Positions 1-57,291 of a stretch of 57,291 bases of DNA are shown here, piece after piece. The first letter of the stretch is position 1. Each line of letters starts with the position of its first letter. A program made the position numbers and the translations under genes. The notes under the pieces are model-generated. The model saw nothing but the letters and a program-made list of their open reading frames with translations, did no database searches and was not told the origin of the DNA. Source of the DNA: Verrucomicrobiota bacterium (GTDB lineage: Bacteria; Verrucomicrobiota; Verrucomicrobiia; Limisphaerales; UBA9464). Location: contig JAFLEF010000050.1 in assembly GCA_017309115.1 (NCBI GenBank), positions 1 to 57,291 on the forward strand. Reading direction: 5' to 3'.

Positions 1-52
1 GCTCGAGCCGAGCGCTCCAGTCCCGCCACCTGCGGGTGACTCACCAACTGGA

Positions 53-85
53 GAGCCGGATGCGGGAGATCCGCACGTCCGGTTC
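53..85 (+). ncRNA. Group II intron domain V
   Basis: An 8-bp outer stem pairs 53-60 with 78-85, with one G-U pair. An inner stem pairs 61-65 with 71-75 around a GAGAT loop. Bases 76-77 (CG) form the asymmetric bulge. The AGC near the 5' base and the bulge position match the catalytic core shared by bacterial group II introns. The domain is 33 bases against the usual 34. Confidence 0.85.
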
Positions 86-86
86 G

Positions 87-125
87 GAGGGAGGGGTGGG
101 GTCAATCCCCCATCCCTACCTCTAT
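87..125 (+). ncRNA. Group II intron domain VI and 3' splice site
   Basis: The lower stem GAGG (87-90) pairs with CCTC (119-122), and the upper stem 93-101 pairs with 107-116, leaving C111 bulged. A118 is unpaired at the position expected for the lariat branch point, seven bases before the terminal CTAT. The splice site after 125 is inferred from this spacing. Confidence 0.75.
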
Positions 126-319
126 AAGACGCTTCGCGTGGGCCGACGCGGATGGAATTGCTTGAGCGAATGGTGTTGTGACACGGGGGAGGGAACTGGA
201 TGGCGCCTTCTGCCGTCGGCGGCTACGAACCGGCTGACTATCCCCTTTCCGAGGCGGGCCGGTTGGGGCATCGTCTGAAGTCGGCAGCGCGGTTCCGCTT
301 CGTCCGTTGCCCAACCCAA

Positions 320-751
320 ATGCCCATGATCCGGTGTCTTCTGCTCTTCCTGGCCTGCTTGGTTTTGGGCGGTTTTGGCGCCGGTTGCACCCATCATCAT
401 CGTCGCCCGCACATCTACGTGCCGGAGCAACCGGAAGCCGTGGCGGAGAACCCGGCACCGGACCCCCTTATCCGGTACAGGAAATGCAAACTGAAGACGT
501 TTCGCGGCACTGCGAACGTCTGGTGTGACGGGGTGGACCTGGGGCCCACGCCGCTGACACTGAAAGTGCCGGTCAACGCTTGGGGTCAGTATGTCGGCGA
601 ACCGAAAAGATATGTGGCGATGGCGGGAGACCAACTGCTCGGGCAGGTGGAGTTCCAGCCATCCCGCGGGCAGCGGATTCCCCGGCGCATCGTGTTCACC
701 CCCTACAGCGACCCGACTCCGCGGTCTCTGGCGGGCGCGGCAACGCCCTGA
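320..751 (+). CDS. Small PEGA-like lipoprotein
   Basis: A 143-residue exported lipoprotein of unknown precise role. The start at 320 (or the ATG at 326) places a hydrophobic signal directly before a lipobox ending GAGC, with C23 as the lipidated residue; an upstream in-frame start at 200 would bury that signal. After a His/Arg-rich stretch, residues about 65-110 resemble a PEGA fold: 'GTANVWCDGVDLGPTPL' is the typical turn in which a small motif projects from a beta sheet. PEGA domains are often found in surface proteins. It is the first gene after the group II intron end, about 195 bases downstream, and the gap holds nothing recognisable. Its gene neighbour is the peptide synthetase, but no functional link is visible. 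Confidence 0.7.
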   Translation: MPMIRCLLLFLACLVLGGFGAGCTHHHRRPHIYVPEQPEAVAENPAPDPLIRYRKCKLKTFRGTANVWCDGVDLGPTPLTLKVPVNAWGQYVGEPKRYVAMAGDQLLGQVEFQPSRGQRIPRRIVFTPYSDPTPRSLAGAATP

Positions 752-933
752 ATATCGGCGAACCAACGCGCCGGTTCCGTTCGTTCGGGGAAGTTTTTCT
801 CCGTGTTCCCGATCCTCGGAAACACTCCCGTGGCTAGCCCAGGCGGGGCTTTTGTGCTCCAGTCGGTCCAGCCACGCGGACTCCATCCAGTCTCAGGTCT
901 AGCGTGGCGCTGCATCTCCAACCCGATTCAGAC

Positions 934-3900
934 ATGGCTTCAGTGCCGTCCGTTGACGGACTCCTTACTCTTTTTGACCAGCAGGTGAGCGCCCGAGGGG
1001 CGGCTTCGGCCGTGGTCGCGGGTTCGGCGTCTCTCAGCTATGAGAAACTGCGGGAGCAGTCCCTTCAGTGGGCGGGTGAGTTGGTCCGCAGCGGGGTTCG
1101 TCCAGGGTCGATGGTGGGGTTGCATCTGGATCGGTCGCTGGAGTTTGTGGTGGCGGTCTTAGCAGTTCTTCGAGCTGGCTGCACCTATGTGCCATTGGGT
1201 ACGGACTGGCCGCAGTCCCGAATCGCGCTCTTGGCCGAGGATGCCCAGTTGGCGGGGATTCTCTCGGCCACGCCCACTTCATCAGCTCTCGCTACGGTCT
1301 CATGCCCGGTTTGGGAGGCAGCCGATTTCGCCCGCCGTGCGGTGGAGGGCGGATCGATTGCGGAGGAAATTGATACCGTTCAACAGCCCGCCTACGTGAT
1401 GTTCACCTCGGGATCCACCGGCCGACCCAAAGGGGTGGTGGTGCCGCAGCGGGCGATCCTGAGGTTGTGTTCCGGGGACTATTTGCCGTGGGGTCCGGAT
1501 CGGCGGTTCCTGCTGTTGGCTCCGTTGTCGTTTGATGCGTCCACACTCGAGTTGTGGGGAGCCTTGCTGCACGGCGGCACCTGCGTGGTGCATCCGGAGT
1601 TGAAGATGACTTTCGGTGGGCTGCGCCGGGTGTTGCGGGACGAGCGGATCAACTGCCTCTGGTTAACCGCCGGCCTGTTCAATCATCTGGTGGACGAGGA
1701 ACCGGAGATTCTGGCGCCGGTGGAGTATGTGTTGACCGGGGGGGAGGCGCTTTCGGTGCCGCACGTTCGGCGGGCGTTGGCGGCCTTGCCCGGGACCCAT
1801 CTGCTCAATGGATACGGCCCGACCGAGGCGACTACGTTCACCTGCACTTACCGAATTCCCCAGGACGAACCCTTAGGAACCTCGATCCCCATTGGTCGGC
1901 CCCTGCCGCGAACTGTGTGTCGGGTTCTTGATGCCCAACGCCGGCCTGTCCCGGTGGGAACGTCGGGAGAACTGTTCATTGGCGGCGAGGCGTTGGCGTT
2001 GGGATATCTGAATCAGCCTGAACTCACGGCGGAGAAGTTTGTCCCGGATCCCGAGTCGAACGATCCCGCGGCGCGGTTGTATCGCTCGGGCGACCTAGTT
2101 CGGGAACTTCCCGACGGTAATTTTGAGTATCTGGGCCGGCTGGACGACCAACTGAAGATTCGCGGATTCCGAATTGAACCCGGTGAGCTGGAAGCGGTGT
2201 TGGTCACCTTGCCAGGTATACGCCAGGCGGCGGTGGCGGCGCGGGTGGGTTCGGATGGCTCCCGGGCGTTGGCGGCTTATCTCGTGGTGGACGAGGGCGC
2301 ACGATTGAGCCGGGCGAGTCTGCGGGAGCAGCTCGCGACGCGGGTTCCGGCCTTCCTGCAGCCAGACTTTGTGGGCGTGCTGACGGCTCTGCCGCTCAAC
2401 GCCAACGGCAAGGTGGACCGATCCCGGCTCGCCGCGGAACCTTGTTTGGAGCTGCCGGCCTCGTCGGTGCCGGTGACCGCGGCGCGAACTGAACTGGAAG
2501 CGGAGTTGGTCGCGTTGTGGGAAGATCTGCTCGGCCGGAAGCCGGTGGGAATTCATGATCGTTTTGCGGATCTGGGCGGACATTCCCTGCGGGCGTTGCG
2601 GCTCGTTGCCCGAATCCGGGAGCACTGGGGAGTGCCTCTCACCCTGCCAGATTTCTTGAGCCAACCCACGGTCGCGGAGTTGGTACAGTGGATCAACCAA
2701 GCACCCCGGGACTCGGCGGTGAGTGCGATTCCCGTGGCGTCCCGGGAGGTGCCAATTCCCCTGACCGGCGAGCAGGCGGGCTTGTGGTTTGTGGACCAAC
2801 AGTGTCCGGATCCCTCAGCCTACCATGTGGCGTTTGCCTGGCGCCTCCGCGGGCCTTTGGATCGGCATCGGCTGGAAGAGTCGTGGCGAAGGGTGGTGGA
2901 GCGTCATGAGATCCTGCGAACCTGGGTGGAACTGCGGGATGGCGAGCCTTTCCAGGCGAGTGGTCCGTTGGGACCGTGGAGTCTGCCCTGGCAGGAACTG
3001 GGACCCGCCGAGACTCGGGAAGCCCTGGCCGAACGGCTCACTGCTGCGGCTCGGGTGCGCTTTGAACTCGCCCGGGTTCCGTTGTGGCGAGTGGAGGGAT
3101 TCGGGCTGGGCGAGGCGGATCACCTGTTGTTGGTCACGGTTCACCATCTGCTGATTGATGAGTGGTCGCTTCGGCTGATTTTTTCCGACTGGGCGGCGGC
3201 GTATTCGGCGGGAGAAGCGGGACCGAATTGGCTGCCGTTAACCCGTCAGTTTGCCGACTACGCAGCGTGGCATCGGGCGCGGATGGAACAACCCGAGGCA
3301 GACCGGCATCGCGAATTCTGGCGGTCCAACCTGGCAGGGGCGCCTTCTCGCTGGGCTGTTCCGGGAGATCGCAACGTGACCGTTCCCACGGGAGCCGGGG
3401 CGCGCATGACCGTGACTATCCCGCCGGAGGTGCGGCGGGCCTGCGAACAACTCGGCCGGCAGGCGAAGACCACCCCGTACGTGGCGGCCTTGTCTGCTTA
3501 TTTCGGCCTGCTCAGCCGCTGGAGCGGTGAGGGCGAAGGGGTCATTGGAACGCCCTTGTCGCAACGTTCCGAGCCCGGGCTCGAAGGCCTAGCGGGTTTG
3601 CTGATTCACACCCTGCCGCTGCGGTTGAAATCCCAGCCTGGACAGTCGGTTCTGGGAATGGTGGAAACGGTTCGAAACCGGGTCCATGAGGCGTTTGCCC
3701 ATGGGGAGCTTCCGCTCACCCAGATTGTGAAGGCGGTGGGTCCGGCCCGACGGGAAAGCTCGAGGGTTCCTCTGTACAACGCGATGTTTGTACTGCTCGA
3801 CGAGCCGTGGCCGGATTTGCAACTGCCGGGTCTCGTGTCCCAGCCGTGGCCGGTGGAGACCCGCACCCACAAGGTGGATCTGATCCTCTTCCTGACGGAC

Positions 3901-5190
3901 AACGGTGCCGGGGGCTGGCAGGCAGAATTGGAGTACAACTCCGATTTATTCTCGGAATCCGCTGCGCGTCGGTTGGCGGATCAGGTGGGCCCCTTCTTCG
4001 CGGAATTTAGTCAGGGTTCGTCCCGCCTCTGGAGCGATCTCGCGCCGGTTTCGGCGGTGTCCGGTGACGCGCCAAGCTCCGAACCGAACGCCCGGGGCGC
4101 GTCGTCCGGCTCCGCTACGGTGGAAGCAGATTCGGAGGTATTGACGGCATCCGAACGTCGACTTGCGGCCATCTGGTCCCGCTTGCTCAACGTGCCGGAC
4201 GTCCGGCGTCGGGATGATTTTTTTGCCCTCGGAGGGCACTCACTGTTGGCCCTACGGCTGATCTCTGCCGTGGAAAAGGAGTTCCAACAAAGTCTGACGC
4301 TGACGCATCTGGTGACGCATCCCACGCTGACGCTTCAGGCCGAGTGGTTGACTTCAGCCGGGGCGGGGGCGGTGACGGGAGCCTCGGCCAAACTTGGTTT
4401 CCGGGGGGAAGGCGCCGGCGCTCCGCTGTTCCTGATTCCCGGGCTGTATGGATTTGAGTTTCTGGCAACAGAACTGGCCGACGTGGTGAAGCAGCATCGG
4501 CGTTACTTCGACGGCTTGCAGCATCGCGGCTTGAGCCCGGGGAGCACTCCGTTCACTCGGGTGGAAGATTTGGCCCAGGATTTGGTTCGTCAGATCAACG
4601 AAGTTTATCCGCACGGTCCGGTGGCGTTGATGGGAAGTTCGTATGGCGGGCTGGTCGCCTATGAAGTCGGATGCCAGCTCGCGTCGGCCGGGCGGTCGGT
4701 GGAATTCATTCTGTTGCTCGACACCATTCTCGGTGTTGGCCGACGCCGTTCCCTCGCTGAGATGGCCTGGGTCATTGGCAAGCGCTTTTGTCGGCGCCCC
4801 TCGGGCAAGCGTCTGGAATACCTCCGCATGCTCGTCAGCAACAAGTTTGCTCCCGGACTTTGGTACGATCCGGAGGAGGAAGGCCGGCTGCCAGAGACGC
4901 CGGAGCAGGCGGCGGTCATCCAGGCCAATTACCAGGCGGGTGATTCCTACCGACCTCGCGGCTTTGACGGACGGGTGATTCTCTTTCAGGCGAGCCGGGT
5001 TTATGACCATGTCTTCCTCCGGTACGCGCCGGAACCCGGGAATGGCTGGGGCGGTTTGCCCATTGGTAAGTTTCAGATCGAGTCCTTCGATTGCCTGCAC
5101 CATGAGCTCTTCCAGAACCCGATCTTCCCGCCGGCCCGGCGGTACTTGGATCAACTCCTGAACACCCTTTCTCCCAAAAATCCGTCATGA
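934..5190 (+). CDS. Nonribosomal peptide synthetase, A-T-C-T-TE
   Basis: A 1418-residue multidomain enzyme. Adenylation domain, residues ~5-495: A3 'TSGSTGRPKG' near 157, A4 'LSFDAS', A5 'NGYGPTE' near 292, A7 'YRSGDL', A8 'KIRGFRIEPGE', A10 Lys493. First carrier domain: 'LGGHS', Ser551. Condensation domain, ~605-1030: 'HHLLIDE' at 737-743, with Glu where the family usually has Gly. Second carrier domain: Ser1103. Thioesterase to the C-terminus: 'GSSYG' with Ser1236, Asp1263, His1389 or 1390. The ten specificity positions read by eye as D-A-L-W-L-G-G-T-F-K, two conservative changes from the valine code DAFWIGGTFK, so a branched aliphatic substrate is inferred. There is no second A domain, so the second carrier must be loaded by the same A domain or in trans. 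The ATG at 934 is preferred; a GTG at 904 would add ten residues. The gene overlaps the following transferase gene. Confidence 0.93.
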   Translation: MASVPSVDGLLTLFDQQVSARGAASAVVAGSASLSYEKLREQSLQWAGELVRSGVRPGSMVGLHLDRSLEFVVAVLAVLRAGCTYVPLGTDWPQSRIALLAEDAQLAGILSATPTSSALATVSCPVWEAADFARRAVEGGSIAEEIDTVQQPAYVMFTSGSTGRPKGVVVPQRAILRLCSGDYLPWGPDRRFLLLAPLSFDASTLELWGALLHGGTCVVHPELKMTFGGLRRVLRDERINCLWLTAGLFNHLVDEEPEILAPVEYVLTGGEALSVPHVRRALAALPGTHLLNGYGPTEATTFTCTYRIPQDEPLGTSIPIGRPLPRTVCRVLDAQRRPVPVGTSGELFIGGEALALGYLNQPELTAEKFVPDPESNDPAARLYRSGDLVRELPDGNFEYLGRLDDQLKIRGFRIEPGELEAVLVTLPGIRQAAVAARVGSDGSRALAAYLVVDEGARLSRASLREQLATRVPAFLQPDFVGVLTALPLNANGKVDRSRLAAEPCLELPASSVPVTAARTELEAELVALWEDLLGRKPVGIHDRFADLGGHSLRALRLVARIREHWGVPLTLPDFLSQPTVAELVQWINQAPRDSAVSAIPVASREVPIPLTGEQAGLWFVDQQCPDPSAYHVAFAWRLRGPLDRHRLEESWRRVVERHEILRTWVELRDGEPFQASGPLGPWSLPWQELGPAETREALAERLTAAARVRFELARVPLWRVEGFGLGEADHLLLVTVHHLLIDEWSLRLIFSDWAAAYSAGEAGPNWLPLTRQFADYAAWHRARMEQPEADRHREFWRSNLAGAPSRWAVPGDRNVTVPTGAGARMTVTIPPEVRRACEQLGRQAKTTPYVAALSAYFGLLSRWSGEGEGVIGTPLSQRSEPGLEGLAGLLIHTLPLRLKSQPGQSVLGMVETVRNRVHEAFAHGELPLTQIVKAVGPARRESSRVPLYNAMFVLLDEPWPDLQLPGLVSQPWPVETRTHKVDLILFLTDNGAGGWQAELEYNSDLFSESAARRLADQVGPFFAEFSQGSSRLWSDLAPVSAVSGDAPSSEPNARGASSGSATVEADSEVLTASERRLAAIWSRLLNVPDVRRRDDFFALGGHSLLALRLISAVEKEFQQSLTLTHLVTHPTLTLQAEWLTSAGAGAVTGASAKLGFRGEGAGAPLFLIPGLYGFEFLATELADVVKQHRRYFDGLQHRGLSPGSTPFTRVEDLAQDLVRQINEVYPHGPVALMGSSYGGLVAYEVGCQLASAGRSVEFILLLDTILGVGRRRSLAEMAWVIGKRFCRRPSGKRLEYLRMLVSNKFAPGLWYDPEEEGRLPETPEQAAVIQANYQAGDSYRPRGFDGRVILFQASRVYDHVFLRYAPEPGNGWGGLPIGKFQIESFDCLHHELFQNPIFPPARRYLDQLLNTLSPKNPS

Positions 5191-5864
5191 TGGTCGTCAA
5201 TCTGTGGAACGTGGATTTGGACGCCGCCGAACCGTCGGGTTCCTGGCAATCGTGGGTGGATCCAGAAGAACACCGTCAATCCCGCACGTTTGCGAATCCC
5301 CGGGACAGTCAGCGTTTTCTCGCCCGCAGGGCGGCACGCCGGTTTTTGGTGGCGTCGGAACTGGGGCAACCGTTCCACGAGGTTCGGTTCGAGCGGGGTC
5401 TTCATGGCAAACCGCTGCTCGCGGGAACGGCTCCTGAAGTCCACTTCAATGCCAGCCATTCCGCCGGTCGGGCGCTCATTGCAGTGGGACGTTCCGGTCC
5501 GGTGGGAATCGATCTCGAGCGTCAGGTGAATCTCGGCGATGATCTCGATCGGGTTCGAGCTGCCTTGGCGCCTTCCGAGCAGACCGCCCTCAGCACAGTG
5601 CCTCCGGAGGAGCGGGCGCTGGCGTTCTTTGCGGTCTGGACGCGTAAGGAAGCCGTGCTCAAAGCGGCCGGATTTGGTTTGCGCCGGCCGCTTAATTCTT
5701 TCGCTGTGCCGGTCAGTATCAATGCCCCGCCGCAATGGGTCTGGCTGGGCTCAGATTCGGCCCCCTGGTGGGTGCAGACTCTGGAAGTAGAACCGGGATT
5801 CAGCGCCGCGCTGGCGACGCCGGCCGAGGTCCGGTTGGTGTGGAATCGGTTCGCCTTTCCCTGA
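5187..5864 (+). CDS. 4'-phosphopantetheinyl transferase (Sfp type)
   Basis: A 225-residue enzyme expected to move phosphopantetheine from coenzyme A to carrier-protein serines. Diagnostic motifs: 'GIDLE' at 107-111, with Asp109 and Glu111 as Mg ligands, and 'WTRKEAVLKA' from 151, with Glu155 completing the metal site. The length fits Sfp-like family members. The ATG at 5187 overlaps the synthetase stop codon (ATGA), and a second ATG lies at 5190; the overlap suggests translational coupling. Its natural targets are inferred to be Ser551 and Ser1103 of the upstream synthetase, which makes the pair a self-contained biosynthetic unit. Confidence 0.92.
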   Translation: MMVVNLWNVDLDAAEPSGSWQSWVDPEEHRQSRTFANPRDSQRFLARRAARRFLVASELGQPFHEVRFERGLHGKPLLAGTAPEVHFNASHSAGRALIAVGRSGPVGIDLERQVNLGDDLDRVRAALAPSEQTALSTVPPEERALAFFAVWTRKEAVLKAAGFGLRRPLNSFAVPVSINAPPQWVWLGSDSAPWWVQTLEVEPGFSAALATPAEVRLVWNRFAFP

Positions 5865-6012
5865 TTCCGCTCGAGGCCAGTTTCCCGATAAGGCGACGCC
5901 CTGCGGGGTTCACCGGCTTTGGTTCCTCTCAGCGGCTACTTTTGTTTGAAGCGAAAGAGGGTTGGTTTTGGTCAAAGGAAGGTGGGCCAGTCCGGGTCCC
6001 TTCTGGTACTTG

Positions 6013-7308
6013 ATGAATCCATTCATGGCGCAATCTCCTTTTCGCAGGCTTTTCGCCGTCCTCTGGCCGCTCGCGATGGCCGGGGCGGTCGCCGCCAGTG
6101 ACTTCCAAGGCGCCACGCACTTGGTTCCCTTCGAGGAGGATAATCTCCAGTACGGCAAGACCGTCGCCACCGGACCCATCGCCCGACTCCAACAACAATT
6201 GGATACCGGGGACGTCACCCTGACGTGGGACGATCAATTCGGTTATCTGCCCGCAATTCTGAAGGCCCTGAAGGTTCCCGAGTCGTCGCAGATGCTGGTG
6301 TTCTCCAAGACGTCTTTTCAACGCGACCGCATTTCGCCGGTTTCGCCGCGGGCCGTGTACTTCAACGACGATGTCTACGTGGGATTCGTCCCGGGCTCCC
6401 CGCTGCTCGAGTTCTCCATGGCCGATCCCAAACTGGGCGGGGTGTTCTACGGTTTTGAAAACGTGCGGACTAATCGGGTGAAGTTTGTGCGGACCGACAA
6501 CTGCCTCGAATGCCATGCCGGCGCCAAAACGATGGGAGTTCCCGGGCACTTGATTCGCTCCTTCGCCACGGATGATCGAGGCGTGGCCGATCTGCTGTCT
6601 GGCGGGGAACTCATCACGCATCGAACGCCGCTCGAGGATCGCTGGGGCGGATGGTTCGTGACTGGACAACACGGCTCCCAACGGCATCGCGGCAATCTGG
6701 TCGGCGCCGAAGCCTTCGCTCGTCAGCAAACCGAACCCAATTTTGCCGGCAACAAGACGACCCTGGCGGATTTGCCGCCGCCGTTCGACGTCACGCGGTA
6801 TTTGGAACCGACCAGCGACATCGTGGCGCTGATGGTCATGGAGCATCAGGCGCACATGCACAACTTCCTGACGCGTCTGAACTACGAGGCCACGCTCCAG
6901 CTCAAGGCCTACGGACACTGCAACTACATCAAGAGTCCGCTGGAGGCGTTTCTGCGATACCTGCTGTTTGTGGAAGAGGCGCCGTTGAAGGAACCCGTGA
7001 CCGGGAGTGCAGAGTTTGCGCGGGATTTCGTCGCGGAAGGTCCCCGGGATTCGCAGGGCCGTTCGTTGCGCGAGTTCGATCTCAAGACCCGGCTCTTCAA
7101 ATATCCGTGCAGCTACCTGATTCAGTCGGAGTCCTTTCAGGCGTTGCCGCCCGAATTGAAGACGCGGATCTACCGGCGGCTGGAGGAGATTCTATCGGGC
7201 GAGGATCAGAGCGAAACGTGGCAGCGCTTGACGGCTGAGGACCGGAAAGCGATCCGGGAGATTCTGGTCGCCACGCTGCCGGACCTGCCGAAGTCGTGGA
7301 AACGTTGA
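6013..7308 (+). CDS. Exported protein with one cytochrome c-type heme motif
   Basis: A 431-residue protein with a hydrophobic signal ('LFAVLWPLAMAGAVAAS') and a single CLECH motif at 164-168, expected to bind covalent heme c in the periplasm. A His-rich stretch 'MEHQAHMHN' near residue 276 could supply a distal ligand. The protein has no other domain I recognise, and the spacing does not fit a small monoheme cytochrome, so the CxxCH is embedded in a larger fold. The start at 6013 is preferred because it places the signal near the N-terminus; a start at 5962 adds an unlikely leader and the ATG at 6025 is also possible. It converges with another heme protein gene, with only 18 bases between the stop codons. 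Confidence 0.7.
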   Translation: MNPFMAQSPFRRLFAVLWPLAMAGAVAASDFQGATHLVPFEEDNLQYGKTVATGPIARLQQQLDTGDVTLTWDDQFGYLPAILKALKVPESSQMLVFSKTSFQRDRISPVSPRAVYFNDDVYVGFVPGSPLLEFSMADPKLGGVFYGFENVRTNRVKFVRTDNCLECHAGAKTMGVPGHLIRSFATDDRGVADLLSGGELITHRTPLEDRWGGWFVTGQHGSQRHRGNLVGAEAFARQQTEPNFAGNKTTLADLPPPFDVTRYLEPTSDIVALMVMEHQAHMHNFLTRLNYEATLQLKAYGHCNYIKSPLEAFLRYLLFVEEAPLKEPVTGSAEFARDFVAEGPRDSQGRSLREFDLKTRLFKYPCSYLIQSESFQALPPELKTRIYRRLEEILSGEDQSETWQRLTAEDRKAIREILVATLPDLPKSWKR

Positions 7309-7326
7309 AGTGGATTAGACGGACTC

Positions 7327-8466
7327 TTAGGGCTGGCGCGGTTCGACCTTCTTGAGGGAACTCAAGTAGGCGATGAGGTCCACGAACTCCTGGGGAGTGA
7401 GGCTCTGGTGGAGTCCGGCAGGCATGATGGAAAGCGGCTGTTTTTCCCGCGTGGCGATGTCCGCCTTTTTGATCCGCTGGCTCTGGCCGCCCTGCTGCTT
7501 CACCTCCACTTCGTCTTCGGCGTCGCTGACGATCAGGCCAAAGACTTCGTCGCCATTCTTAAGTTCCACGCGCCACGCCTCGAATCCGAACGAAATCCCG
7601 GCGCTCGGTTCCAGAATCGCGGCGATGAGCGCGTCTTTGCCGAGTTTGGAGCCAATCTCCGAAAGTTTGGGACCGAAATCGACACCTTCGCCGTTGACCT
7701 GATGGCAAGTGCTGCAGGCGACTTCTGGCCGACGGAAAATGGCGAGTCCCTTCTGAGGATCCCCGGTCATTTGGAGCAAGTCAGCGATCGGTGGAAACTC
7801 GCCGGTACCCTTGCCGGGTGCCGCCGTGGTTTCAGGAAAAACGGTCTGGGCGGCGGAGCGGACATCTGGCCAGCGAGCCGACCGCAGGGCTGGTGCCACG
7901 ACGACGGCCAGCGAGGGCGCCAGGGTTCCGTCCTTTTGCGCGGCGAGCAGACGAACGGCGCCCTCCTGGGATTGGGTCAGCGCCAACGCAGCGGCCTTTT
8001 GGACTGCCTCCCGATTCAAGAGCGGTTGGAGGAAGGGCACAGCTCGGGCATCCCCCGACCGCCCCAACACTTCGATCAAGGCTGACGCCTGTTCCCCTTG
8101 AAGCGACTGAGTGAGGATCGCGGATTGGGATGAAGCGAGAACCATCCGAACGGCTTCTACGGCCTGTGAGGTCTGCGGATGCAGAGCTGCTACCCGCACC
8201 AGTTCGGCTTCCTGCCCGGGCAAGCGGAAGTCCCGGACGATCTCCACGAACTCCGGTTCGCCGCGGGTCTTCTCGAGCACTTTCAGGACGGCATTCTTCA
8301 GCGCGGCGTTGGACTCCAGATCGGCGTCCTTGAGCCGACTGAGCGTTTCGAGCGCCAGCCGTGTCTGGTCGTCAAGGGCGGCATGCAGGCGTGGGAGTGC
8401 CAGTCCCGTCGCGACGGCCAGCCAGCCGGCCAATCCCCAGTGTCTCCAAGTCCCGATCCCGATCAT
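7327..8466 (-). CDS. HEAT-like repeat protein with C-terminal heme-binding domain
   Basis: A 379-residue exported protein. After a signal peptide (residues ~5-30), residues ~35-210 are helical and Ala/Leu-rich with a HEAT-like look. The C-terminal ~150 residues match the putative heme-binding domain typical of Pirellula and Verrucomicrobium: 'CSTCH' at 251-255, 'GVDFGPKLSEIG', a central 'KNGDEVFGLIVSD' strand pair and the closing 'LTPQEFVDLIAYLSSLK'. In these bacteria the domain usually sits behind a membrane-bound dehydrogenase or propeller; here that enzyme part is absent. The ATG at 8466 is used; an in-frame TTG at 8502 would lengthen the leader. It converges with the other CxxCH gene. Confidence 0.85.
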   Translation of the reverse strand: MIGIGTWRHWGLAGWLAVATGLALPRLHAALDDQTRLALETLSRLKDADLESNAALKNAVLKVLEKTRGEPEFVEIVRDFRLPGQEAELVRVAALHPQTSQAVEAVRMVLASSQSAILTQSLQGEQASALIEVLGRSGDARAVPFLQPLLNREAVQKAAALALTQSQEGAVRLLAAQKDGTLAPSLAVVVAPALRSARWPDVRSAAQTVFPETTAAPGKGTGEFPPIADLLQMTGDPQKGLAIFRRPEVACSTCHQVNGEGVDFGPKLSEIGSKLGKDALIAAILEPSAGISFGFEAWRVELKNGDEVFGLIVSDAEDEVEVKQQGGQSQRIKKADIATREKQPLSIMPAGLHQSLTPQEFVDLIAYLSSLKKVEPRQP

Positions 8467-8918
8467 CCGGAACAGCGTCCCGGAAATCCCGCCGGCCCGC
8501 AATCGCCAGCCCGCTAGCCCAACTTTACGGAGTGCGGCAGAACTTCTGCCGCTTTGGTAGGGCGAGGGCTGATACGGAACGAGGCAATTGAAACCGCAGA
8601 TTGGACACCGATTAACGCAGATTTCTTTTCTGGTTTTGGCGAGTTCGGGGCCGAGGAGACGTGCCCGATGACCGGACTGCGGAGCAAGCAGGGACGTTCT
8701 TTATGCCAAAAAAATCTGCGTTAATCTGCGTTCAATCTGCGGTTCACCTCCGTGGCACTCAGCTGGGGCGAGGCGTGAGTGAATCAACTCGGATTCAGGG
8801 AGTCGGCCTTGGCCTTGCCCCTCTTTTCTGCCGGAACCAACCAAGATTTTTGCTCCCTTGTCCCGATCAATTCTGTTCGTTCGTCTCTGAGGAAGAACGT
8901 CATCATCGCCACGCCACT
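8467..8918. other. Intergenic region with an inverted-repeat element
   Basis: About 450 bases between divergently oriented genes, containing the inverted repeat listed separately. I see no convincing gene or clear promoter. In-frame codons upstream of 8919 do not resemble a protein. Confidence 0.6.
8592..8744. repeat. 33-bp inverted repeat with ~87-bp spacer ('CGCAGATT' family)
   Basis: The arm at 8592-8624 and the reverse complement of 8712-8744 match at 30 of 33 positions. Each arm is built from two or three copies of an 'AACGCAGATT'-like unit. Outside the arms, TTTTGGC (8634-8640) and GCCAAAA (8705-8711) extend the symmetry with a small offset. A related single arm lies at 47462-47483 inside the large operon. 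Similar 'atctgcgttaatctgcg' strings are scattered between genes in many Verrucomicrobiota, as I recall. The function is unknown; the RNA would form a long hairpin. Confidence 0.8.
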
Positions 8919-9377
8919 ATGAGTACCCCCACCAACACCGTCCGTCTTCACCGGGTCCTGCGCGCCCAGCCGGAGCGAGTTTACCGCGCCTTCATTGATC
9001 CCGACGCCATGGTCAAATGGCTGCCGCCAAATGGCTTCACCGGTCGGGTACATCATCTCGAGGCCAAGGTGGGCGGCACCTACCGGATGTCCTTCACCAA
9101 CTTCAACACTGGCTCGAGCCATTCCTTTGGAGGCCGCTTCCTCGAGTTGCAACCTGGAGAACTCATCCGTCACACCGATGGATTCGACGACCCCAATTTG
9201 CCCGGCGAAATGCAAACCACCATTCGCCTGACGCCCGTCTTCTGTGGCACCGCGCTGGAGATCACCCAGGAAGGCATCCCGCCCATGATCCCGGTGGAGG
9301 CCTGTTATCTCGGCTGGCAGGAGTCCCTGGTCCTACTCGCTCAATTGGTGGAACCCGAGATTCCGGATCAGCCGTAG
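8919..9377 (+). CDS. SRPBCC (AHSA1-like) domain protein
   Basis: A 152-residue soluble protein of the START/AHSA1 superfamily. The opening 'VRLHRVLRAQPERVYRAFIDPDAMVKWLPP' pattern, the 'GGTYRMSF' strand, 'LELQPGELIRHTDGF' and the C-terminal helix 'GWQESLVLLAQLVEPEI' are all characteristic. Members bind hydrophobic ligands or act as Hsp90 co-chaperone-like proteins; the ligand here cannot be told. The ATG at 8919 is chosen because the fold starts immediately after it; in-frame sequence back to 8661 shows no homology. There is no strong ribosome-binding site. The next gene is 97 bases downstream on the same strand. Confidence 0.85.
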   Translation: MSTPTNTVRLHRVLRAQPERVYRAFIDPDAMVKWLPPNGFTGRVHHLEAKVGGTYRMSFTNFNTGSSHSFGGRFLELQPGELIRHTDGFDDPNLPGEMQTTIRLTPVFCGTALEITQEGIPPMIPVEACYLGWQESLVLLAQLVEPEIPDQP

Positions 9378-9474
9378 GTGGGACTCCATGCCGCGACGGC
9401 GGTGCTTTGAACACGAGAACGCGATTGAGTCTCCGAATACTCGATTGACTTCGACCCAGATTCATTCTCCCGGA

Positions 9475-9999
9475 ATGACGGATCCACCCAGCGCCAAGCG
9501 ACGGGGGATTCTGGTGGTGTGGCTCGCCGCCACACTACTGAGCGGTTGTTCCGGAGGCTCGAACTCCCGAGTCATTGAGCGCGAAGTGGCGGAGCGTCTG
9601 AGTCTGGAAATAAAGCTGGGTCAACCCATCGGAGCTTGGATTCAACTGCTCGGCACGCCCAGTTTGGTCTCCCAGTCGGAAACGTTTGATTCGTTTTACT
9701 ATTGGGAGGCGCATGGCCTCGGTGCGTACTGCCATCCCAACTACGAAGGGCAATTCCGGTATCGAAAGAGCGCGCTCTGGACCGTGACCACGATGTACCT
9801 GGCCGTACGGACAAACCTGGTCATGAATCTTCCCGGGTCAGTAACGGAGGCAACGTTGAAGGCACAGAGGATCCTGATTCCGGAGGAGACATTTCGTCAG
9901 CGGTATCAGAACCGAGGAGGAGTCTTGCAGTTGAAGCACAACGGCGAGGTGCAACTGTTCGTCGTCCACTTCCCGTTTTCGATCTTGGACCTCGACTGA
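9475..9999 (+). CDS. Small lipoprotein, unknown function
   Basis: A 174-residue protein with a clear lipoprotein signal: charged start, hydrophobic 'GILVVWLAATLLSGC' and Cys25. The mature part has a stretch 'LGQPIGAWIQLLGTPS' that resembles the repeats of SmpA/BamE-like small lipoproteins (a short helix followed by a Gly/Pro turn), but I cannot place it in a family with confidence. The ATG at 9475 sets the signal at the N-terminus; an upstream in-frame ATG at 9388 does not. No operon partner is evident. Confidence 0.65.
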   Translation: MTDPPSAKRRGILVVWLAATLLSGCSGGSNSRVIEREVAERLSLEIKLGQPIGAWIQLLGTPSLVSQSETFDSFYYWEAHGLGAYCHPNYEGQFRYRKSALWTVTTMYLAVRTNLVMNLPGSVTEATLKAQRILIPEETFRQRYQNRGGVLQLKHNGEVQLFVVHFPFSILDLD

Positions 10000-10309
10000 C
10001 GACAGAAATGGCGCAGTTGCCGACATTCACCGATCTAGGCAAAGCGCATTGTGAGAATTCGACATCTCCTTGGTCGAGACGTTGGTTGGTGGGTTAGAGG
10101 AATTGCGGGTTACCAATCTTTCCGTCGCTGAGATACTCGCCCGCAGAGGTGCAAGTTCGAGGAGGGAGAGAAAGTCCAACCCGGAACGCCCGAAGACGTA
10201 TTAGACCAGAACTGCAGCGTCGGCTGAGGTACTCTGGTGGTAAGAAATTCAAGGCGCGAAACCGAATTGTTGGCGGATTTTCGCGTCGGGTGGCGATGGG
10301 CTGTTGACC
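10000..10309. other. Intergenic region upstream of the sigma factor gene
   Basis: No convincing gene. It carries two copies of a short word, at 10123-10137 and 10218-10234 (GTCG, optional G, CTGAG, purine, TACTC), 95 bases apart. The stretch 10150-10195 is purine-rich and can pair with itself weakly. It may hold a leader or promoter elements for the sigma factor gene, but I recognise no known RNA family. Confidence 0.4.
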
Positions 10310-11440
10310 ATGAGTGATTCCGATCCCGAGTTGCTGGCGCGGTTCGTCGAAGATGGATGCGAAGATTCTTTCGCGAGCCTAGTCAGGCGTTATCTCGGAC
10401 TGGTGTATGCGGCGGCGCTCCGACAGGTCCAATCGCCCCAGTTGGCCGAGGAGATTGCCCAATCGGTCTTTCTTGATCTGGCTCGGAATGCGCCTCGTTT
10501 GGCGAAAACCACCATTCTGCCCGCGTGGCTCTACGAGGTTACGCGGCGGACCGCGATCGACACGATTCGCCGGGAGGTCCGCCGCCAGCGCCGGGAACAG
10601 ACCGCTTCCGAAATGAATACCCTCAGCAACGACACAGAGAACTGGCTCCAGATCGCTCCCCTCCTGGATGACGCGATGCAGGCGTTGGAGGAGTTGGACC
10701 GGAATGCATTGCTCCTCCGCTTCTTCGACAACCAGTCGTTACGTGCGGTCGGCACTGCCTTGGGCATTTCGGAAGATGCCGCTCAGAAAAGGGTTCGTCG
10801 CGCTCTAGACCAATTGCGCGACCTGCTGGCTCAACGTGGAGTGGCGGTCGCATCAGGTGGGCTCGCGGGTCTGCTTTCGAGTCAGGCAGCACCCGCCGTG
10901 TCCGAAACCTTGGTGGCCTCGATCGCAACCGCGGCACTAAAGATCACTCCGAACACGATCGCGCGACTGGGTGGGCGGGCCGCTCTCGTCTCTGGTCTAC
11001 GGGGTCTTTTGGAATTTGGCCGGGGTCCCCTGTGGACGACTGGAGCTCTGACCGTCGCTCTTTTGGGAGGTCTCACCTGGCTGGCTGCCAGAAATGCGAC
11101 GTCCCGCGGTCCTGCAAGTTCTCTGTCCCAATCCAAGATTGGTGGCGGTTCTCCCTTGGAAATCGATCCTTCAACATCGCTTGCTTCACCCGTTGTTGCC
11201 GAAATCTTGCCGGACCCGCTTGATCTTCTGGTGGGCGTTGCGCGGGCGCGTCAGCAGGTGGTTTCTGGTGTGACGGAGTTTTCTATCACCACCACTATCG
11301 TGGGGGAAAAGTCGATGCGGGACCAAACGAACGAAGTTCAGGTCAAAGTCCTCTTTGCTGGAGGCAAATTGCGCTCCGAATCGGTCGGAAAGGAGTACAG
11401 CTACACCGTAGGCAGGCTGGCTTGCCTATGGAGTAGATGA
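10310..11440 (+). CDS. ECF sigma factor with membrane-spanning C-terminal extension
   Basis: A 376-residue sigma-70 family protein. Region 2 spans residues ~12-90 ('FASLVRRYLGLVYAAALRQ', 'AEEIAQSVFLDLAR', 'AWLYEVTRRTAIDTIRR') and region 4 spans ~115-172 ('LRFFDNQSLRAVGTALGIS', 'AAQKRVRRALDQLR'). A linker and one transmembrane helix at ~241-260 follow, then a Ser/Pro-rich external segment. This sigma-plus-tail arrangement is known in Verrucomicrobiota and Planctomycetes, where the tail may sense envelope state. The tail stops just as a beta-rich domain begins ('EFSITTTIVGEKSM', 'VKVLFAGGKLRSESVGKEYSYTVG'), and the last residues read like random sequence, so truncation is suspected. The ATG at 10310 is preferred to a TTG at 10304. 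Confidence 0.85.
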   Translation: MSDSDPELLARFVEDGCEDSFASLVRRYLGLVYAAALRQVQSPQLAEEIAQSVFLDLARNAPRLAKTTILPAWLYEVTRRTAIDTIRREVRRQRREQTASEMNTLSNDTENWLQIAPLLDDAMQALEELDRNALLLRFFDNQSLRAVGTALGISEDAAQKRVRRALDQLRDLLAQRGVAVASGGLAGLLSSQAAPAVSETLVASIATAALKITPNTIARLGGRAALVSGLRGLLEFGRGPLWTTGALTVALLGGLTWLAARNATSRGPASSLSQSKIGGGSPLEIDPSTSLASPVVAEILPDPLDLLVGVARARQQVVSGVTEFSITTTIVGEKSMRDQTNEVQVKVLFAGGKLRSESVGKEYSYTVGRLACLWSR

Positions 11441-11505
11441 ACGTGCTGACGTTCGAAAGGGTTTCTTTGATTGGATAACGTCCTTGATAGATTCCTGCCA
11501 AGGAA

Positions 11506-11775
11506 ATGACGACGACCTTGACGGGTAAAAATCAAGTGACTGTTCCTGCCGAGATTGTCCAAAAGCTGGGGCTTCAGCCGGGCGCGCAATTCGATTGGGC
11601 CTTGGGCGATCGGCCAAACCGGATTGTCATCACCATCAAGCCCACACGGACGCAACTTTTGGAGCGGGTGCGGTCAATCGGGCGGGCGGCCAGGAAGGAA
11701 GGGCAGGATCCCATCGGAGACTTGATTCGGGAACGCGATCAGGATGATCGGGTCCGGAGGGAAACGTTGCGATGA
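11506..11775 (+). CDS. AbrB/MazE-type antitoxin
   Basis: An 89-residue protein whose N-terminal half is a SpoVT/AbrB swapped-hairpin DNA-binding domain ('LTGKNQVTVPAEIVQKLGLQPGAQFDW'). The C-terminal half is charged and probably disordered until it binds the toxin. AAGGA lies only a few bases upstream of the ATG. The gene overlaps the PIN toxin gene by four bases (ATGA), the usual antitoxin-first arrangement. It likely represses its own promoter in the 65-base gap behind the sigma factor gene. Confidence 0.9.
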   Translation: MTTTLTGKNQVTVPAEIVQKLGLQPGAQFDWALGDRPNRIVITIKPTRTQLLERVRSIGRAARKEGQDPIGDLIRERDQDDRVRRETLR

Positions 11776-12212
11776 GCGATTCCCATGTCCTCGACACGTC
11801 CGCCTTGTTGGCTCATTGCCGGGAGGAGGCGGGATTCGAGATCGTAGAGCGGTTACTGGAGCAAACTGCGGTCGGGGTTTTCGTCAGTGCCATCACCTGG
11901 TTGGAGTTTCAGTTGCGGCTACGGGAGTTGATTCCCAAGGAAAAGGACCGCCGTGAAGTTCTCGCCATTTACGATGAGTTGCTGACGGAGTCGTTGCCGG
12001 TCACCCGCGACGTGGCACAAGCTGCCTTGGAACTGCGGCTCCAGGTGCTCCAACGAATTCCCAACGGCGATGCTCTCATCGCGGCTACGGCGAAGCTGAT
12101 CAACGCCACCCTAGTTCATCGTGACCCACACCTGGCGACTATTCCGGTCAAACTGGTGAAACAGATCGTCCTTCCATCAAAACTGCCACCGGATCAGTCG
12201 CGTAAAGTATGA
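11772..12212 (+). CDS. PIN-domain ribonuclease toxin (VapC family)
   Basis: A 146-residue PIN-domain protein expected to cleave RNA with Mg or Mn. The acidic residues are in place: Asp8 in 'VLDTSALLA', Glu45 in 'WLEF', Asp100 in 'NGDALIAATA' and Asp118 in 'HRDPHL'. The length fits VapC toxins. Its start overlaps the antitoxin stop, so translation is probably coupled. All acidic residues are present, so the toxin looks functional. It ends 15 bases from the stop of a convergent PEP-CTERM gene. Confidence 0.92.
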   Translation: MSDSHVLDTSALLAHCREEAGFEIVERLLEQTAVGVFVSAITWLEFQLRLRELIPKEKDRREVLAIYDELLTESLPVTRDVAQAALELRLQVLQRIPNGDALIAATAKLINATLVHRDPHLATIPVKLVKQIVLPSKLPPDQSRKV

Positions 12213-12227
12213 ACGGTACTCCGACAA

Positions 12228-12863
12228 TCACCGCCGCACGTTCCTCGAAAGGGCCAGCAACCCGACCAACCCAACCCCCGCGAGTGCCACCGCGGCAGGC
12301 TCGGGTACCTGCGTAATGGTGAACGATTGCACCACGACGTCGAAAGCCATGGCTGAAGTGATCGGTACGCCCGGACCGGCAAACGGTCCAACCCCAAAGT
12401 ATCGGCTGCTGGACTGGTCGAACGTGATGCCGGAACCCGGGCCGACCGGGAACGCGAAATTCCAGTCGCTCAACGTGGCCCCCGGACCGAACACCCCAAG
12501 GTCCTCGCTGACCAGGAGGATGTCGGTCTTCTGGTAGAACGAGCCGGGCGGGATCATGCTGCCTGGCACGACGGGATCGACCTGGTTGACGATGCGCTGC
12601 AGGTGGATGCCATCCACCGGGTTGGCGAGGCCGAAGACCGTCGCATTATTGAGCAGAGTGACTTGGTAGTCACTGAGCTTGGCGGAGGAGAAGGTCGGAC
12701 CGGAAAGCGGTGGGGCCGGAAACGGGCTGTTGTTGAATGGGCCGCTGGGCGGGGTCCGGTCGGTGAACGTGCCGAAGCTAAAGTGGACGGAGTCCAACTC
12801 GGCAGCGGCGGCCGAGAGAACGCAAGGGACGCACAGGAGGGCGGCGATAATAAGACGGTTCAT
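12228..12863 (-). CDS. PEP-CTERM sorted surface protein
   Basis: A 211-residue exported protein: signal peptide at residues 1-20 ('LIIAALLCVPCVLSAAAA'), a beta-rich middle, and a C-terminal sorting tail of VPEP (near 185), a hydrophobic helix ('AAVALAGVGLVGLLAL') and basic NVRR. PEP-CTERM tails are recognised by an exosortase (EpsH/XrtA type) that anchors or releases the protein at the cell surface, typically with an extracellular polysaccharide. No exosortase is in the window. The ATG at 12863 fits the signal; a GTG at 12953 would prepend a poor leader. The middle has no recognisable domain. Confidence 0.85.
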   Translation of the reverse strand: MNRLIIAALLCVPCVLSAAAAELDSVHFSFGTFTDRTPPSGPFNNSPFPAPPLSGPTFSSAKLSDYQVTLLNNATVFGLANPVDGIHLQRIVNQVDPVVPGSMIPPGSFYQKTDILLVSEDLGVFGPGATLSDWNFAFPVGPGSGITFDQSSSRYFGVGPFAGPGVPITSAMAFDVVVQSFTITQVPEPAAVALAGVGLVGLLALSRNVRR

Positions 12864-13069
12864 CGGTGGGGAGCTCTTGAAGTGTTGAGGAATAAACCGG
12901 GGGTATGTACTGAGTAAAATCCGCTGATTAAACAGGGTCAAGGTAATGCTCACGGATCAGTTCGAATCCGGAGTAATCTTCAAAGGGAAGGGGGAAACAG
13001 TGCCTCTCAGCCAGCGGATCTCATAGAGCACCGGTTAGTGGTGAAGGCCGAGCAGGCGGGCTCAGCGGT
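12864..13069. other. Intergenic gap
   Basis: About 205 bases between two minus-strand genes. It should hold the promoter of the PEP-CTERM gene, but I see no clear -35/-10 pair or terminator hairpin. Confidence 0.4.
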
Positions 13070-13894
13070 TTAATCCGAACCCAGCACCAACTGACGGGCA
13101 ATCGCGGGCGAGGCGATCTCCCGGCCCATGGCTCGGGCGACGGCGACGACCCGTTCGATGAGCCGGACATTTGTGGCCGGATCCGTCTTGCCCGCGTCCA
13201 TCCACAGATTGTCCTCCAAGCCCGCCCGAACATGGCCGCCCATGGCAATGGCCTGACACTGCACCGTGAACTGAAACCGTCCGAGGCCGGTCGCCGACCA
13301 CACCGTGCCCGGCGGAAGGGCGTCGACCAAGGTGACTAGGTTTCGCGCCGAGGCGGCAGCGGTTCCCAGAGATCCTAAAAGGATGTTCGCGTAGTAGGGA
13401 CCGCGAATGAGGCCCCTCGGAATCAGATAGTCGCGAACGTAATCGATCATCCCCAGTTCGAAGAATTCGAGCTCTGGCCGGACGCCGAGTTCCAACATGC
13501 GCCGAGCCAGCCGCTGCACGATCTCTGGCGAATTCACCGAGGGACCACTGGCGAAATTCATGGAGCCGGGTGTCAAAGAGCCGAAGTCAGGACGGCCGTC
13601 CAACACGGCAGCGCGCCTCTCGAAGTCGGACCACAACCGGCCACTGGTAGAACCCGAAATGAGCAGTCCGGGACAGGCGGAGCGGATGCCGTCGATGATC
13701 TCGCGATAAATCTCTAACCGCCACGTGGGTTCCCCGTTCGGTTCGCGCGCGTGGACGTGGACGATGGTCGCGCCGGCAGCGGCGCAACGGCGAGCATCCG
13801 CAATAATGTCGGCCACAGAGATGGGCACGGCCGCATTATCCGCCGGTTGGGGCACCATCCCGGTGAGAGCGGCATTAATGATCAACGGATTCAT
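13070..13894 (-). CDS. Beta-keto acid cleavage enzyme (BKACE/Kce, DUF849)
   Basis: A 274-residue TIM-barrel enzyme. Known chemistry: Zn-dependent condensation of a beta-keto acid with acetyl-CoA, splitting it into acetoacetate and a new CoA ester, as in 3-keto-5-aminohexanoate cleavage during lysine fermentation. Seen: HVHAR with His46, His48 and Arg50 at the metal site, 'ISGSTSG' from residue 79, Glu143 in the 'ELEFFELGM' strand, and 'HVRAGLEDNLWMD' with Arg223, Glu227 and Asp228. These sit at or near the positions used in Kce. The natural substrate varies widely in the family and cannot be read. The gene lies 33 bases behind the acyltransferase gene and is probably cotranscribed; with no lysine-fermentation genes nearby, an amino-sugar or keto-acid role is possible. 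Confidence 0.9.
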   Translation of the reverse strand: MNPLIINAALTGMVPQPADNAAVPISVADIIADARRCAAAGATIVHVHAREPNGEPTWRLEIYREIIDGIRSACPGLLISGSTSGRLWSDFERRAAVLDGRPDFGSLTPGSMNFASGPSVNSPEIVQRLARRMLELGVRPELEFFELGMIDYVRDYLIPRGLIRGPYYANILLGSLGTAAASARNLVTLVDALPPGTVWSATGLGRFQFTVQCQAIAMGGHVRAGLEDNLWMDAGKTDPATNVRLIERVVAVARAMGREIASPAIARQLVLGSD

Positions 13895-13927
13895 GCACTT
13901 GAGTCGATTCGAAGGCGACGACGTGGC

Positions 13928-14584
13928 TTACTTCCCCTCAATGCCTTCTTTGACGACTTTGGCGGGCACCCCGACCGCCAGGACCCGATCGGGCAGGTCC
14001 TGAGTCACGACCGCTCCCGCACCGATCACACAGTGACGCCCGATCTTGATCCCATCGATGATCGTGGCGCCGATTCCCACGTAGGTGTGAGCGCCCACGT
14101 GACAGTTGCCCGCGAGATTCACCCCAGGCCCGATCGTAACGAAGTCTTCGATCAGGGTGTGATGTCCGATGTTCACACCGCGGTTCACATGAACATGACA
14201 GCCGACGGTGGTGAAACCCGCGATGATACTGCCGATGCTGATGCTGGTGCCCTCGCCAAGGGTAGACCTTCGAGAAACGGTGGCGGTGGGGTGGACCAAC
14301 GTGGCGAAGGTCAGGCCCATCGCTTTCACGGGTTCGGTAAACTGGTTGCGAAACGTGGTGCCCAGACTGCAGATCACCTGATGCGACTCCCGGAACCGCG
14401 GTAGGTCGTCGACCCAGTAGATCATTCGCCCGCCGTGCCACGTGCCGGCGCGTTCGCGTTCCCGGTTCTCCACGTAGCCGACGATCTCGAAACCGGTCAC
14501 ATCCTCGAACGCATCGGCAAAGGCCAGCGAGTAGGGGCGGGCTCCCAAAATGAGCAGTGGGGTCGGTGGGGAGGAGTTCGTCAT
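13928..14584 (-). CDS. NeuD/PglD-type sugar O- or N-acyltransferase
   Basis: A 218-residue enzyme. Residues 1-90 form a Rossmann-like nucleotide-sugar-binding lobe ('LLILGARPYSLAFADAFED'). Residues ~95-210 form a left-handed beta helix of hexapeptide repeats ('GFTTVGCHVHVNRGVNIG', 'NLAGNCHVGAHTYVG', 'GIKIGRHCVIGAGAVVTQ') ending 'GVPAKVVK'. The expected reaction is transfer of an acyl group from a CoA donor to a sugar, as in sialic acid O-acetylation or bacillosamine synthesis. His141-His142, near the turn of the helix, could be catalytic. The ATG at 14584 overlaps the stop of the upstream glycosyltransferase gene (ATGA), so the two are translationally coupled. An aminotransferase diverging nearby supports a modified-sugar pathway. 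Confidence 0.9.
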   Translation of the reverse strand: MTNSSPPTPLLILGARPYSLAFADAFEDVTGFEIVGYVENRERERAGTWHGGRMIYWVDDLPRFRESHQVICSLGTTFRNQFTEPVKAMGLTFATLVHPTATVSRRSTLGEGTSISIGSIIAGFTTVGCHVHVNRGVNIGHHTLIEDFVTIGPGVNLAGNCHVGAHTYVGIGATIIDGIKIGRHCVIGAGAVVTQDLPDRVLAVGVPAKVVKEGIEGK

Positions 14585-15735
14585 CGGTTCATCGAGCGGG
14601 TGACAATTTCGGCAATCTGACGGACCGAATGATGCAGGGTCAGAGAAGTTCTGCATAGCTCGGCGGCGGCGGATACGAGCCGGCTGCGCTCGTCGTCGTC
14701 CCGCAGCAATCGCTCGATGACTTCGGGCAGTTGGGCGGCGGGCGCCGACGCGTAATGGATGTCCGCCTGAAACGGCTGCGTGTCCGCCATGGGTTCGCTG
14801 ACAACGCACGCCCCGCATTGAGCGGCGAAGCCAAATCGGATCCACGCCGGGCTCCAACGGTATTGATGCAGCATGACCAGGATCCGCGTCCGATTCAGCA
14901 GTTGGATCCGTTCCTCGCCGTAGCAATTGCCGGTGATGACCCGGAGCGAAAGGCCGCGCGTGGCCAAATCCGTTTCGAGTGTTTTTAGTAAGTCCCGGCG
15001 GCGGTCCTTTCGCACATAGCCGAGGAACAAGACGTCGATATCCCGGGCGAGAGAGAGAAGGCGGCCGTCCTTTTCCTGACAGCCCACGGGAACGAAGGGC
15101 GCCGACCAGCCGCGTTCCTCCAAAAATCGTTGCCGTTGCTGGGTGCTCACAATGCAGTGGTCCAACCAGCCCTCGAGTCGAGTCCGCTGCAGGCAATCCC
15201 AGTTCACCATGGAACTACGGATCTGAGTCCAATGGGTGTCCGCCAGGGTTGGGTCGACGCGCTGCAGCAGTTTGAGCGTGCGGAGAAAACCGACGCCAGA
15301 GAGCTGCTTGTAGAGCCAATGGCGGAGACCATGAAGAGTGAGCCGCTTCTGCCATGTGCTCAGGTGGCGTTTGGGAATCTGCAACCCCAGCCGCTGCTGC
15401 CACGCGGCCGCGGCGCGGCCGATCCGGTCGGCCTCGGGAGTGAGCGACGAGGGCGGTAGGGTCTCGAACATCCACACGGCCGTCACCGGACGCCGGCCGG
15501 TCGTTCGCGCCAACAACCTTCGATACCGACCGAAGTCGGCCAGGTTCTCCAGGAACAACAGGACATCCGCCTGCAAGCCCGCGGGGTCGCCGTCCTCCAC
15601 CAAGCGCACGGAATAGCCCAGCTGCTCCAGACACTGACAGACGGGCACTCCCCGTTCCCGGGCCACGACGCTTTGCGGGTCTTCCACGGCCACGGCCCAG
15701 GTCGGCTTGGCGTCAGTTGATGGTCGAGCGCTCAT
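14581..15735 (-). CDS. CgeB-like glycosyltransferase, GT-B fold
   Basis: A 384-residue protein with a two-lobed GT-B outline. The N-terminal lobe carries 'QCLEQLGYSVRLVEDGD' and 'TAVWMFETLPP'. The C-terminal lobe carries 'DIDVLFLGYVRKDRRRDLLKTLE', 'NRTRILVMLH' and 'RFGFAAQCGACVVSEPM', the usual region around the nucleotide-sugar site. The last part ('LPEVIERLLRDDDERSRLVSAAAELC') is typical of group 1 transferases. Donor and acceptor are unknown. The ATG at 15735 is preferred because the fold begins there; the in-frame extension to 15927 overlaps the divergent aminotransferase gene. It is first in a coupled run with the acyltransferase and BKACE genes, and is inferred to act on surface glycans or their precursors. 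Confidence 0.78.
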   Translation of the reverse strand: MSARPSTDAKPTWAVAVEDPQSVVARERGVPVCQCLEQLGYSVRLVEDGDPAGLQADVLLFLENLADFGRYRRLLARTTGRRPVTAVWMFETLPPSSLTPEADRIGRAAAAWQQRLGLQIPKRHLSTWQKRLTLHGLRHWLYKQLSGVGFLRTLKLLQRVDPTLADTHWTQIRSSMVNWDCLQRTRLEGWLDHCIVSTQQRQRFLEERGWSAPFVPVGCQEKDGRLLSLARDIDVLFLGYVRKDRRRDLLKTLETDLATRGLSLRVITGNCYGEERIQLLNRTRILVMLHQYRWSPAWIRFGFAAQCGACVVSEPMADTQPFQADIHYASAPAAQLPEVIERLLRDDDERSRLVSAAAELCRTSLTLHHSVRQIAEIVTRSMNR

Positions 15736-15901
15736 CCGGTGTTGATGAGGTGAGAGTGCGACTTCATCGACCTCGGCCAAAGCACGGAATCGGCAAACGA
15801 AGGTAGCTGGCAGGGAATTGGTTGTGGGCCGGACGATCCGACGGCTAATCTGGGCGGGTTGTGGCCTCGGGAATCTCACCGTTCCTGGCCTGCCGGAATT
15901 T

Positions 15902-17047
15902 ATGCTCGTGCCGTTTGCGGAGCCCATCTACGTCACCCGCCCCTTTCTTCCTCCGCTTGCTGACTACGCCGCGGGGTTGGAAGAAATCTGGCGGAATGTC
16001 CGGCTTACCAACGACGGACCCATTCTCCGTCGCTTCGAATCCAAGCTCGCTCGCTCCCTCGGCACCGAGAATCTCGCGCTGTTCACCAACGGCACGCTCG
16101 CCTTGCACCTCGCGCTGCGCGGTCTAGGCATCCGAGGGGAAGTGATCACTACCCCGTTTACGTTCGCGGCGACCACGCACGCCCTGGTTTGGAATGGCAA
16201 TCAACCCGTCTTTGCCGACATCGAACCCACGACCTACACCCTGGATCCATCCGCGGTTGAGGCGGCCATTACGCCGCGGACCGGGGCCATTCTGGCGGTC
16301 CATGTTTATGGGTATCCTTGCCGACTGGAGGCGCTCGCCGACTTGGCCCGGCGTTACCGTCTGCCGCTGATCTACGATGCCGCCCACGCCTTCGGTGTCA
16401 GTGTCGAGGGTCGCCCCATCGGCCAGTTTGGTGACCTGAGCATGTTCAGTTTTCACGCCACGAAACCCTTTCACTCGATCGAAGGCGGCCTGCTCGTGTT
16501 TGGCGACGGCAAGCAAAGGCGGACCTTTGATCTGCTCCGCAACTTCGGCTTGGCGAACGAAACCGACGTCTTGCTCCCCGGCACGAATGCCAAGATGAAT
16601 GAGTTTCAGGCGCTGATGGGGTTGCAGTTGCTGGATCATCTGGACGGTATTCGAGAACGCCGTCGTCAGATCGATGCGCTTTACCGGGACCAACTGGGTA
16701 ATCTACCGGGTCTGCGAATCCCACCCGCCCCAAGCGTTCATGTTACGTCCAACTACTCCTATTTCCCGGTGGAGATCGAGCCGACGGAGTTTGGTGCGAG
16801 CCGCGATCAGCTGTGCGAATTCCTGAAGGGCTACAACGTTTTCGCGCGCCGCTATTTCTACCCGTTGGTTCCGGATTTTGCCTGTTATCGGGACCAGTTC
16901 GGCGCGGTTCCCTTGCCCAACGCCCGCCGCGTGGCCAGTCAGATTCTGACCCTCCCCATCTACGACTCACTCGCACTGGAGGATGTCGCGCGAATCTGCG
17001 CCGTCATTCGTTCGCTGGAACGGCTCGACCGCTCCAAAAGGGTTTGA
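15902..17047 (+). CDS. DegT/DnrJ/EryC1/StrS (ArnB-type) sugar aminotransferase
   Basis: A 381-residue PLP-dependent aminotransferase. Seen: 'FTNGTLALHLALRGLG' (phosphate-binding turn, residues 61-76), 'ITTPFTFAATTHALVW', 'YDAAHAFG' with Asp159 facing the PLP ring, and 'FSFHATKPFHSIEGG' with Lys188 as the internal aldimine. The family makes amino sugars from nucleotide-linked keto-sugars for polysaccharides or glycosylation. It runs divergently from the glycosyltransferase/acyltransferase genes across a 166-base gap that likely holds both promoters. Together they could make and attach an acylated amino sugar. The start at 15902 is used because the in-frame extension to 15818 is not family-like. 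Confidence 0.92.
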   Translation: MLVPFAEPIYVTRPFLPPLADYAAGLEEIWRNVRLTNDGPILRRFESKLARSLGTENLALFTNGTLALHLALRGLGIRGEVITTPFTFAATTHALVWNGNQPVFADIEPTTYTLDPSAVEAAITPRTGAILAVHVYGYPCRLEALADLARRYRLPLIYDAAHAFGVSVEGRPIGQFGDLSMFSFHATKPFHSIEGGLLVFGDGKQRRTFDLLRNFGLANETDVLLPGTNAKMNEFQALMGLQLLDHLDGIRERRRQIDALYRDQLGNLPGLRIPPAPSVHVTSNYSYFPVEIEPTEFGASRDQLCEFLKGYNVFARRYFYPLVPDFACYRDQFGAVPLPNARRVASQILTLPIYDSLALEDVARICAVIRSLERLDRSKRV

Positions 17048-17080
17048 GAGGCTCCTACGAAGAATTAGGGAGGCGCTGGA

Positions 17081-17674
17081 ATGATCATTGGAAACCCGTC
17101 ACGATTTGCCGTTGAATTCCATATTTTGAAGGCTTATGCGGAGCTGCATAGTCGGGCGCTGGGTTGTTTCTTTTATCATGTCAATGGAGTACGTTATGGG
17201 GTCGATGAGCCCGACGCGTCGTGGCTTGCAAACACATTTGATGAGGTTGAGAGGAGCGTTTTGAGAAGGGGCTTCTTTATTGGAGAAATTTTTGAGGATT
17301 GGTCAGCTGAGCAGGTGGTATTGGCGATTGAAAAGAGCATTTATGAGGATATTCCCGAGGATACTCCATTCAATGGAGTCGCGCTTTGGGAGGTGAGCCA
17401 ATTGATTTATAGGAATAGACTTCTGTTAGCCCCAGATGGGGATGAGGTTTTTGATGACGGTAGTCATCTGATTCAATTGGAGAGTGGTACGAGTGTTCGG
17501 ATCGTTGCCGGGAAGTTGTTGACCAGAGAGGGGAAGCCGGTCATTCGCGATGTTTCGCAGGTAGTGCTGAGTGATGTGGATTTCTATGGAATACTTGAGG
17601 GGTTTCTTTTTGAGTTTGAGAGAGTAAGAAAACGGCTTCTCGAACAGTCGGTGAAGGATTCCTCGGAGTCTTGA
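17081..17674 (+). CDS. Orphan Imm42-family immunity protein
   Basis: A 197-residue soluble protein that I recognise from the Imm42 pattern: the opening 'MIIGNPSRFAVEF', 'SRALGCFFYHVNGVRYGV', 'WLANTFDEVERSVLRRG' and 'LLLAPDGDEVFDDGSHLIQ'. Imm42 proteins neutralise polymorphic toxins of contact-dependent competition systems. No toxin gene is in the window, so this looks like an orphan. A GGAGG-type ribosome-binding site lies about seven bases before the ATG. The gene is clearly richer in A/T than the glycan genes on its left, consistent with acquisition by transfer. It marks the left end of the accessory stretch reaching the tRNA-Glu. Confidence 0.75.
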   Translation: MIIGNPSRFAVEFHILKAYAELHSRALGCFFYHVNGVRYGVDEPDASWLANTFDEVERSVLRRGFFIGEIFEDWSAEQVVLAIEKSIYEDIPEDTPFNGVALWEVSQLIYRNRLLLAPDGDEVFDDGSHLIQLESGTSVRIVAGKLLTREGKPVIRDVSQVVLSDVDFYGILEGFLFEFERVRKRLLEQSVKDSSES

Positions 17675-17872
17675 AGCGATGGGAACAGTGGGGTTGATTG
17701 CTTTGAACGAGGGACAACAGAAATCGTGGCAGACAACTTCGGAAACGTAGGCCTGTTAGTAACGAAGGTCTGGAGTTCAAGGCTGCCAACCTCGATATCC
17801 AGAGAGGTTAATCTGCGATGGCGCGAGCCCCAGTCCCTTTACGATTCCGAGCGTGAAGTTCAGCGTTCATCC

Positions 17873-18100
17873 ATGAGTGCTGCGGACATCATTAGGGAGA
17901 TCGGCGCCTTGCCGTTGGAGGAGCAGCTCAAGGTCATCGCGTTCAGCAAGGAGTTGGAGAAAAACCGCAAGTTGACCCGCGGGGAGTTTATTGCGCTCGC
18001 GCAGCGTTATCAGGACGCCACCGACCCAGCGCAGTTGGCGGGTCTGGAAGACGAGTTAGTGCAGGCCTTCTACGGGCCTAAGGTGTCGCCGCCGGCGTGA
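17873..18100 (+). CDS. Small antitoxin-like protein, unknown function
   Basis: A 75-residue, charged, all-helical protein beginning 'MSAADIIREIGALPLEEQ' and ending 'FYGPKVSPPA'. I do not recognise a named family. The size, the helix-rich charged layout and a following overlapping frame (GTG at 18097 in GTGA) are reminiscent of the first gene of a toxin-antitoxin-like pair; that is inference. The ATG at 17873 is supported by the paralogous copy at 21894-22262, where the similarity continues but the ATG has become AAG. Codons upstream to 17726 are probably untranslated. Confidence 0.55.
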   Translation: MSAADIIREIGALPLEEQLKVIAFSKELEKNRKLTRGEFIALAQRYQDATDPAQLAGLEDELVQAFYGPKVSPPA

Positions 18101-18444
18101 AAACCGTCAGAATCCGCCGGTTTAGAATTCACCACGATGTAGTGTTGCGAGAAGGCACTAGGGTGACCTGGCCAGCCTCAAGACGTCGATTGAACGTAGG
18201 AAACTCATGTGACCAACGGGAAGAAGACGCCGAAGAAGGAAGAAGAGCTGACGCTGCTGATTTAAGAAGATTTCCCCAATCCAGGGGATAAATGTGGTGG
18301 ATTTCAAACTGGCGGAATTTGACGAGTTTCAGAACGGTCCTGAGACTAAGGGTCATGGCTAAGGTCCGCCGTCAGAATCTCCCAGAGCCCCTGTTTAGGC
18401 ACTTGGCGCAGGGGGTGCGAAAACGGGGCATCCAATTGGCCTAA
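18097..18444 (+). pseudogene. Decayed partner gene of the small module
   Basis: A frame opening with GTG at 18097 overlaps the small gene stop and runs 64 codons. A short block in another frame around 18208-18260 encodes a Lys/Glu-rich peptide ('KKTPKKEEELTLLI'). A third block at 18355-18444 encodes 29 residues starting 'MAKVRRQNLPEPLFRHLAQ'. The last block matches, from memory, the start of a small family whose members continue with 'WLDTEPEVP...KWFKRFPGM'; here a stop cuts it off. In the second copy (22106-22262) the continuation 'WLASGPEIPIGPWFK' is visible. The broken frames point to decay. Confidence 0.5.
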
Positions 18445-18646
18445 CTAACTCGCCAGCAAACAGGAAGGTCCCGCCGGATCGCTCTGTCCGACTGCGCTGT
18501 CTTCGTCTGGACCGAACCCGCCTCCATTCGATGGACCGGTTTTGAGCCGTCGCCAGAAAAAATAGCTGTTTTCCTCCCCGTCGTTAGCGGGCTACCTTAT
18601 TCTCCGTCAGGTGTAGCCGTATACTGGTGTCAAATCGGATCGATTT
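18445..18646. other. Intergenic gap
   Basis: About 200 bases between the decayed module and the next gene. No gene seen. TTATTCT (18598-18604) and the AT-rich stretch before 18647 could belong to a promoter. Confidence 0.35.
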
Positions 18647-19294
18647 ATGGAAAACAATAAACCTGGAAGACGGAGGAGCTATGTGTGGTTGGTTCTCAGC
18701 CTCATTGCGGGAATTTGTTTCGGCGCAGTCGGGATGCTTTTAGGAACTGGTAGAAAGCCACCTAAAGAATTCAGGGAAGTAGTAGATGTTAATAGCGATG
18801 GAATACCAGAGAGGTTCGTCACCTTAAAATATGGAATTGTTGAGCGAATTGACCACGATCGAAATTCTGATCGGATGATCGATTTAGTTGAAGACTATTC
18901 TGATGGAGAGGTGGCGATGGTAAGGGGTGATGACAATTTTGATGGAAAGATGGATTCTTGGTGGAAGTATAAGGATGGATATGTAGAACTTGGTGAATTT
19001 GACACAGACTGGAACGGTGTTCCGGACTATTTTGTTTACAGTTTCTTGGGTGTAAATCAGCTGGGTGCGTGGAGGCCGAACAATGGTTCGGAGATACTAC
19101 GAGTAGAGATTTTTGAAGGAGGTGTGAAGCGGAAGGAGTATAGGAGTTCGAATAGTGACGGCTCTTTTGATGATGTTCTGGAGTTTGACTCCTTTGGGCA
19201 GGTTGGAAAGACGATAAGACTAGAAAAAAGTTTAAAACTCGAGGACTTAATAGATAAGCACGTTGTAAAAACAAAAAAGTATGTCGTCAAATAA
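18647..19294 (+). CDS. Membrane-anchored protein with Asp/Asn-rich Ca-binding-like repeats
   Basis: A 215-residue protein of unknown function. A basic N-terminus and one transmembrane helix (residues ~12-33, 'YVWLVLSLIAGICFGAVGML') anchor an external domain. That domain carries a series of short loops resembling calcium-binding thrombospondin-3/dockerin-like repeats: 'DVNSDGIPER' (47), 'DHDRNSDRMID' (69), 'DDNFDGKMD' (94), 'DTDWNGVPDY' and 'SNSDGSFDD'. The Lys-rich C-terminus ends 'KTKKYVVK'. The gene is AT-rich compared with the flanking chromosome, like the Imm42 gene, suggesting transfer. No partner gene is apparent. Confidence 0.7.
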   Translation: MENNKPGRRRSYVWLVLSLIAGICFGAVGMLLGTGRKPPKEFREVVDVNSDGIPERFVTLKYGIVERIDHDRNSDRMIDLVEDYSDGEVAMVRGDDNFDGKMDSWWKYKDGYVELGEFDTDWNGVPDYFVYSFLGVNQLGAWRPNNGSEILRVEIFEGGVKRKEYRSSNSDGSFDDVLEFDSFGQVGKTIRLEKSLKLEDLIDKHVVKTKKYVVK

Positions 19295-19651
19295 GTAGCC
19301 TTGTTTTGATTCGGGAATTGTACCGATAGAGCATTGGCTTTTGGGACTTTGAACCAATCGAAACGATTATGTCGAAGACGAGGTGTCGCGTAGCCCTCAG
19401 GGCGAATGCACCGATACGTGTGTCGATCTAAGTGGCGTTGAAATCGTTAGAATCTGTGATGTGTGGTGTTGGGTTTCAGGGGAAACTCACACGTCCGGAA
19501 AAGATTGCGCAAGGGCATTTCGAATTCTGTCCGTTTGTAACCGACAATGTCGGCGGAAGCGTTAAGCGGTTGGCCAAGTCGCTGGCAACGTCTGGTTATT
19601 TCAAAATGTGGTGGGATTGAGGACTGGGGTACAACTGGTTTGAGCCGGGGT
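19295..19651. other. Intergenic region
   Basis: About 357 bases. Short open frames (for example 19432-19620) show no recognisable family. The words TTTCAAAATGTGGTGGGATTG near 19599 and TTTTGAAATCTGGTGGGATTG near 22689 are similar, perhaps remnants of one element, each lying near a copy or fragment of other repeats. Confidence 0.4.
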
Positions 19652-20260
19652 TCACGCTCGCTGATGCACCATCTCCCAAAGGCGATCAATCTCGCCCAGT
19701 TCAATGACCTGGAGGGGAGCCAGTTTGTCGAATGCCGGGTTCGGTCGGCGCATCCAGCCGGAGATGGATGAGGGAGTGACGATTTCCGAGAGGGCGTCCA
19801 GCAACCGCCGGATTTCCTGGAGGCGCCGCTGGGCTGGCTGGCTGGGCAGCTTGCCGGCAGACCAATCCGCCAGAGCGCGCAGGGAGAATCCAGTCAGTCG
19901 CGATAACTCCTCGCGCCGTAGTCCGTAAGAATTACAGAGTGCGTTGACGTCAGGTGATACTGAGTCGAGTTCAGACACAAGCTGGGTGGCTAGCTCGACC
20001 TCAAGGTTCACCTTTCGGGAACCTCCGGTTGCGGGCGATTTCAGGTAACCTTTGCCACCGGAAGCGCCCTTCAGTGGTGCGGACGCCATGGCCAGGGATG
20101 GTACCTTGCCGGAAGATTGCGCGCGGACCTTTACGCCACTGTTTCCGCCCGAGAGCAGCTTCTTGGCAATGCTCCCTTTAGCTTCAGGCTTGGAAAGGAA
20201 GCTGGGATTGGAGCGTTTGAGTGTCTTGATTCGCGGGGACACTTTGGTCGAAGTGCTCAT
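19652..20260 (-). CDS. Xre/MbcA/ParS-type antitoxin of a RES toxin pair
   Basis: A 202-residue protein. The C-terminal half has the Xre-like helix-turn-helix and toxin-binding domain ('LRREELSRLTGFSLRALADWSAG', 'RRLQEIRRLLDALSEI', 'GWMRRPNPAFDKLAPLQVIELGEIDRLWEMV'), the signature of antitoxins partnered with RES-domain toxins. The N-terminal ~90 residues are basic, Ser/Lys/Gly-rich and probably disordered, which is longer than usual. The ATG at 20260 leaves the 18-bp palindrome upstream as a possible operator; an ATG at 20320 in the same frame is also possible and would make the palindrome coding. It follows the toxin gene, the reverse of the common order. Confidence 0.82.
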   Translation of the reverse strand: MSTSTKVSPRIKTLKRSNPSFLSKPEAKGSIAKKLLSGGNSGVKVRAQSSGKVPSLAMASAPLKGASGGKGYLKSPATGGSRKVNLEVELATQLVSELDSVSPDVNALCNSYGLRREELSRLTGFSLRALADWSAGKLPSQPAQRRLQEIRRLLDALSEIVTPSSISGWMRRPNPAFDKLAPLQVIELGEIDRLWEMVHQRA

Positions 20261-20304
20261 GCAGGGGAGAGTTTGTCCTGAGGCTGGCCCTGTCCAGCGG
20301 ATTC

Positions 20305-20322
20305 GCATGCAGATCTGCATGC
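20305..20322. promoter_or_regulatory. Perfect 18-bp palindrome, candidate operator
   Basis: GCATGCAGATCTGCATGC equals its own reverse complement. It lies between the toxin stop (20336) and the antitoxin ATG at 20260, and covers the alternative ATG at 20320. Antitoxins with Xre domains bind palindromes to autoregulate, so an operator role is inferred; there is no direct evidence. Confidence 0.55.
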
Positions 20323-20335
20323 CTGGCTACTGAAA

Positions 20336-20929
20336 TCAGAGTCCGTGGACGAACGGAATTTCGGCCTCATCTCTGGTCAGAATAGTCGAGGCGTCGCGTC
20401 GGTGAGACGGGAAAATGACGACGGTTGTGCCGCCGGGATGACGGGCAGAGGGAGCCACGAGGCCTTCGGCCAGGCACTCAAAGGCGGCTCGACCAAGGGA
20501 CTGGGTCAGCGCTTCGCGGCCCGCATCTTGGTCGGCTTTCCAGTCGCATGAGGTCAGTTGGCCCACGTTCAAGTCGAGTTGAGCCAGCGTGGCTTTCGCT
20601 GTCAGGTCGAGAACGGCCTGCAACTTGAGATGGACGGTCATGCGCGTCTGCGGTTTCAGGTCGGCGACTGTCCATCCATAACGGTTCGCCCAGGCTTCAG
20701 CCTCGGCGACCAAGGTTTGGACGGAGTCGGCGAAATAGACCGCGGGGATCAACTTTAGGTTGTTCCAACGACCACCCGAAAGCAGCGCCCCGGTTCCAGT
20801 GAAACGGTAAGGACGGGAAATCCAACGCGGCAGGGTTGCTCGGAGCACATCTCCCTGCCACGGCGTAAACAGAGGCTCGTTCTTTATCGCGGCATAGAAC
20901 TGAGGGAATCGGGCATGCGCGTTGGCCAT
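20336..20929 (-). CDS. RES-domain toxin
   Basis: A 197-residue RES-domain protein. Known members degrade NAD+ or ADP-ribosylate targets and arrest growth. Seen: 'FTPWQGDVLRATLPRWIS' and 'GGRWN' (candidate Arg at 30 or 54), 'VYFADSVQTLVAEAEAW' with Glu76, and 'GLVAPSARHPGG' with Ser161, which fit the Arg-Glu-Ser signature. The C-terminal 'VVIFPSHRRDASTI' is typical. The ATG at 20929 has GAGGTG about 9-13 bases upstream; GTG codons at 20941 and 20932 are alternatives. The antitoxin gene follows on the same strand. Confidence 0.85.
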   Translation of the reverse strand: MANAHARFPQFYAAIKNEPLFTPWQGDVLRATLPRWISRPYRFTGTGALLSGGRWNNLKLIPAVYFADSVQTLVAEAEAWANRYGWTVADLKPQTRMTVHLKLQAVLDLTAKATLAQLDLNVGQLTSCDWKADQDAGREALTQSLGRAAFECLAEGLVAPSARHPGGTTVVIFPSHRRDASTILTRDEAEIPFVHGL

Positions 20930-21318
20930 CACGGAATTCACCTCGGAGGGTGCGTTTGTTCAATGATGATTCGCCTTTTGACTCTTTCGGGTAAACGAGC
21001 CCGGCCGCTCCAGATTTTGTTGCAGGTGCAACGGAATTGGGGCGGAGCGGTTGGGTGGTGTTCAGGTCGGCTCCACGCGGGGGGATAGTCACGGAGTCGG
21101 ATCTGGAGGAGGTTCGGCGATCCGATCCTTCAGAAGATCAGGCCGCCCGGAGGTTTGGCCGGATCGTCGGCTGACTCCCGATTGGAGAAAGGTTCACTCG
21201 CGCACTGACCATTCCGGAATGCGGGAGGCATCCTCACATGGGGGCGGGTGGCAAGGAACCCGGTTCACGGCTTGCCGGCTGGCCAAGACTTAGCAGAGTT
21301 GGTCAATACTTGCCCTCC
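20930..21318. other. Intergenic region with a dispersed repeat
   Basis: About 390 bases between divergent genes. It includes the repeat at 21014-21118. Promoters for both neighbours are expected here but not clearly visible. Confidence 0.5.
21014..21118 (+). repeat. Dispersed ~105-bp repeat, copy 1
   Basis: It aligns with 22738-22845. A core of 22 identical bases lies at 21033-21054 and 22760-22781 (it contains GGGGCGGAGCGG), followed by similar 'GGTCGGCTCCAC' and 'TCACGGAGT' blocks and a GGAGG/GGAG-rich end. Differences include small insertions. The nature is unknown; both copies flank the PEP-CTERM gene and the decayed module. Confidence 0.8.
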
Positions 21319-21879
21319 ATGAGAACCATGTTCGTTGTCTACGGATGGATCGCCGGACTCTGTGCTTTTGCTCAGGGGACTTTCAACGCCAGCAACAACT
21401 ACATCCCGCCCGGTGCCAGCCAGAAGGCGTTCGTCTGGGATAGTCGCACCGGACTCCCACTCGCCAAGACCATGGGGAGGGTTCAGATCATCAACCAAGC
21501 GGATGGTGTCACGTTGTCCCCCAACGGAGACGCAGGGGTTGGACTGACTCTGGACGGGTTGTTCTTCATCAACGGAATTGTTGTTCCCGGCGCGGGCAAC
21601 GGAAGCTCGGTGGATCTCATTGTCCGTGCCTGGGACGCCTCGACCGGTGGCACGTGGGCCACTGCGGGAGTTCGCTCAGAGCCGGGAACCGGTTTGGTCC
21701 GAGTGACCAACCTCATGACCGGATTGGTTCCACCGGCGACGTTTCAGAACGATTCCAACTTTGTTGGATTGACGGTGGGCTTCGTTATTCCTGAGCCCTC
21801 GGCGGCTGCTTTGGCGCTGCTGGGGATTGGAGGAATGACTTTGGTAGTTCGGCGCAAGGCGTCGAGTCTTGGGGGATGA
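21319..21879 (+). CDS. PEP-CTERM sorted surface protein
   Basis: A 186-residue exported protein with a short signal ('MFVVYGWIAGLCAFAQG'), a beta-rich middle without a recognisable domain, and a C-terminal tail of IPEP (near 160), hydrophobic 'SAAALALLGIGGMTLVV' and basic RRK. As with the other PEP-CTERM protein in the window, exosortase sorting to the surface is inferred, and no exosortase is present here. The start at 21319 fits the signal; the in-frame ATG at 21238 would add a Gly-rich leader. The stop is only about 15 bases before the second copy of the small module. Confidence 0.82.
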   Translation: MRTMFVVYGWIAGLCAFAQGTFNASNNYIPPGASQKAFVWDSRTGLPLAKTMGRVQIINQADGVTLSPNGDAGVGLTLDGLFFINGIVVPGAGNGSSVDLIVRAWDASTGGTWATAGVRSEPGTGLVRVTNLMTGLVPPATFQNDSNFVGLTVGFVIPEPSAAALALLGIGGMTLVVRRKASSLGG

Positions 21880-21893
21880 CGCAGGAGACTCGA

Positions 21894-22262
21894 TTGCCAA
21901 CCACGATGTCCAGAGACCCCCATCTGCGATGGCGCGAGACCCACTCCCTTGACGTTTCCGAGCGTGAAATCCAGCGTCGCTTAAGTAGTGCTGCGGACAT
22001 CATTCGGGAGATCGGCGCCTTGCCGTTTGAGGAGCAACCCGACGCAGTTGTCCGGCCTAGAAGACGAGTTGGTGCGGGCCTTCTACGGGCCTAAGGGTCA
22101 TTCTTAAAGTCCGCCGTCACAATTTGCCTGAGCCTCTGTTTCGGTACCTAGCGCAACGGGTGCGCGAGCTTCGCATCCAAGTGACCCGACTCGTCCTCCT
22201 GCGCCACTGGCTCGCCAGCGGGCCGGAAATTCCCATCGGACCGTGGTTCAAGGGGCTCTTGG
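21894..22262 (+). pseudogene. Decayed second copy of the small-gene module
   Basis: The stretch aligns with 17784-18444. The start region and first ~20 codons of the small gene are conserved, but its ATG is AAG. About 120 bases of the middle are missing, the end ('GLEDELVRAFYGPK') is joined out of frame, and the sequence jumps to the 'KVRRHNLPEPLFRYLAQRVRE' block, near 22108-22170, followed by 'WLASGPEIPIGPWFK'. It therefore retains more of the second gene than copy 1, but the two internal deletions have destroyed both frames. Confidence 0.75.
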
Positions 22263-22338
22263 GCGTCGCAGTCGGGGGGCGGAAGTGGCTGATGTTTGGG
22301 ATAGTGACGAATCGTGACGGCCCCGGTCCAATTTGCCG

Positions 22339-22680
22339 ATGAGAATCAAGCTTCTGATCACGGCCGCCTTTGTCTCGGGCGCCATCATTTCCGCATCGGC
22401 CACTTCCTTCCTGCTACTGCGCTGGCACCAGCAACAGTCCCAAATGCTTTGGACCAACGCTTTGCAACAGCACTTGCGGGTGGTCAGCCACCTTAACCGG
22501 GGTGAGGTCCAAGCGCTTCAGAGAGATTTGGACCGCCGGCTGCCTGGCTTGGTGCGTTCCGTGGCATCGTTCGGCCGTAACGAGAAGACCCTGCCCCTGT
22601 TGCGCTCGACCCAGGAACTGCTGCTGGATGCCGGACGGGAGATACCGTCGGACCTCCAGCCGGCATTCCGCGGGCTGTGA
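22339..22680 (+). CDS. Small membrane-anchored protein, unknown function
   Basis: A 113-residue protein with one N-terminal hydrophobic helix ('LLITAAFVSGAIISASATSFLLL', residues ~4-27) followed by a helical, Arg/Gln-rich segment that may form a coiled coil ('HLNRGEVQALQRDLDRRLP'). I do not recognise a family. The start is at the ATG at 22339; a TTG at 22333 is in frame. It may be real or a remnant, since it sits between a decayed module and a repeat. Confidence 0.45.
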   Translation: MRIKLLITAAFVSGAIISASATSFLLLRWHQQQSQMLWTNALQQHLRVVSHLNRGEVQALQRDLDRRLPGLVRSVASFGRNEKTLPLLRSTQELLLDAGREIPSDLQPAFRGL

Positions 22681-22737
22681 ACTGACCATTTTGAAATCTG
22701 GTGGGATTGAGGCCTGGGCCCCGATTCAAGCGGTGCA

Positions 22738-22845
22738 GCTTTTGGTTGCACCTGCGACAGGAATTGGGGCGGAGCGGTTGGTTGGGTGTTTAGTAGGGCG
22801 GCTCCACTCGAGGTCACGGAGTGGGACTTGGAGCGGAGATTCGGG
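22738..22845 (+). repeat. Dispersed ~105-bp repeat, copy 2
   Basis: The partner of 21014-21118, sharing an identical 22-base core at 22760-22781. It lies just upstream of the 3' end of the tRNA-Glu gene on the opposite strand. Confidence 0.8.
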
Positions 22846-22900
22846 AAGTTCTCCAGACTGGCAAACCAGTTCGACGGGAGCCTGGAAGAGGAGAAGAGGT

Positions 22901-22975
22901 TGGTAGCGCGTACGGGAATCGAACCCGTCTTTCAGCCTTGAGAGGGCCGTGTCCTAGCCGATAGACGAACGCGCC
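22901..22975 (-). tRNA. tRNA-Glu (CUC anticodon)
   Basis: Read on the minus strand, the 7-bp acceptor stem GGCGCGT pairs with ACGCGCT, and discriminator A and an encoded CCA end at 22901. The anticodon loop CTCTCAA (22944 down to 22938) gives anticodon CUC at 22942-22940, reading GAG. The T arm holds GACGGGTTCGATTCCCGT, with the conserved GTTCGAT loop. All arms form. Its 3' end faces the accessory region. Confidence 0.95.
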
Positions 22976-23339
22976 AAACTGGTTGGTGAGTCTGGGAATT
23001 GGGTGGAGAGTGTCAAACGGTAAAGCGGGGGAAACAGCGGGCAGCTGAGAGCTGTGGGCCGGGGGAAAGCTGAGAGCTGAGAGTTGAGAGGTCGGAAGGG
23101 AAAAGAAGGCGACGCTCGGCGGAGCCGGGCGTGGGTGGAGGGGGGCACGCGGTGATTCGCCGAGACGCGGACGGCTCGGCGGGAGTGTCGCCCCGCCGGG
23201 CCCGGTTGTTGCGAATGGGGCGGGAGTGGTTTTGGCGCTGACCACCAAGGGCCCGTCCGCGGGGCTGCGCCGGCGGACTAGGGACGGCCCGGAGGTCCAT
23301 CCCTACCCTTGCCGCTTGCCGCTTACCCCTTACCCGCCC
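22976..23339. other. Intergenic region with simple and dispersed repeats
   Basis: No gene. 23041-23096 is built of 'GCTGAGAG' units, and the same unit recurs at 28926-28941. The stretch 23272-23306 has the word GGACGG, CCGG and TCCATCCCTACC, which recurs at 30229-30253. 23160-23200 contains CGGCTCGGCGGGAG and a complementary GCCCCGCC that could pair. All are typical of dispersed repeats in this phylum, as I recall. Confidence 0.55.
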
Positions 23340-25001
23340 TCAGTTCTTCACTTGGACTTCACCGGGCTTGGCGGCGTCCTGGCCGACGGGCTTGGCGTTG
23401 GCGCCGATGGCAAACAGATGGGTCTGGCCCATGACGTACATGGTACCGTTGGCCACGATCGGCGTGCCGTAAACCGGGGCGCCCAGATTGGTCTCGCTTA
23501 GGACCACCGGTTTGTCGCCACCCTTAGCGGCCAGAACCACGAAGTCGCCGTCTTCGTCCCCGACGTACACCTTGCCGTCCGCGACAAAGGTCGAACCCCA
23601 CATGTGGGCCTTCATGTCGTACACCCAGTGGAGTTTGCCGGTCTTGGCATCCAAACAGTGCACAAAGCCGGAGAAGTCGGCGATGAAGAGCAGTCCGGTG
23701 GCGGGATCAATGCTAACTGTCGAGATGGAGCGCTTGATGCCCTTGTAGTCCCAGACGACGCCGGTTTTGGTGAGGTCGCCGGTCTTTCCCGCGGGATCGA
23801 TGCACACGAGCCGGCCGACGCCTTCGCCGTGCTCGGGATCCTGACCGATCGCGACATACACCTTGTTATCGTAGTACACCGGGGTGCTGTTGATTTCGCT
23901 GGGACCTTCGGCGGCCGGATATTTGATCGGTTTGCCGTCCTTGACCTTGTACTCGGGCGGCACGCAATCGACCCACCAGACATTTTTGATGTAGTCCAAC
24001 TCGGGATCTTCCACGAGGTCAGGCTGGTTCGGGAAGATCTTCGTTTTGGGCTGACCGCTGCCTTTTTCCGGAGTGGTCGAAACCGCGTACAGGACGCCGT
24101 CGCCGCCGCCGAAGAACACCTGCCATTTGCCGTCGACCTTGCCAGCGGAAGGGGAAGTCCATTGACCGTGGTAAATGCGGTTGCCGATCGCCGCGTTGTC
24201 TTCGCCGACCAGTTCGCCGGTCTTGGGATCCAGGGCGATGAAGCTGGGGGAATTCGGGGAGGGAATGTTGACGTGAGTCCAGTCCTGGCCGTTGGAGGTG
24301 CAGACGAACAGTTTGCCATCCACGAGAATGACCGAGCAATTGGAGGCGTTGTGCGGAAAGACGCCGAGCTCTTCCATCATGTCGTAGCGCCAGATGATGT
24401 CGGCGTCGGTCGGGCCGGGTTCGATCGGGGGCTTACCGGTGTCGAGCGTGACGTACTTGGCTTCGTCTTTGTAGGGACCGTCGTTGCCGTTGGCCATGCC
24501 TTCGGTGTCGAGGCAGAGCACTTCGCAGCGACTGGTGACGACCCACAGGCGATTGCCGATGACGAGTGGCGCGGCGAGCAGGCCGAGGTTTTCCCAGTCA
24601 TTGACCTTACCGGACTTCAGCTTGGGAACGACCAGCTGCCAGAGGAACTGGCCGGACTTTTCATCGAGCGCGTAGAGGATGCTGCGGTCACCGACATGTC
24701 GCTTATCCCGGGGCGATTCGTTATTGGTGCCGACGTAGACCTTGCCGCCAGCGACCACCGGGTTGGCGTAACTTTGGGAACCCAGCTTGGCGACCCACTT
24801 CACGTTCTTGGTGGTCGCGAGGTCGATTTCCTCCGTTCCGGACTTCGTTTTGCCGGGCTCGAAGCTTTCGGGCAGACCCTTGGCCGACGAATACATGTTC
24901 CGGCCGGGATCATTGCCGCCCCACTGCGGCCAATCCTCAGCCTGGGTCAGAACGCTGGCTGCCACGACGGCAACCGCCCATTTCACCACTGTGTTCGTCA
25001 T
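23340..25001 (-). CDS. PQQ-repeat beta-propeller protein
   Basis: A 553-residue exported protein with a signal peptide ('WAVAVVAASVLTQAEDW'), then 'WPQWGGNDPGRNMYSS', the usual opening of propeller proteins in planctomycetes and Verrucomicrobiota. Repeated strand motifs such as 'PVVAGGKVYVGTNNE', 'LFVCTSNGQDW', 'KVYVGDEDGDFVVL' and 'PIVANGTMYVMGQ' mark blades of a PQQ-like propeller. These need not bind PQQ. The ATG at 25001 has AGGAG seven bases upstream; an in-frame ATG at 25007 has the same motif too close. It is second in an operon with the next gene on the minus strand, 60 bases apart. Confidence 0.87.
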   Translation of the reverse strand: MTNTVVKWAVAVVAASVLTQAEDWPQWGGNDPGRNMYSSAKGLPESFEPGKTKSGTEEIDLATTKNVKWVAKLGSQSYANPVVAGGKVYVGTNNESPRDKRHVGDRSILYALDEKSGQFLWQLVVPKLKSGKVNDWENLGLLAAPLVIGNRLWVVTSRCEVLCLDTEGMANGNDGPYKDEAKYVTLDTGKPPIEPGPTDADIIWRYDMMEELGVFPHNASNCSVILVDGKLFVCTSNGQDWTHVNIPSPNSPSFIALDPKTGELVGEDNAAIGNRIYHGQWTSPSAGKVDGKWQVFFGGGDGVLYAVSTTPEKGSGQPKTKIFPNQPDLVEDPELDYIKNVWWVDCVPPEYKVKDGKPIKYPAAEGPSEINSTPVYYDNKVYVAIGQDPEHGEGVGRLVCIDPAGKTGDLTKTGVVWDYKGIKRSISTVSIDPATGLLFIADFSGFVHCLDAKTGKLHWVYDMKAHMWGSTFVADGKVYVGDEDGDFVVLAAKGGDKPVVLSETNLGAPVYGTPIVANGTMYVMGQTHLFAIGANAKPVGQDAAKPGEVQVKN

Positions 25002-25061
25002 GCTCATTCTCCTAATCTTCCTTTCAAACGGCTGCCTTCAAACGGAAATACGGGGCAATGC

Positions 25062-27428
25062 TCAATTGGCGAGCACCGTGATGTTGTCCAAAGCGACCCG
25101 CTGCTCCTGCGGCGCGAAGCCGAATAACCCGGGCGAACCGGTCTTGTGAGCGATCCGGTGGGGCACTTCAATGGTCCATTCCGTGGGCTCGGGATCGCCC
25201 TTCTTCCAGGCCTTGCCCCGGACCACGCCCGAGCCGTCGTCGGCCACATCCACGCGGACTTTCAGCCGGTACCAGGTGTTGGGTGACCATTTGAACGGCT
25301 TGGCCACCTTGATGCGTTCCTGGTTGGAATTGACCTCAATTTCCTGCGAGTTGCCTTTGAGAATCACCGCGTAGCGCTGGTTGATCAGCCCCACCTCGGA
25401 CATTTTGCGTCGATTGCCTTCGGACAAGACGTCGGCCTCGATCGTGTAATTCGACATGTCGGGGAAGCCGAAGAAGATCTGGCCGCGCTGAAACAGCTTG
25501 TTCTCGATCGTCTTCATCAACGCTTGATTGGTCCCGCCCTCGAGATCCTTGGCGCGCACTTCGAAGCGGAAGCGCGCGGAATTCCAGGGCAGCGGAGGAT
25601 AGGCGAACAGTGTCTCGGGTTCGATCGTGTTGGTGGTCTTGTTGGTCAGGGCGAAGCTCTCGAAATCCTGACGCAGCGGCAATCCTGGCAGCACCCGGCC
25701 CTTGATGAATCCGGCGAGGTCCTTGCCCTCGGCAGACTTCAGGGTGGCCTTGAATTGGCCGCCGCTGCCCATCGCGGCCTGATCGGCCACCAGTTGTCCC
25801 TCGCTGTTGAACGAGCCCTTCAACGTGGCTTTGACCAAGGCCGTCGGCGGGATGTACGGCTCCCAGTGCACCGACTTGGGGTCGATGTTCTCCGAAACCG
25901 TGAAGCCGTTGGCATCAAGAGAGCGGATGCGGAAGCTTTGAGTTTGGCCGGGGCGGAGCAGCACTTCGTAGGGGATAATCTGCAACTGAGCGGCAGGTCC
26001 GGCCTTCGGGAAGGGCTGAATGGTTGACTTCACCAAGTTTGGACTGTTGCCGGCCTTGCCCCAGGCGTAGAGCTGCTTGTCGGTCTGCAGGTACATTTTG
26101 CCGTTGTAGCCGATGGGTGAGCCATAGGCCCGACCCTTGAGAATCGTGTGGCTGACGACTTCCGCGCCGTCGGGACCCGGCTTGAAAACCCACAGGTCGC
26201 CATCGCCGCCGGCTTCGAGATCGGCCTGTTTGACCGAATCGGTGCCTTCCGACGCGATGTACATGGCCACGTAGAGATAACCATCGGCGTAGAAGGGCGT
26301 GCTTTGCCGCTGTTCGATCGCGAGTTTCTTCTTCCAGAGTACTTTGCCGTTGCGGGCGTCCACGGCAGCCAGATCGCCGGTGCCCGTTACTTCGTAGATG
26401 GTGTCGCCGACGAGAACTGGGGAACTGGCGAGCGAACCGATGTTGTTGCGCCAGACTTCGAGTTCCTTGGCTTGAAAGATGGCCGGGGACAGGGAGTTGG
26501 TGGGTTTCACTTCCGACGGAGCGGGAATTCGGAAGGCGGCCATGCGTCCGATTTCCGAAGAGTCGAGATTCTCGGATTCGTGCACGGCCACCAACGAATC
26601 CTGATACCGGATCAGAGCCGCGTTGATGCCGCCCTTGGCGCCGGCTTTGGCGAAGGAAAAGCGCCAGATCGGTTGGCCAGTGCGAGCGTTGATGGCCAGG
26701 ATCGTGCTGTCACCACCGGCGGAATAGAGCACCCTTTGGTTGTTCCAGTAATCGAGGTAGGGATTGGAGAACGTGTTGTCCTGCGGGCGGTCTCCGGGAG
26801 CACTCGACCAGGCGAGCTGCCCGGTCTTTTTGTCGAAGGCGTAGAACCGGTCACCCGCCGCGCCGTGGGCGCCCCAAGCGCTGGTGATGCCGCGGGTGAT
26901 CACCAGATCGCCATCCACTACCGGCGAGGCCGTTCGGGAGTTCGGGAAGGTCAACCGGCCAAACTCCTCCATCATGGAGTGTTTCCAGAGAAGCTTGCCG
27001 TCGGCGGTAAAGGCCATCAGCAAACCCTGCGTGTGCTGGACGTACACATTGCCGGTTTCGGCATCAATGGTCGGAGACGACGTCGAGTAGCGGAGATAGA
27101 TCGTGTCCGAGAGGAAGTCGTTTTCCGCGTGGCGCCAGAGTTCCTTGCCGGTATCGGCATCGAAACAGGCGACCACCTCCTGCAAATCCGGTCCGTCCCC
27201 GACATAGCCATTGATGTACAGCTTCCCATCGGCAATGACCGGTGTGCTTTGGCCTGGGAAGGGAGCGGTCCATAGGGCCGAGTTGGCCTCGAGTTTGGTG
27301 GGCAGTCCCTTTTCCAAGGACACCGAGGTCTGTTGGGGACCTCGCCAGGTCAGCCAGCCCGAGACTTCCGCCTGGGCAGACCAAAGCGACAACACCAGCG
27401 AGGGAACAATCAGGAACAGCCGTTTCAT
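25062..27428 (-). CDS. PQQ-repeat propeller protein with C-terminal jelly-roll domain
   Basis: A 788-residue exported protein. Signal peptide ('LFLIVPSLVLSLWSAQAE') and 'GWLTWRGPQQTSVSLEKGLP', then propeller blades: 'PVIADGKLYINGYVGDG', 'PVVDGDLVITRGITSA', 'SPVLVGDTIYEVTGTGDL', 'YADGYLYVAMYIASE', 'PIGYNGKMYLQTDKQLYAW'. Residues ~510-620 form a linker with beta structure. The last ~150 residues ('MSNYTIEADVL', 'NTWYRLKVRVDV', 'GLFGFAPQEQRVALDNITVL') are a concanavalin-like jelly-roll fold of the DUF1080/LamG type. It shares its opening and blade motifs with the next gene, so the pair may have arisen by duplication. The ATG at 27428 fits the signal. Confidence 0.87.
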   Translation of the reverse strand: MKRLFLIVPSLVLSLWSAQAEVSGWLTWRGPQQTSVSLEKGLPTKLEANSALWTAPFPGQSTPVIADGKLYINGYVGDGPDLQEVVACFDADTGKELWRHAENDFLSDTIYLRYSTSSPTIDAETGNVYVQHTQGLLMAFTADGKLLWKHSMMEEFGRLTFPNSRTASPVVDGDLVITRGITSAWGAHGAAGDRFYAFDKKTGQLAWSSAPGDRPQDNTFSNPYLDYWNNQRVLYSAGGDSTILAINARTGQPIWRFSFAKAGAKGGINAALIRYQDSLVAVHESENLDSSEIGRMAAFRIPAPSEVKPTNSLSPAIFQAKELEVWRNNIGSLASSPVLVGDTIYEVTGTGDLAAVDARNGKVLWKKKLAIEQRQSTPFYADGYLYVAMYIASEGTDSVKQADLEAGGDGDLWVFKPGPDGAEVVSHTILKGRAYGSPIGYNGKMYLQTDKQLYAWGKAGNSPNLVKSTIQPFPKAGPAAQLQIIPYEVLLRPGQTQSFRIRSLDANGFTVSENIDPKSVHWEPYIPPTALVKATLKGSFNSEGQLVADQAAMGSGGQFKATLKSAEGKDLAGFIKGRVLPGLPLRQDFESFALTNKTTNTIEPETLFAYPPLPWNSARFRFEVRAKDLEGGTNQALMKTIENKLFQRGQIFFGFPDMSNYTIEADVLSEGNRRKMSEVGLINQRYAVILKGNSQEIEVNSNQERIKVAKPFKWSPNTWYRLKVRVDVADDGSGVVRGKAWKKGDPEPTEWTIEVPHRIAHKTGSPGLFGFAPQEQRVALDNITVLAN

Positions 27429-27594
27429 GGCAGGATCAGTTTGACGGACCTGCGGAAGGTGAAACTCCGGGTCCCAACTGGCAATCGAAATGATACGAGT
27501 GCGTACTAAGTGTGGAGTTCCTGATGACTTCGACGGGGCGCAGGCTTGGCAGTGGGTGGGCTTCACCGGTACTTAGCGGGAGCGTTGCGACTGC

Positions 27595-28080
27595 ATGCCT
27601 AACCAATCCGTTCCCCTCGATTCTCCTGCGCGCCGCCGTTTGCCGCCCTTGTTGCGGCGCTCGTGGTACGGACTGAACCAGGCCTTTCGCCGGCGAATCG
27701 CCCATACCGGGGTGACGCCGGATCAGTTCACCGTCATGCGATCGCTGCGGGAAGGAGATCCCCAAGGCATGACCCAGCGGGACTTAACTCAAGCCATGTC
27801 GAGCGATCCTAACACCGTGGCGTCGCTGTTAGAACGGATGGAAGCGGCCGCGTGGGTGGATCGGCGGCGGCACGAAACGGATGGCCGAGCCTACCGGATT
27901 CGGCTGCTGGCGGCCGGCGAAGCCAAGTACGAGGAGGTGCGGGAACTGGCGGTGGGGTTGCAGGCGGAGGTGCTGGCAGTTTTGCCCGAAGCGGAGCGAG
28001 AACGGTTTTTGGAGCAGTTGGAATTGGTATCCTATGCCTGTCGGGAGGCGGCGGAAGCCGGAGCCCGCCAGGCCCGATGA
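27595..28080 (+). CDS. MarR-family transcription regulator
   Basis: A 161-residue protein with the winged-helix layout of MarR: 'GVTPDQFTVMRSL', recognition region 'MTQRDLTQAMSSDPNTVASLLERMEAAAWVDRR' and wing 'HETDGRAYRIRLLAAG', then the dimer helix. It diverges from the propeller operon across 166 bases and is coupled (ATGA) to the protease gene. A weak inverted repeat TACG-AGTG-CGTA at 27494-27505 lies between the divergent starts; it could be an operator, but the symmetry is short. The ATG at 27595 has no strong ribosome-binding site. Confidence 0.9.
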   Translation: MPNQSVPLDSPARRRLPPLLRRSWYGLNQAFRRRIAHTGVTPDQFTVMRSLREGDPQGMTQRDLTQAMSSDPNTVASLLERMEAAAWVDRRRHETDGRAYRIRLLAAGEAKYEEVRELAVGLQAEVLAVLPEAERERFLEQLELVSYACREAAEAGARQAR

Positions 28081-28922
28081 TTTCCGAGGCGCCTCCGGTG
28101 CTGTCCGCGCCGGATCCAGCCCCACCGGTGGCTCGTTGGCGGTCGATCCTGATGGTTCTGGCCTTGCTGGTGATGCCGCCGTTGCTGGGGTTAGTTGGCG
28201 AAAGTCGGACCGGGGCGACCCCGGACGCGGTGGCGCTTCCGCCCACCGTTTCCGGGCTTTTGCAGGTGTGTATGCTCAACGCCGTTTTGTTCCTGGTGTT
28301 GGCGGCCGGGGTGGCGGCGTTGGGTCGTCCGAGTTGGGCCGAGCTGTGGGCGCGGTCGCGGTGTGGGTGGCAGGCGTGGGCGCTAGGTTTGGGCTATTCC
28401 GTGGCGTTTCGCATTGGATTGGGCGTGCTCCTAACCGCGGCAGTGTCGTTCAAGGCTCTCGTCCTGTTCTTTCAGGGGAAGAAGTTGGAATCCCTCGAAG
28501 GATTTCGGCCGCAGATTGAGAACATGCTCGATCCCACGGTGCTGCGAGATCCGGTGTATCTACTGCTGGTGACAACGGTGGTGAGTTTTGTGGTGGCAGG
28601 CCTGCGGGAGGAACTCTGGCGGGCCGCGGTGTTTGCCGGGCTGGAACGGTGGCGAAGGGGAATCCTGTCCACCTGGAAAGGTCGAGCCCTGGCGTCGGCG
28701 TTGGCGGCGGTGGTGTTTGGGATTGGCCATTTGCCGCAGGGGATCAGCGGCGTGTTTCTCACGGGCACGCTGGGCTTTGGTCTGGGGCTTATTATGCTGG
28801 GTCACCGGTCGCTATGGGTGGCGGTGTTGGCCCATGGATTCTTCAATGCGACTTCCTTCGTGCTGCTCCGCGTGGTGGATGCGGCGGGCTTGCTGGATCA
28901 GGTGATTGGGGGGCGGCCGTAG
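28077..28922 (+). CDS. CPBP family intramembrane glutamic endopeptidase
   Basis: A 281-residue multi-pass membrane protein with the three CPBP (Rce1-like) motifs: EExxxR as 'EELWR' at 178-182, 'GIGH' with His218, and 'HGFFN' with His253 and Asn257. Known members process or protect membrane peptides, for example as bacteriocin maturation or immunity proteins. Hydrophobic segments appear at ~20-45, ~63-90, ~105-125, ~160-176 and ~205-270. The ATG at 28077 overlaps the MarR stop codon, so the pair is coupled. Its substrate is unknown; the MarR partner suggests it responds to a small molecule. Confidence 0.88.
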   Translation: MISEAPPVLSAPDPAPPVARWRSILMVLALLVMPPLLGLVGESRTGATPDAVALPPTVSGLLQVCMLNAVLFLVLAAGVAALGRPSWAELWARSRCGWQAWALGLGYSVAFRIGLGVLLTAAVSFKALVLFFQGKKLESLEGFRPQIENMLDPTVLRDPVYLLLVTTVVSFVVAGLREELWRAAVFAGLERWRRGILSTWKGRALASALAAVVFGIGHLPQGISGVFLTGTLGFGLGLIMLGHRSLWVAVLAHGFFNATSFVLLRVVDAAGLLDQVIGGRP

Positions 28923-28949
28923 GCCGAGCTGAGAGCTGAGAGACGAAGA

Positions 28950-29231
28950 CGGGACTCTGAAGTACGGAGTCCCGGCTTTAGCCGGAAGGGTGTCGAATGG
29001 CTGGGCGCTGTGGAACCCCCTCCGCGTGAGGTCGAGGTGGAGGTTCCGCCGCCTGAAGGCGGGACTCCGAACGGGGACTACGAACGAAGGCGGGACTCTG
29101 AAGTATGGAGTCCCGGCTTTAGCCGGAAGGGTGTCGAATGGCTGGGCGCTGTGGAACTCCCTCTGCGTGAGGTCGAGGTGGAGGTTCCGCCGCCTGAAGG
29201 CGGGACTCCGAACGAAGACTCCGAACGACGA
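28950..29231 (+). repeat. Two tandem 141-bp repeats
   Basis: Units at 28950-29090 and 29091-29231 share a 141-base period with only a few mismatches and a variable last ~17 bases. Each contains CGGAGTCCC, the inverted CCGGCTTTAGCCGG and a 'CCTGAAGGCGGGACTCCGAAC' type end. Such words are dispersed repeats in Verrucomicrobiota and planctomycetes, as I recall. The period is a multiple of three, so open frames run through it, but they are repetitive and not protein-like. Confidence 0.9.
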
Positions 29232-29242
29232 CCTCCGCTTTC

Positions 29243-30049
29243 TCAGAAGTCGAAGGCGTCGTCGTCGCGGGCCAGGGCGAAGGGAATCGGACCGAGTTCC
29301 TGCTTTAGCCGGGCTTGCAAGCCGTCGAGATCGGACAGGAGTTCACAAGCGACGTGAACAAAGATGACCTTGGAGGGCTGGGCCTGGCGAATGGCGGCAG
29401 TCAAGGCGGGTAGATCCACATGAGACAGTTCCGAGACAAACAGATTGGGTTGGACCGCGAGTAAGGGGACGGTGTCGCTGACATCCCCAATGTCGGCCGT
29501 ATGACTTACCCGAACCTGGGAATCCCGCAGGACGAAGCTGAAAGCCTCGAAGGCGGTGGCCGGTAATTGCGAGCCAAAGCTGCGCTGGAGCGAATCCAGA
29601 TGGGTCGTGGGGTGGGCGGTGATCTGCACCGGTCCCACGTTGAAATGCCCGCCGGGCTCAAGTCCGCGCCACTGGAGCTCAAATCCGATCAGGCCGGCGG
29701 GAAGGACGGTGGCATTGAGCCAGGCTTGGAGGGCGGGCAGGGCGCGGGCGGGGGCGTAAACCGGCAGGGGTCGGCGGCGCTGATTCAGCCAGAGCGACTG
29801 GATAAACATGGAAAACCCGCCGACATGGTCGCTGTGCATGTGGGACAGCACGATGGCGTCCAGCGACTCGTAGTCGAATCCAGCCGCCTTGAAGGCTGAA
29901 CTCATGCCATCCCCGCAATCCAGCAGGAGGCGCGTCGAGCCGAACTGATAGACAAAGGACGCGTGCCGACGGCTGCCGGAGGGCCAGCCTTCGCCGACGC
30001 CGAGGCAGGTCAGCCGGTGCGTTGATACGGGGTTGGAAGTGGGGGACAT
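29243..30049 (-). CDS. MBL-fold metallo-hydrolase (RNase Z-like subgroup)
   Basis: A 268-residue metallo-beta-lactamase-fold protein. The metal motif HxHxDH is 'SHMHSDHVGG' with His70, His72, Asp74 and His75; later ligands are likely in 'AHPTTHLDS', 'SHTADIGD' and 'FVHVACEL'. The overall layout ('VYQFGSTRLLLDCGDGMSSAFKAAG') resembles RNase Z and arylsulfatase-like MBL proteins. The substrate is not readable: it could be a nucleic acid, a cyclic nucleotide or a small ester. It ends 11 bases after the 141-bp repeats and diverges from the large operon. Confidence 0.88.
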   Translation of the reverse strand: MSPTSNPVSTHRLTCLGVGEGWPSGSRRHASFVYQFGSTRLLLDCGDGMSSAFKAAGFDYESLDAIVLSHMHSDHVGGFSMFIQSLWLNQRRRPLPVYAPARALPALQAWLNATVLPAGLIGFELQWRGLEPGGHFNVGPVQITAHPTTHLDSLQRSFGSQLPATAFEAFSFVLRDSQVRVSHTADIGDVSDTVPLLAVQPNLFVSELSHVDLPALTAAIRQAQPSKVIFVHVACELLSDLDGLQARLKQELGPIPFALARDDDAFDF

Positions 30050-30309
30050 GGGCTACGTTCCCTCTGAAAACTAGTCGGTTGCCGTTTCGGGAAGCAAGCG
30101 TCGCCACGGATGAAGGGGCGGGTTGCGGGGGAAATGAACTTCCCGAGCGGTAGGAGACGGGGTTGCCTCACGCCAATTCTGCACGGAGCAGCAAAGGCCG
30201 GTTGCCCCGGCGGCGCCGGTCAACCGGGGACGGTCCGGCGGTCCATCCCTACCTTAATGATGGGGTCGTCGCGAATTTCTGTTCCCTTTCTTGAACCGTT
30301 CCTATTTTC

Positions 30310-30326
30310 TTACATCAGAGATGTAA
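30310..30326. promoter_or_regulatory. 17-bp inverted repeat, candidate operator
   Basis: TTACATC-AGA-GATGTAA has perfect 7-base arms. It lies about 100 bases upstream of the first gene of the large operon, near an AT-rich stretch, which fits a dimeric repressor or activator site. The binding protein is unknown. Confidence 0.5.
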
Positions 30327-30329
30327 CGC

Positions 30330-30347
30330 CGGAGTTAAATGACTCCG
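30330..30347. promoter_or_regulatory. Small hairpin in the operon leader
   Basis: CGGAGT and ACTCCG form a perfect 6-bp stem around a six-base loop (TAAATG), just downstream of the inverted repeat. It could be part of the leader RNA or another protein site. No U-run follows, so it is not a terminator. Confidence 0.35.
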
Positions 30348-30424
30348 CTGAAGTCGTCATCAGACCCAATATTTTTCCGCCGTGAGTCCTGGGCTCTCGG
30401 CGGGTCCAAACCCAGTTCAACACC

Positions 30425-31900
30425 ATGTCCTCTTCGTCTGAGCAACTCGCCCTCGAACAGCTGCTGCGGTCGGTCCGTCGTCGAATCTTCTGGACCACTA
30501 CGGTCGCGACGGCAGTGAAAATCTTGGCGGTGGGATTGCCGCTGACGGCGCTCCTCATCGCGCTGGACCAGCGCTGGAATGCCGGCCTCGCCGCTCCCTA
30601 TTTGGTCCTGGGGTTGGGATTGGTGGCGGTGTTTGGGGCGGCGACGACAGGCTTTCGTGGGTTGGGGGACAAGGTGGACTTGGCCCTACGGCTGGATCGG
30701 GATGGCCAGCTCAAGGATCGGGTCAGCAGCGCGTGGGAGTTTTTGCAGCAACCTGACCTCGACGAAGTCCGTCAGGTGCAGGTTCGAGACGCCCTTCGTC
30801 GGGTGCAGTCGATTGAGCTTCCGCAGGTGTTGGCAATGCCTCGGTCCCGCCTGACCCCAGTGGTTGGAGTGGGGGCGTTGATGCTGGCGCTCAGTTTTTG
30901 GGTTCCGCCGTTGGCGACCCCGGTGGTGGCGGTGACCGCCGATGCGGTCAAGGAACTGCAATTGGAGCGACTGGCCGAATTAAAGGAGGAGTTGCAACAG
31001 CCGGAAGCGTCGCCCGAAGTGCAGGAGTTGGTAAAGCAGTTGGAGAAGATTTCGGAGCAATTTGAGCGCGGGGAGATTGGCGAACGGGAGGTGATGCTTC
31101 AATTGGGTCGGCTGGACGAAGCTTTGCGAGCTCAGGCCGCAGCGTTGGGCGTAGAGAATCTGGAGCAGGAAATGAGCACCATGGTGCCCCACTTGATGGC
31201 CAATTCGGCCACGGCGGCTTTGGCCCAGGCGCTCCAGAAGAAGCAGTTGGAGCAGGCGTCCCAGGAACTGAAGGCGCTCGAAGATAAAGTCACCGGGGAG
31301 AAGCTCTCCAAGGAGGACGCTAAGAAGCTGGCCGCTCAGCTTGGCGCCACCGCGGCTAAGCTCGGCAAAAAGAAGTCGAACGATTCCTTTTCGGGCGACC
31401 TGGCTTCGGCCTCGGAATCCTTGGAGAAGTCCGATTCTGAAGGATTTAAGTCGGCTTGCCGGAGCCTGGGTCAGAAGCTGCAGACCTTGAAGAAGTGCCA
31501 AGGAATGAAGAGCGCCTGCAACAGTCTGGGGATGTGCAAATCCTCCCTCGGTCAGTGCAGCTCGGAATCCCGCAACATCGCGTTGGGCAAGACCCCGGGT
31601 AAAGGCAAGGGCGGTAAAGGAGCAGGCACCGGAGCCTCCGGAGATCCGTTGGGCGACCCGAGCCGGCTGGCAGATGGGATGCGCAAGATGGTTCAGATTT
31701 CGGGTCAGGCAGGAGCTGGTCCGGTGGAGACGGAAACCGAGACGACCGAAGGACAGGCTTCCGCGAGCGAATTGAAGGCCCGCGAGGTGCACGCGAATTT
31801 CGCCGCGCTGGCCGAGGAAGTCATCGAGAAGGAAGACGTCCCGCTCAGCTACCGGTACCACGTGAAGCGGTATTTCCAGGCCATCCGTCCGGCCGAGTAA
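30425..31900 (+). CDS. Membrane protein with long coiled-coil domain (DUF4175-like)
   Basis: A 491-residue protein. Three hydrophobic segments at ~31-47, ~57-76 and ~146-170 are followed by a long Gln/Glu/Lys/Leu-rich region from ~178 to ~345 that reads as coiled coil. A Cys-bearing segment ('KKCQGMKSACNSLGMCKSSLGQC', near 357-378) and a Gly/Lys-rich low-complexity linker follow, then a charged C-terminal helix. The N-terminal layout resembles DUF4175 proteins that accompany MoxR/vWA operons in this phylum; that is from memory. It is the first gene of the operon and may anchor the system at the membrane. Confidence 0.7.
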   Translation: MSSSSEQLALEQLLRSVRRRIFWTTTVATAVKILAVGLPLTALLIALDQRWNAGLAAPYLVLGLGLVAVFGAATTGFRGLGDKVDLALRLDRDGQLKDRVSSAWEFLQQPDLDEVRQVQVRDALRRVQSIELPQVLAMPRSRLTPVVGVGALMLALSFWVPPLATPVVAVTADAVKELQLERLAELKEELQQPEASPEVQELVKQLEKISEQFERGEIGEREVMLQLGRLDEALRAQAAALGVENLEQEMSTMVPHLMANSATAALAQALQKKQLEQASQELKALEDKVTGEKLSKEDAKKLAAQLGATAAKLGKKKSNDSFSGDLASASESLEKSDSEGFKSACRSLGQKLQTLKKCQGMKSACNSLGMCKSSLGQCSSESRNIALGKTPGKGKGGKGAGTGASGDPLGDPSRLADGMRKMVQISGQAGAGPVETETETTEGQASASELKAREVHANFAALAEEVIEKEDVPLSYRYHVKRYFQAIRPAE

Positions 31901-32083
31901 CGACGGCTTCGATTTCGCGCTGCTCCAGATCGGGACGCCCGCGCTCTCCATGAAACGCGTCGACGGACGATTGGGTGTGTTGTGCCCGCTTCCTGCGTTT
32001 CGTTTCTCCCTTTCCCCTGCGGCCAGTCGTCGTGCCGGCCGCGCTCACCTTCTGTTGGGTCATTTTGCGCCAGCCTTCCATCC
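31901..32083. other. Gap inside the MoxR operon
   Basis: 183 bases between the coiled-coil gene and the MoxR gene. No gene, terminator or clear promoter seen; an in-frame run upstream of 32084 is not MoxR-like. Confidence 0.4.
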
Positions 32084-33085
32084 ATGAGTACCGGATCCGA
32101 GTTTGAACAGAATGCCGTCCAGTTCGGCGAAGCCTTCCGCCGCCTGCACGACGAAATCTCCAAAGTCATTGTCGGACACCGAACCCTGGTCGAGGAGGTT
32201 CTCTCCGGCCTCTTCGCCGGTGGACATGTCCTGCTCGAAGGCGTGCCGGGCATCGGCAAGACGATGCTGGTCAGCACGCTTGCCAACGCCTTGGACTGTC
32301 ATTTTGCCCGCATTCAATTCACGCCCGACCTGATGCCGAGCGACATCATTGGCACCCGGGTCGTGGTTGAGGACGAACGGGGGCAGAAGCACTTCAGCTT
32401 CCAGAAGGGTCCGGTTTTCACGCAGATCCTGCTGGCCGATGAAATCAACCGGGCCACGCCCAAGACTCAATCGGCCCTGCTGGAGGCGATGCAGGAGAAG
32501 AGTGTGACGGTGGCCGGTCAGAAGATGCAGCTGCCCCCACCGTTCTTTGTGTTGGGCACCCAGAATCCGCTGGAGATGGAGGGGACCTATCCGCTGCCCG
32601 AAGCCCAGTTGGACCGGTTTCTGTTCAAGCTGGTGGTCACCTTTCCCACCCTGGAGGACCTGATCGAAGTGTCCCGGCGAACCACCCGACGAGACCTGCC
32701 TCACGCCGGGAAAGTGCTCCGCGGCGATGAAGTCGTGCGCCATATGGGAACCGTCCGGGATGTCCCGATTGCGCCGCACGTGGAATCCTATGCCGCGCGA
32801 CTGCTGCTGGCGACGCATCCGGGCACGACGCAGGAGACGCCGAAGGTGAAGCAGTATGTGAAGTATGGCGCCAGTCCTCGCGGGCTTCAGGCGCTGGTGC
32901 TCGGGGCCAAGGTTCGGGCGCTCTTGGATGGCCGGTTCAATGTGAGTTTGGAAGACCTGCAACAAGTGGCCAAACCAGCGCTGCGCCATCGGCTGATCCT
33001 CAACTTCGAAGGTGAGGCCGAAGAGGTGAAGACCGACGACATTATCAGTGAAATCCTGGAGCGGACCCCGGCGGATGTCCGGTAG
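32084..33085 (+). CDS. MoxR-family AAA+ ATPase
   Basis: A 333-residue ATPase. Walker A 'GVPGIGKT' at 53-60, Walker B 'LLADEINRA' near 116, sensor 1 'GTQNP' with Asn161, and the usual 'EGTYPLPEAQLDRF' and 'GASPRGLQALVLGAKVRALLDGR' regions. MoxR ATPases act as chaperones that insert metals or remodel partner proteins, usually with vWA proteins. Here DUF58 and two vWA genes follow immediately. The ATG at 32084 matches the family start; the in-frame extension to 31982 does not. Confidence 0.95.
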   Translation: MSTGSEFEQNAVQFGEAFRRLHDEISKVIVGHRTLVEEVLSGLFAGGHVLLEGVPGIGKTMLVSTLANALDCHFARIQFTPDLMPSDIIGTRVVVEDERGQKHFSFQKGPVFTQILLADEINRATPKTQSALLEAMQEKSVTVAGQKMQLPPPFFVLGTQNPLEMEGTYPLPEAQLDRFLFKLVVTFPTLEDLIEVSRRTTRRDLPHAGKVLRGDEVVRHMGTVRDVPIAPHVESYAARLLLATHPGTTQETPKVKQYVKYGASPRGLQALVLGAKVRALLDGRFNVSLEDLQQVAKPALRHRLILNFEGEAEEVKTDDIISEILERTPADVR

Positions 33086-33109
33086 GCGAAGGTGGCCCGA
33101 CTAACCCCG

Positions 33110-34036
33110 ATGAGCCTCCCGCCGTCAGCATCCCTCCCGGCCGACGACCGGCAGGCGCCGGTCTTCGGCGAGGATTTCCTGTCGACGCTGGAGTATTTGC
33201 ACATCGTGGCACGCAAGATTCTCAGCGGCCAGATGAAGGCCGAGCGCCGGAGCCGGACCAAAGGGGTGAGCGTGGAGTTTGCCGATCATCGGCCGTATTC
33301 CCCCGGCGACGATTTCCGGTTCATCGACTGGTCGATCTTCCTGCGGACGGATCAGTTGTTCCTGAAGCTGTTCGAAGAGGAGGAGGACCTGCATATTTAC
33401 CTCCTCCTGGATGTCTCGGGATCGTCCGACTTCGGAGTGCCCTACAAGTGGCATTACCTCCGCCGGTTGACCGCGGCGATCGGCTATCTGGGTTTGGCGA
33501 GTCTGGATCGGGTGTTTGTGATTCCGATTGGGACCAGCCTGCCGAAGGGGGCGGCGCAGCAGGTGGCGTTGCGCGGCAAGGGAAAGGTGTTCCGACTGCT
33601 GTCGTTTCTGGAGGGCTTGAAGGCGTCGGGGCCAACTCAGCTCGGTTCCTGCCTGAAGACCTTTGCTGGTAGCTCGCGCAAGCGCGGACTCGCGGTGGTG
33701 CTCAGCGATTTCTACGACCCAACCGCGTTGGCCGGTCTGAACGCGTTGCGGTACCAGAAGTTTGAAGTGTTCTGCGTCCAGGTGGTCTCGCCGCAGGAAA
33801 CCAACCCAGAACTGCTGGGAGATCTGCGACTGCTGGACGCGGAGACGGGACGCTGGCGGGAGGTCACGCTGACTGAGTCACTGCTGCGGCGGTATCGGGA
33901 AGCGTACGACACGTGGATCAACACCCTCGAAAACACCTGCCGCAAAAATGGGGTGGGCTATGTCCGCGCCCGGACGGATCAGCCGTTCTCGGATACGGTC
34001 GTTACGATGCTGCGCCGGAAAAAATTCCTCCAATGA
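33110..34036 (+). CDS. DUF58 domain protein
   Basis: A 308-residue soluble protein. The DUF58 core is visible as 'RRSRTKGVSVEFADHRPYSPGDDFRFIDWSIFLRTDQLFLKLFEEEEDLHIYLLLDVSGSS'-like order of blocks: 'GVSVEFADHRPYSPGDDFR' (residues ~55-73), 'FIDWSIFLRTDQLFLKLFEE' and the vWA-like 'LLLDVSGSS', with a metal-site-like DxSxS. Nearly all MoxR operons carry such a gene; DUF58 proteins are thought to be partners or substrates of MoxR. A GTG at 33092 and the ATG at 33110 are both possible; the ATG is preferred because the first residues before it are weakly conserved. GAAGG lies about 17 bases upstream of the ATG. Confidence 0.9.
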   Translation: MSLPPSASLPADDRQAPVFGEDFLSTLEYLHIVARKILSGQMKAERRSRTKGVSVEFADHRPYSPGDDFRFIDWSIFLRTDQLFLKLFEEEEDLHIYLLLDVSGSSDFGVPYKWHYLRRLTAAIGYLGLASLDRVFVIPIGTSLPKGAAQQVALRGKGKVFRLLSFLEGLKASGPTQLGSCLKTFAGSSRKRGLAVVLSDFYDPTALAGLNALRYQKFEVFCVQVVSPQETNPELLGDLRLLDAETGRWREVTLTESLLRRYREAYDTWINTLENTCRKNGVGYVRARTDQPFSDTVVTMLRRKKFLQ

Positions 34037-34081
34037 CGTCTCCTCGCTGGAACCCCACCTAACCCCGACGAAGACCCGCGC

Positions 34082-35950
34082 TTGTCCTTCGGAGCTCCCA
34101 TCTTCCTGTCGCTGCTGGCCCTCGCGGTGCCAATCGTCTTGCTGTACCTGCTCAAGCAGCGGCGGCGTCGGGTCGAGGTTTCGACCCTGATGTTTTGGGA
34201 TCAGATCCTGCAGGATCAGCCGTCGGTCACCTCCTTCACGCAGCTGCGCAAACTGCTCTCCCTGCTGTTGCAGTTGCTGTTCCTGCTGCTGGTGACCTTG
34301 GCCCTCGCCCGACCGGTCTTGTCGAATCGGCTGACCGGAGCGCGGCGGGTGGTGCTCCTGGTCGACACCTCGGCATCCATGGGAGTGCGCGAAGGGAAAC
34401 AAACCCGCTTTGAGCTCGCGCGGGAGCGGGCCCGGGACGTGATTCGCGGGCTGTCGATGGGTGACACCTGTTTGCTGATGTCCGTGGGTGCGGAGGCGGA
34501 TTTGGTGCATCCCTTCACGGATTCGAAGAAGGAACTGTTGGAGGCGTTGGATGGACTGAAGTTGAGCCACTCGGGAACGGACTTTAGGAAGGCCTGGCAA
34601 CGGGTGGAGCAATTGCCGCCCGACGAACGGGAGACGCAGGTGTACCTGATTACCGATGGCGCCTTTGACCCGATTGACATCGTGCCGCCGCCCCGAACGC
34701 AGTTCGCCTATCGGCCGGTGGGCACACGGTCGGACAACGTCGGCATTACGGCGTTTAGCGTTCGTCCGTTGCCGTCGTCGCCGCGGGATTTTCAAGCTCA
34801 CCTGGAACTGTTCAACGATTCGGAAGAGGAGCGTGTCATTCCTGTGGAGCTGCGAATTGGAGGTCGCCTGGCCGAGGCGTTTGAGTTTCGTGTGCCGGCA
34901 GGACAGGCGGTGACCCGGACGCTGCGTCAGTTCAGTGCCGAGGGCGGAGAGGTGGAAGTGTTTGCCGACGTTCCGGACGCGTTCCCGTTGGACAACCGGG
35001 CGTACGGGGTCTTGCCACCGCCCAGTCCAATCCGGGTGCGTTTGGTCACTCCGGAAAGTCCCTTCCTCGAACGCGCCCTGGCGACGGATGATGATCTACA
35101 ATTGGAGGTCATCACTCCGGACAAATTCCCGGCGGCGACCGACGCGACCGTGACCGTGTTTGCCGGATGTCGGCCAACCCGTACGCCGCTGGGTGCGGTG
35201 ATCTTCATTGGAGACTGGCCGGAGGATCTGGGATTGGCGCGCCAAGGTGAAGTGGCCAAACCACTGTTTACGGAATGGCAGCGGGATCATCCGGTGAATC
35301 GGCATCTGGCCCTCCAGAACGTCGGCATCGAAAAGGCCCTGTCCGCGCAACCCGGACGGGACTGGCAGCGGCTGGCCTCCAGTGTGACTGATCCCCTCGT
35401 TCTGTTGCGCGAGGAGTCCACCAACAAAGTGCTCGTGATCACCTTCGACCCCCAGGGTTCGGATCTGCCGCTGCGGGTGGCCTTCCCGATCCTGATCGGA
35501 AACTCCGTGCGTTATTTGGCACGAGCCGACACGTCGGAACGCTGGGTGAATCCGGCGATGGGCCAGGTCCTCTCTCCGCCGGAAGTGATGGGGTATCTGA
35601 CCTCGGCGCAGCGCGAAGCGGGAAAAACGTTGGATGCCGTGGTGACCCCGGAAGGCGGACCGGTTTCGCTGAAGACGGCTCCCGGACTGGTGCCGGTGGA
35701 GCGCGCGGGTCTCTACCGGGGAGTTTCTGCGGACGGCACGACCAACGTGCTGTTCGCGGCGAATCTGGCGGACCGACGGGAAAGCCGGCTGGCGCCTTCA
35801 GTGGAATTGCCCCTTCGCTCGAAGACTCCGCTCGTGGAGATCCAGGAACGGTTCCGGCTGGGATTTGAACCCTGGATGATCCTCGCGTCCTTGGCGGTGT
35901 TGGTGAGCGTGGTCGAGTGGATTCTGTTTCATCGGCGGCTGATCGAATGA
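34082..35950 (+). CDS. BatA-like membrane vWA protein
   Basis: A 622-residue protein starting at TTG, since the BatA N-terminal domain begins there ('SFGAPIFLSLLALAVPIVLLYLLKQRRRR'). A second helix near 58-78 precedes a vWA domain whose metal-site motif is 'DTSASMG' with Asp95, Ser97 and Ser99. A long external middle (residues ~190-590) carries beta-rich segments, and a C-terminal helix at ~596-613 ('WMILASLAVLVSVVEWILF') returns to the membrane. BatA-family proteins work with MoxR in envelope stress tolerance. Its stop codon overlaps the next start (ATGA). Confidence 0.9.
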   Translation: MSFGAPIFLSLLALAVPIVLLYLLKQRRRRVEVSTLMFWDQILQDQPSVTSFTQLRKLLSLLLQLLFLLLVTLALARPVLSNRLTGARRVVLLVDTSASMGVREGKQTRFELARERARDVIRGLSMGDTCLLMSVGAEADLVHPFTDSKKELLEALDGLKLSHSGTDFRKAWQRVEQLPPDERETQVYLITDGAFDPIDIVPPPRTQFAYRPVGTRSDNVGITAFSVRPLPSSPRDFQAHLELFNDSEEERVIPVELRIGGRLAEAFEFRVPAGQAVTRTLRQFSAEGGEVEVFADVPDAFPLDNRAYGVLPPPSPIRVRLVTPESPFLERALATDDDLQLEVITPDKFPAATDATVTVFAGCRPTRTPLGAVIFIGDWPEDLGLARQGEVAKPLFTEWQRDHPVNRHLALQNVGIEKALSAQPGRDWQRLASSVTDPLVLLREESTNKVLVITFDPQGSDLPLRVAFPILIGNSVRYLARADTSERWVNPAMGQVLSPPEVMGYLTSAQREAGKTLDAVVTPEGGPVSLKTAPGLVPVERAGLYRGVSADGTTNVLFAANLADRRESRLAPSVELPLRSKTPLVEIQERFRLGFEPWMILASLAVLVSVVEWILFHRRLIE

Positions 35951-38556
35951 TGAACTTCTCGCTCGAACATCCCGGGTTCCTGGCCCTGCTGGTGGCGATT
36001 CCTGTCGTGATTGGCGTGCTGCGGTACACGCTGGCGGATTCGCCGAAGGCTCAGTTGGCGCTATCGGCGGCGACGCGGTCGGTGATCCTGTTGCTGCTGG
36101 TACTGGCGCTGGCGTCGTTGCTGTGGGTGTCGCATTCGCAGCGGGTTTCCGTGCTGGTGTTGGGCGATGTTTCCGATTCGGTGCCGAAGAGTGCGCCGGG
36201 CCAGTTGAGCAATTGGTGGCGACAGGTCAGCGGTTCGGTTCCCGAGCACACGCGCGTGGGGTTGACCACCTTCGCGGTGACGAATCAGGAACTGGTCCGA
36301 CTGGGCGGGGATCCGAAAACGGTGGGCGAGGCGCCTCGACATGGTTCCGCCGGCGAGACCGATGTGGAGCGAGCGTTTCTCACTGCGGCGCAGTCCATGC
36401 CGACCGACACACTCAACCGATTGCTGGTGGTCAGCGATGGCAACGAGACGGTCGGGGACGCTTTGGCGGCGGCGCGCCGGGCCTCGGCGCATGGTTGGAA
36501 GGTGTATGCCGCGGCCTACACCAACGAGGTGCGGGACGAGGTCTTGCTGGAGGATTTGGTGGTACCAAGCGAGGTGAAGAAGGGTGCGAGCTTCGGAGTT
36601 TCGGCAATTGCTCAGGCCAGTGCCGCGACCCGGGCGCAGTTCACGTTGTATCGAGACGGCTTCAAGATTCAGGAGAAGGAAGTCGATCTGGTCGCGGGAG
36701 CCAACACGCTGACCTTCCAGGAAACCCGGGCGAAGGAAGGTCTGGTGAAGTACGAGCTGCGGATGAAGGCGGCCCGGGATTTCTTCGCCGACAACAATGT
36801 CGCCTCGGGCTTGGTGAGTGTGGCCGGAGAACCTCGCGTGCTGTTGCTGGAAGGCGTCGAACGGGACGGCCGGTTTCTCGCCCGCGCCTTGGAGGCGGAA
36901 AACATTCGTGTGGAGGTCCGCGAGGGGAAGGGCATGCCGGGAAGTCTGGAGGAACTGGCCGCGTACGATGCGGTGATTCTTTCGGATGTTCCGGCGACCG
37001 ACCTGCGACTCGCGCAGATGAATCTGCTCCGGTCCTACGTGGAGGATCTCGGCGGCGGATTTATCATGATTGGTGGTCAGAATTCCTTCGGTCTGGGTGG
37101 CTACTACCGGACGCCGGTTGAGGAGGCCCTGCCGGTCAAGATGCGGTCCGAGAAGAAGAAGGACACGCCCGGACTCGCCATGATGCTAGTGATCGACAAG
37201 TCGGGCTCGATGTCGGGCGACAAAATTCAACTGGCCAAGGAAGCAGCCATCGCGGCGGTGGAGCTGATGTCGGATCGGGATTACGTCGGAGTCATTGCGT
37301 TCGACAGCGAACCGTATGTGGTTTCCGAACTGCAACCCGCGTCGAACAAGGGCGGCATTGTCGCGGCGATTGAGCGTATCGAAGAAGGTGGAGGAACCGC
37401 GATGTACGAGCCGATGGTGCAGGCGCATCAGCAGCTGCAGCAGGTCACGGCGGCCCTGAAACACTGCATCGTTCTGACCGATGGCGTTTCGCAGCCGGGG
37501 GACTTTCAAGGCATCACGCAGTCCATGCAGTTGGATCAGATCACGGTGAGTTCCGTGGGGATTGGTCAGGGCGATGGCGACATTGATGCCGAGGTGCTGC
37601 AAAACATTGCCCGCTGGGGAAAGGGGCGGTTCTACCAGACGAGCGATCCGCACGATGTTCCGCAGATCTTCACCAAGGAAACCATGACCGCCAGCAAGTC
37701 GTCGTTGGTGGAGGAACCCTTCCTTCCCCAAGTACTGCGGAATGATCAGGTGGTCCGGGGCATCGACTGGAACAACGCGCCGTTCCTGTTCGGCTATGTG
37801 GTCACGGTACCCAAGCCCACTGCGGGGGTGCCGTTGCTGACCGAGCGAGGTGATCCGCTGCTGGTGAGTTGGCGATTTGGCTTGGGTAAGTCCGCGGCCT
37901 TCATGAGTGACGCCAAGAGCAAGTGGGCGGCGGACTGGGTGCGGTGGGCCGGGTACGGACAATTCTGGGCGCAACTGGTGCGGGACGTGATGCGCACCAC
38001 GCAGCATCGCGGGGCGGAGACGACCCTGAGCGTCCGGGGTGGCGAAGGGCATTTGCGCGTCGATGCCACGGATGAGAGCGGGGTGTTTCGGAATGGGCTG
38101 ACGACTTCAGCCCAGTTGGTGAAGCCGGACTTGTCGCTGATGCCGCTCGCTCTGCGCCAGACCGCTCCGGGCCGGTATGAAGCCACCTTTCCGATGCCGG
38201 AGACCGGAAGCTACTTGTTCAAGATCCGGCAAACCCGCCCGGGACCGGGGACCGAACCTGAAGTGGTGAACGACTACACCCGGGCCATGACGGTCAGCTA
38301 CAAACCGGAGTACCGTCATCTGTCCCTCAACGAACCGTTTTTGCGGTCCCTAGCCGAGAGCACCGGCGGCGCGTTTCAACCCAGTGCCGATGATCTGTTC
38401 CGGGTAGCCGCCGGAGAGCAGGTGGCCGTTCGCAAACGACTTTGGCCCTGGCTGCTGACCGCAGCGCTGCTCCTGTTTGTGGTGGATGTGGCCCTCCGCC
38501 GGCTCGATCTCGCAGGCCGGGGACTGTTCCGCGACGAGGCCCAACGCTACGGCTGA
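35947..38556 (+). CDS. Large membrane protein with two vWA domains
   Basis: An 869-residue protein. N-terminal helices at ~10-28 and ~44-61 are followed by a first vWA-like domain with 'DVSDS' (Asp74, Ser76, Ser78), a beta-rich region, a glutamine amidotransferase-like segment ('YDAVILSDVPATDLRLAQMNLLRSYVEDLGGGFIMIGG' in blocks, ~340-380) and a second, canonical vWA domain with 'DKSGSMSG' (Asp417, Ser419, Ser421). A final helix near 830-848 precedes a short basic tail. This is the vWA/GATase-like architecture frequently found with BatA in planctomycetes and Verrucomicrobiota. The ATG at 35947 overlaps the stop of the BatA gene. Confidence 0.88.
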   Translation: MMNFSLEHPGFLALLVAIPVVIGVLRYTLADSPKAQLALSAATRSVILLLLVLALASLLWVSHSQRVSVLVLGDVSDSVPKSAPGQLSNWWRQVSGSVPEHTRVGLTTFAVTNQELVRLGGDPKTVGEAPRHGSAGETDVERAFLTAAQSMPTDTLNRLLVVSDGNETVGDALAAARRASAHGWKVYAAAYTNEVRDEVLLEDLVVPSEVKKGASFGVSAIAQASAATRAQFTLYRDGFKIQEKEVDLVAGANTLTFQETRAKEGLVKYELRMKAARDFFADNNVASGLVSVAGEPRVLLLEGVERDGRFLARALEAENIRVEVREGKGMPGSLEELAAYDAVILSDVPATDLRLAQMNLLRSYVEDLGGGFIMIGGQNSFGLGGYYRTPVEEALPVKMRSEKKKDTPGLAMMLVIDKSGSMSGDKIQLAKEAAIAAVELMSDRDYVGVIAFDSEPYVVSELQPASNKGGIVAAIERIEEGGGTAMYEPMVQAHQQLQQVTAALKHCIVLTDGVSQPGDFQGITQSMQLDQITVSSVGIGQGDGDIDAEVLQNIARWGKGRFYQTSDPHDVPQIFTKETMTASKSSLVEEPFLPQVLRNDQVVRGIDWNNAPFLFGYVVTVPKPTAGVPLLTERGDPLLVSWRFGLGKSAAFMSDAKSKWAADWVRWAGYGQFWAQLVRDVMRTTQHRGAETTLSVRGGEGHLRVDATDESGVFRNGLTTSAQLVKPDLSLMPLALRQTAPGRYEATFPMPETGSYLFKIRQTRPGPGTEPEVVNDYTRAMTVSYKPEYRHLSLNEPFLRSLAESTGGAFQPSADDLFRVAAGEQVAVRKRLWPWLLTAALLLFVVDVALRRLDLAGRGLFRDEAQRYG

Positions 38557-38611
38557 TTTCCCTTTTCATTCTGATCCCACTCCACGCCCTTCAGGGGCAC
38601 TCAACCTCGCC

Positions 38612-41600
38612 ATGAAATCCTTGCTGCTGTCGATCGTGCTGGTGTTGCTGCTGGGCCGGGTCGCCGGACAAGACGGAGCCCCAGATGCCGCGCGTGAACT
38701 GGAGACGCGCAACCGGTATGAAACCGTTCTGCTGAAGAATCCGTTCCAGGAACGCGCCTTCAATTCCGTCTACGAAGGCTATGGCCGGGTGGAGGGCGTC
38801 GATGCGTGGGTCGCGAAGCTCCTACCATCGTCCAAGGAAGGTGAGGGACGGGCCGCGGCCCTGCTGCTGCTGGGGCAGATTTACGATCGCCAGTTCAAGA
38901 CTGCCGACGCGCTGACGGCGTTGGAGCAAGCCGGCCAATTGGGCGAATCGCGGCCGCAGTTCCAGGTGTTGCTGGGAACGCTCTACTACAAAGCGGGCAA
39001 GGACGAGGCCGCGGCTAAACTGTTGGGCCAGGCTCTCGACTCGTTGACGGATCTGGATCAGCGGGCGGCCGTGTCCCGGTTGCTCGGGAATCTGTATCTG
39101 CGCCAGGGCAAGCGCGACGAGGCGGTGGCGGTGTGGAAACGCATCACCGAGCAGAATCCCGGTGAGGCGTTCGCCCAGTTGGAACTTGCTGAAATCTACG
39201 AAGACAACCGGATGTGGGATCAGGCGATCGAGGTGTACCGTAGCGTCGCGACTGAGGCGAAGGACGATCCCTACCGACAATGCCGCGCCTTGCGGAGCAT
39301 TGGTCAATGCCAGGTGCAGGCGGAGAAGTTCAAGGAGGCGATTGCCACGTACGAGCAGGCGTTGGGGTTGGTCGCTCCGGGCAACTGGTTGTTCGAGGAT
39401 CTTAAGCTGCGGTTGGTGGGCGTGTATGAGGACATTGGCGACCTGGAGGGTTTGAAGAAATACGTCGAGGCGCGGTTGCAACAGAACGCTGGCGATGGGG
39501 AGTTCCGGGATCTGTTGGCGGAGACCTTGATTCGCTTGGGTCAGTTCGACGCGGCGGAGCAGCAGTATCGAGAGATGCTTGAGCGCTCCCCACGGAGCGG
39601 GCACGTGCATGAGAAGCTGATTGCCCTGTACCAGCGGACGTCGAAACGGGAGGCGGTCGTAGCCAGTTACGAGAAGCTGATCGAACTGTTCCCCACGGAT
39701 CCTGATTACCTGCGGCGCCTGGGCGAATTCTACCTGCGCGAGAATCAACCCGATAAGGCCAAGGAGACCTGGCGCCGTCTTGCCAAGGGTACGCCCTCCG
39801 CCGAGGCGCTCGGCACGCTGGCGGGATGGTTCGAGAGCTTCGAATTCCCGGACGAAGCGATCCAGACCTATCAGCAGGCGCTGGCGCTGAAGCCGAATGG
39901 GGACTGGACCGACCGACAGGCCGCGTTGCGGTTCCAGAAGGGTGAGGAGGCCGAGGCGGTTCGGTTGTGGCTGTCGCTGGCGACGCCGGACAGTTCGGTC
40001 GAGGACCTCGCCAACGTAGCGGCGATTCTGGAGTCCAACGGACGTTTGGACGAGTCGTTGTCCCTGCGACAACAGGCCGTTACCAAGGAGCCCGGAAATC
40101 TCGAACAACAGCTGGCCCTCGGAAAAAGCCTGCTCCGCAAACAGAAGTTCACCGAAGCGGCGGCGACCTTTGAGTTGCTGGCGTCCCAGAACACCAATGA
40201 ATTCCTGACCCTGCAGGGCGAGCAGGGTCGGTTGGATGCGTGGCGAGAACTGGGGGTCCTCGAGGAGAAGCAGAAGGCTCTGGAGGATGACCTGAATGCG
40301 CATCCGACCGACGCGGCGAAGCTGGGTCAGTTGGCCCGATTTTACGAACGGTCCGGTCAGCGCGAGAAAGCGGTGGAGCTGTATGAAGTCCGTCGCGCCA
40401 AGGAGCCGGACAACCTCGACTACCTCCGCGCGCTGGCTCCGCTGTACGAGAGCACCAAGCAGGTGGAGTCTGCTTTGACGGCGTATCAGACGCTGCTGGA
40501 AAAGGACAAGTCCCGGGCTCGGGTGTATCAGCAAAACCTGCTGGATCTGTATCTGGCCGCGGATCAGAAGGACGAGTCGATTCGCGCCGCCGAGGCCCTG
40601 GTGAGCCTGGCTCCGGGCGATCCGGAGATCCGCCTGACCCTGGCGCAGGTGTATCTGACTTATCGCTTGCCGGAGAAAGCCCTGACGGAGTTTCGCACTG
40701 CGCTCCGGCTGGAACCGAACGAGCCGGAGTATTACCGGCGCTACGGCGAGGTCCTGGAATCCGAGAAGCGATATGGCGAGGCGCAGGAGGCCTACCGCAA
40801 GATGCTCGACACGGCGAAGGAGGATTCGACCCGGATTGCCGCGGTGGGGGCGCTCACGCGGATTCACACGCTGCAGGATCGGCTGAACGATCTCGTGGCC
40901 GAGTTCCAGCGACGCATTCGGAACACTCCCAAGAAGCTGGCTGCGTACGAGGAGCTCGCGGTGATCTACCGGGAGTCTGGGCAAGTGTCGCGGGGCGTGG
41001 AGGTATTGGAGTCCGGGCTCAATTCCGTGGACGACAAAAATGCGGCGCTCCGGGCGCTCATCCGAGCCAGCTTCGAGGCTCAGGATTTCCCGAAGGTGAA
41101 GAGCTACTTCGAACAGTTGGTGGCGGCCAGCGGCAAGCCTACCGCCAACGAGTTCGAGCGGTTGGGTCAGATCTATGCGCAGTTGGGTGAAATCGAGAAG
41201 GCCCGTCAGACCTGGATGCGGATTGTTTCCGAATCCCCGAAGGATGCGAAGGCGCATGATCGGTTGGCGCAGATTCTTCGGGACGCCGGGCTCACTGACG
41301 AAGCCATTGCCATGAAAGGGCGCGCGGTGGAACTGGACCCCACGGATCTCAAGCGTCGGTTCGACTTCTCACAGCTTCTGGCGCAGAGCGAGCAGCCGGT
41401 AGAGGCGATCAAGCAGCTCAATCTAATTCTGGAGCTGGGGGCGGCCGAACCTCCCCCGGAGGAGTCCACCTCGGAAAAGAAGGTGAAATCCGTCAACCGG
41501 GGCCAGACCTCACCGGTCAGTTCCGCACAGTTCATGTACGGACTCTCGGCTTATCGCGGGGGCTACTATGGCGGCGGATGGCAGGGGACGTTCCGTCAGT

Positions 41601-44600
41601 TCCGTCCGCAGTTGATCACTTTCATGGCGAACGTCGCCCAGCAGAGCATTGGCGAGGATGCCCTGGTCGAGCAGTTCACCGAACGGGCCCGCAAGGCGGG
41701 CGCGGGCAGCGAAGCCCAGCGGGATCTCGTCCAGATCCTGCAGTTGTACAATCGGATTCCCGAGGCGTTGAAGGTGTCTCAGGAACTCCTGGCACGTTAC
41801 CCCAAGGATCCGGATCTGCTGCAGCAGGTGGCCCTTTTCTATCAGAGCCAGCAGCAGTTGGATCAGGCGATTCCGCTGATGGAGCGTTTGGCGGAGGCCC
41901 AGCCGAAGCAACGGACCCAGGCCTTGCAGGGGCTGGTTCCCCTGTACTTCCAGAACAAGCAGGAGGAGAAGGCTCTGGCCTTGGTGGATCAGCTCCTGAA
42001 GGATAATCCCAAGGACATTTCCACGGTCTTTGCGATGGGGAACTTCCTGCAGCAGCAGGGCAAACGGGACCGGGCGCGCGCGGTTTACACCAATGCCCTC
42101 GAGCTCGATCCGAACCTGCGACCCAATCTGCTGTCTGCGCTGGCGCAAATGGAGCTGCAGGACAACCAGCCGGCGGCGGCCCGGGCGCTCTATTTGGAGA
42201 TGCTCAAGAGCCCCAATCCCTCGGCCAGCCGAGTGTCCTTGGTGAGCGGTCAGCGACAGGTGCCACTGTACGTTCCCCAGATCGCGAGGGCCGGCCAGCA
42301 ACCCATGATGATGATCGGGGGGATTGGAATGCGACGCGCTCCGCAGAATGTCTTCGGGTACATGGATTACATGCGGCAAAACGCGTTGGGCCAGTTGAAG
42401 GCTCTGGAGAAGCGTCCCGATGCCGACACCAACGCAATGGGTTTTGTGCAGGTACTCGAGACAGTGGCCCGCGGCTACACCAACGCCGTCAGTGCCACGG
42501 CCCGGGCGCAGGCGTGGGACACCGCCAAATTCCTGATCGCGTATCAACTTTCCGAGAAGCAGGAAGATCAGGCGGCGAGCCTGCTGCAGAGCTTTCGGCA
42601 GGCCGGCTACCAAGGCGTGGATTGGTTCAACATTGCGCTCTACCTCGCGGAACAAAAAGAGGACCTCGCCGGCATGGTTCAACTGTACGATCAGGTTCTG
42701 CAGCTCTATCCGGCCAAGTCCCGGGAGGTCGCGCAGGCCAAGGCCATTACCCTGGTCAAAGCCAAGGACTACGACGGCGCGGCCAAAGTGATCCGGGACA
42801 TGAATCAGCAACGGGTCCCTCCCGCGCAGATTCTTACCATGATTAGCGCGGTGCGCCGGGCGGGGGAGAAGAAGCTGGCCCGGGAACTACTGGAGGAACA
42901 TCTGGCCGGAGCCAGTCGCAATCCGGCGGCGTTGCAGGAACTGGCGCAGCTCTACGGCGAGGAGAACGAGTTCGCCAAGGCCATCGCGCTGGGCAATGAA
43001 GCGTGGGATCGCAAGGCTCACGGCCGTTCCTCGCAGAATTACTTCTACGGACCGGGAACCTACTTTGGCGGGATCGGAGGCATCAGCGGAGCCGACACCT
43101 TGCTGTCGGATCTGTTTCGGTACTACGTCGCCGAGGGGCGCAGTGATGAAATTATAGGCCAGTTCAAGCAACGATTGGAGAAGCAGCCCAGTTCCATCGC
43201 GGCGCATGAGAATCTCGCGCAGTTGTATCGGCTGGCGGACAACCGGAAGGCGGCGTTGGAGCTGTATCAAGAGCTGGCCACCAAACGACCGCACCTCGTT
43301 CAGGTTCGTCAGAACATCGCCAACCTGTACGTCGAGATGGGCGATACCAAGCGGGCGACGGAGTACTTCGAGGACCTGATCAAGGCCAACCCGCTTTCCT
43401 ATCAGCAATTTCAATGGGAACTGCGGTACCTCTACCAACGCATGGGCAAAGGGAAGGAATTGGCCCAGATGGAGGAGCGGCTCGTCGACAAGGCGCGGGA
43501 TCCGAATCAAATCCGGGAGGTCGCCGACCGGCTAAAGGAGGAGGGTGAGTATGAAAAGGCCGCCGAGATGTATCGAAAGGCCATTAAGATGTCGCCGGGC
43601 GATCCGTGGGTGCGCAATCAACTCGCTGACGTCTTCGTCAATCTGGGCAAGTACGACGAGGCGGTGACCCTCTACAAGGAATGGCTGGATTCTCCCCAGA
43701 TGCGCAGTCAGCCCTGGGTGGATCATCAGGCGATGATGCGGTTGGCGGCACTCTTCCGCGCGACCGGCCGGATCGAGGAACTGAAGGAGCGCGCCGCCAC
43801 AGCGCTGAAGAATAATCCCAGCGATCTGACCGGGTTGGGGTTGCAGATTCATCTCGCCTTACTGGACAAACGCATCGCTGATGCAATCGCGGGATACAAG
43901 GCTCTTCAGGAAGCAGGCCGGGATCCCAACGGGATGTGGCAGCTCATGGATTTGGCAGCGATCACGGGCGACTATGGTCCGATTCTGGCGACCTTGGAGA
44001 AGGCCGATCCGGGCAGCCTCGATCAATCTCAACTGGCCCGGTTTTATGCTTCCCAGGGCGACCTGAAGAAGGCGGAGACCCTGGTGTTTGAGAACGTGGA
44101 GCGACAGATGGGGAATGGGAACGGCGGCTGGGTGGTGCGGCAAAGCATCGAGTTGTTGGCAGCCCTCGACAACTGGGAGGCGGCGGAGCGGTTGGTGCGC
44201 AAGTTTCGGGAACAGGGCGTCCAGGAATGGGAACGCCGGGAAATCGACAACGAAATCGCCGAGAACTATGTCCAGCGAAACCAGTTCGGTTCCGTGGTTG
44301 AGGACATTCTGAAGAAAGACTCCTTCAAGGGCCGCGATCTGGATCTCTTGAAGTCGATTCTGGAGCGGTACCAGTGGCAGTCGCAGCCGGAACGTCGCCT
44401 GGAGTTTCTCGAACGAATCTGTCGAGCCGATCCCAAGAACCGGGAACTTCAGTACGCCTTGGCGACCGCCTACGACGACGCGCTCCAAGGTGACCGGAAA
44501 CTCGCCATCTTGGAACGGTTGGTGGCGGAGGAACCGGCCAACCTCAACTACCGGGAGCAATTGGCGAACTGCCTGATCCGGGTGGGTCGGCCCTCCGACG

Positions 44601-47455
44601 GGGTGAATGGGTTCCGCCAATGGGTGGATGAGAAACCGTTGGAGCAGCGCTGGGTCACCTACTCCCGGGTGCTCCAGCAGGCGGGTCGGTTGGCGGAGTC
44701 GCGAGCCGCTTTGGTCAAGGCGGAGGAACTGGCGGATCCCTCGCGCAAAGACGACCTCCACTTGCAGTTGACGGCCTTTGATTCCGCGTGGGGCCGGGCT
44801 GCCGAGCGCAAGGCGGCGTTACGGGCGACGTTCGAAACCAAGAAGGACCAGGGCAGCTTTCAGGAGTATTTGTCCTTCCTGGATGAGCAGGGCTATCCCG
44901 GGGAGGCGCATGCCTTCTTCGTGGCCAACAAAGAGGGAGGTTATCTCGAACAGTATCAGGGAAACGCTCCGTTCAACCTGTGCTTCAATGCCAGCGACTA
45001 CCAAACCCCGCTGGATGTGTCGTGGCGCTTCACTCGCTATGGTGAACGCTGGAACCGGAACAACTACTTCGAAACGACCAGCCGCCTGTTTTCGGATCGG
45101 GGCAAATCCCCGCTGTTGGCGGCCGATCTGGACGTCCGACTCAACGCCGAGACCAATTCCAACTCGCTGATGCAACAGAAGCGGGCGGAGGCGTGGTTGA
45201 CCGCCGGGGAGTCGGCCAAGGCCCTGGCCATCTACGAAGAGTTGGCCAAAGCCCAGCCGTTCGACCGATCTCTCCGCTCCGCTCGCTCCCGCCTTTTGGT
45301 CCGACTCGGTCGCGAGGCTGAAGCGCTGGAGTTACTGCGGGACTTCCGCGGCGCCCTCAGTCTGCGGGAGGAAGTGGCCGCCCGCTTTGAGCTCATGGAA
45401 ATGCTCGTGCAGTTGAACCGGGCCGACGAAGCGCAGAAGGAGTTGGACTCGTTGCTCGCCTGGTCGAAGGGGGGCGAAACGTTGGAACGGGCGGGTGATC
45501 TCCAGCGGATGATGAAAAACTGGGGTCGGGCGGCCGAGTTCTATGAGGCGTCACGCAAGGCGGTGCGCGGCTACAACGACGCCTCCATCCGCGTTCGTCT
45601 GGGGCAGTGCTATGCGAAGACGGATCGCCCGAAAGAGGCCCTGAAGACGTGGGCCGAATTGGAAGTGGGAGTGAGTTCCGACCGAGCCTACCTGACGTCG
45701 CCGCTGGTGAACTGGCTTTTGTCGGAAGGAATGGCGCCGTTGGCCATCCAGTTTGGGGAATTGCGCGCCGCTCAGAATTCCAACGCGCCCAACGCGTATC
45801 TGCTTCAAGCTCGCGGACACCTTGCCCTGGGTCAGACCAACGAGGCGTTCGCCGCCCTTGGGCGCGGTACTGCAGCCTTGCCGGAATCACAACAGGATTC
45901 CTGGAGTCAGCAAATGGGTCGGCTCCTGGTGGATCACCAGTTGGCGGAGGCCGCTTGGGGACAGTATCTGGCGCAGCCGAATCCGGTGCTGGCCGGGGCG
46001 CTCATCTATTCCACGCCCCGTCTCCGGAACGATCGCCGATTCGCGGAGCACTCGAAGAATCTGGCCCAACTGGCTCCGGAAAAGCCCAAGGATCAACTGA
46101 GCCTGGGTCGGGCGCTGCTGGAACTGAAGGATCCGGAGGCGGCCGCGACCCAGTTCCGCCGCGCTTTGAAATCGCCGCAACCGGCGGATCAGCGGGAGGC
46201 AATCAAAGGTTTGGCCGAGGCCGGGCAGGCTTCTGCGGCGACCGCAGAAGTCCTCACGCTGCTCCAGCGTCAGCCGCAGTGGTTTGTCGAGGACCCTTCG
46301 TTGATGGTCGCTGCGGCCAAGACCCGAGACACGGCGGTGGTGGAAGCGCTGAAGCCGATTCTGACAGCGGCGCAGATCAGCGAATCGCAAGGACAGGCGT
46401 GGGAGTTCCTGGTGGAGTTTCATCGGGGGCAGACCAACGGCGCTGCGGCCAAGTTGGCGGCGCTGGCGGCGGCTCCGGACCTCACCGCGGCGCAATTGGA
46501 CGCGCTGGCCAAGCTGAGTCTGGAAGCGGGCTTCACTGGCGAACGCATCCTGATGTTGCAGCGGATGGCCGAGCCCGGTCGTTCCAGTTCGCGACGGCAA
46601 CCCGCCCTCGCCGAGCTCGTGAAGGCGCAGGCGGCTCAGCGTGATTATCAAGCCGCCCTGACGGCTCTGGCCCAGCTGATCAATGTGTGGGGCCAGGAAT
46701 ACTGCGTGGAAGCCCGGGAGACCTTGGCGCAGTCGGTGACAGCCGAGACCTGGCCGAAGTTCCAGGAAGCTGTCATTGCGGTAGGTCGGGTCCACGCCAC
46801 GAATGATGTCGTTTCCGGTCTGATTGGATTCGGCGCGCAGGTGGGTGCGCGGGTGGGGCAGGAGGTATCGGCCGGCGCGCTTGCCGAGAAGGCGGGACTG
46901 CAGGGTTTGGAATTGGAAGAGGCCCAGGCGTGGGACCAGTTGATTGAACAGTGGGAAGTTACCGGGCCCTTTGCCACCGGACCGGCGCGGAATGAGACCC
47001 AGTATGACTACACCAACGATGGTCAATCGATCGCCCGGAACGCGCCGCGTCCGCTGGCGCCCGAGTTCGGGCCGCAGACGGTCTGGCGGCCCACCGATCC
47101 CCGCCGGGAGTTGGGCGCGATTCAGTTGGCCCAGCTCTTGGGTCTGCAGGTGGCGGACACCGCGGGTCAGTTCGCCTTTGCGCGGACGACGCTGATCTCG
47201 CCGGACGACCGGGTGGTCAATCTGGCGCTGGGGTCCGACGACACGGTGGAAGTCTGGGTCAACGGACAACAGGTACACGCATCCGCGGTGCCGCGGTCCC
47301 TGCGGCCCGATCAGGACCGATTCGACGTTCGTCTCCGTAAGGGTGACAACGAAGTGTTGCTGCGGATTGGCAACAACACGGACTCCTGGGCGTATTGCCT
47401 GCGCGTCCTGTCGGGCCGGGACGGACTGACCCTGGCGCAAGCTCCGAAGAAGTGA
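38612..47455 (+). CDS. Giant exported TPR protein (2947 residues)
   Basis: A signal peptide ('LLLSIVLVLLLGRVAGQ') is followed by dozens of TPR-like helix pairs: typical units end in 'AYRKMLDTAKEDS', 'ALELDPNLRPNLLSALAQME' or 'LYKEWLDSPQ', with Ala/Gly/Tyr/Leu at expected positions. Three inserted loops are Gly/Tyr/Met-rich, near residues 972-990, 1230-1250 and 1475-1495. From ~2780 there is a beta-rich domain ('WEVTGPFATGPARN', 'VVNLALGSDDTVEVWVNGQQVH', 'GDNEVLLRIGNNTDSW') that looks like a carbohydrate-binding type domain common in this phylum. It follows the second vWA gene by 55 bases and would be a periplasmic or surface scaffold. No frameshift is visible over 8.8 kb. The ATG at 38612 fits the signal; the in-frame extension to 38477 overlaps the upstream gene. 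Confidence 0.85.
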   Translation: MKSLLLSIVLVLLLGRVAGQDGAPDAARELETRNRYETVLLKNPFQERAFNSVYEGYGRVEGVDAWVAKLLPSSKEGEGRAAALLLLGQIYDRQFKTADALTALEQAGQLGESRPQFQVLLGTLYYKAGKDEAAAKLLGQALDSLTDLDQRAAVSRLLGNLYLRQGKRDEAVAVWKRITEQNPGEAFAQLELAEIYEDNRMWDQAIEVYRSVATEAKDDPYRQCRALRSIGQCQVQAEKFKEAIATYEQALGLVAPGNWLFEDLKLRLVGVYEDIGDLEGLKKYVEARLQQNAGDGEFRDLLAETLIRLGQFDAAEQQYREMLERSPRSGHVHEKLIALYQRTSKREAVVASYEKLIELFPTDPDYLRRLGEFYLRENQPDKAKETWRRLAKGTPSAEALGTLAGWFESFEFPDEAIQTYQQALALKPNGDWTDRQAALRFQKGEEAEAVRLWLSLATPDSSVEDLANVAAILESNGRLDESLSLRQQAVTKEPGNLEQQLALGKSLLRKQKFTEAAATFELLASQNTNEFLTLQGEQGRLDAWRELGVLEEKQKALEDDLNAHPTDAAKLGQLARFYERSGQREKAVELYEVRRAKEPDNLDYLRALAPLYESTKQVESALTAYQTLLEKDKSRARVYQQNLLDLYLAADQKDESIRAAEALVSLAPGDPEIRLTLAQVYLTYRLPEKALTEFRTALRLEPNEPEYYRRYGEVLESEKRYGEAQEAYRKMLDTAKEDSTRIAAVGALTRIHTLQDRLNDLVAEFQRRIRNTPKKLAAYEELAVIYRESGQVSRGVEVLESGLNSVDDKNAALRALIRASFEAQDFPKVKSYFEQLVAASGKPTANEFERLGQIYAQLGEIEKARQTWMRIVSESPKDAKAHDRLAQILRDAGLTDEAIAMKGRAVELDPTDLKRRFDFSQLLAQSEQPVEAIKQLNLILELGAAEPPPEESTSEKKVKSVNRGQTSPVSSAQFMYGLSAYRGGYYGGGWQGTFRQFRPQLITFMANVAQQSIGEDALVEQFTERARKAGAGSEAQRDLVQILQLYNRIPEALKVSQELLARYPKDPDLLQQVALFYQSQQQLDQAIPLMERLAEAQPKQRTQALQGLVPLYFQNKQEEKALALVDQLLKDNPKDISTVFAMGNFLQQQGKRDRARAVYTNALELDPNLRPNLLSALAQMELQDNQPAAARALYLEMLKSPNPSASRVSLVSGQRQVPLYVPQIARAGQQPMMMIGGIGMRRAPQNVFGYMDYMRQNALGQLKALEKRPDADTNAMGFVQVLETVARGYTNAVSATARAQAWDTAKFLIAYQLSEKQEDQAASLLQSFRQAGYQGVDWFNIALYLAEQKEDLAGMVQLYDQVLQLYPAKSREVAQAKAITLVKAKDYDGAAKVIRDMNQQRVPPAQILTMISAVRRAGEKKLARELLEEHLAGASRNPAALQELAQLYGEENEFAKAIALGNEAWDRKAHGRSSQNYFYGPGTYFGGIGGISGADTLLSDLFRYYVAEGRSDEIIGQFKQRLEKQPSSIAAHENLAQLYRLADNRKAALELYQELATKRPHLVQVRQNIANLYVEMGDTKRATEYFEDLIKANPLSYQQFQWELRYLYQRMGKGKELAQMEERLVDKARDPNQIREVADRLKEEGEYEKAAEMYRKAIKMSPGDPWVRNQLADVFVNLGKYDEAVTLYKEWLDSPQMRSQPWVDHQAMMRLAALFRATGRIEELKERAATALKNNPSDLTGLGLQIHLALLDKRIADAIAGYKALQEAGRDPNGMWQLMDLAAITGDYGPILATLEKADPGSLDQSQLARFYASQGDLKKAETLVFENVERQMGNGNGGWVVRQSIELLAALDNWEAAERLVRKFREQGVQEWERREIDNEIAENYVQRNQFGSVVEDILKKDSFKGRDLDLLKSILERYQWQSQPERRLEFLERICRADPKNRELQYALATAYDDALQGDRKLAILERLVAEEPANLNYREQLANCLIRVGRPSDGVNGFRQWVDEKPLEQRWVTYSRVLQQAGRLAESRAALVKAEELADPSRKDDLHLQLTAFDSAWGRAAERKAALRATFETKKDQGSFQEYLSFLDEQGYPGEAHAFFVANKEGGYLEQYQGNAPFNLCFNASDYQTPLDVSWRFTRYGERWNRNNYFETTSRLFSDRGKSPLLAADLDVRLNAETNSNSLMQQKRAEAWLTAGESAKALAIYEELAKAQPFDRSLRSARSRLLVRLGREAEALELLRDFRGALSLREEVAARFELMEMLVQLNRADEAQKELDSLLAWSKGGETLERAGDLQRMMKNWGRAAEFYEASRKAVRGYNDASIRVRLGQCYAKTDRPKEALKTWAELEVGVSSDRAYLTSPLVNWLLSEGMAPLAIQFGELRAAQNSNAPNAYLLQARGHLALGQTNEAFAALGRGTAALPESQQDSWSQQMGRLLVDHQLAEAAWGQYLAQPNPVLAGALIYSTPRLRNDRRFAEHSKNLAQLAPEKPKDQLSLGRALLELKDPEAAATQFRRALKSPQPADQREAIKGLAEAGQASAATAEVLTLLQRQPQWFVEDPSLMVAAAKTRDTAVVEALKPILTAAQISESQGQAWEFLVEFHRGQTNGAAAKLAALAAAPDLTAAQLDALAKLSLEAGFTGERILMLQRMAEPGRSSSRRQPALAELVKAQAAQRDYQAALTALAQLINVWGQEYCVEARETLAQSVTAETWPKFQEAVIAVGRVHATNDVVSGLIGFGAQVGARVGQEVSAGALAEKAGLQGLELEEAQAWDQLIEQWEVTGPFATGPARNETQYDYTNDGQSIARNAPRPLAPEFGPQTVWRPTDPRRELGAIQLAQLLGLQVADTAGQFAFARTTLISPDDRVVNLALGSDDTVEVWVNGQQVHASAVPRSLRPDQDRFDVRLRKGDNEVLLRIGNNTDSWAYCLRVLSGRDGLTLAQAPKK

Positions 47456-47461
47456 GGGGTG

Positions 47462-47483
47462 ATCCGCAGATTCACGCAGATTT
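47462..47483. repeat. 'CGCAGATT' repeat, single arm
   Basis: It resembles one arm of the element at 8592-8744 (ATCCGCAGATTCACGCAGAT). It lies a few bases after the TPR stop, between two genes of the same operon. Confidence 0.7.
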
Positions 47484-47557
47484 CAGGGGGAAGGGGAATC
47501 CAGCCTTGTCGTTCTTCAGGAAGTTTGTTTCGTTCGGGACGGAAGGAGAATCCGGAC

Positions 47558-47857
47558 ATGATTCACGCCTTACTTTCTGTGGCGGCGACGACGGTGGATC
47601 CAGTGCAATTGGAGAATGCCGTTCACGGGGCGCTGATGCGCGAGCAGGGAATGTTTCTGACCCGGGTGGAGCAGGCTCAACAGAACTTGGCGACGGCCTG
47701 GTTCGAAGTGACGCCGGCGCTGGGCACCACGGCTGTGTTGGCCTTGGTACTGTTCGCCACGGCGTATCTACTGCGGCCCGTACCAGCCATCATCCTGCCG
47801 GCTGTTGGTGCCTTTGGCGTACCTACGCGACGCAAACGCAAGGTGCGGGCCACCTGA
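47558..47857 (+). CDS. Small membrane protein at the end of the TPR operon
   Basis: A 99-residue protein of unknown function: a short charged helix ('VDPVQLENAVHGALMREQGMFLTRVEQAQ'), a hydrophobic segment at ~55-85 that may form one or two membrane helices, and a basic C-terminus ('RRKRKVRAT'). The ATG at 47558 has GGAGA about nine bases upstream. It lies 102 bases after the TPR gene and is followed by a hairpin, so it is probably the last gene of the operon. In-frame codons back to 47459 cross the repeat and are not considered coding. Confidence 0.6.
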   Translation: MIHALLSVAATTVDPVQLENAVHGALMREQGMFLTRVEQAQQNLATAWFEVTPALGTTAVLALVLFATAYLLRPVPAIILPAVGAFGVPTRRKRKVRAT

Positions 47858-47867
47858 TTCGAGAAAC

Positions 47868-47902
47868 ATGCCTCGCAGCGTCCCGCGGATGGGACGAGGC
47901 AT
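47868..47902 (+). terminator. Terminator-like hairpin after the MoxR/TPR operon
   Basis: ATGCCTC (47868-47874) pairs with GAGGCAT (47896-47902) and GTCCC (47880-47884) pairs with GGGAC (47891-47895), giving a 12-bp stem with a five-base bulge on the left side and a six-base loop. A short T run (47908-47912, TTTT) follows after CCCGC. It lies 11 bases after the last stop, so intrinsic termination is plausible, though the T run is short. Confidence 0.6.
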
Positions 47903-48093
47903 TCCCGCTTTTGGGAGAGGAAGGGGCCGGGGGATCCTTCCGCTGAGTGGATTCTCTCCGGATTCATGAGCAATTGGGGGTGGCATGTGGCTTGCGGGGA
48001 ATGAGAGGTGGAAGTCTCCGCCTCGCCGCGGGGAAGTGGCTTAAGGTTCGGAGAGTGTCGTGGCTCGCGGCGGTAAGGGGAACCGCGCTCGAC
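47903..48093. other. Upstream region of the permease array
   Basis: About 190 bases. An in-frame run from 47947 is not permease-like. AAGGGG at 48075-48080 lies about 14 bases before the ATG at 48094. No other structure seen. Confidence 0.4.
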
Positions 48094-50547
48094 ATGAATG
48101 ATCTCCGATTCGCGCTGCGACAACTGACCAAGAATCCCGGTTTTACGATTGTGGCGGTTCTCACCCTGGCGCTGGGGATCGGCGCCAACACTGCCATCTT
48201 CAGCCTGGTTAATGCGGTGTTGCTGAAACCGCTGCTCTACCACGAGCCCGACCGCCTGATGATGGTGTGGGCCGACAATCCGACGTTCAACCTCGGCATC
48301 CACGAACTGCCGCCCTCGCAGCGCGATGTTGTGGATTGGCGTCAACGGGCGCAGTCATTCGAACAGGTCGCGGGAATTTCCTCGGTGCAGATGGATCTCT
48401 CTCGAAACGGGGAGTTGAAGCGAATCGGTGCGGTTTCGGTGACGGCCAATTTTTTCCCGACGCTGGGTGTGTCACCGGCACGTGGGCGAAGCTTTACCGT
48501 CGAGGAGGAGCAACCGGGCAAGGACAAGGTCGTGGTGATCAGTGACGGCCTGTGGCAGCGGGAATTTGGAGGCGATCCCGGAATTCTGGGATCGCCGATC
48601 CTCTTGAACAACGAGAGCCGCGTGGTGGTGGGCATCATGCCCGCGGGCTTCAATTTTCCGCGCAGCACGGAAATGCCGGCACCGTACAATCTTCCCGCGC
48701 AGTCCGATCTTTGGGTGCCCGTCGCGGGCGACGCGAAGTTTTGGCAGGACGATGTGAACCGTCAGTTCATTGTGTTCGGTCGTTTGAAATCGGGTGTTGC
48801 CCGGTCGCAGGCCCAGGCCGAGATGGACGCCCTCGCCCAGCACGCTGCCCGCGATCGCCCCGAGACACACGCCGGCTGGAGCACGCACCTGCGCCCTCTC
48901 ACTCAGCAGGTGACTGGCCAGACGCGTCCCCTGCTGTATGCGCTCCTGGCGGCGGTGGCCTTTGTGCTGCTGATCGCTTGCGTCAATGTGGCGAGCCTCC
49001 AGCTGTGCCGCTCCGCAGCGCGTCGGAAGGAACTTTCGATCCGCGCCGCGATCGGGGCGGGACGGGGCCGCGTGATCCGGCAGTTGCTGACGGAAAGTGT
49101 CCTACTCTCCCTGATGGGCGGAGCGCTGGGGCTGATTTTGGGAATCGGCAGTTTGAAACTGCTGCTGGTGTTGAGTCCGCCCAGCATGCCCCGCTTGCAG
49201 GAGGCCGTGTTCGACGGCGGGGTGTTTGCCTTCACCGTGGGGTTGACCCTGATGACCGGGATTCTCTTTGGGTTGGTGCCGGCCTTGCACGCGTCAAAGA
49301 TCAATCTGAGTGAGGCCTTGAATGCGGCGGGCAAGGGCAACTCGGACGGAGGACGTTGGCGAAGTCAGTTCGGACTCATCACCGGTCAGGTGGCCGTTGC
49401 CTTTGCCTTGTTGGTCGGGGCGGCCCTCGTGATTCAAAGCTTCCAGCGAATGTTGGGACTCGATCCGGGATTCTCGAAGGTGGGGATAGCGTCGTTCGAT
49501 CTGACCTTCCGCGGCGCGAACTATGAGCAGGGTAAGTCGCGCCTCGAGGTGTTCCGACAAATCCAAGAGCGGCTGGGTCGGCTGCCCGGGGTCGAGAGTG
49601 TCGCCCTGGTTTCTCATCTGCCCCTCGGCGGCAGCGAGAACGTGTCCTACTTCATCGTGGAGGGAATGGCGGCCTCCCAACCAGGTCAGGAACCACTGGG
49701 ACAGCAACGGTTGGTGACGGAGGGCTATTTCCACGCGATGGGGGTGGGCCTCGTTCGCGGCCGTGACTTCGGGCCGGCGGACACCATGGGCAAACCGCTG
49801 GTGGCGGTGATCAATGAGACGCTCGCGCGCCAGTTCTTCCCCGGCGTGGATCCGATCGGGAAACGGATTCGAATGAAGGATTTCGAAGAGAACGAGTGGT
49901 GTGAGATTGTGGGAGTAGTGCGGGATGTACGCGCCAATGCCCTGGAGGTGGGACCCACGCCGGGATTCTATCTCGCGCATTCGCAGTTACCCACCTACTG
50001 GGAGGAAATGAAGGTAGTGGTGCGGGGCGGGAGCGCGGGACAACCGCTGCCGTCGGAGGCGATGTTGCGCCGCGAAATGGCCGCCATCGATCCCGTTCTG
50101 CCGATGGCCAACTACCGGACGATTGAGGAACTGATTTCCAAGGCGGTGGCGGGTCCCCGATTTGGCTCGCTCTTGCTCGGGATGTTTGCGGGGACGGCGT
50201 TGCTCCTTACGATGGTGGGACTCTACGGGGTCGTGGCCTACACCGTGAGCCGGCGAATCCGGGAGCTCGGCATCCGCCTGGTCCTCGGCGCGCAGCGAGG
50301 GGAAGTCCTCCGGTTGGTGCTGTCGGAAGGAATGCGTCCGGTGTTGGTGGGACTTGGTTTGGGATTGGCGATGGCCCTGGCCCTGGGTCGTTTCCTGGCG
50401 TCCCTGCTGTTCGAGATCAAGCCCACCGATCCGATCACCCTGGTGCTGGCGTCCGTTGTCCTTCTGGCAGTGACCGTCCTGGCCTGCTGGCTTCCGGCCC
50501 GTCGCGCTAGCCGCATTGATCCGCTGGTGGCCCTGCGATCGGAATAG
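48094..50547 (+). CDS. Orphan MacB/FtsX-type permease 1 (ADOP family)
   Basis: An 817-residue membrane protein. N-terminal '[40 protein letters not shown]' order of blocks, a periplasmic core domain, then a first FtsX-like helix bundle ('[58 protein letters not shown]' blocks, near 286-345), a second periplasmic domain and a second FtsX bundle ('[37 protein letters not shown]', near 712-750) ending '[17 protein letters not shown]'. This is the duplicated-permease architecture (ADOP) common in Acidobacteria and Verrucomicrobiota. The ATPase is absent here. Substrate unknown; MacB relatives transmit force for export of peptides or lipoproteins. Confidence 0.9.
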
Positions 50548-50559
50548 AACCCTGGCTTT

Positions 50560-53001
50560 ATGAACGACCTCAATTTTGCCGTTCGGCAGTGGCTGAAGAA
50601 CCCTGGCTTTACCGTTGTGGCGGTCCTGTCCCTCGCGTTGGGTATCGCGGCCAACACGACCATCTTCAGCTTCGTCAACACGCTCTTGCTCCGGCCGCCC
50701 CCGGTCCAGCACCCGGATGAGTTGTGGCAGATCTGGCAACTGCGGCCCAAGGCCTCGTCGGAAACGAAGCGCTTTGGCGTCTGGGGCCCCGCAGAGATCG
50801 CGTATCTGCGCGATCACAACCAGTCATTCGCCGGACTGGGGGCTTTTGAAATCGAGCCTTCGTTCAAAAGTTGGAGCCAGAACGGGGTGGGTGAAGCGGT
50901 CCAAAGTCTCGCGGTCACCGGCAATTTTTTTGACCTGTGCGGCGTGCAGCCGGCGCTCGGACGGTTTTTCCTACCGGTGGAAGACCAGACGCCCGGCACG
51001 CATCCGGTGGTGGTTGTCAGTCACGAGTTTTGGCGGAACCGACTGGCCGCCGACCGGCAGGCGGTGGGTCGCCCGCTGATGATCAACGGAATTGCGTTAA
51101 CCGTCATCGGCGTGGCCCCGGAGACCTTTGCCGGTACGATGGCCGGAATTGCCCCGGACTTGTGGGTCCCGTTCATGATGGTTCCAGCGGTGTCCCACAA
51201 CACCACGTGGCTCACCCGCACCGATTCGCACTCGGTCGTTGGGCTCGGTCGTCTGAAGCCAGGCGTCAACGAAGCACAGGCGGCGGCCGATCTCACGGCG
51301 TTGACCCACCGGTTCCAGGAGGAGATCAAGGGTAGGACGCCCGAAGACGGCGCGATCCTCACACCTTCCCTGATGGTGCCCGTCCCGTTGCGGGGCTTTG
51401 TCTGGACGTTCACGGCGATGCTAATGGGCGCGGTGCTGCTCGTGCTGCTCATCGCCTGTGCCAATGCGGCGAACCTCCAGCTCGCACGGGCTGCGGCGCG
51501 CCGGCGAGAAATGGCAGTGCGCTTGGCGCTGGGCGCGCGACGATCGCGGCTCATCCGCCAATTGCTCACCGAGAGTGTGATGCTGGCCATGATGGGCGGC
51601 GCGCTGGGGCTGATGCTGTCGATTGGGCTGGCGAAACTCATCGTGGGCCTCGTGCCCACCACCTTGCCACTTCGGTTCGACCTGACCCTGGACTGGCGCG
51701 TGTTGGGGTTCACCGCGTTCGTTTCGCTGGGCACCGGGATTCTTTTTGGATTGGCGCCGGCCTTTCGGGGAACCGGCGAGGGCCCGTCGTCTGCCCTGAA
51801 GGACGAATCGCGGGGAATGGCGGTGCGCCGATCCCGGCTCGCGAACGCGCTGATCGTCGGACAAATGGCGCTTTGCCTCGTGTTACTGCTCGCCGCGACC
51901 CTGTGCCTCCGCAGCTTGTTCAACGCCCGCCTGTTCGATCCGGGCTTTGAAGTGAAGGGGCGGGTGACGGCTGATTTCAACCTGAACGATTTTGGGTATT
52001 CGACCGCCCAGGCCGAGGACTTCTATGCGCGCCTGCTTGGGCGGATGGAATCATTGCCGGAAGTCCGTTCGGTTGCCTGGACGCGGCATCTGCCGCTCGG
52101 CACGGAGCATAGCAACGGAAGTTTCCAGTTTGAGGGCCTGGAGCCGGGAACCACGGAGTCCGGCTTTTTCGAACTGTTCGGCGTCGGGCCCGGGTACTTC
52201 ACCACCCTGGGCACCGAGCTGCTGCAGGGTCGGGAGTTCACGGCGGCAGACCGCACCGGAGCGCCGCGAGTGGTGATCATCAACGAGGCTGTGGCTACCC
52301 GCTACTGGCCGGGGCAAAACCCGCTCGGTCGCCGGTTGTATGCGGGTGAGGTTCGCGCGGAGAACGCCCGGGAAATTGTTGGGGTAGTGCCGACCGGTCG
52401 CTATCGCACGCTCGGGGAAGATCCCAAGCCGGCCTTCTTCGAATGTTTTCTCCAGGGAGTGCCCTCGCACGCGACCCTGGTGGCCCATGTTCGCGGCGAT
52501 CCTCAACCGGTGCTCACGGCGATTCGTGAGGCGACGCGGCAACTGGATCCCCGTTTGGCGCTGACGTCACTCACCACTCTGGAGCAACACCTCACGGTGG
52601 CGCTCTTCCCTGTGCGGACTTCCGGCGCGCTGCTGGGCGCCCTCGGGATCGTGGCCTTGGTGCTCGCAGTGTCCGGCCTGTTCGGAGTCCTGACCTACTC
52701 GGTTTCACAGCGCACCCACGAGGTTGGCATCCGTCTGGCGTTGGGGGCGCAGCGCCGCGAGGTTCAGCGGTTAATTGTGCGTCAAGGAATGAGGCTGGCG
52801 CTGGTGGGAGTCGGAATCGGGCTGGTCGGATCGCTGGCCGCCACCCAAGTGCTGCGTAGTCTGCTCCTCGGCATCAGCCCGACCGATCCGGCCACCTTCG
52901 TCGCCATTCCTCTGCTCCTGTTGGGAGTGGCGTGGCTGGCTTGTTGGCTTCCGGCGCGCCGCGCCGCACGGGTGAACCCGGTGGTGGCGTTGCGGGAATG
53001 A
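50560..53001 (+). CDS. Orphan MacB/FtsX-type permease 2 (ADOP family)
   Basis: An 813-residue paralogue of the preceding gene, 12 bases behind it. It has the same order of domains: '[27 protein letters not shown]', FtsX core 1 ('[51 protein letters not shown]' blocks), second periplasmic domain, FtsX core 2 ('[26 protein letters not shown]') and '[16 protein letters not shown]' at the end. Sequence similarity to the others is clear over the membrane cores and low in the periplasmic domains. The words just before the ATG ('AGAACCCTGGCTTTA') recur 40 bases downstream inside the gene. Confidence 0.9.
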
Positions 53002-53194
53002 AGACCCAGGCGAGAAGCATGGCAACGGACGTAAGACCAACCAATCACGACGAAGGACGCCTGTTGGACGACGCCAACGATTTCCGGCTTCGACTATTGG
53101 GTTGGGCTTGGCGTCCTCAGCCCGGCTCGCTCGGTCGTCGAAACCCCGTAGTGCCCTTGCAGGACCGGCCGAACCACGACCTTCACCCACCACT

Positions 53195-55624
<2,430 letters not shown>

Positions 55625-55699
55625 AGAATTGTCGCTCCTCCAACTTCGGCGTCTGTCCGACCCTAACTACATTCCTCGTTCAAACTTCCGCCATCGGCC

Positions 55700-57193
55700 A
55701 TGAATGAACTCCGTTTCGCTTTCCGCCAGCTGCTGAAGAATCCCGGCTTCACCGTCGTGGCCGTGTTCACGCTGGCGCTCGGCATCGGGGCCAGTACCTC
55801 GATGTTCAGCGTGCTCAACTCGCTGCTGCTGCACGAGCCGCCTTATCCCGATACGGATGCCCTCCTTCGTGTGTTTCGCACGGGACCGACGTATCGTTTC
55901 TCGCAGAGCTCTCCGGCCAATTTCATCGACTATCGAATTCAAGCGAAGTCCTTCAGCCATCTGGCCGCGTACCAATGGAAAGGCGCCAATTTGGCCGAAC
56001 CTGGCCAACGCGCCGAACAATTGGACGGCCTAAGTGTTTCCGGAGAGTTCTTCGCTGCCCTGGGGGTTCAGCCTGCCTTGGGTCGCTTCATCACCGAGGA
56101 GGACGATCAGGCAGGGAAAGAACCTGTGGTCGTGCTCAGTGAGCCAGTCTGGCGACAGCGGTTTGCTGCTGATCCGTCCCTCATCGGGCGACAGATTCGT
56201 CTGGACGGTCAGCCGGTGACGGTGATCGGGATTATGCCGCGGGGATTCGACGACCGGCTGGTTTGGGGGCGAGTCTCCCTGTGGCGCCCTTTGGCTTTCG
56301 ACAACGCGACTCGACAAAGCCGGGGTGACAATTTCCTCAACCTCGTTGGACGACTACGACCAGGAGTCAGCCCGGCGACTGCACTTGCCGAAATGACCAC
56401 GATCACTGCGGGACTTGCGGCGAGTTTTCCGGACACCAATGCGGGTAGCGGCGTTAACCTCGTGCCGTTCCTCCGCTCTACCCAGGACGAAACGTCGCGT
56501 TCGTTGGCGCTGTTTGCGATGGCCTTGGCGGTCTGTGTTCTGCTGATTGCGTGCGCCAATATCGCGAACCTCCTCTTCGCGCGGAATGTGCTCCGCCAGC
56601 GGGAGAACGCCATTCGCGCGGCACTCGGTTCATCCCGGTTACGGTTGGCACGGGGCGCATTGACCGAAACTTTGCTTCTGTCGCTCGCTGGCGGTGGCAT
56701 CGGCTTGCTGCTCGCCACAGGCATTAACCGAGTTCTCCGGACCCAACTTCGTTTTGACGGCCAAGAGGGGCTGAGCCTGGCGATTGACTGGCGGGTTGCA
56801 GCGTTTGCCCTCGCCGCCGCCGTCATCGCCTCCGTTGTTTCCGGCCTCCTGCCCGCATGGTTGGCTTCCGGAGCAGACGTGATTGATGCGCTGAAGCAGA
56901 ACGCACGTGGATCCACTTCCGGCGCTCACGTGCGTATTCGGGAAGGAATGGTGGTGGTGGGCGTTGCCCTTTCGTTGATGCTCCTGGCCGGGGCCGGGTA
57001 TTTCTTCCGCGGCCTGGACCGTTTTCTCGCTCGTGACCACGGATGGCGCACAGCCAGCCTGCTCACGGCGACGATTGCCCTACCGGAAGCGAGATACGGC
57101 GATGACGCAGCGAAGCGTCGGTTCTACGACCGTTTGACCGAGCGACTGGCAACGCTGCCCGGGGTTAACCCGACTTCCGCTACTCGGAGGTGA
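55700..57193 (+). pseudogene. Orphan MacB/FtsX-type permease 4, truncated
   Basis: A 497-residue paralogue that stops after its first half. '[40 protein letters not shown]' blocks, the first periplasmic domain and FtsX core 1 ('[49 protein letters not shown]' blocks) are intact, and the start of the second periplasmic domain ends 'RLATLPGVNPTSATRR' then stop. In the full-length neighbours 'LPGV.....TR.LPLGG' continues here, so the break is at about 57190. What follows has no permease similarity. An insertion or rearrangement is inferred; the fragment could still be translated but lacks half of the transporter. Confidence 0.85.
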
Positions 57194-57291
57194 TTCTGGT
57201 AATTTTTGGGGGTTGTCGCGCGGATTTGCCAATGTTTTGGCAGGGTCTTTGGCCGAAGTGCGTGTAGTGGCGACCTACCCTCTTCCGGGCC
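57190..57291. other. Sequence beyond the broken permease, origin unknown
   Basis: About 100 bases that begin TGATTCTGGTAATTTTTGGG and continue to the window edge without a recognisable gene. The lower GC start differs from the permease. It may be the left end of an insertion sequence or another rearranged segment; no inverted repeat partner can be seen because the window ends. Confidence 0.45.

Follow-up and report, generated by a model that had tools for sequence, protein, structure and literature searches.

A giant, predicted exported TPR protein in a conserved MoxR/DUF58/vWA gene set of Verrucomicrobiota: a candidate envelope machine

We describe a gene set of Verrucomicrobiota in which a MoxR ATPase, a DUF58 protein, two vWA proteins and a membrane protein, COIL (a working name for the product of the first gene), are accompanied by a giant TPR protein. 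Comparison of genomes gives good support to the conservation of this set. In the window (the whole stretch of 57,291 nucleotides that was analysed), the six genes form a real operon, and the giant TPR gene is no chance neighbour in it. Our confidence is evenly balanced on the further reading that the set encodes a conserved, MoxR-driven, envelope-spanning machine, in which the giant TPR solenoid would be a dedicated subunit or client.

Results

The ORF list and Pfam matches revealed six co-directional genes at 30425..47455, in the order COIL, MoxR, DUF58, vWA1, vWA2 and giant TPR (Table 1). An earlier note, made from the letters of the window, had placed a MoxR/vWA operon here, and Pfam bears this out with MoxR, DUF58, BatA/vWA, vWA with GATase1_like, and TPR matches. 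No promoter-like site was found within the set, and terminator-like sites did not exceed the shuffle level. The note had also counted in a small membrane protein at 47459-47857. From 47559 on, this ORF matched only the window's own DNA among the fetched loci, and it was dropped from the set because it had no match in other loci.

Table 1. Features of the gene set, in window coordinates.
Feature	Position	Strand	Length	Basis and remarks
COIL	30425..31900	+	491 aa	ORF, hydropathy, alignments A1 and A5
MoxR AAA+ ATPase	32084..33085	+	333 aa	Pfam AAA_3, PDB 2r44, motifs; start placed at ATG 32084
DUF58 protein	33110..34036	+	~308 aa	Pfam DUF58; start probably ATG 33110, ORF can begin at GTG 33092
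vWA1 (BatA N-terminal domain and vWA)	34082..35950	+		Pfam BatA, VWA_2
vWA2 (double vWA, GATase1_like segments)	35947..38556	+		Pfam, motifs, hydropathy; ATG 35947 overlaps the vWA1 stop by 4 bases
Giant TPR protein (predicted exported)	38612..47455	+	2,947 aa	28 or more TPR-like units can be recognised; start at ATG 38612
Signal-like hydrophobic N-terminus of TPR protein, MKSLLLSIVLVLLLGRVAGQ	38612..38671	+		hydropathy and by eye
Conserved N-terminal TPR module, window RYETVLLKNPFQERAF and GNWLFEDLKLRLVGVYEDIGDLEGL	38702..40621	+		alignment A8, 25 segments
C-terminal domain of TPR protein	46943..47452	+	about 170 residues	common to the G200 giant and other proteins of the order

MoxR scored 211.7 bits with Pfam AAA_3, matched PDB 2r44 (E 5.2e-78), and carries the Walker A motif GVPGIGKT and the Walker B motif ILLADE. 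The DUF58 protein (Pfam DUF58, 113.1 bits) has the MIDAS motif DVSGS and no TM-like segment. vWA1 matched Pfam BatA (54.6 bits) and VWA_2 (62.8 bits), with the MIDAS motif DTSAS, and hydropathy placed TM-like segments at residues 6-24, 58-76 and 593-611, predicting a periplasmic vWA domain. vWA2 contains two vWA regions, with the MIDAS motifs DVSDS and DKSGS, GATase1_like segments and, by hydropathy, two N-terminal TM-like segments and one C-terminal one. Walker A, the vWA1 MIDAS pattern and two MIDAS patterns in vWA2 were present in all 23 sets compared; with patterns of our own making, Walker B was matched in 18/23 and the DUF58 MIDAS in 19/23. Relatives of vWA2 were found neither in viral contigs, searched with two peptide patterns, nor in plasmids at E <= 1e-60.

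COIL is predicted to be an inner-membrane protein with three TM segments, the N-terminus inside and an arm outside. Hydropathy gives TM-like segments at residues 27-45, 55-73 and 143-161, followed by an arm of ~330 residues that is predicted to lie outside the cytoplasm. Close forms share a conserved end, (I/V)PLSxRxHVKRYFxxIRP, in alignments A1 and A5. None of the 14 COIL members scanned had a convincing Pfam or NCBIfam family, and no usable PDB match was obtained either. The coiled coil that the earlier note had seen in this protein found no support in a crude heptad Fourier test, in which shuffles gave as high a signal in 370 of 500 cases for residues 174-300, 444 of 500 for 174-350, 66 of 500 for 300-360 and 179 of 500 for 440-491.

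The giant TPR gene runs for 2,947 codons without a stop. GC at its three codon positions (0.673/0.414/0.776) is like that of the neighbouring genes, and a co-linear homologue of 2,941 aa is 38% identical over an alignment of 2,959 columns; the frame is therefore coding and not a chance one. Its start resembles a signal sequence and hydropathy shows no further TM-like segment, so that export is predicted, as the note had supposed; other giants of the family also have signal-like N-termini by hydropathy. The C-terminal domain that the note called a terminal beta domain does recur in the giant of G200; its beta fold was not borne out, and no usable Pfam or PDB-sequence match gave the domain a name. 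Among TPR genes beside COIL or vWA2, open frames span 2,104-3,882 residues in 25/27 genomes. Length is plastic, with TPR proteins of 666 aa in G070 and 1,683 aa in G077, both with the core kept. The TPR profile also matches other PDB TPR proteins, at best with E 1.5e-40 for natural ones and far more strongly for engineered ones, so its score alone is no proof of family membership, which was assigned by adjacency, coverage and the N-terminal motif.

The note had held that its proposal would fall if the neighbours were not conserved with the TPR gene. They are conserved. Two profile searches gave a strong COIL match (E <= 3.1e-81, a break chosen after the scores were seen) in 16 of 288 genomes of the phylum, and the TPR family was present in all 16 and directly adjacent in 15, in large searches that scored 3-5 candidates per genome and may have missed some. 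Strong-COIL genomes that had fed neither profile gave the same picture (TPR family in 6/6, adjacent in 5/6). A family TPR gene stood beside COIL or vWA2 in 27 genomes, the window and 26 others, and all five core genes accompanied it in 24 of them.

Two gene orders were observed, the TPR gene lying downstream of the core in 10 and upstream in 17 of the 27 genomes. Parsimony on the tree suggests that it changed place at least three times without leaving the set. Gaps between genes, as determined from first-start-codon ORFs, were 60 bases or less in 17 of the 23 measured, five of these being 4-base overlaps. Core and TPR-N distances correlated with r = 0.966, and 17 of 20 tree splits were common to both.

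Exceptions were also found. Homologous giants occurred away from the core at 6 of 20 non-seed places. Giants of the family at G487:C3, G537:C6 and G793:C8 have no adjacent core, though a core is present in the same genomes. COIL and MoxR stand together in G575, with no DUF58 or vWA match following in the stretch read, and likewise in G554, whose TPR gene is on a different contig. In G686, vWA2 is the sole core gene beside the TPR gene, and in G301, MoxR, DUF58 and vWA1 are accompanied by a weak relative of COIL and by a long ORF, not TPR in the part scanned.

The close form of the set is rare, although profiles brought up related sets throughout Verrucomicrobiota: a search of 294 genomes of the order gave it in just 3 apart from its own. 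The four same-genus relatives yielded no COIL match, and decayed pieces of the set were seen in two genomes. Taken together, these findings indicate that the gene set is dispensable. A genome scan with two peptide patterns, which has little power for distant forms, returned three true relatives and one weak vWA match in a Bacteroidetes MAG.

Discussion

Our best guess for the function of the set is the one offered in the earlier note, a large envelope scaffold or assembly machine that would be energised by MoxR. Co-occurrence, adjacency, shared tree splits, conserved motifs, signal-like N-termini and published analogies support this reading; unlike the conservation of the gene set, the mechanism is something that we infer. 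MoxR would form a cytoplasmic AAA+ ring working with DUF58 as a vWA-type adaptor at the inner face, and the two vWA proteins and COIL would relay ATP-driven remodelling across the inner membrane. The periplasmic vWA and GATase-like domains and the COIL arm could then hold the giant TPR solenoid or put it together; the solenoid itself would act in the periplasm or on the cell surface, and envelope complexes would be built or maintained on it. Its N-terminal module may be the constant docking part, while length and C-terminal domain, which differ by lineage, would set reach and target.

The RL3499-RL3502 operon of Rhizobium leguminosarum encodes MoxR, DUF58 and a pair of large membrane proteins and has, to our knowledge, no giant TPR gene. 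Likened to ours by description only, it is also an MRP-type MoxR operon, and its MoxR, RL3499, matters for the integrity of the membrane and for cell morphology, with a phenotype in envelope integrity and cell shape, according to the available parts of PMC3893208. MoxR proteins are regarded there as chaperone-like in maturing specific complexes, which favours a different role for our core, that of a dedicated export-and-folding chaperone whose client is the large solenoid and which has no scaffold role itself. There is usually one giant per core, adjacent and co-inherited. We nevertheless hold this reading to be unlikely, though not far-fetched, because some giants lack an adjacent core, though their genomes hold one, and because the core is retained in G070 and G077, where the TPR protein is shorter.

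The set might instead be a Bat (Bacteroides aerotolerance) operon, as in Bacteroides, Leptospira, Borrelia and Riemerella, encoding a periplasmic stress-response complex whose small BatC/BatE TPR protein was merely lengthened. Bat TPR proteins are far smaller than the 2,947 aa of the window's protein. The comparison with Bat operons made in the earlier note stands as far as a related core goes: MoxR, DUF58, an inner-membrane BatA-type vWA and a TPR partner are common to both, by the Bat make-up given in the available parts of PMC3557215, PMC5700661 and PMC11834572, and the vWA faces the periplasm as in BB0173, a protein with a predicted aerotolerance-regulator domain (PMC5700661, available part). 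Membership did not stand. None of the window's six genes matched BatD, the small TPR protein is missing, and COIL and the double-vWA/GATase-like protein are absent from the Bat parts described in the available text of these papers. TPR residues 1-963 reached 29.2 bits with the BatC_Lepto model (cut-off 175). Moreover, a MoxR-DUF58-BatA-BatB/TPR set lies some 3 kb beyond the giant TPR gene of G750, on its downstream side, and in G200 a further MoxR-DUF58 pair follows directly downstream, so Bat-type and giant-TPR sets coexist. We regard a lengthened Bat operon as distinctly improbable.

PrsT, PgaA, BcsC and PelB have, like the window's protein, a long TPR solenoid outside the cytoplasm, and we know of no MoxR/DUF58/vWA core accompanying them. 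Export or attachment of an exopolysaccharide or other surface polymer by such a protein is very doubtful here. The TIGR02917 PrsT model gave 224.7 bits with TPR residues 1-963, and the window and G200 giants end in a non-TPR domain; but that score is under the cut-off of 312.2, TPR similarity is generic, and Pfam found no glycosyltransferase family in the window's set. A MoxR-vWA ternary conflict (defence) system is scarcely credible. Such systems likewise join a MoxR-vWA chaperone pair to a third large protein (PMC7159879, available part), and MoxR exceeds the PF20030 bpMoxR cut-off of 27 with 38.6 bits; however, its AAA_3 score is far higher and the window's large partner is predicted to be exported. 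By Pfam, the window's set holds no VMAP, iSTAND, FtsH, beta-propeller or effector family as defined in the available part of PMC7159879, and PADLOC gave two weak generic matches (for the TPR protein, residues 1-963 only).

We thus return to the envelope machine. That it is phylum-wide and undescribed, in which an AAA+ motor, together with four proteins of the inner side or the membrane (one from an unnamed family), would drive or assemble as its working part a TPR solenoid that is exposed to the periplasm or the surface and can reach ~3,900 residues, is a proposal that we place midway between doubt and belief. MRP-type MoxR/DUF58/vWA operons are widespread. The targets of MoxR proteins are mostly unclear, according to the available parts of PMC3893208. 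Here, a gene association that outlasted repeated rearrangement points to candidate MoxR partners, a giant exported TPR protein and an unnamed membrane family, and it places proteins of 2,000-3,900 residues, otherwise readable only as 'TPR', in a context. The question of what a MoxR operon acts on is thereby narrowed to a few candidates, in a phylum with little-known envelope biology.

Operon structure and the giant TPR gene

Six co-directional genes make up the operon (table below). The first, COIL, encodes a three-transmembrane (TM) protein that matched no Pfam or NCBIfam family at E 0.001, and none of 14 homologues gave a convincing family. The intergenic gaps, in operon order, are 183, 24, 45, −4 and 55 bases. 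A scan of the operon found no promoter-like sites versus 2.3 in shuffled sequences, and 19 terminator-like sites versus 16.3 (sd 3.5).

Features of the window, with starts read from the sequence and domain-scan results
Feature	Coordinates	Content
Operon, six co-directional genes	30425-47455
MoxR gene	start ATG 32084	AAA_3, 211.7 bits
DUF58 gene	start ATG 33110 (or GTG 33092)	DUF58, 113.1 bits
vWA1 (fourth gene)		BatA and vWA domains
vWA2 (fifth gene)	start ATG 35947, overlapping the vWA1 stop	vWA and GATase1_like domains
Giant TPR gene (sixth gene)	start ATG 38612	TPR repeats along length
Four consecutive MacB/FtsX-type permease genes, downstream of the operon	48094-57193
NRPS-like gene	904-5190	AMP-binding, PP-binding, condensation and thioesterase domains
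Two adjacent PQQ/BamB-type beta-propeller genes	23340-27566, minus strand

The earlier note had described the last gene as encoding an exported TPR protein of 2,947 residues, and this is a real gene: it has 2,947 stop-free codons, codon-position GC like that of its neighbours, and a co-linear homologue. Its N-terminus is signal-like as judged by hydropathy only. By hydropathy only, too, a second TM-like segment was absent in 26 of 27 family members; in the remaining one, G456, a misplaced motif spoiled the reading. The homologue, in genome G200, is 2,941 aa long and 38% identical across nearly the whole length, with 62% identity in residues 201-400 and 22-26% in residues 2201-2800. An iterated repeat model detected at least 28 TPR-like units above 3 bits in the window's protein.

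The family alignment covers the ~640 residues that follow the signal (TPR-N) in 25 segments, the distant ones being 17-23% identical to the window's. Only two columns are invariant, and two motifs recur, Y..xLxKRPxxGxxFDRFxxxWL and GSWLxRE...RIxxxFRxxxDLxGL. Past this module the giants diverge in both sequence and length. Common to the window's giant and that of G200 is a C-terminal domain bearing a GSDDxVxVWVNG-like motif; at a threshold of E <= 1e-3, the last 318 residues of the former matched 49 of 59 genomes (its own included), mostly in the C-terminal domain region. The giants of G342 and G735 end, by eye, in different, beta-looking stretches. Among ten C-terminal pieces of 950 residues, five matched a TPR family at E < 0.01 (window, G342, G735, G363, G792), that of G508 did so at 0.018, and four lacked any match.

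Close relatives and decayed copies

Searching 294 genomes of the order with vWA2 gave a match at E <= 1e-40 in 200. Among the matches listed, the close form occurs, besides the window's genome, only in G077 (71%), G177 (66%) and G200 (58%), and those past the closest are 32-39% identical. All six genes stand in the window's order in G200. The order is kept in G077, where the TPR frame of 1,683 aa lacks the C-terminal part and no extra TPR match above 60 bits lies downstream; the G177 locus is interrupted by a contig end. The named records with relatives are UBA3939, a 'Verrucomicrobia subdivision 3' MAG (Limisphaerales per NCBI taxonomy), a Verrucomicrobiia MAG and an uncultured Verrucomicrobia MAG.

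COIL was searched in 59 genomes, comprising the window's own and others from its genus, family and order. Three matches reached E <= 1e-3: the window itself, G054 (E 1e-10, three internal stops) and G011 (E 6e-4). The four same-genus genomes had none. Decayed operon copies, with pieces in differing frames and large parts missing, were seen in G086 (TPR and vWA2; contig C104, loci L164/L185) and G054 (COIL, DUF58 and vWA1; C45, L121/L186), pointing to loss of the operon in this order or to faulty assembly.

Association of the TPR gene with the core genes

Of 387 phylum genomes, 14 matched a COIL profile of four sequences (E <= 1e-6), and of 286 class genomes, 20 matched a profile of six TPR N-termini (E <= 1e-50). 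The latter matches occupy 24 places; their open frames measure 1,700-3,743 aa, one fragment of 325 excepted, and in several of these genomes the giant frame lies immediately 5' of COIL. In the union of all searches, which is no random sample, a family TPR gene is the immediate same-strand neighbour of COIL or vWA2 in 27 genomes.

Position of the TPR gene in the 27 genomes (G000, window's genome)
Position	Genomes
Downstream of vWA2 (10)	G000, G200, G077, G070, G342, G428, G750, G761, G686, G674
Upstream of COIL (17)	G363, G537, G487, G793, G345, G603, G799, G735, G347, G613, G508, G456, G491, G426, G566, G447, G303

The five-gene core (COIL, MoxR, DUF58, vWA1, vWA2) is complete in 24 of the 27; the stretch stops after COIL in G426 and within vWA1 in G347, and in G686 only vWA2 adjoins the TPR gene, the COIL match being on a different contig. 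Tandem pairs of giants occur in each group (G674 downstream, G347 upstream). TPR frame lengths, which assume the earliest possible start and can overshoot by up to about 170 residues, are 2,104-3,882 in 25 genomes, 1,683 in G077 and 666 in G070, the last stopping 153 bases short of a contig end and possibly truncated. Junction gaps between TPR and core genes, which also rest on first possible starts, are <=60 bases in 17 of 23 measured, five being 4-base overlaps.

Co-occurrence was determined by two profile searches, each of 288 phylum genomes (apparently the same set). The 25-row TPR profile matched 20 of them with E <= 1e-40, at 25 places whose frames span 2,044-3,882 aa, and the 14-row COIL profile matched 23 at E <= 1e-8. 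COIL scores were bimodal, with 16 genomes scoring E <= 3.1e-81 and all others E >= 1.7e-34; the cut for strong COIL is this gap, chosen after the scores were seen. Conservation of the TPR gene's neighbours, the check set beforehand, was borne out: all 16 strong-COIL genomes carry the TPR family, adjacent in 15, versus 4 of the 272 others (G554, G514, G484, G531; Fisher p = 7e-23). In the sixteenth, G575, COIL and TPR lie on two contigs and the TPR frame overruns the contig end. Counting any COIL match, 19 of 23 genomes have TPR (exceptions G422, G496, G301, G494), and 19 of 20 TPR genomes have COIL (exception G531). Six genomes supplied no sequence to either profile (G491, G575, G426, G566, G447, G303), and all of them have TPR, five adjacent (Fisher p = 3e-10); they represent three families, and G491 shares its genus with a seed. 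Because the genomes are related, both p-values overstate independence. The conserved gene set is almost certainly real.

Exceptions were also found. Of 20 TPR places in genomes outside the A4 seeds (class search), 14 adjoin core genes, which in G086 belong to the decayed copy, and six lie away from them (G780, G537:C6, G487:C3, G793:C8, G792, G728), in genomes that all have a COIL match elsewhere. G575 and G554 have COIL and MoxR as neighbours, with no DUF58 or vWA match downstream in the stretch read. MoxR, DUF58 and vWA1 of G301 adjoin a weak COIL relative; a very long ORF upstream of them (L165:10124-19999; >3,290 residues, incomplete at the edge of the stretch) contains CarboxypepD_reg domains and no TPR within the scanned part. 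G000 has a second, diverged set (C21:9642-35368; L120, L085) of COIL-like (646 aa), DUF58, vWA1 and vWA2 genes scattered among unrelated ones; C21:1-55000 gave no giant TPR match. The vWA2 of this second set is 37% identical to the window's and is of a kind common in the order.

TPR genes of ~2.0-3.7 thousand residues with an N-terminal profile match were also observed at L137, L146, L148, L154, L155, L162, L181, L182 and L183, and the stretches read there showed no adjacent core genes. Stand-alone TPR frames of ~2,030-2,100 aa may be a separate branch.

Co-inheritance and conserved motifs

In 23 genomes, pairwise distances of the core (MoxR, DUF58, vWA1, vWA2) and of TPR-N correlated with r = 0.966, a value reached in none of 2,000 permutations, and the two trees have 17 of 20 splits in common. 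For COIL and TPR-N, r = 0.925 (22 genomes). Much of this correlation would be expected from ordinary vertical descent; judged from these comparisons, the core and TPR genes are not exchanged separately. When gene order was placed on the core tree with G735 added, the window's clade had the downstream order except for G735, and G674, also of downstream order, stood isolated among upstream-order genomes. By parsimony the TPR gene would have changed place at least three times, and in these genomes none of the moves would have taken it out of the operon.

Pattern searches in the 23 genomes found Walker A in 23 and Walker B in 18, DxSxS in every vWA1, two such in every vWA2, and DxSxS in 19 DUF58 proteins (missing in G342, G428, G750 and G761).

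Relation to known systems and a possible envelope machine

The core is related to that of Bat operons, but the set was rejected as a Bat operon, since the window lacks BatD and a small TPR protein. Downstream of its giant, at a distance of about 3 kb and with one 407-aa ORF intervening, G750 (L166) has a MoxR-DUF58-BatA-BatB/TPR set (BatB-TPR fusion); in G200 (L073:343-2323) a second MoxR-DUF58 pair directly follows the giant on its downstream side. Third components of conflict systems were unmatched in the window's set, and its TPR protein scored below the PrsT cut-off. The nearest operon in kind is RL3499-RL3502 of R. leguminosarum, for which an envelope phenotype is reported (PMC3893208, and a title cited in PMC5118466). 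Giant ORFs of Omnitrophota are described in PMC10066038, whose main text does not contain the words TPR, tetratricopeptide or MoxR. Our searches of open-access literature, PMC12283558 included, found no description of a giant-TPR/COIL/MoxR set; subscription papers mostly fall outside this scope.

From hydropathy and the positive-inside rule, COIL is predicted to have its N-terminus in, three TM segments and an arm out, and vWA1 and vWA2 two N-terminal TM segments, the vWA part out and one C-terminal TM segment. This vWA placement agrees with that of Borrelia BB0173, periplasmic by experiment (PMC5700661). Hydropathy further predicts MoxR and DUF58, without TM segments, to be cytoplasmic and the TPR protein to be exported.

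The gene set, its conservation, the kept motor and metal-site motifs and the signal-like TPR end are seen in the sequence. The simplest reading that uses every part, with about an even chance of being right, is an ATP-driven device spanning the inner membrane with the TPR solenoid as its outer partner. That the proteins form a complex, in which direction it acts, where the TPR protein lies and whether it serves as scaffold or client are inferred. By an estimate based on TPR geometry, a solenoid of up to about 80 helix pairs could exceed the width of the periplasm, and therefore may run along the membrane or reach the surface.
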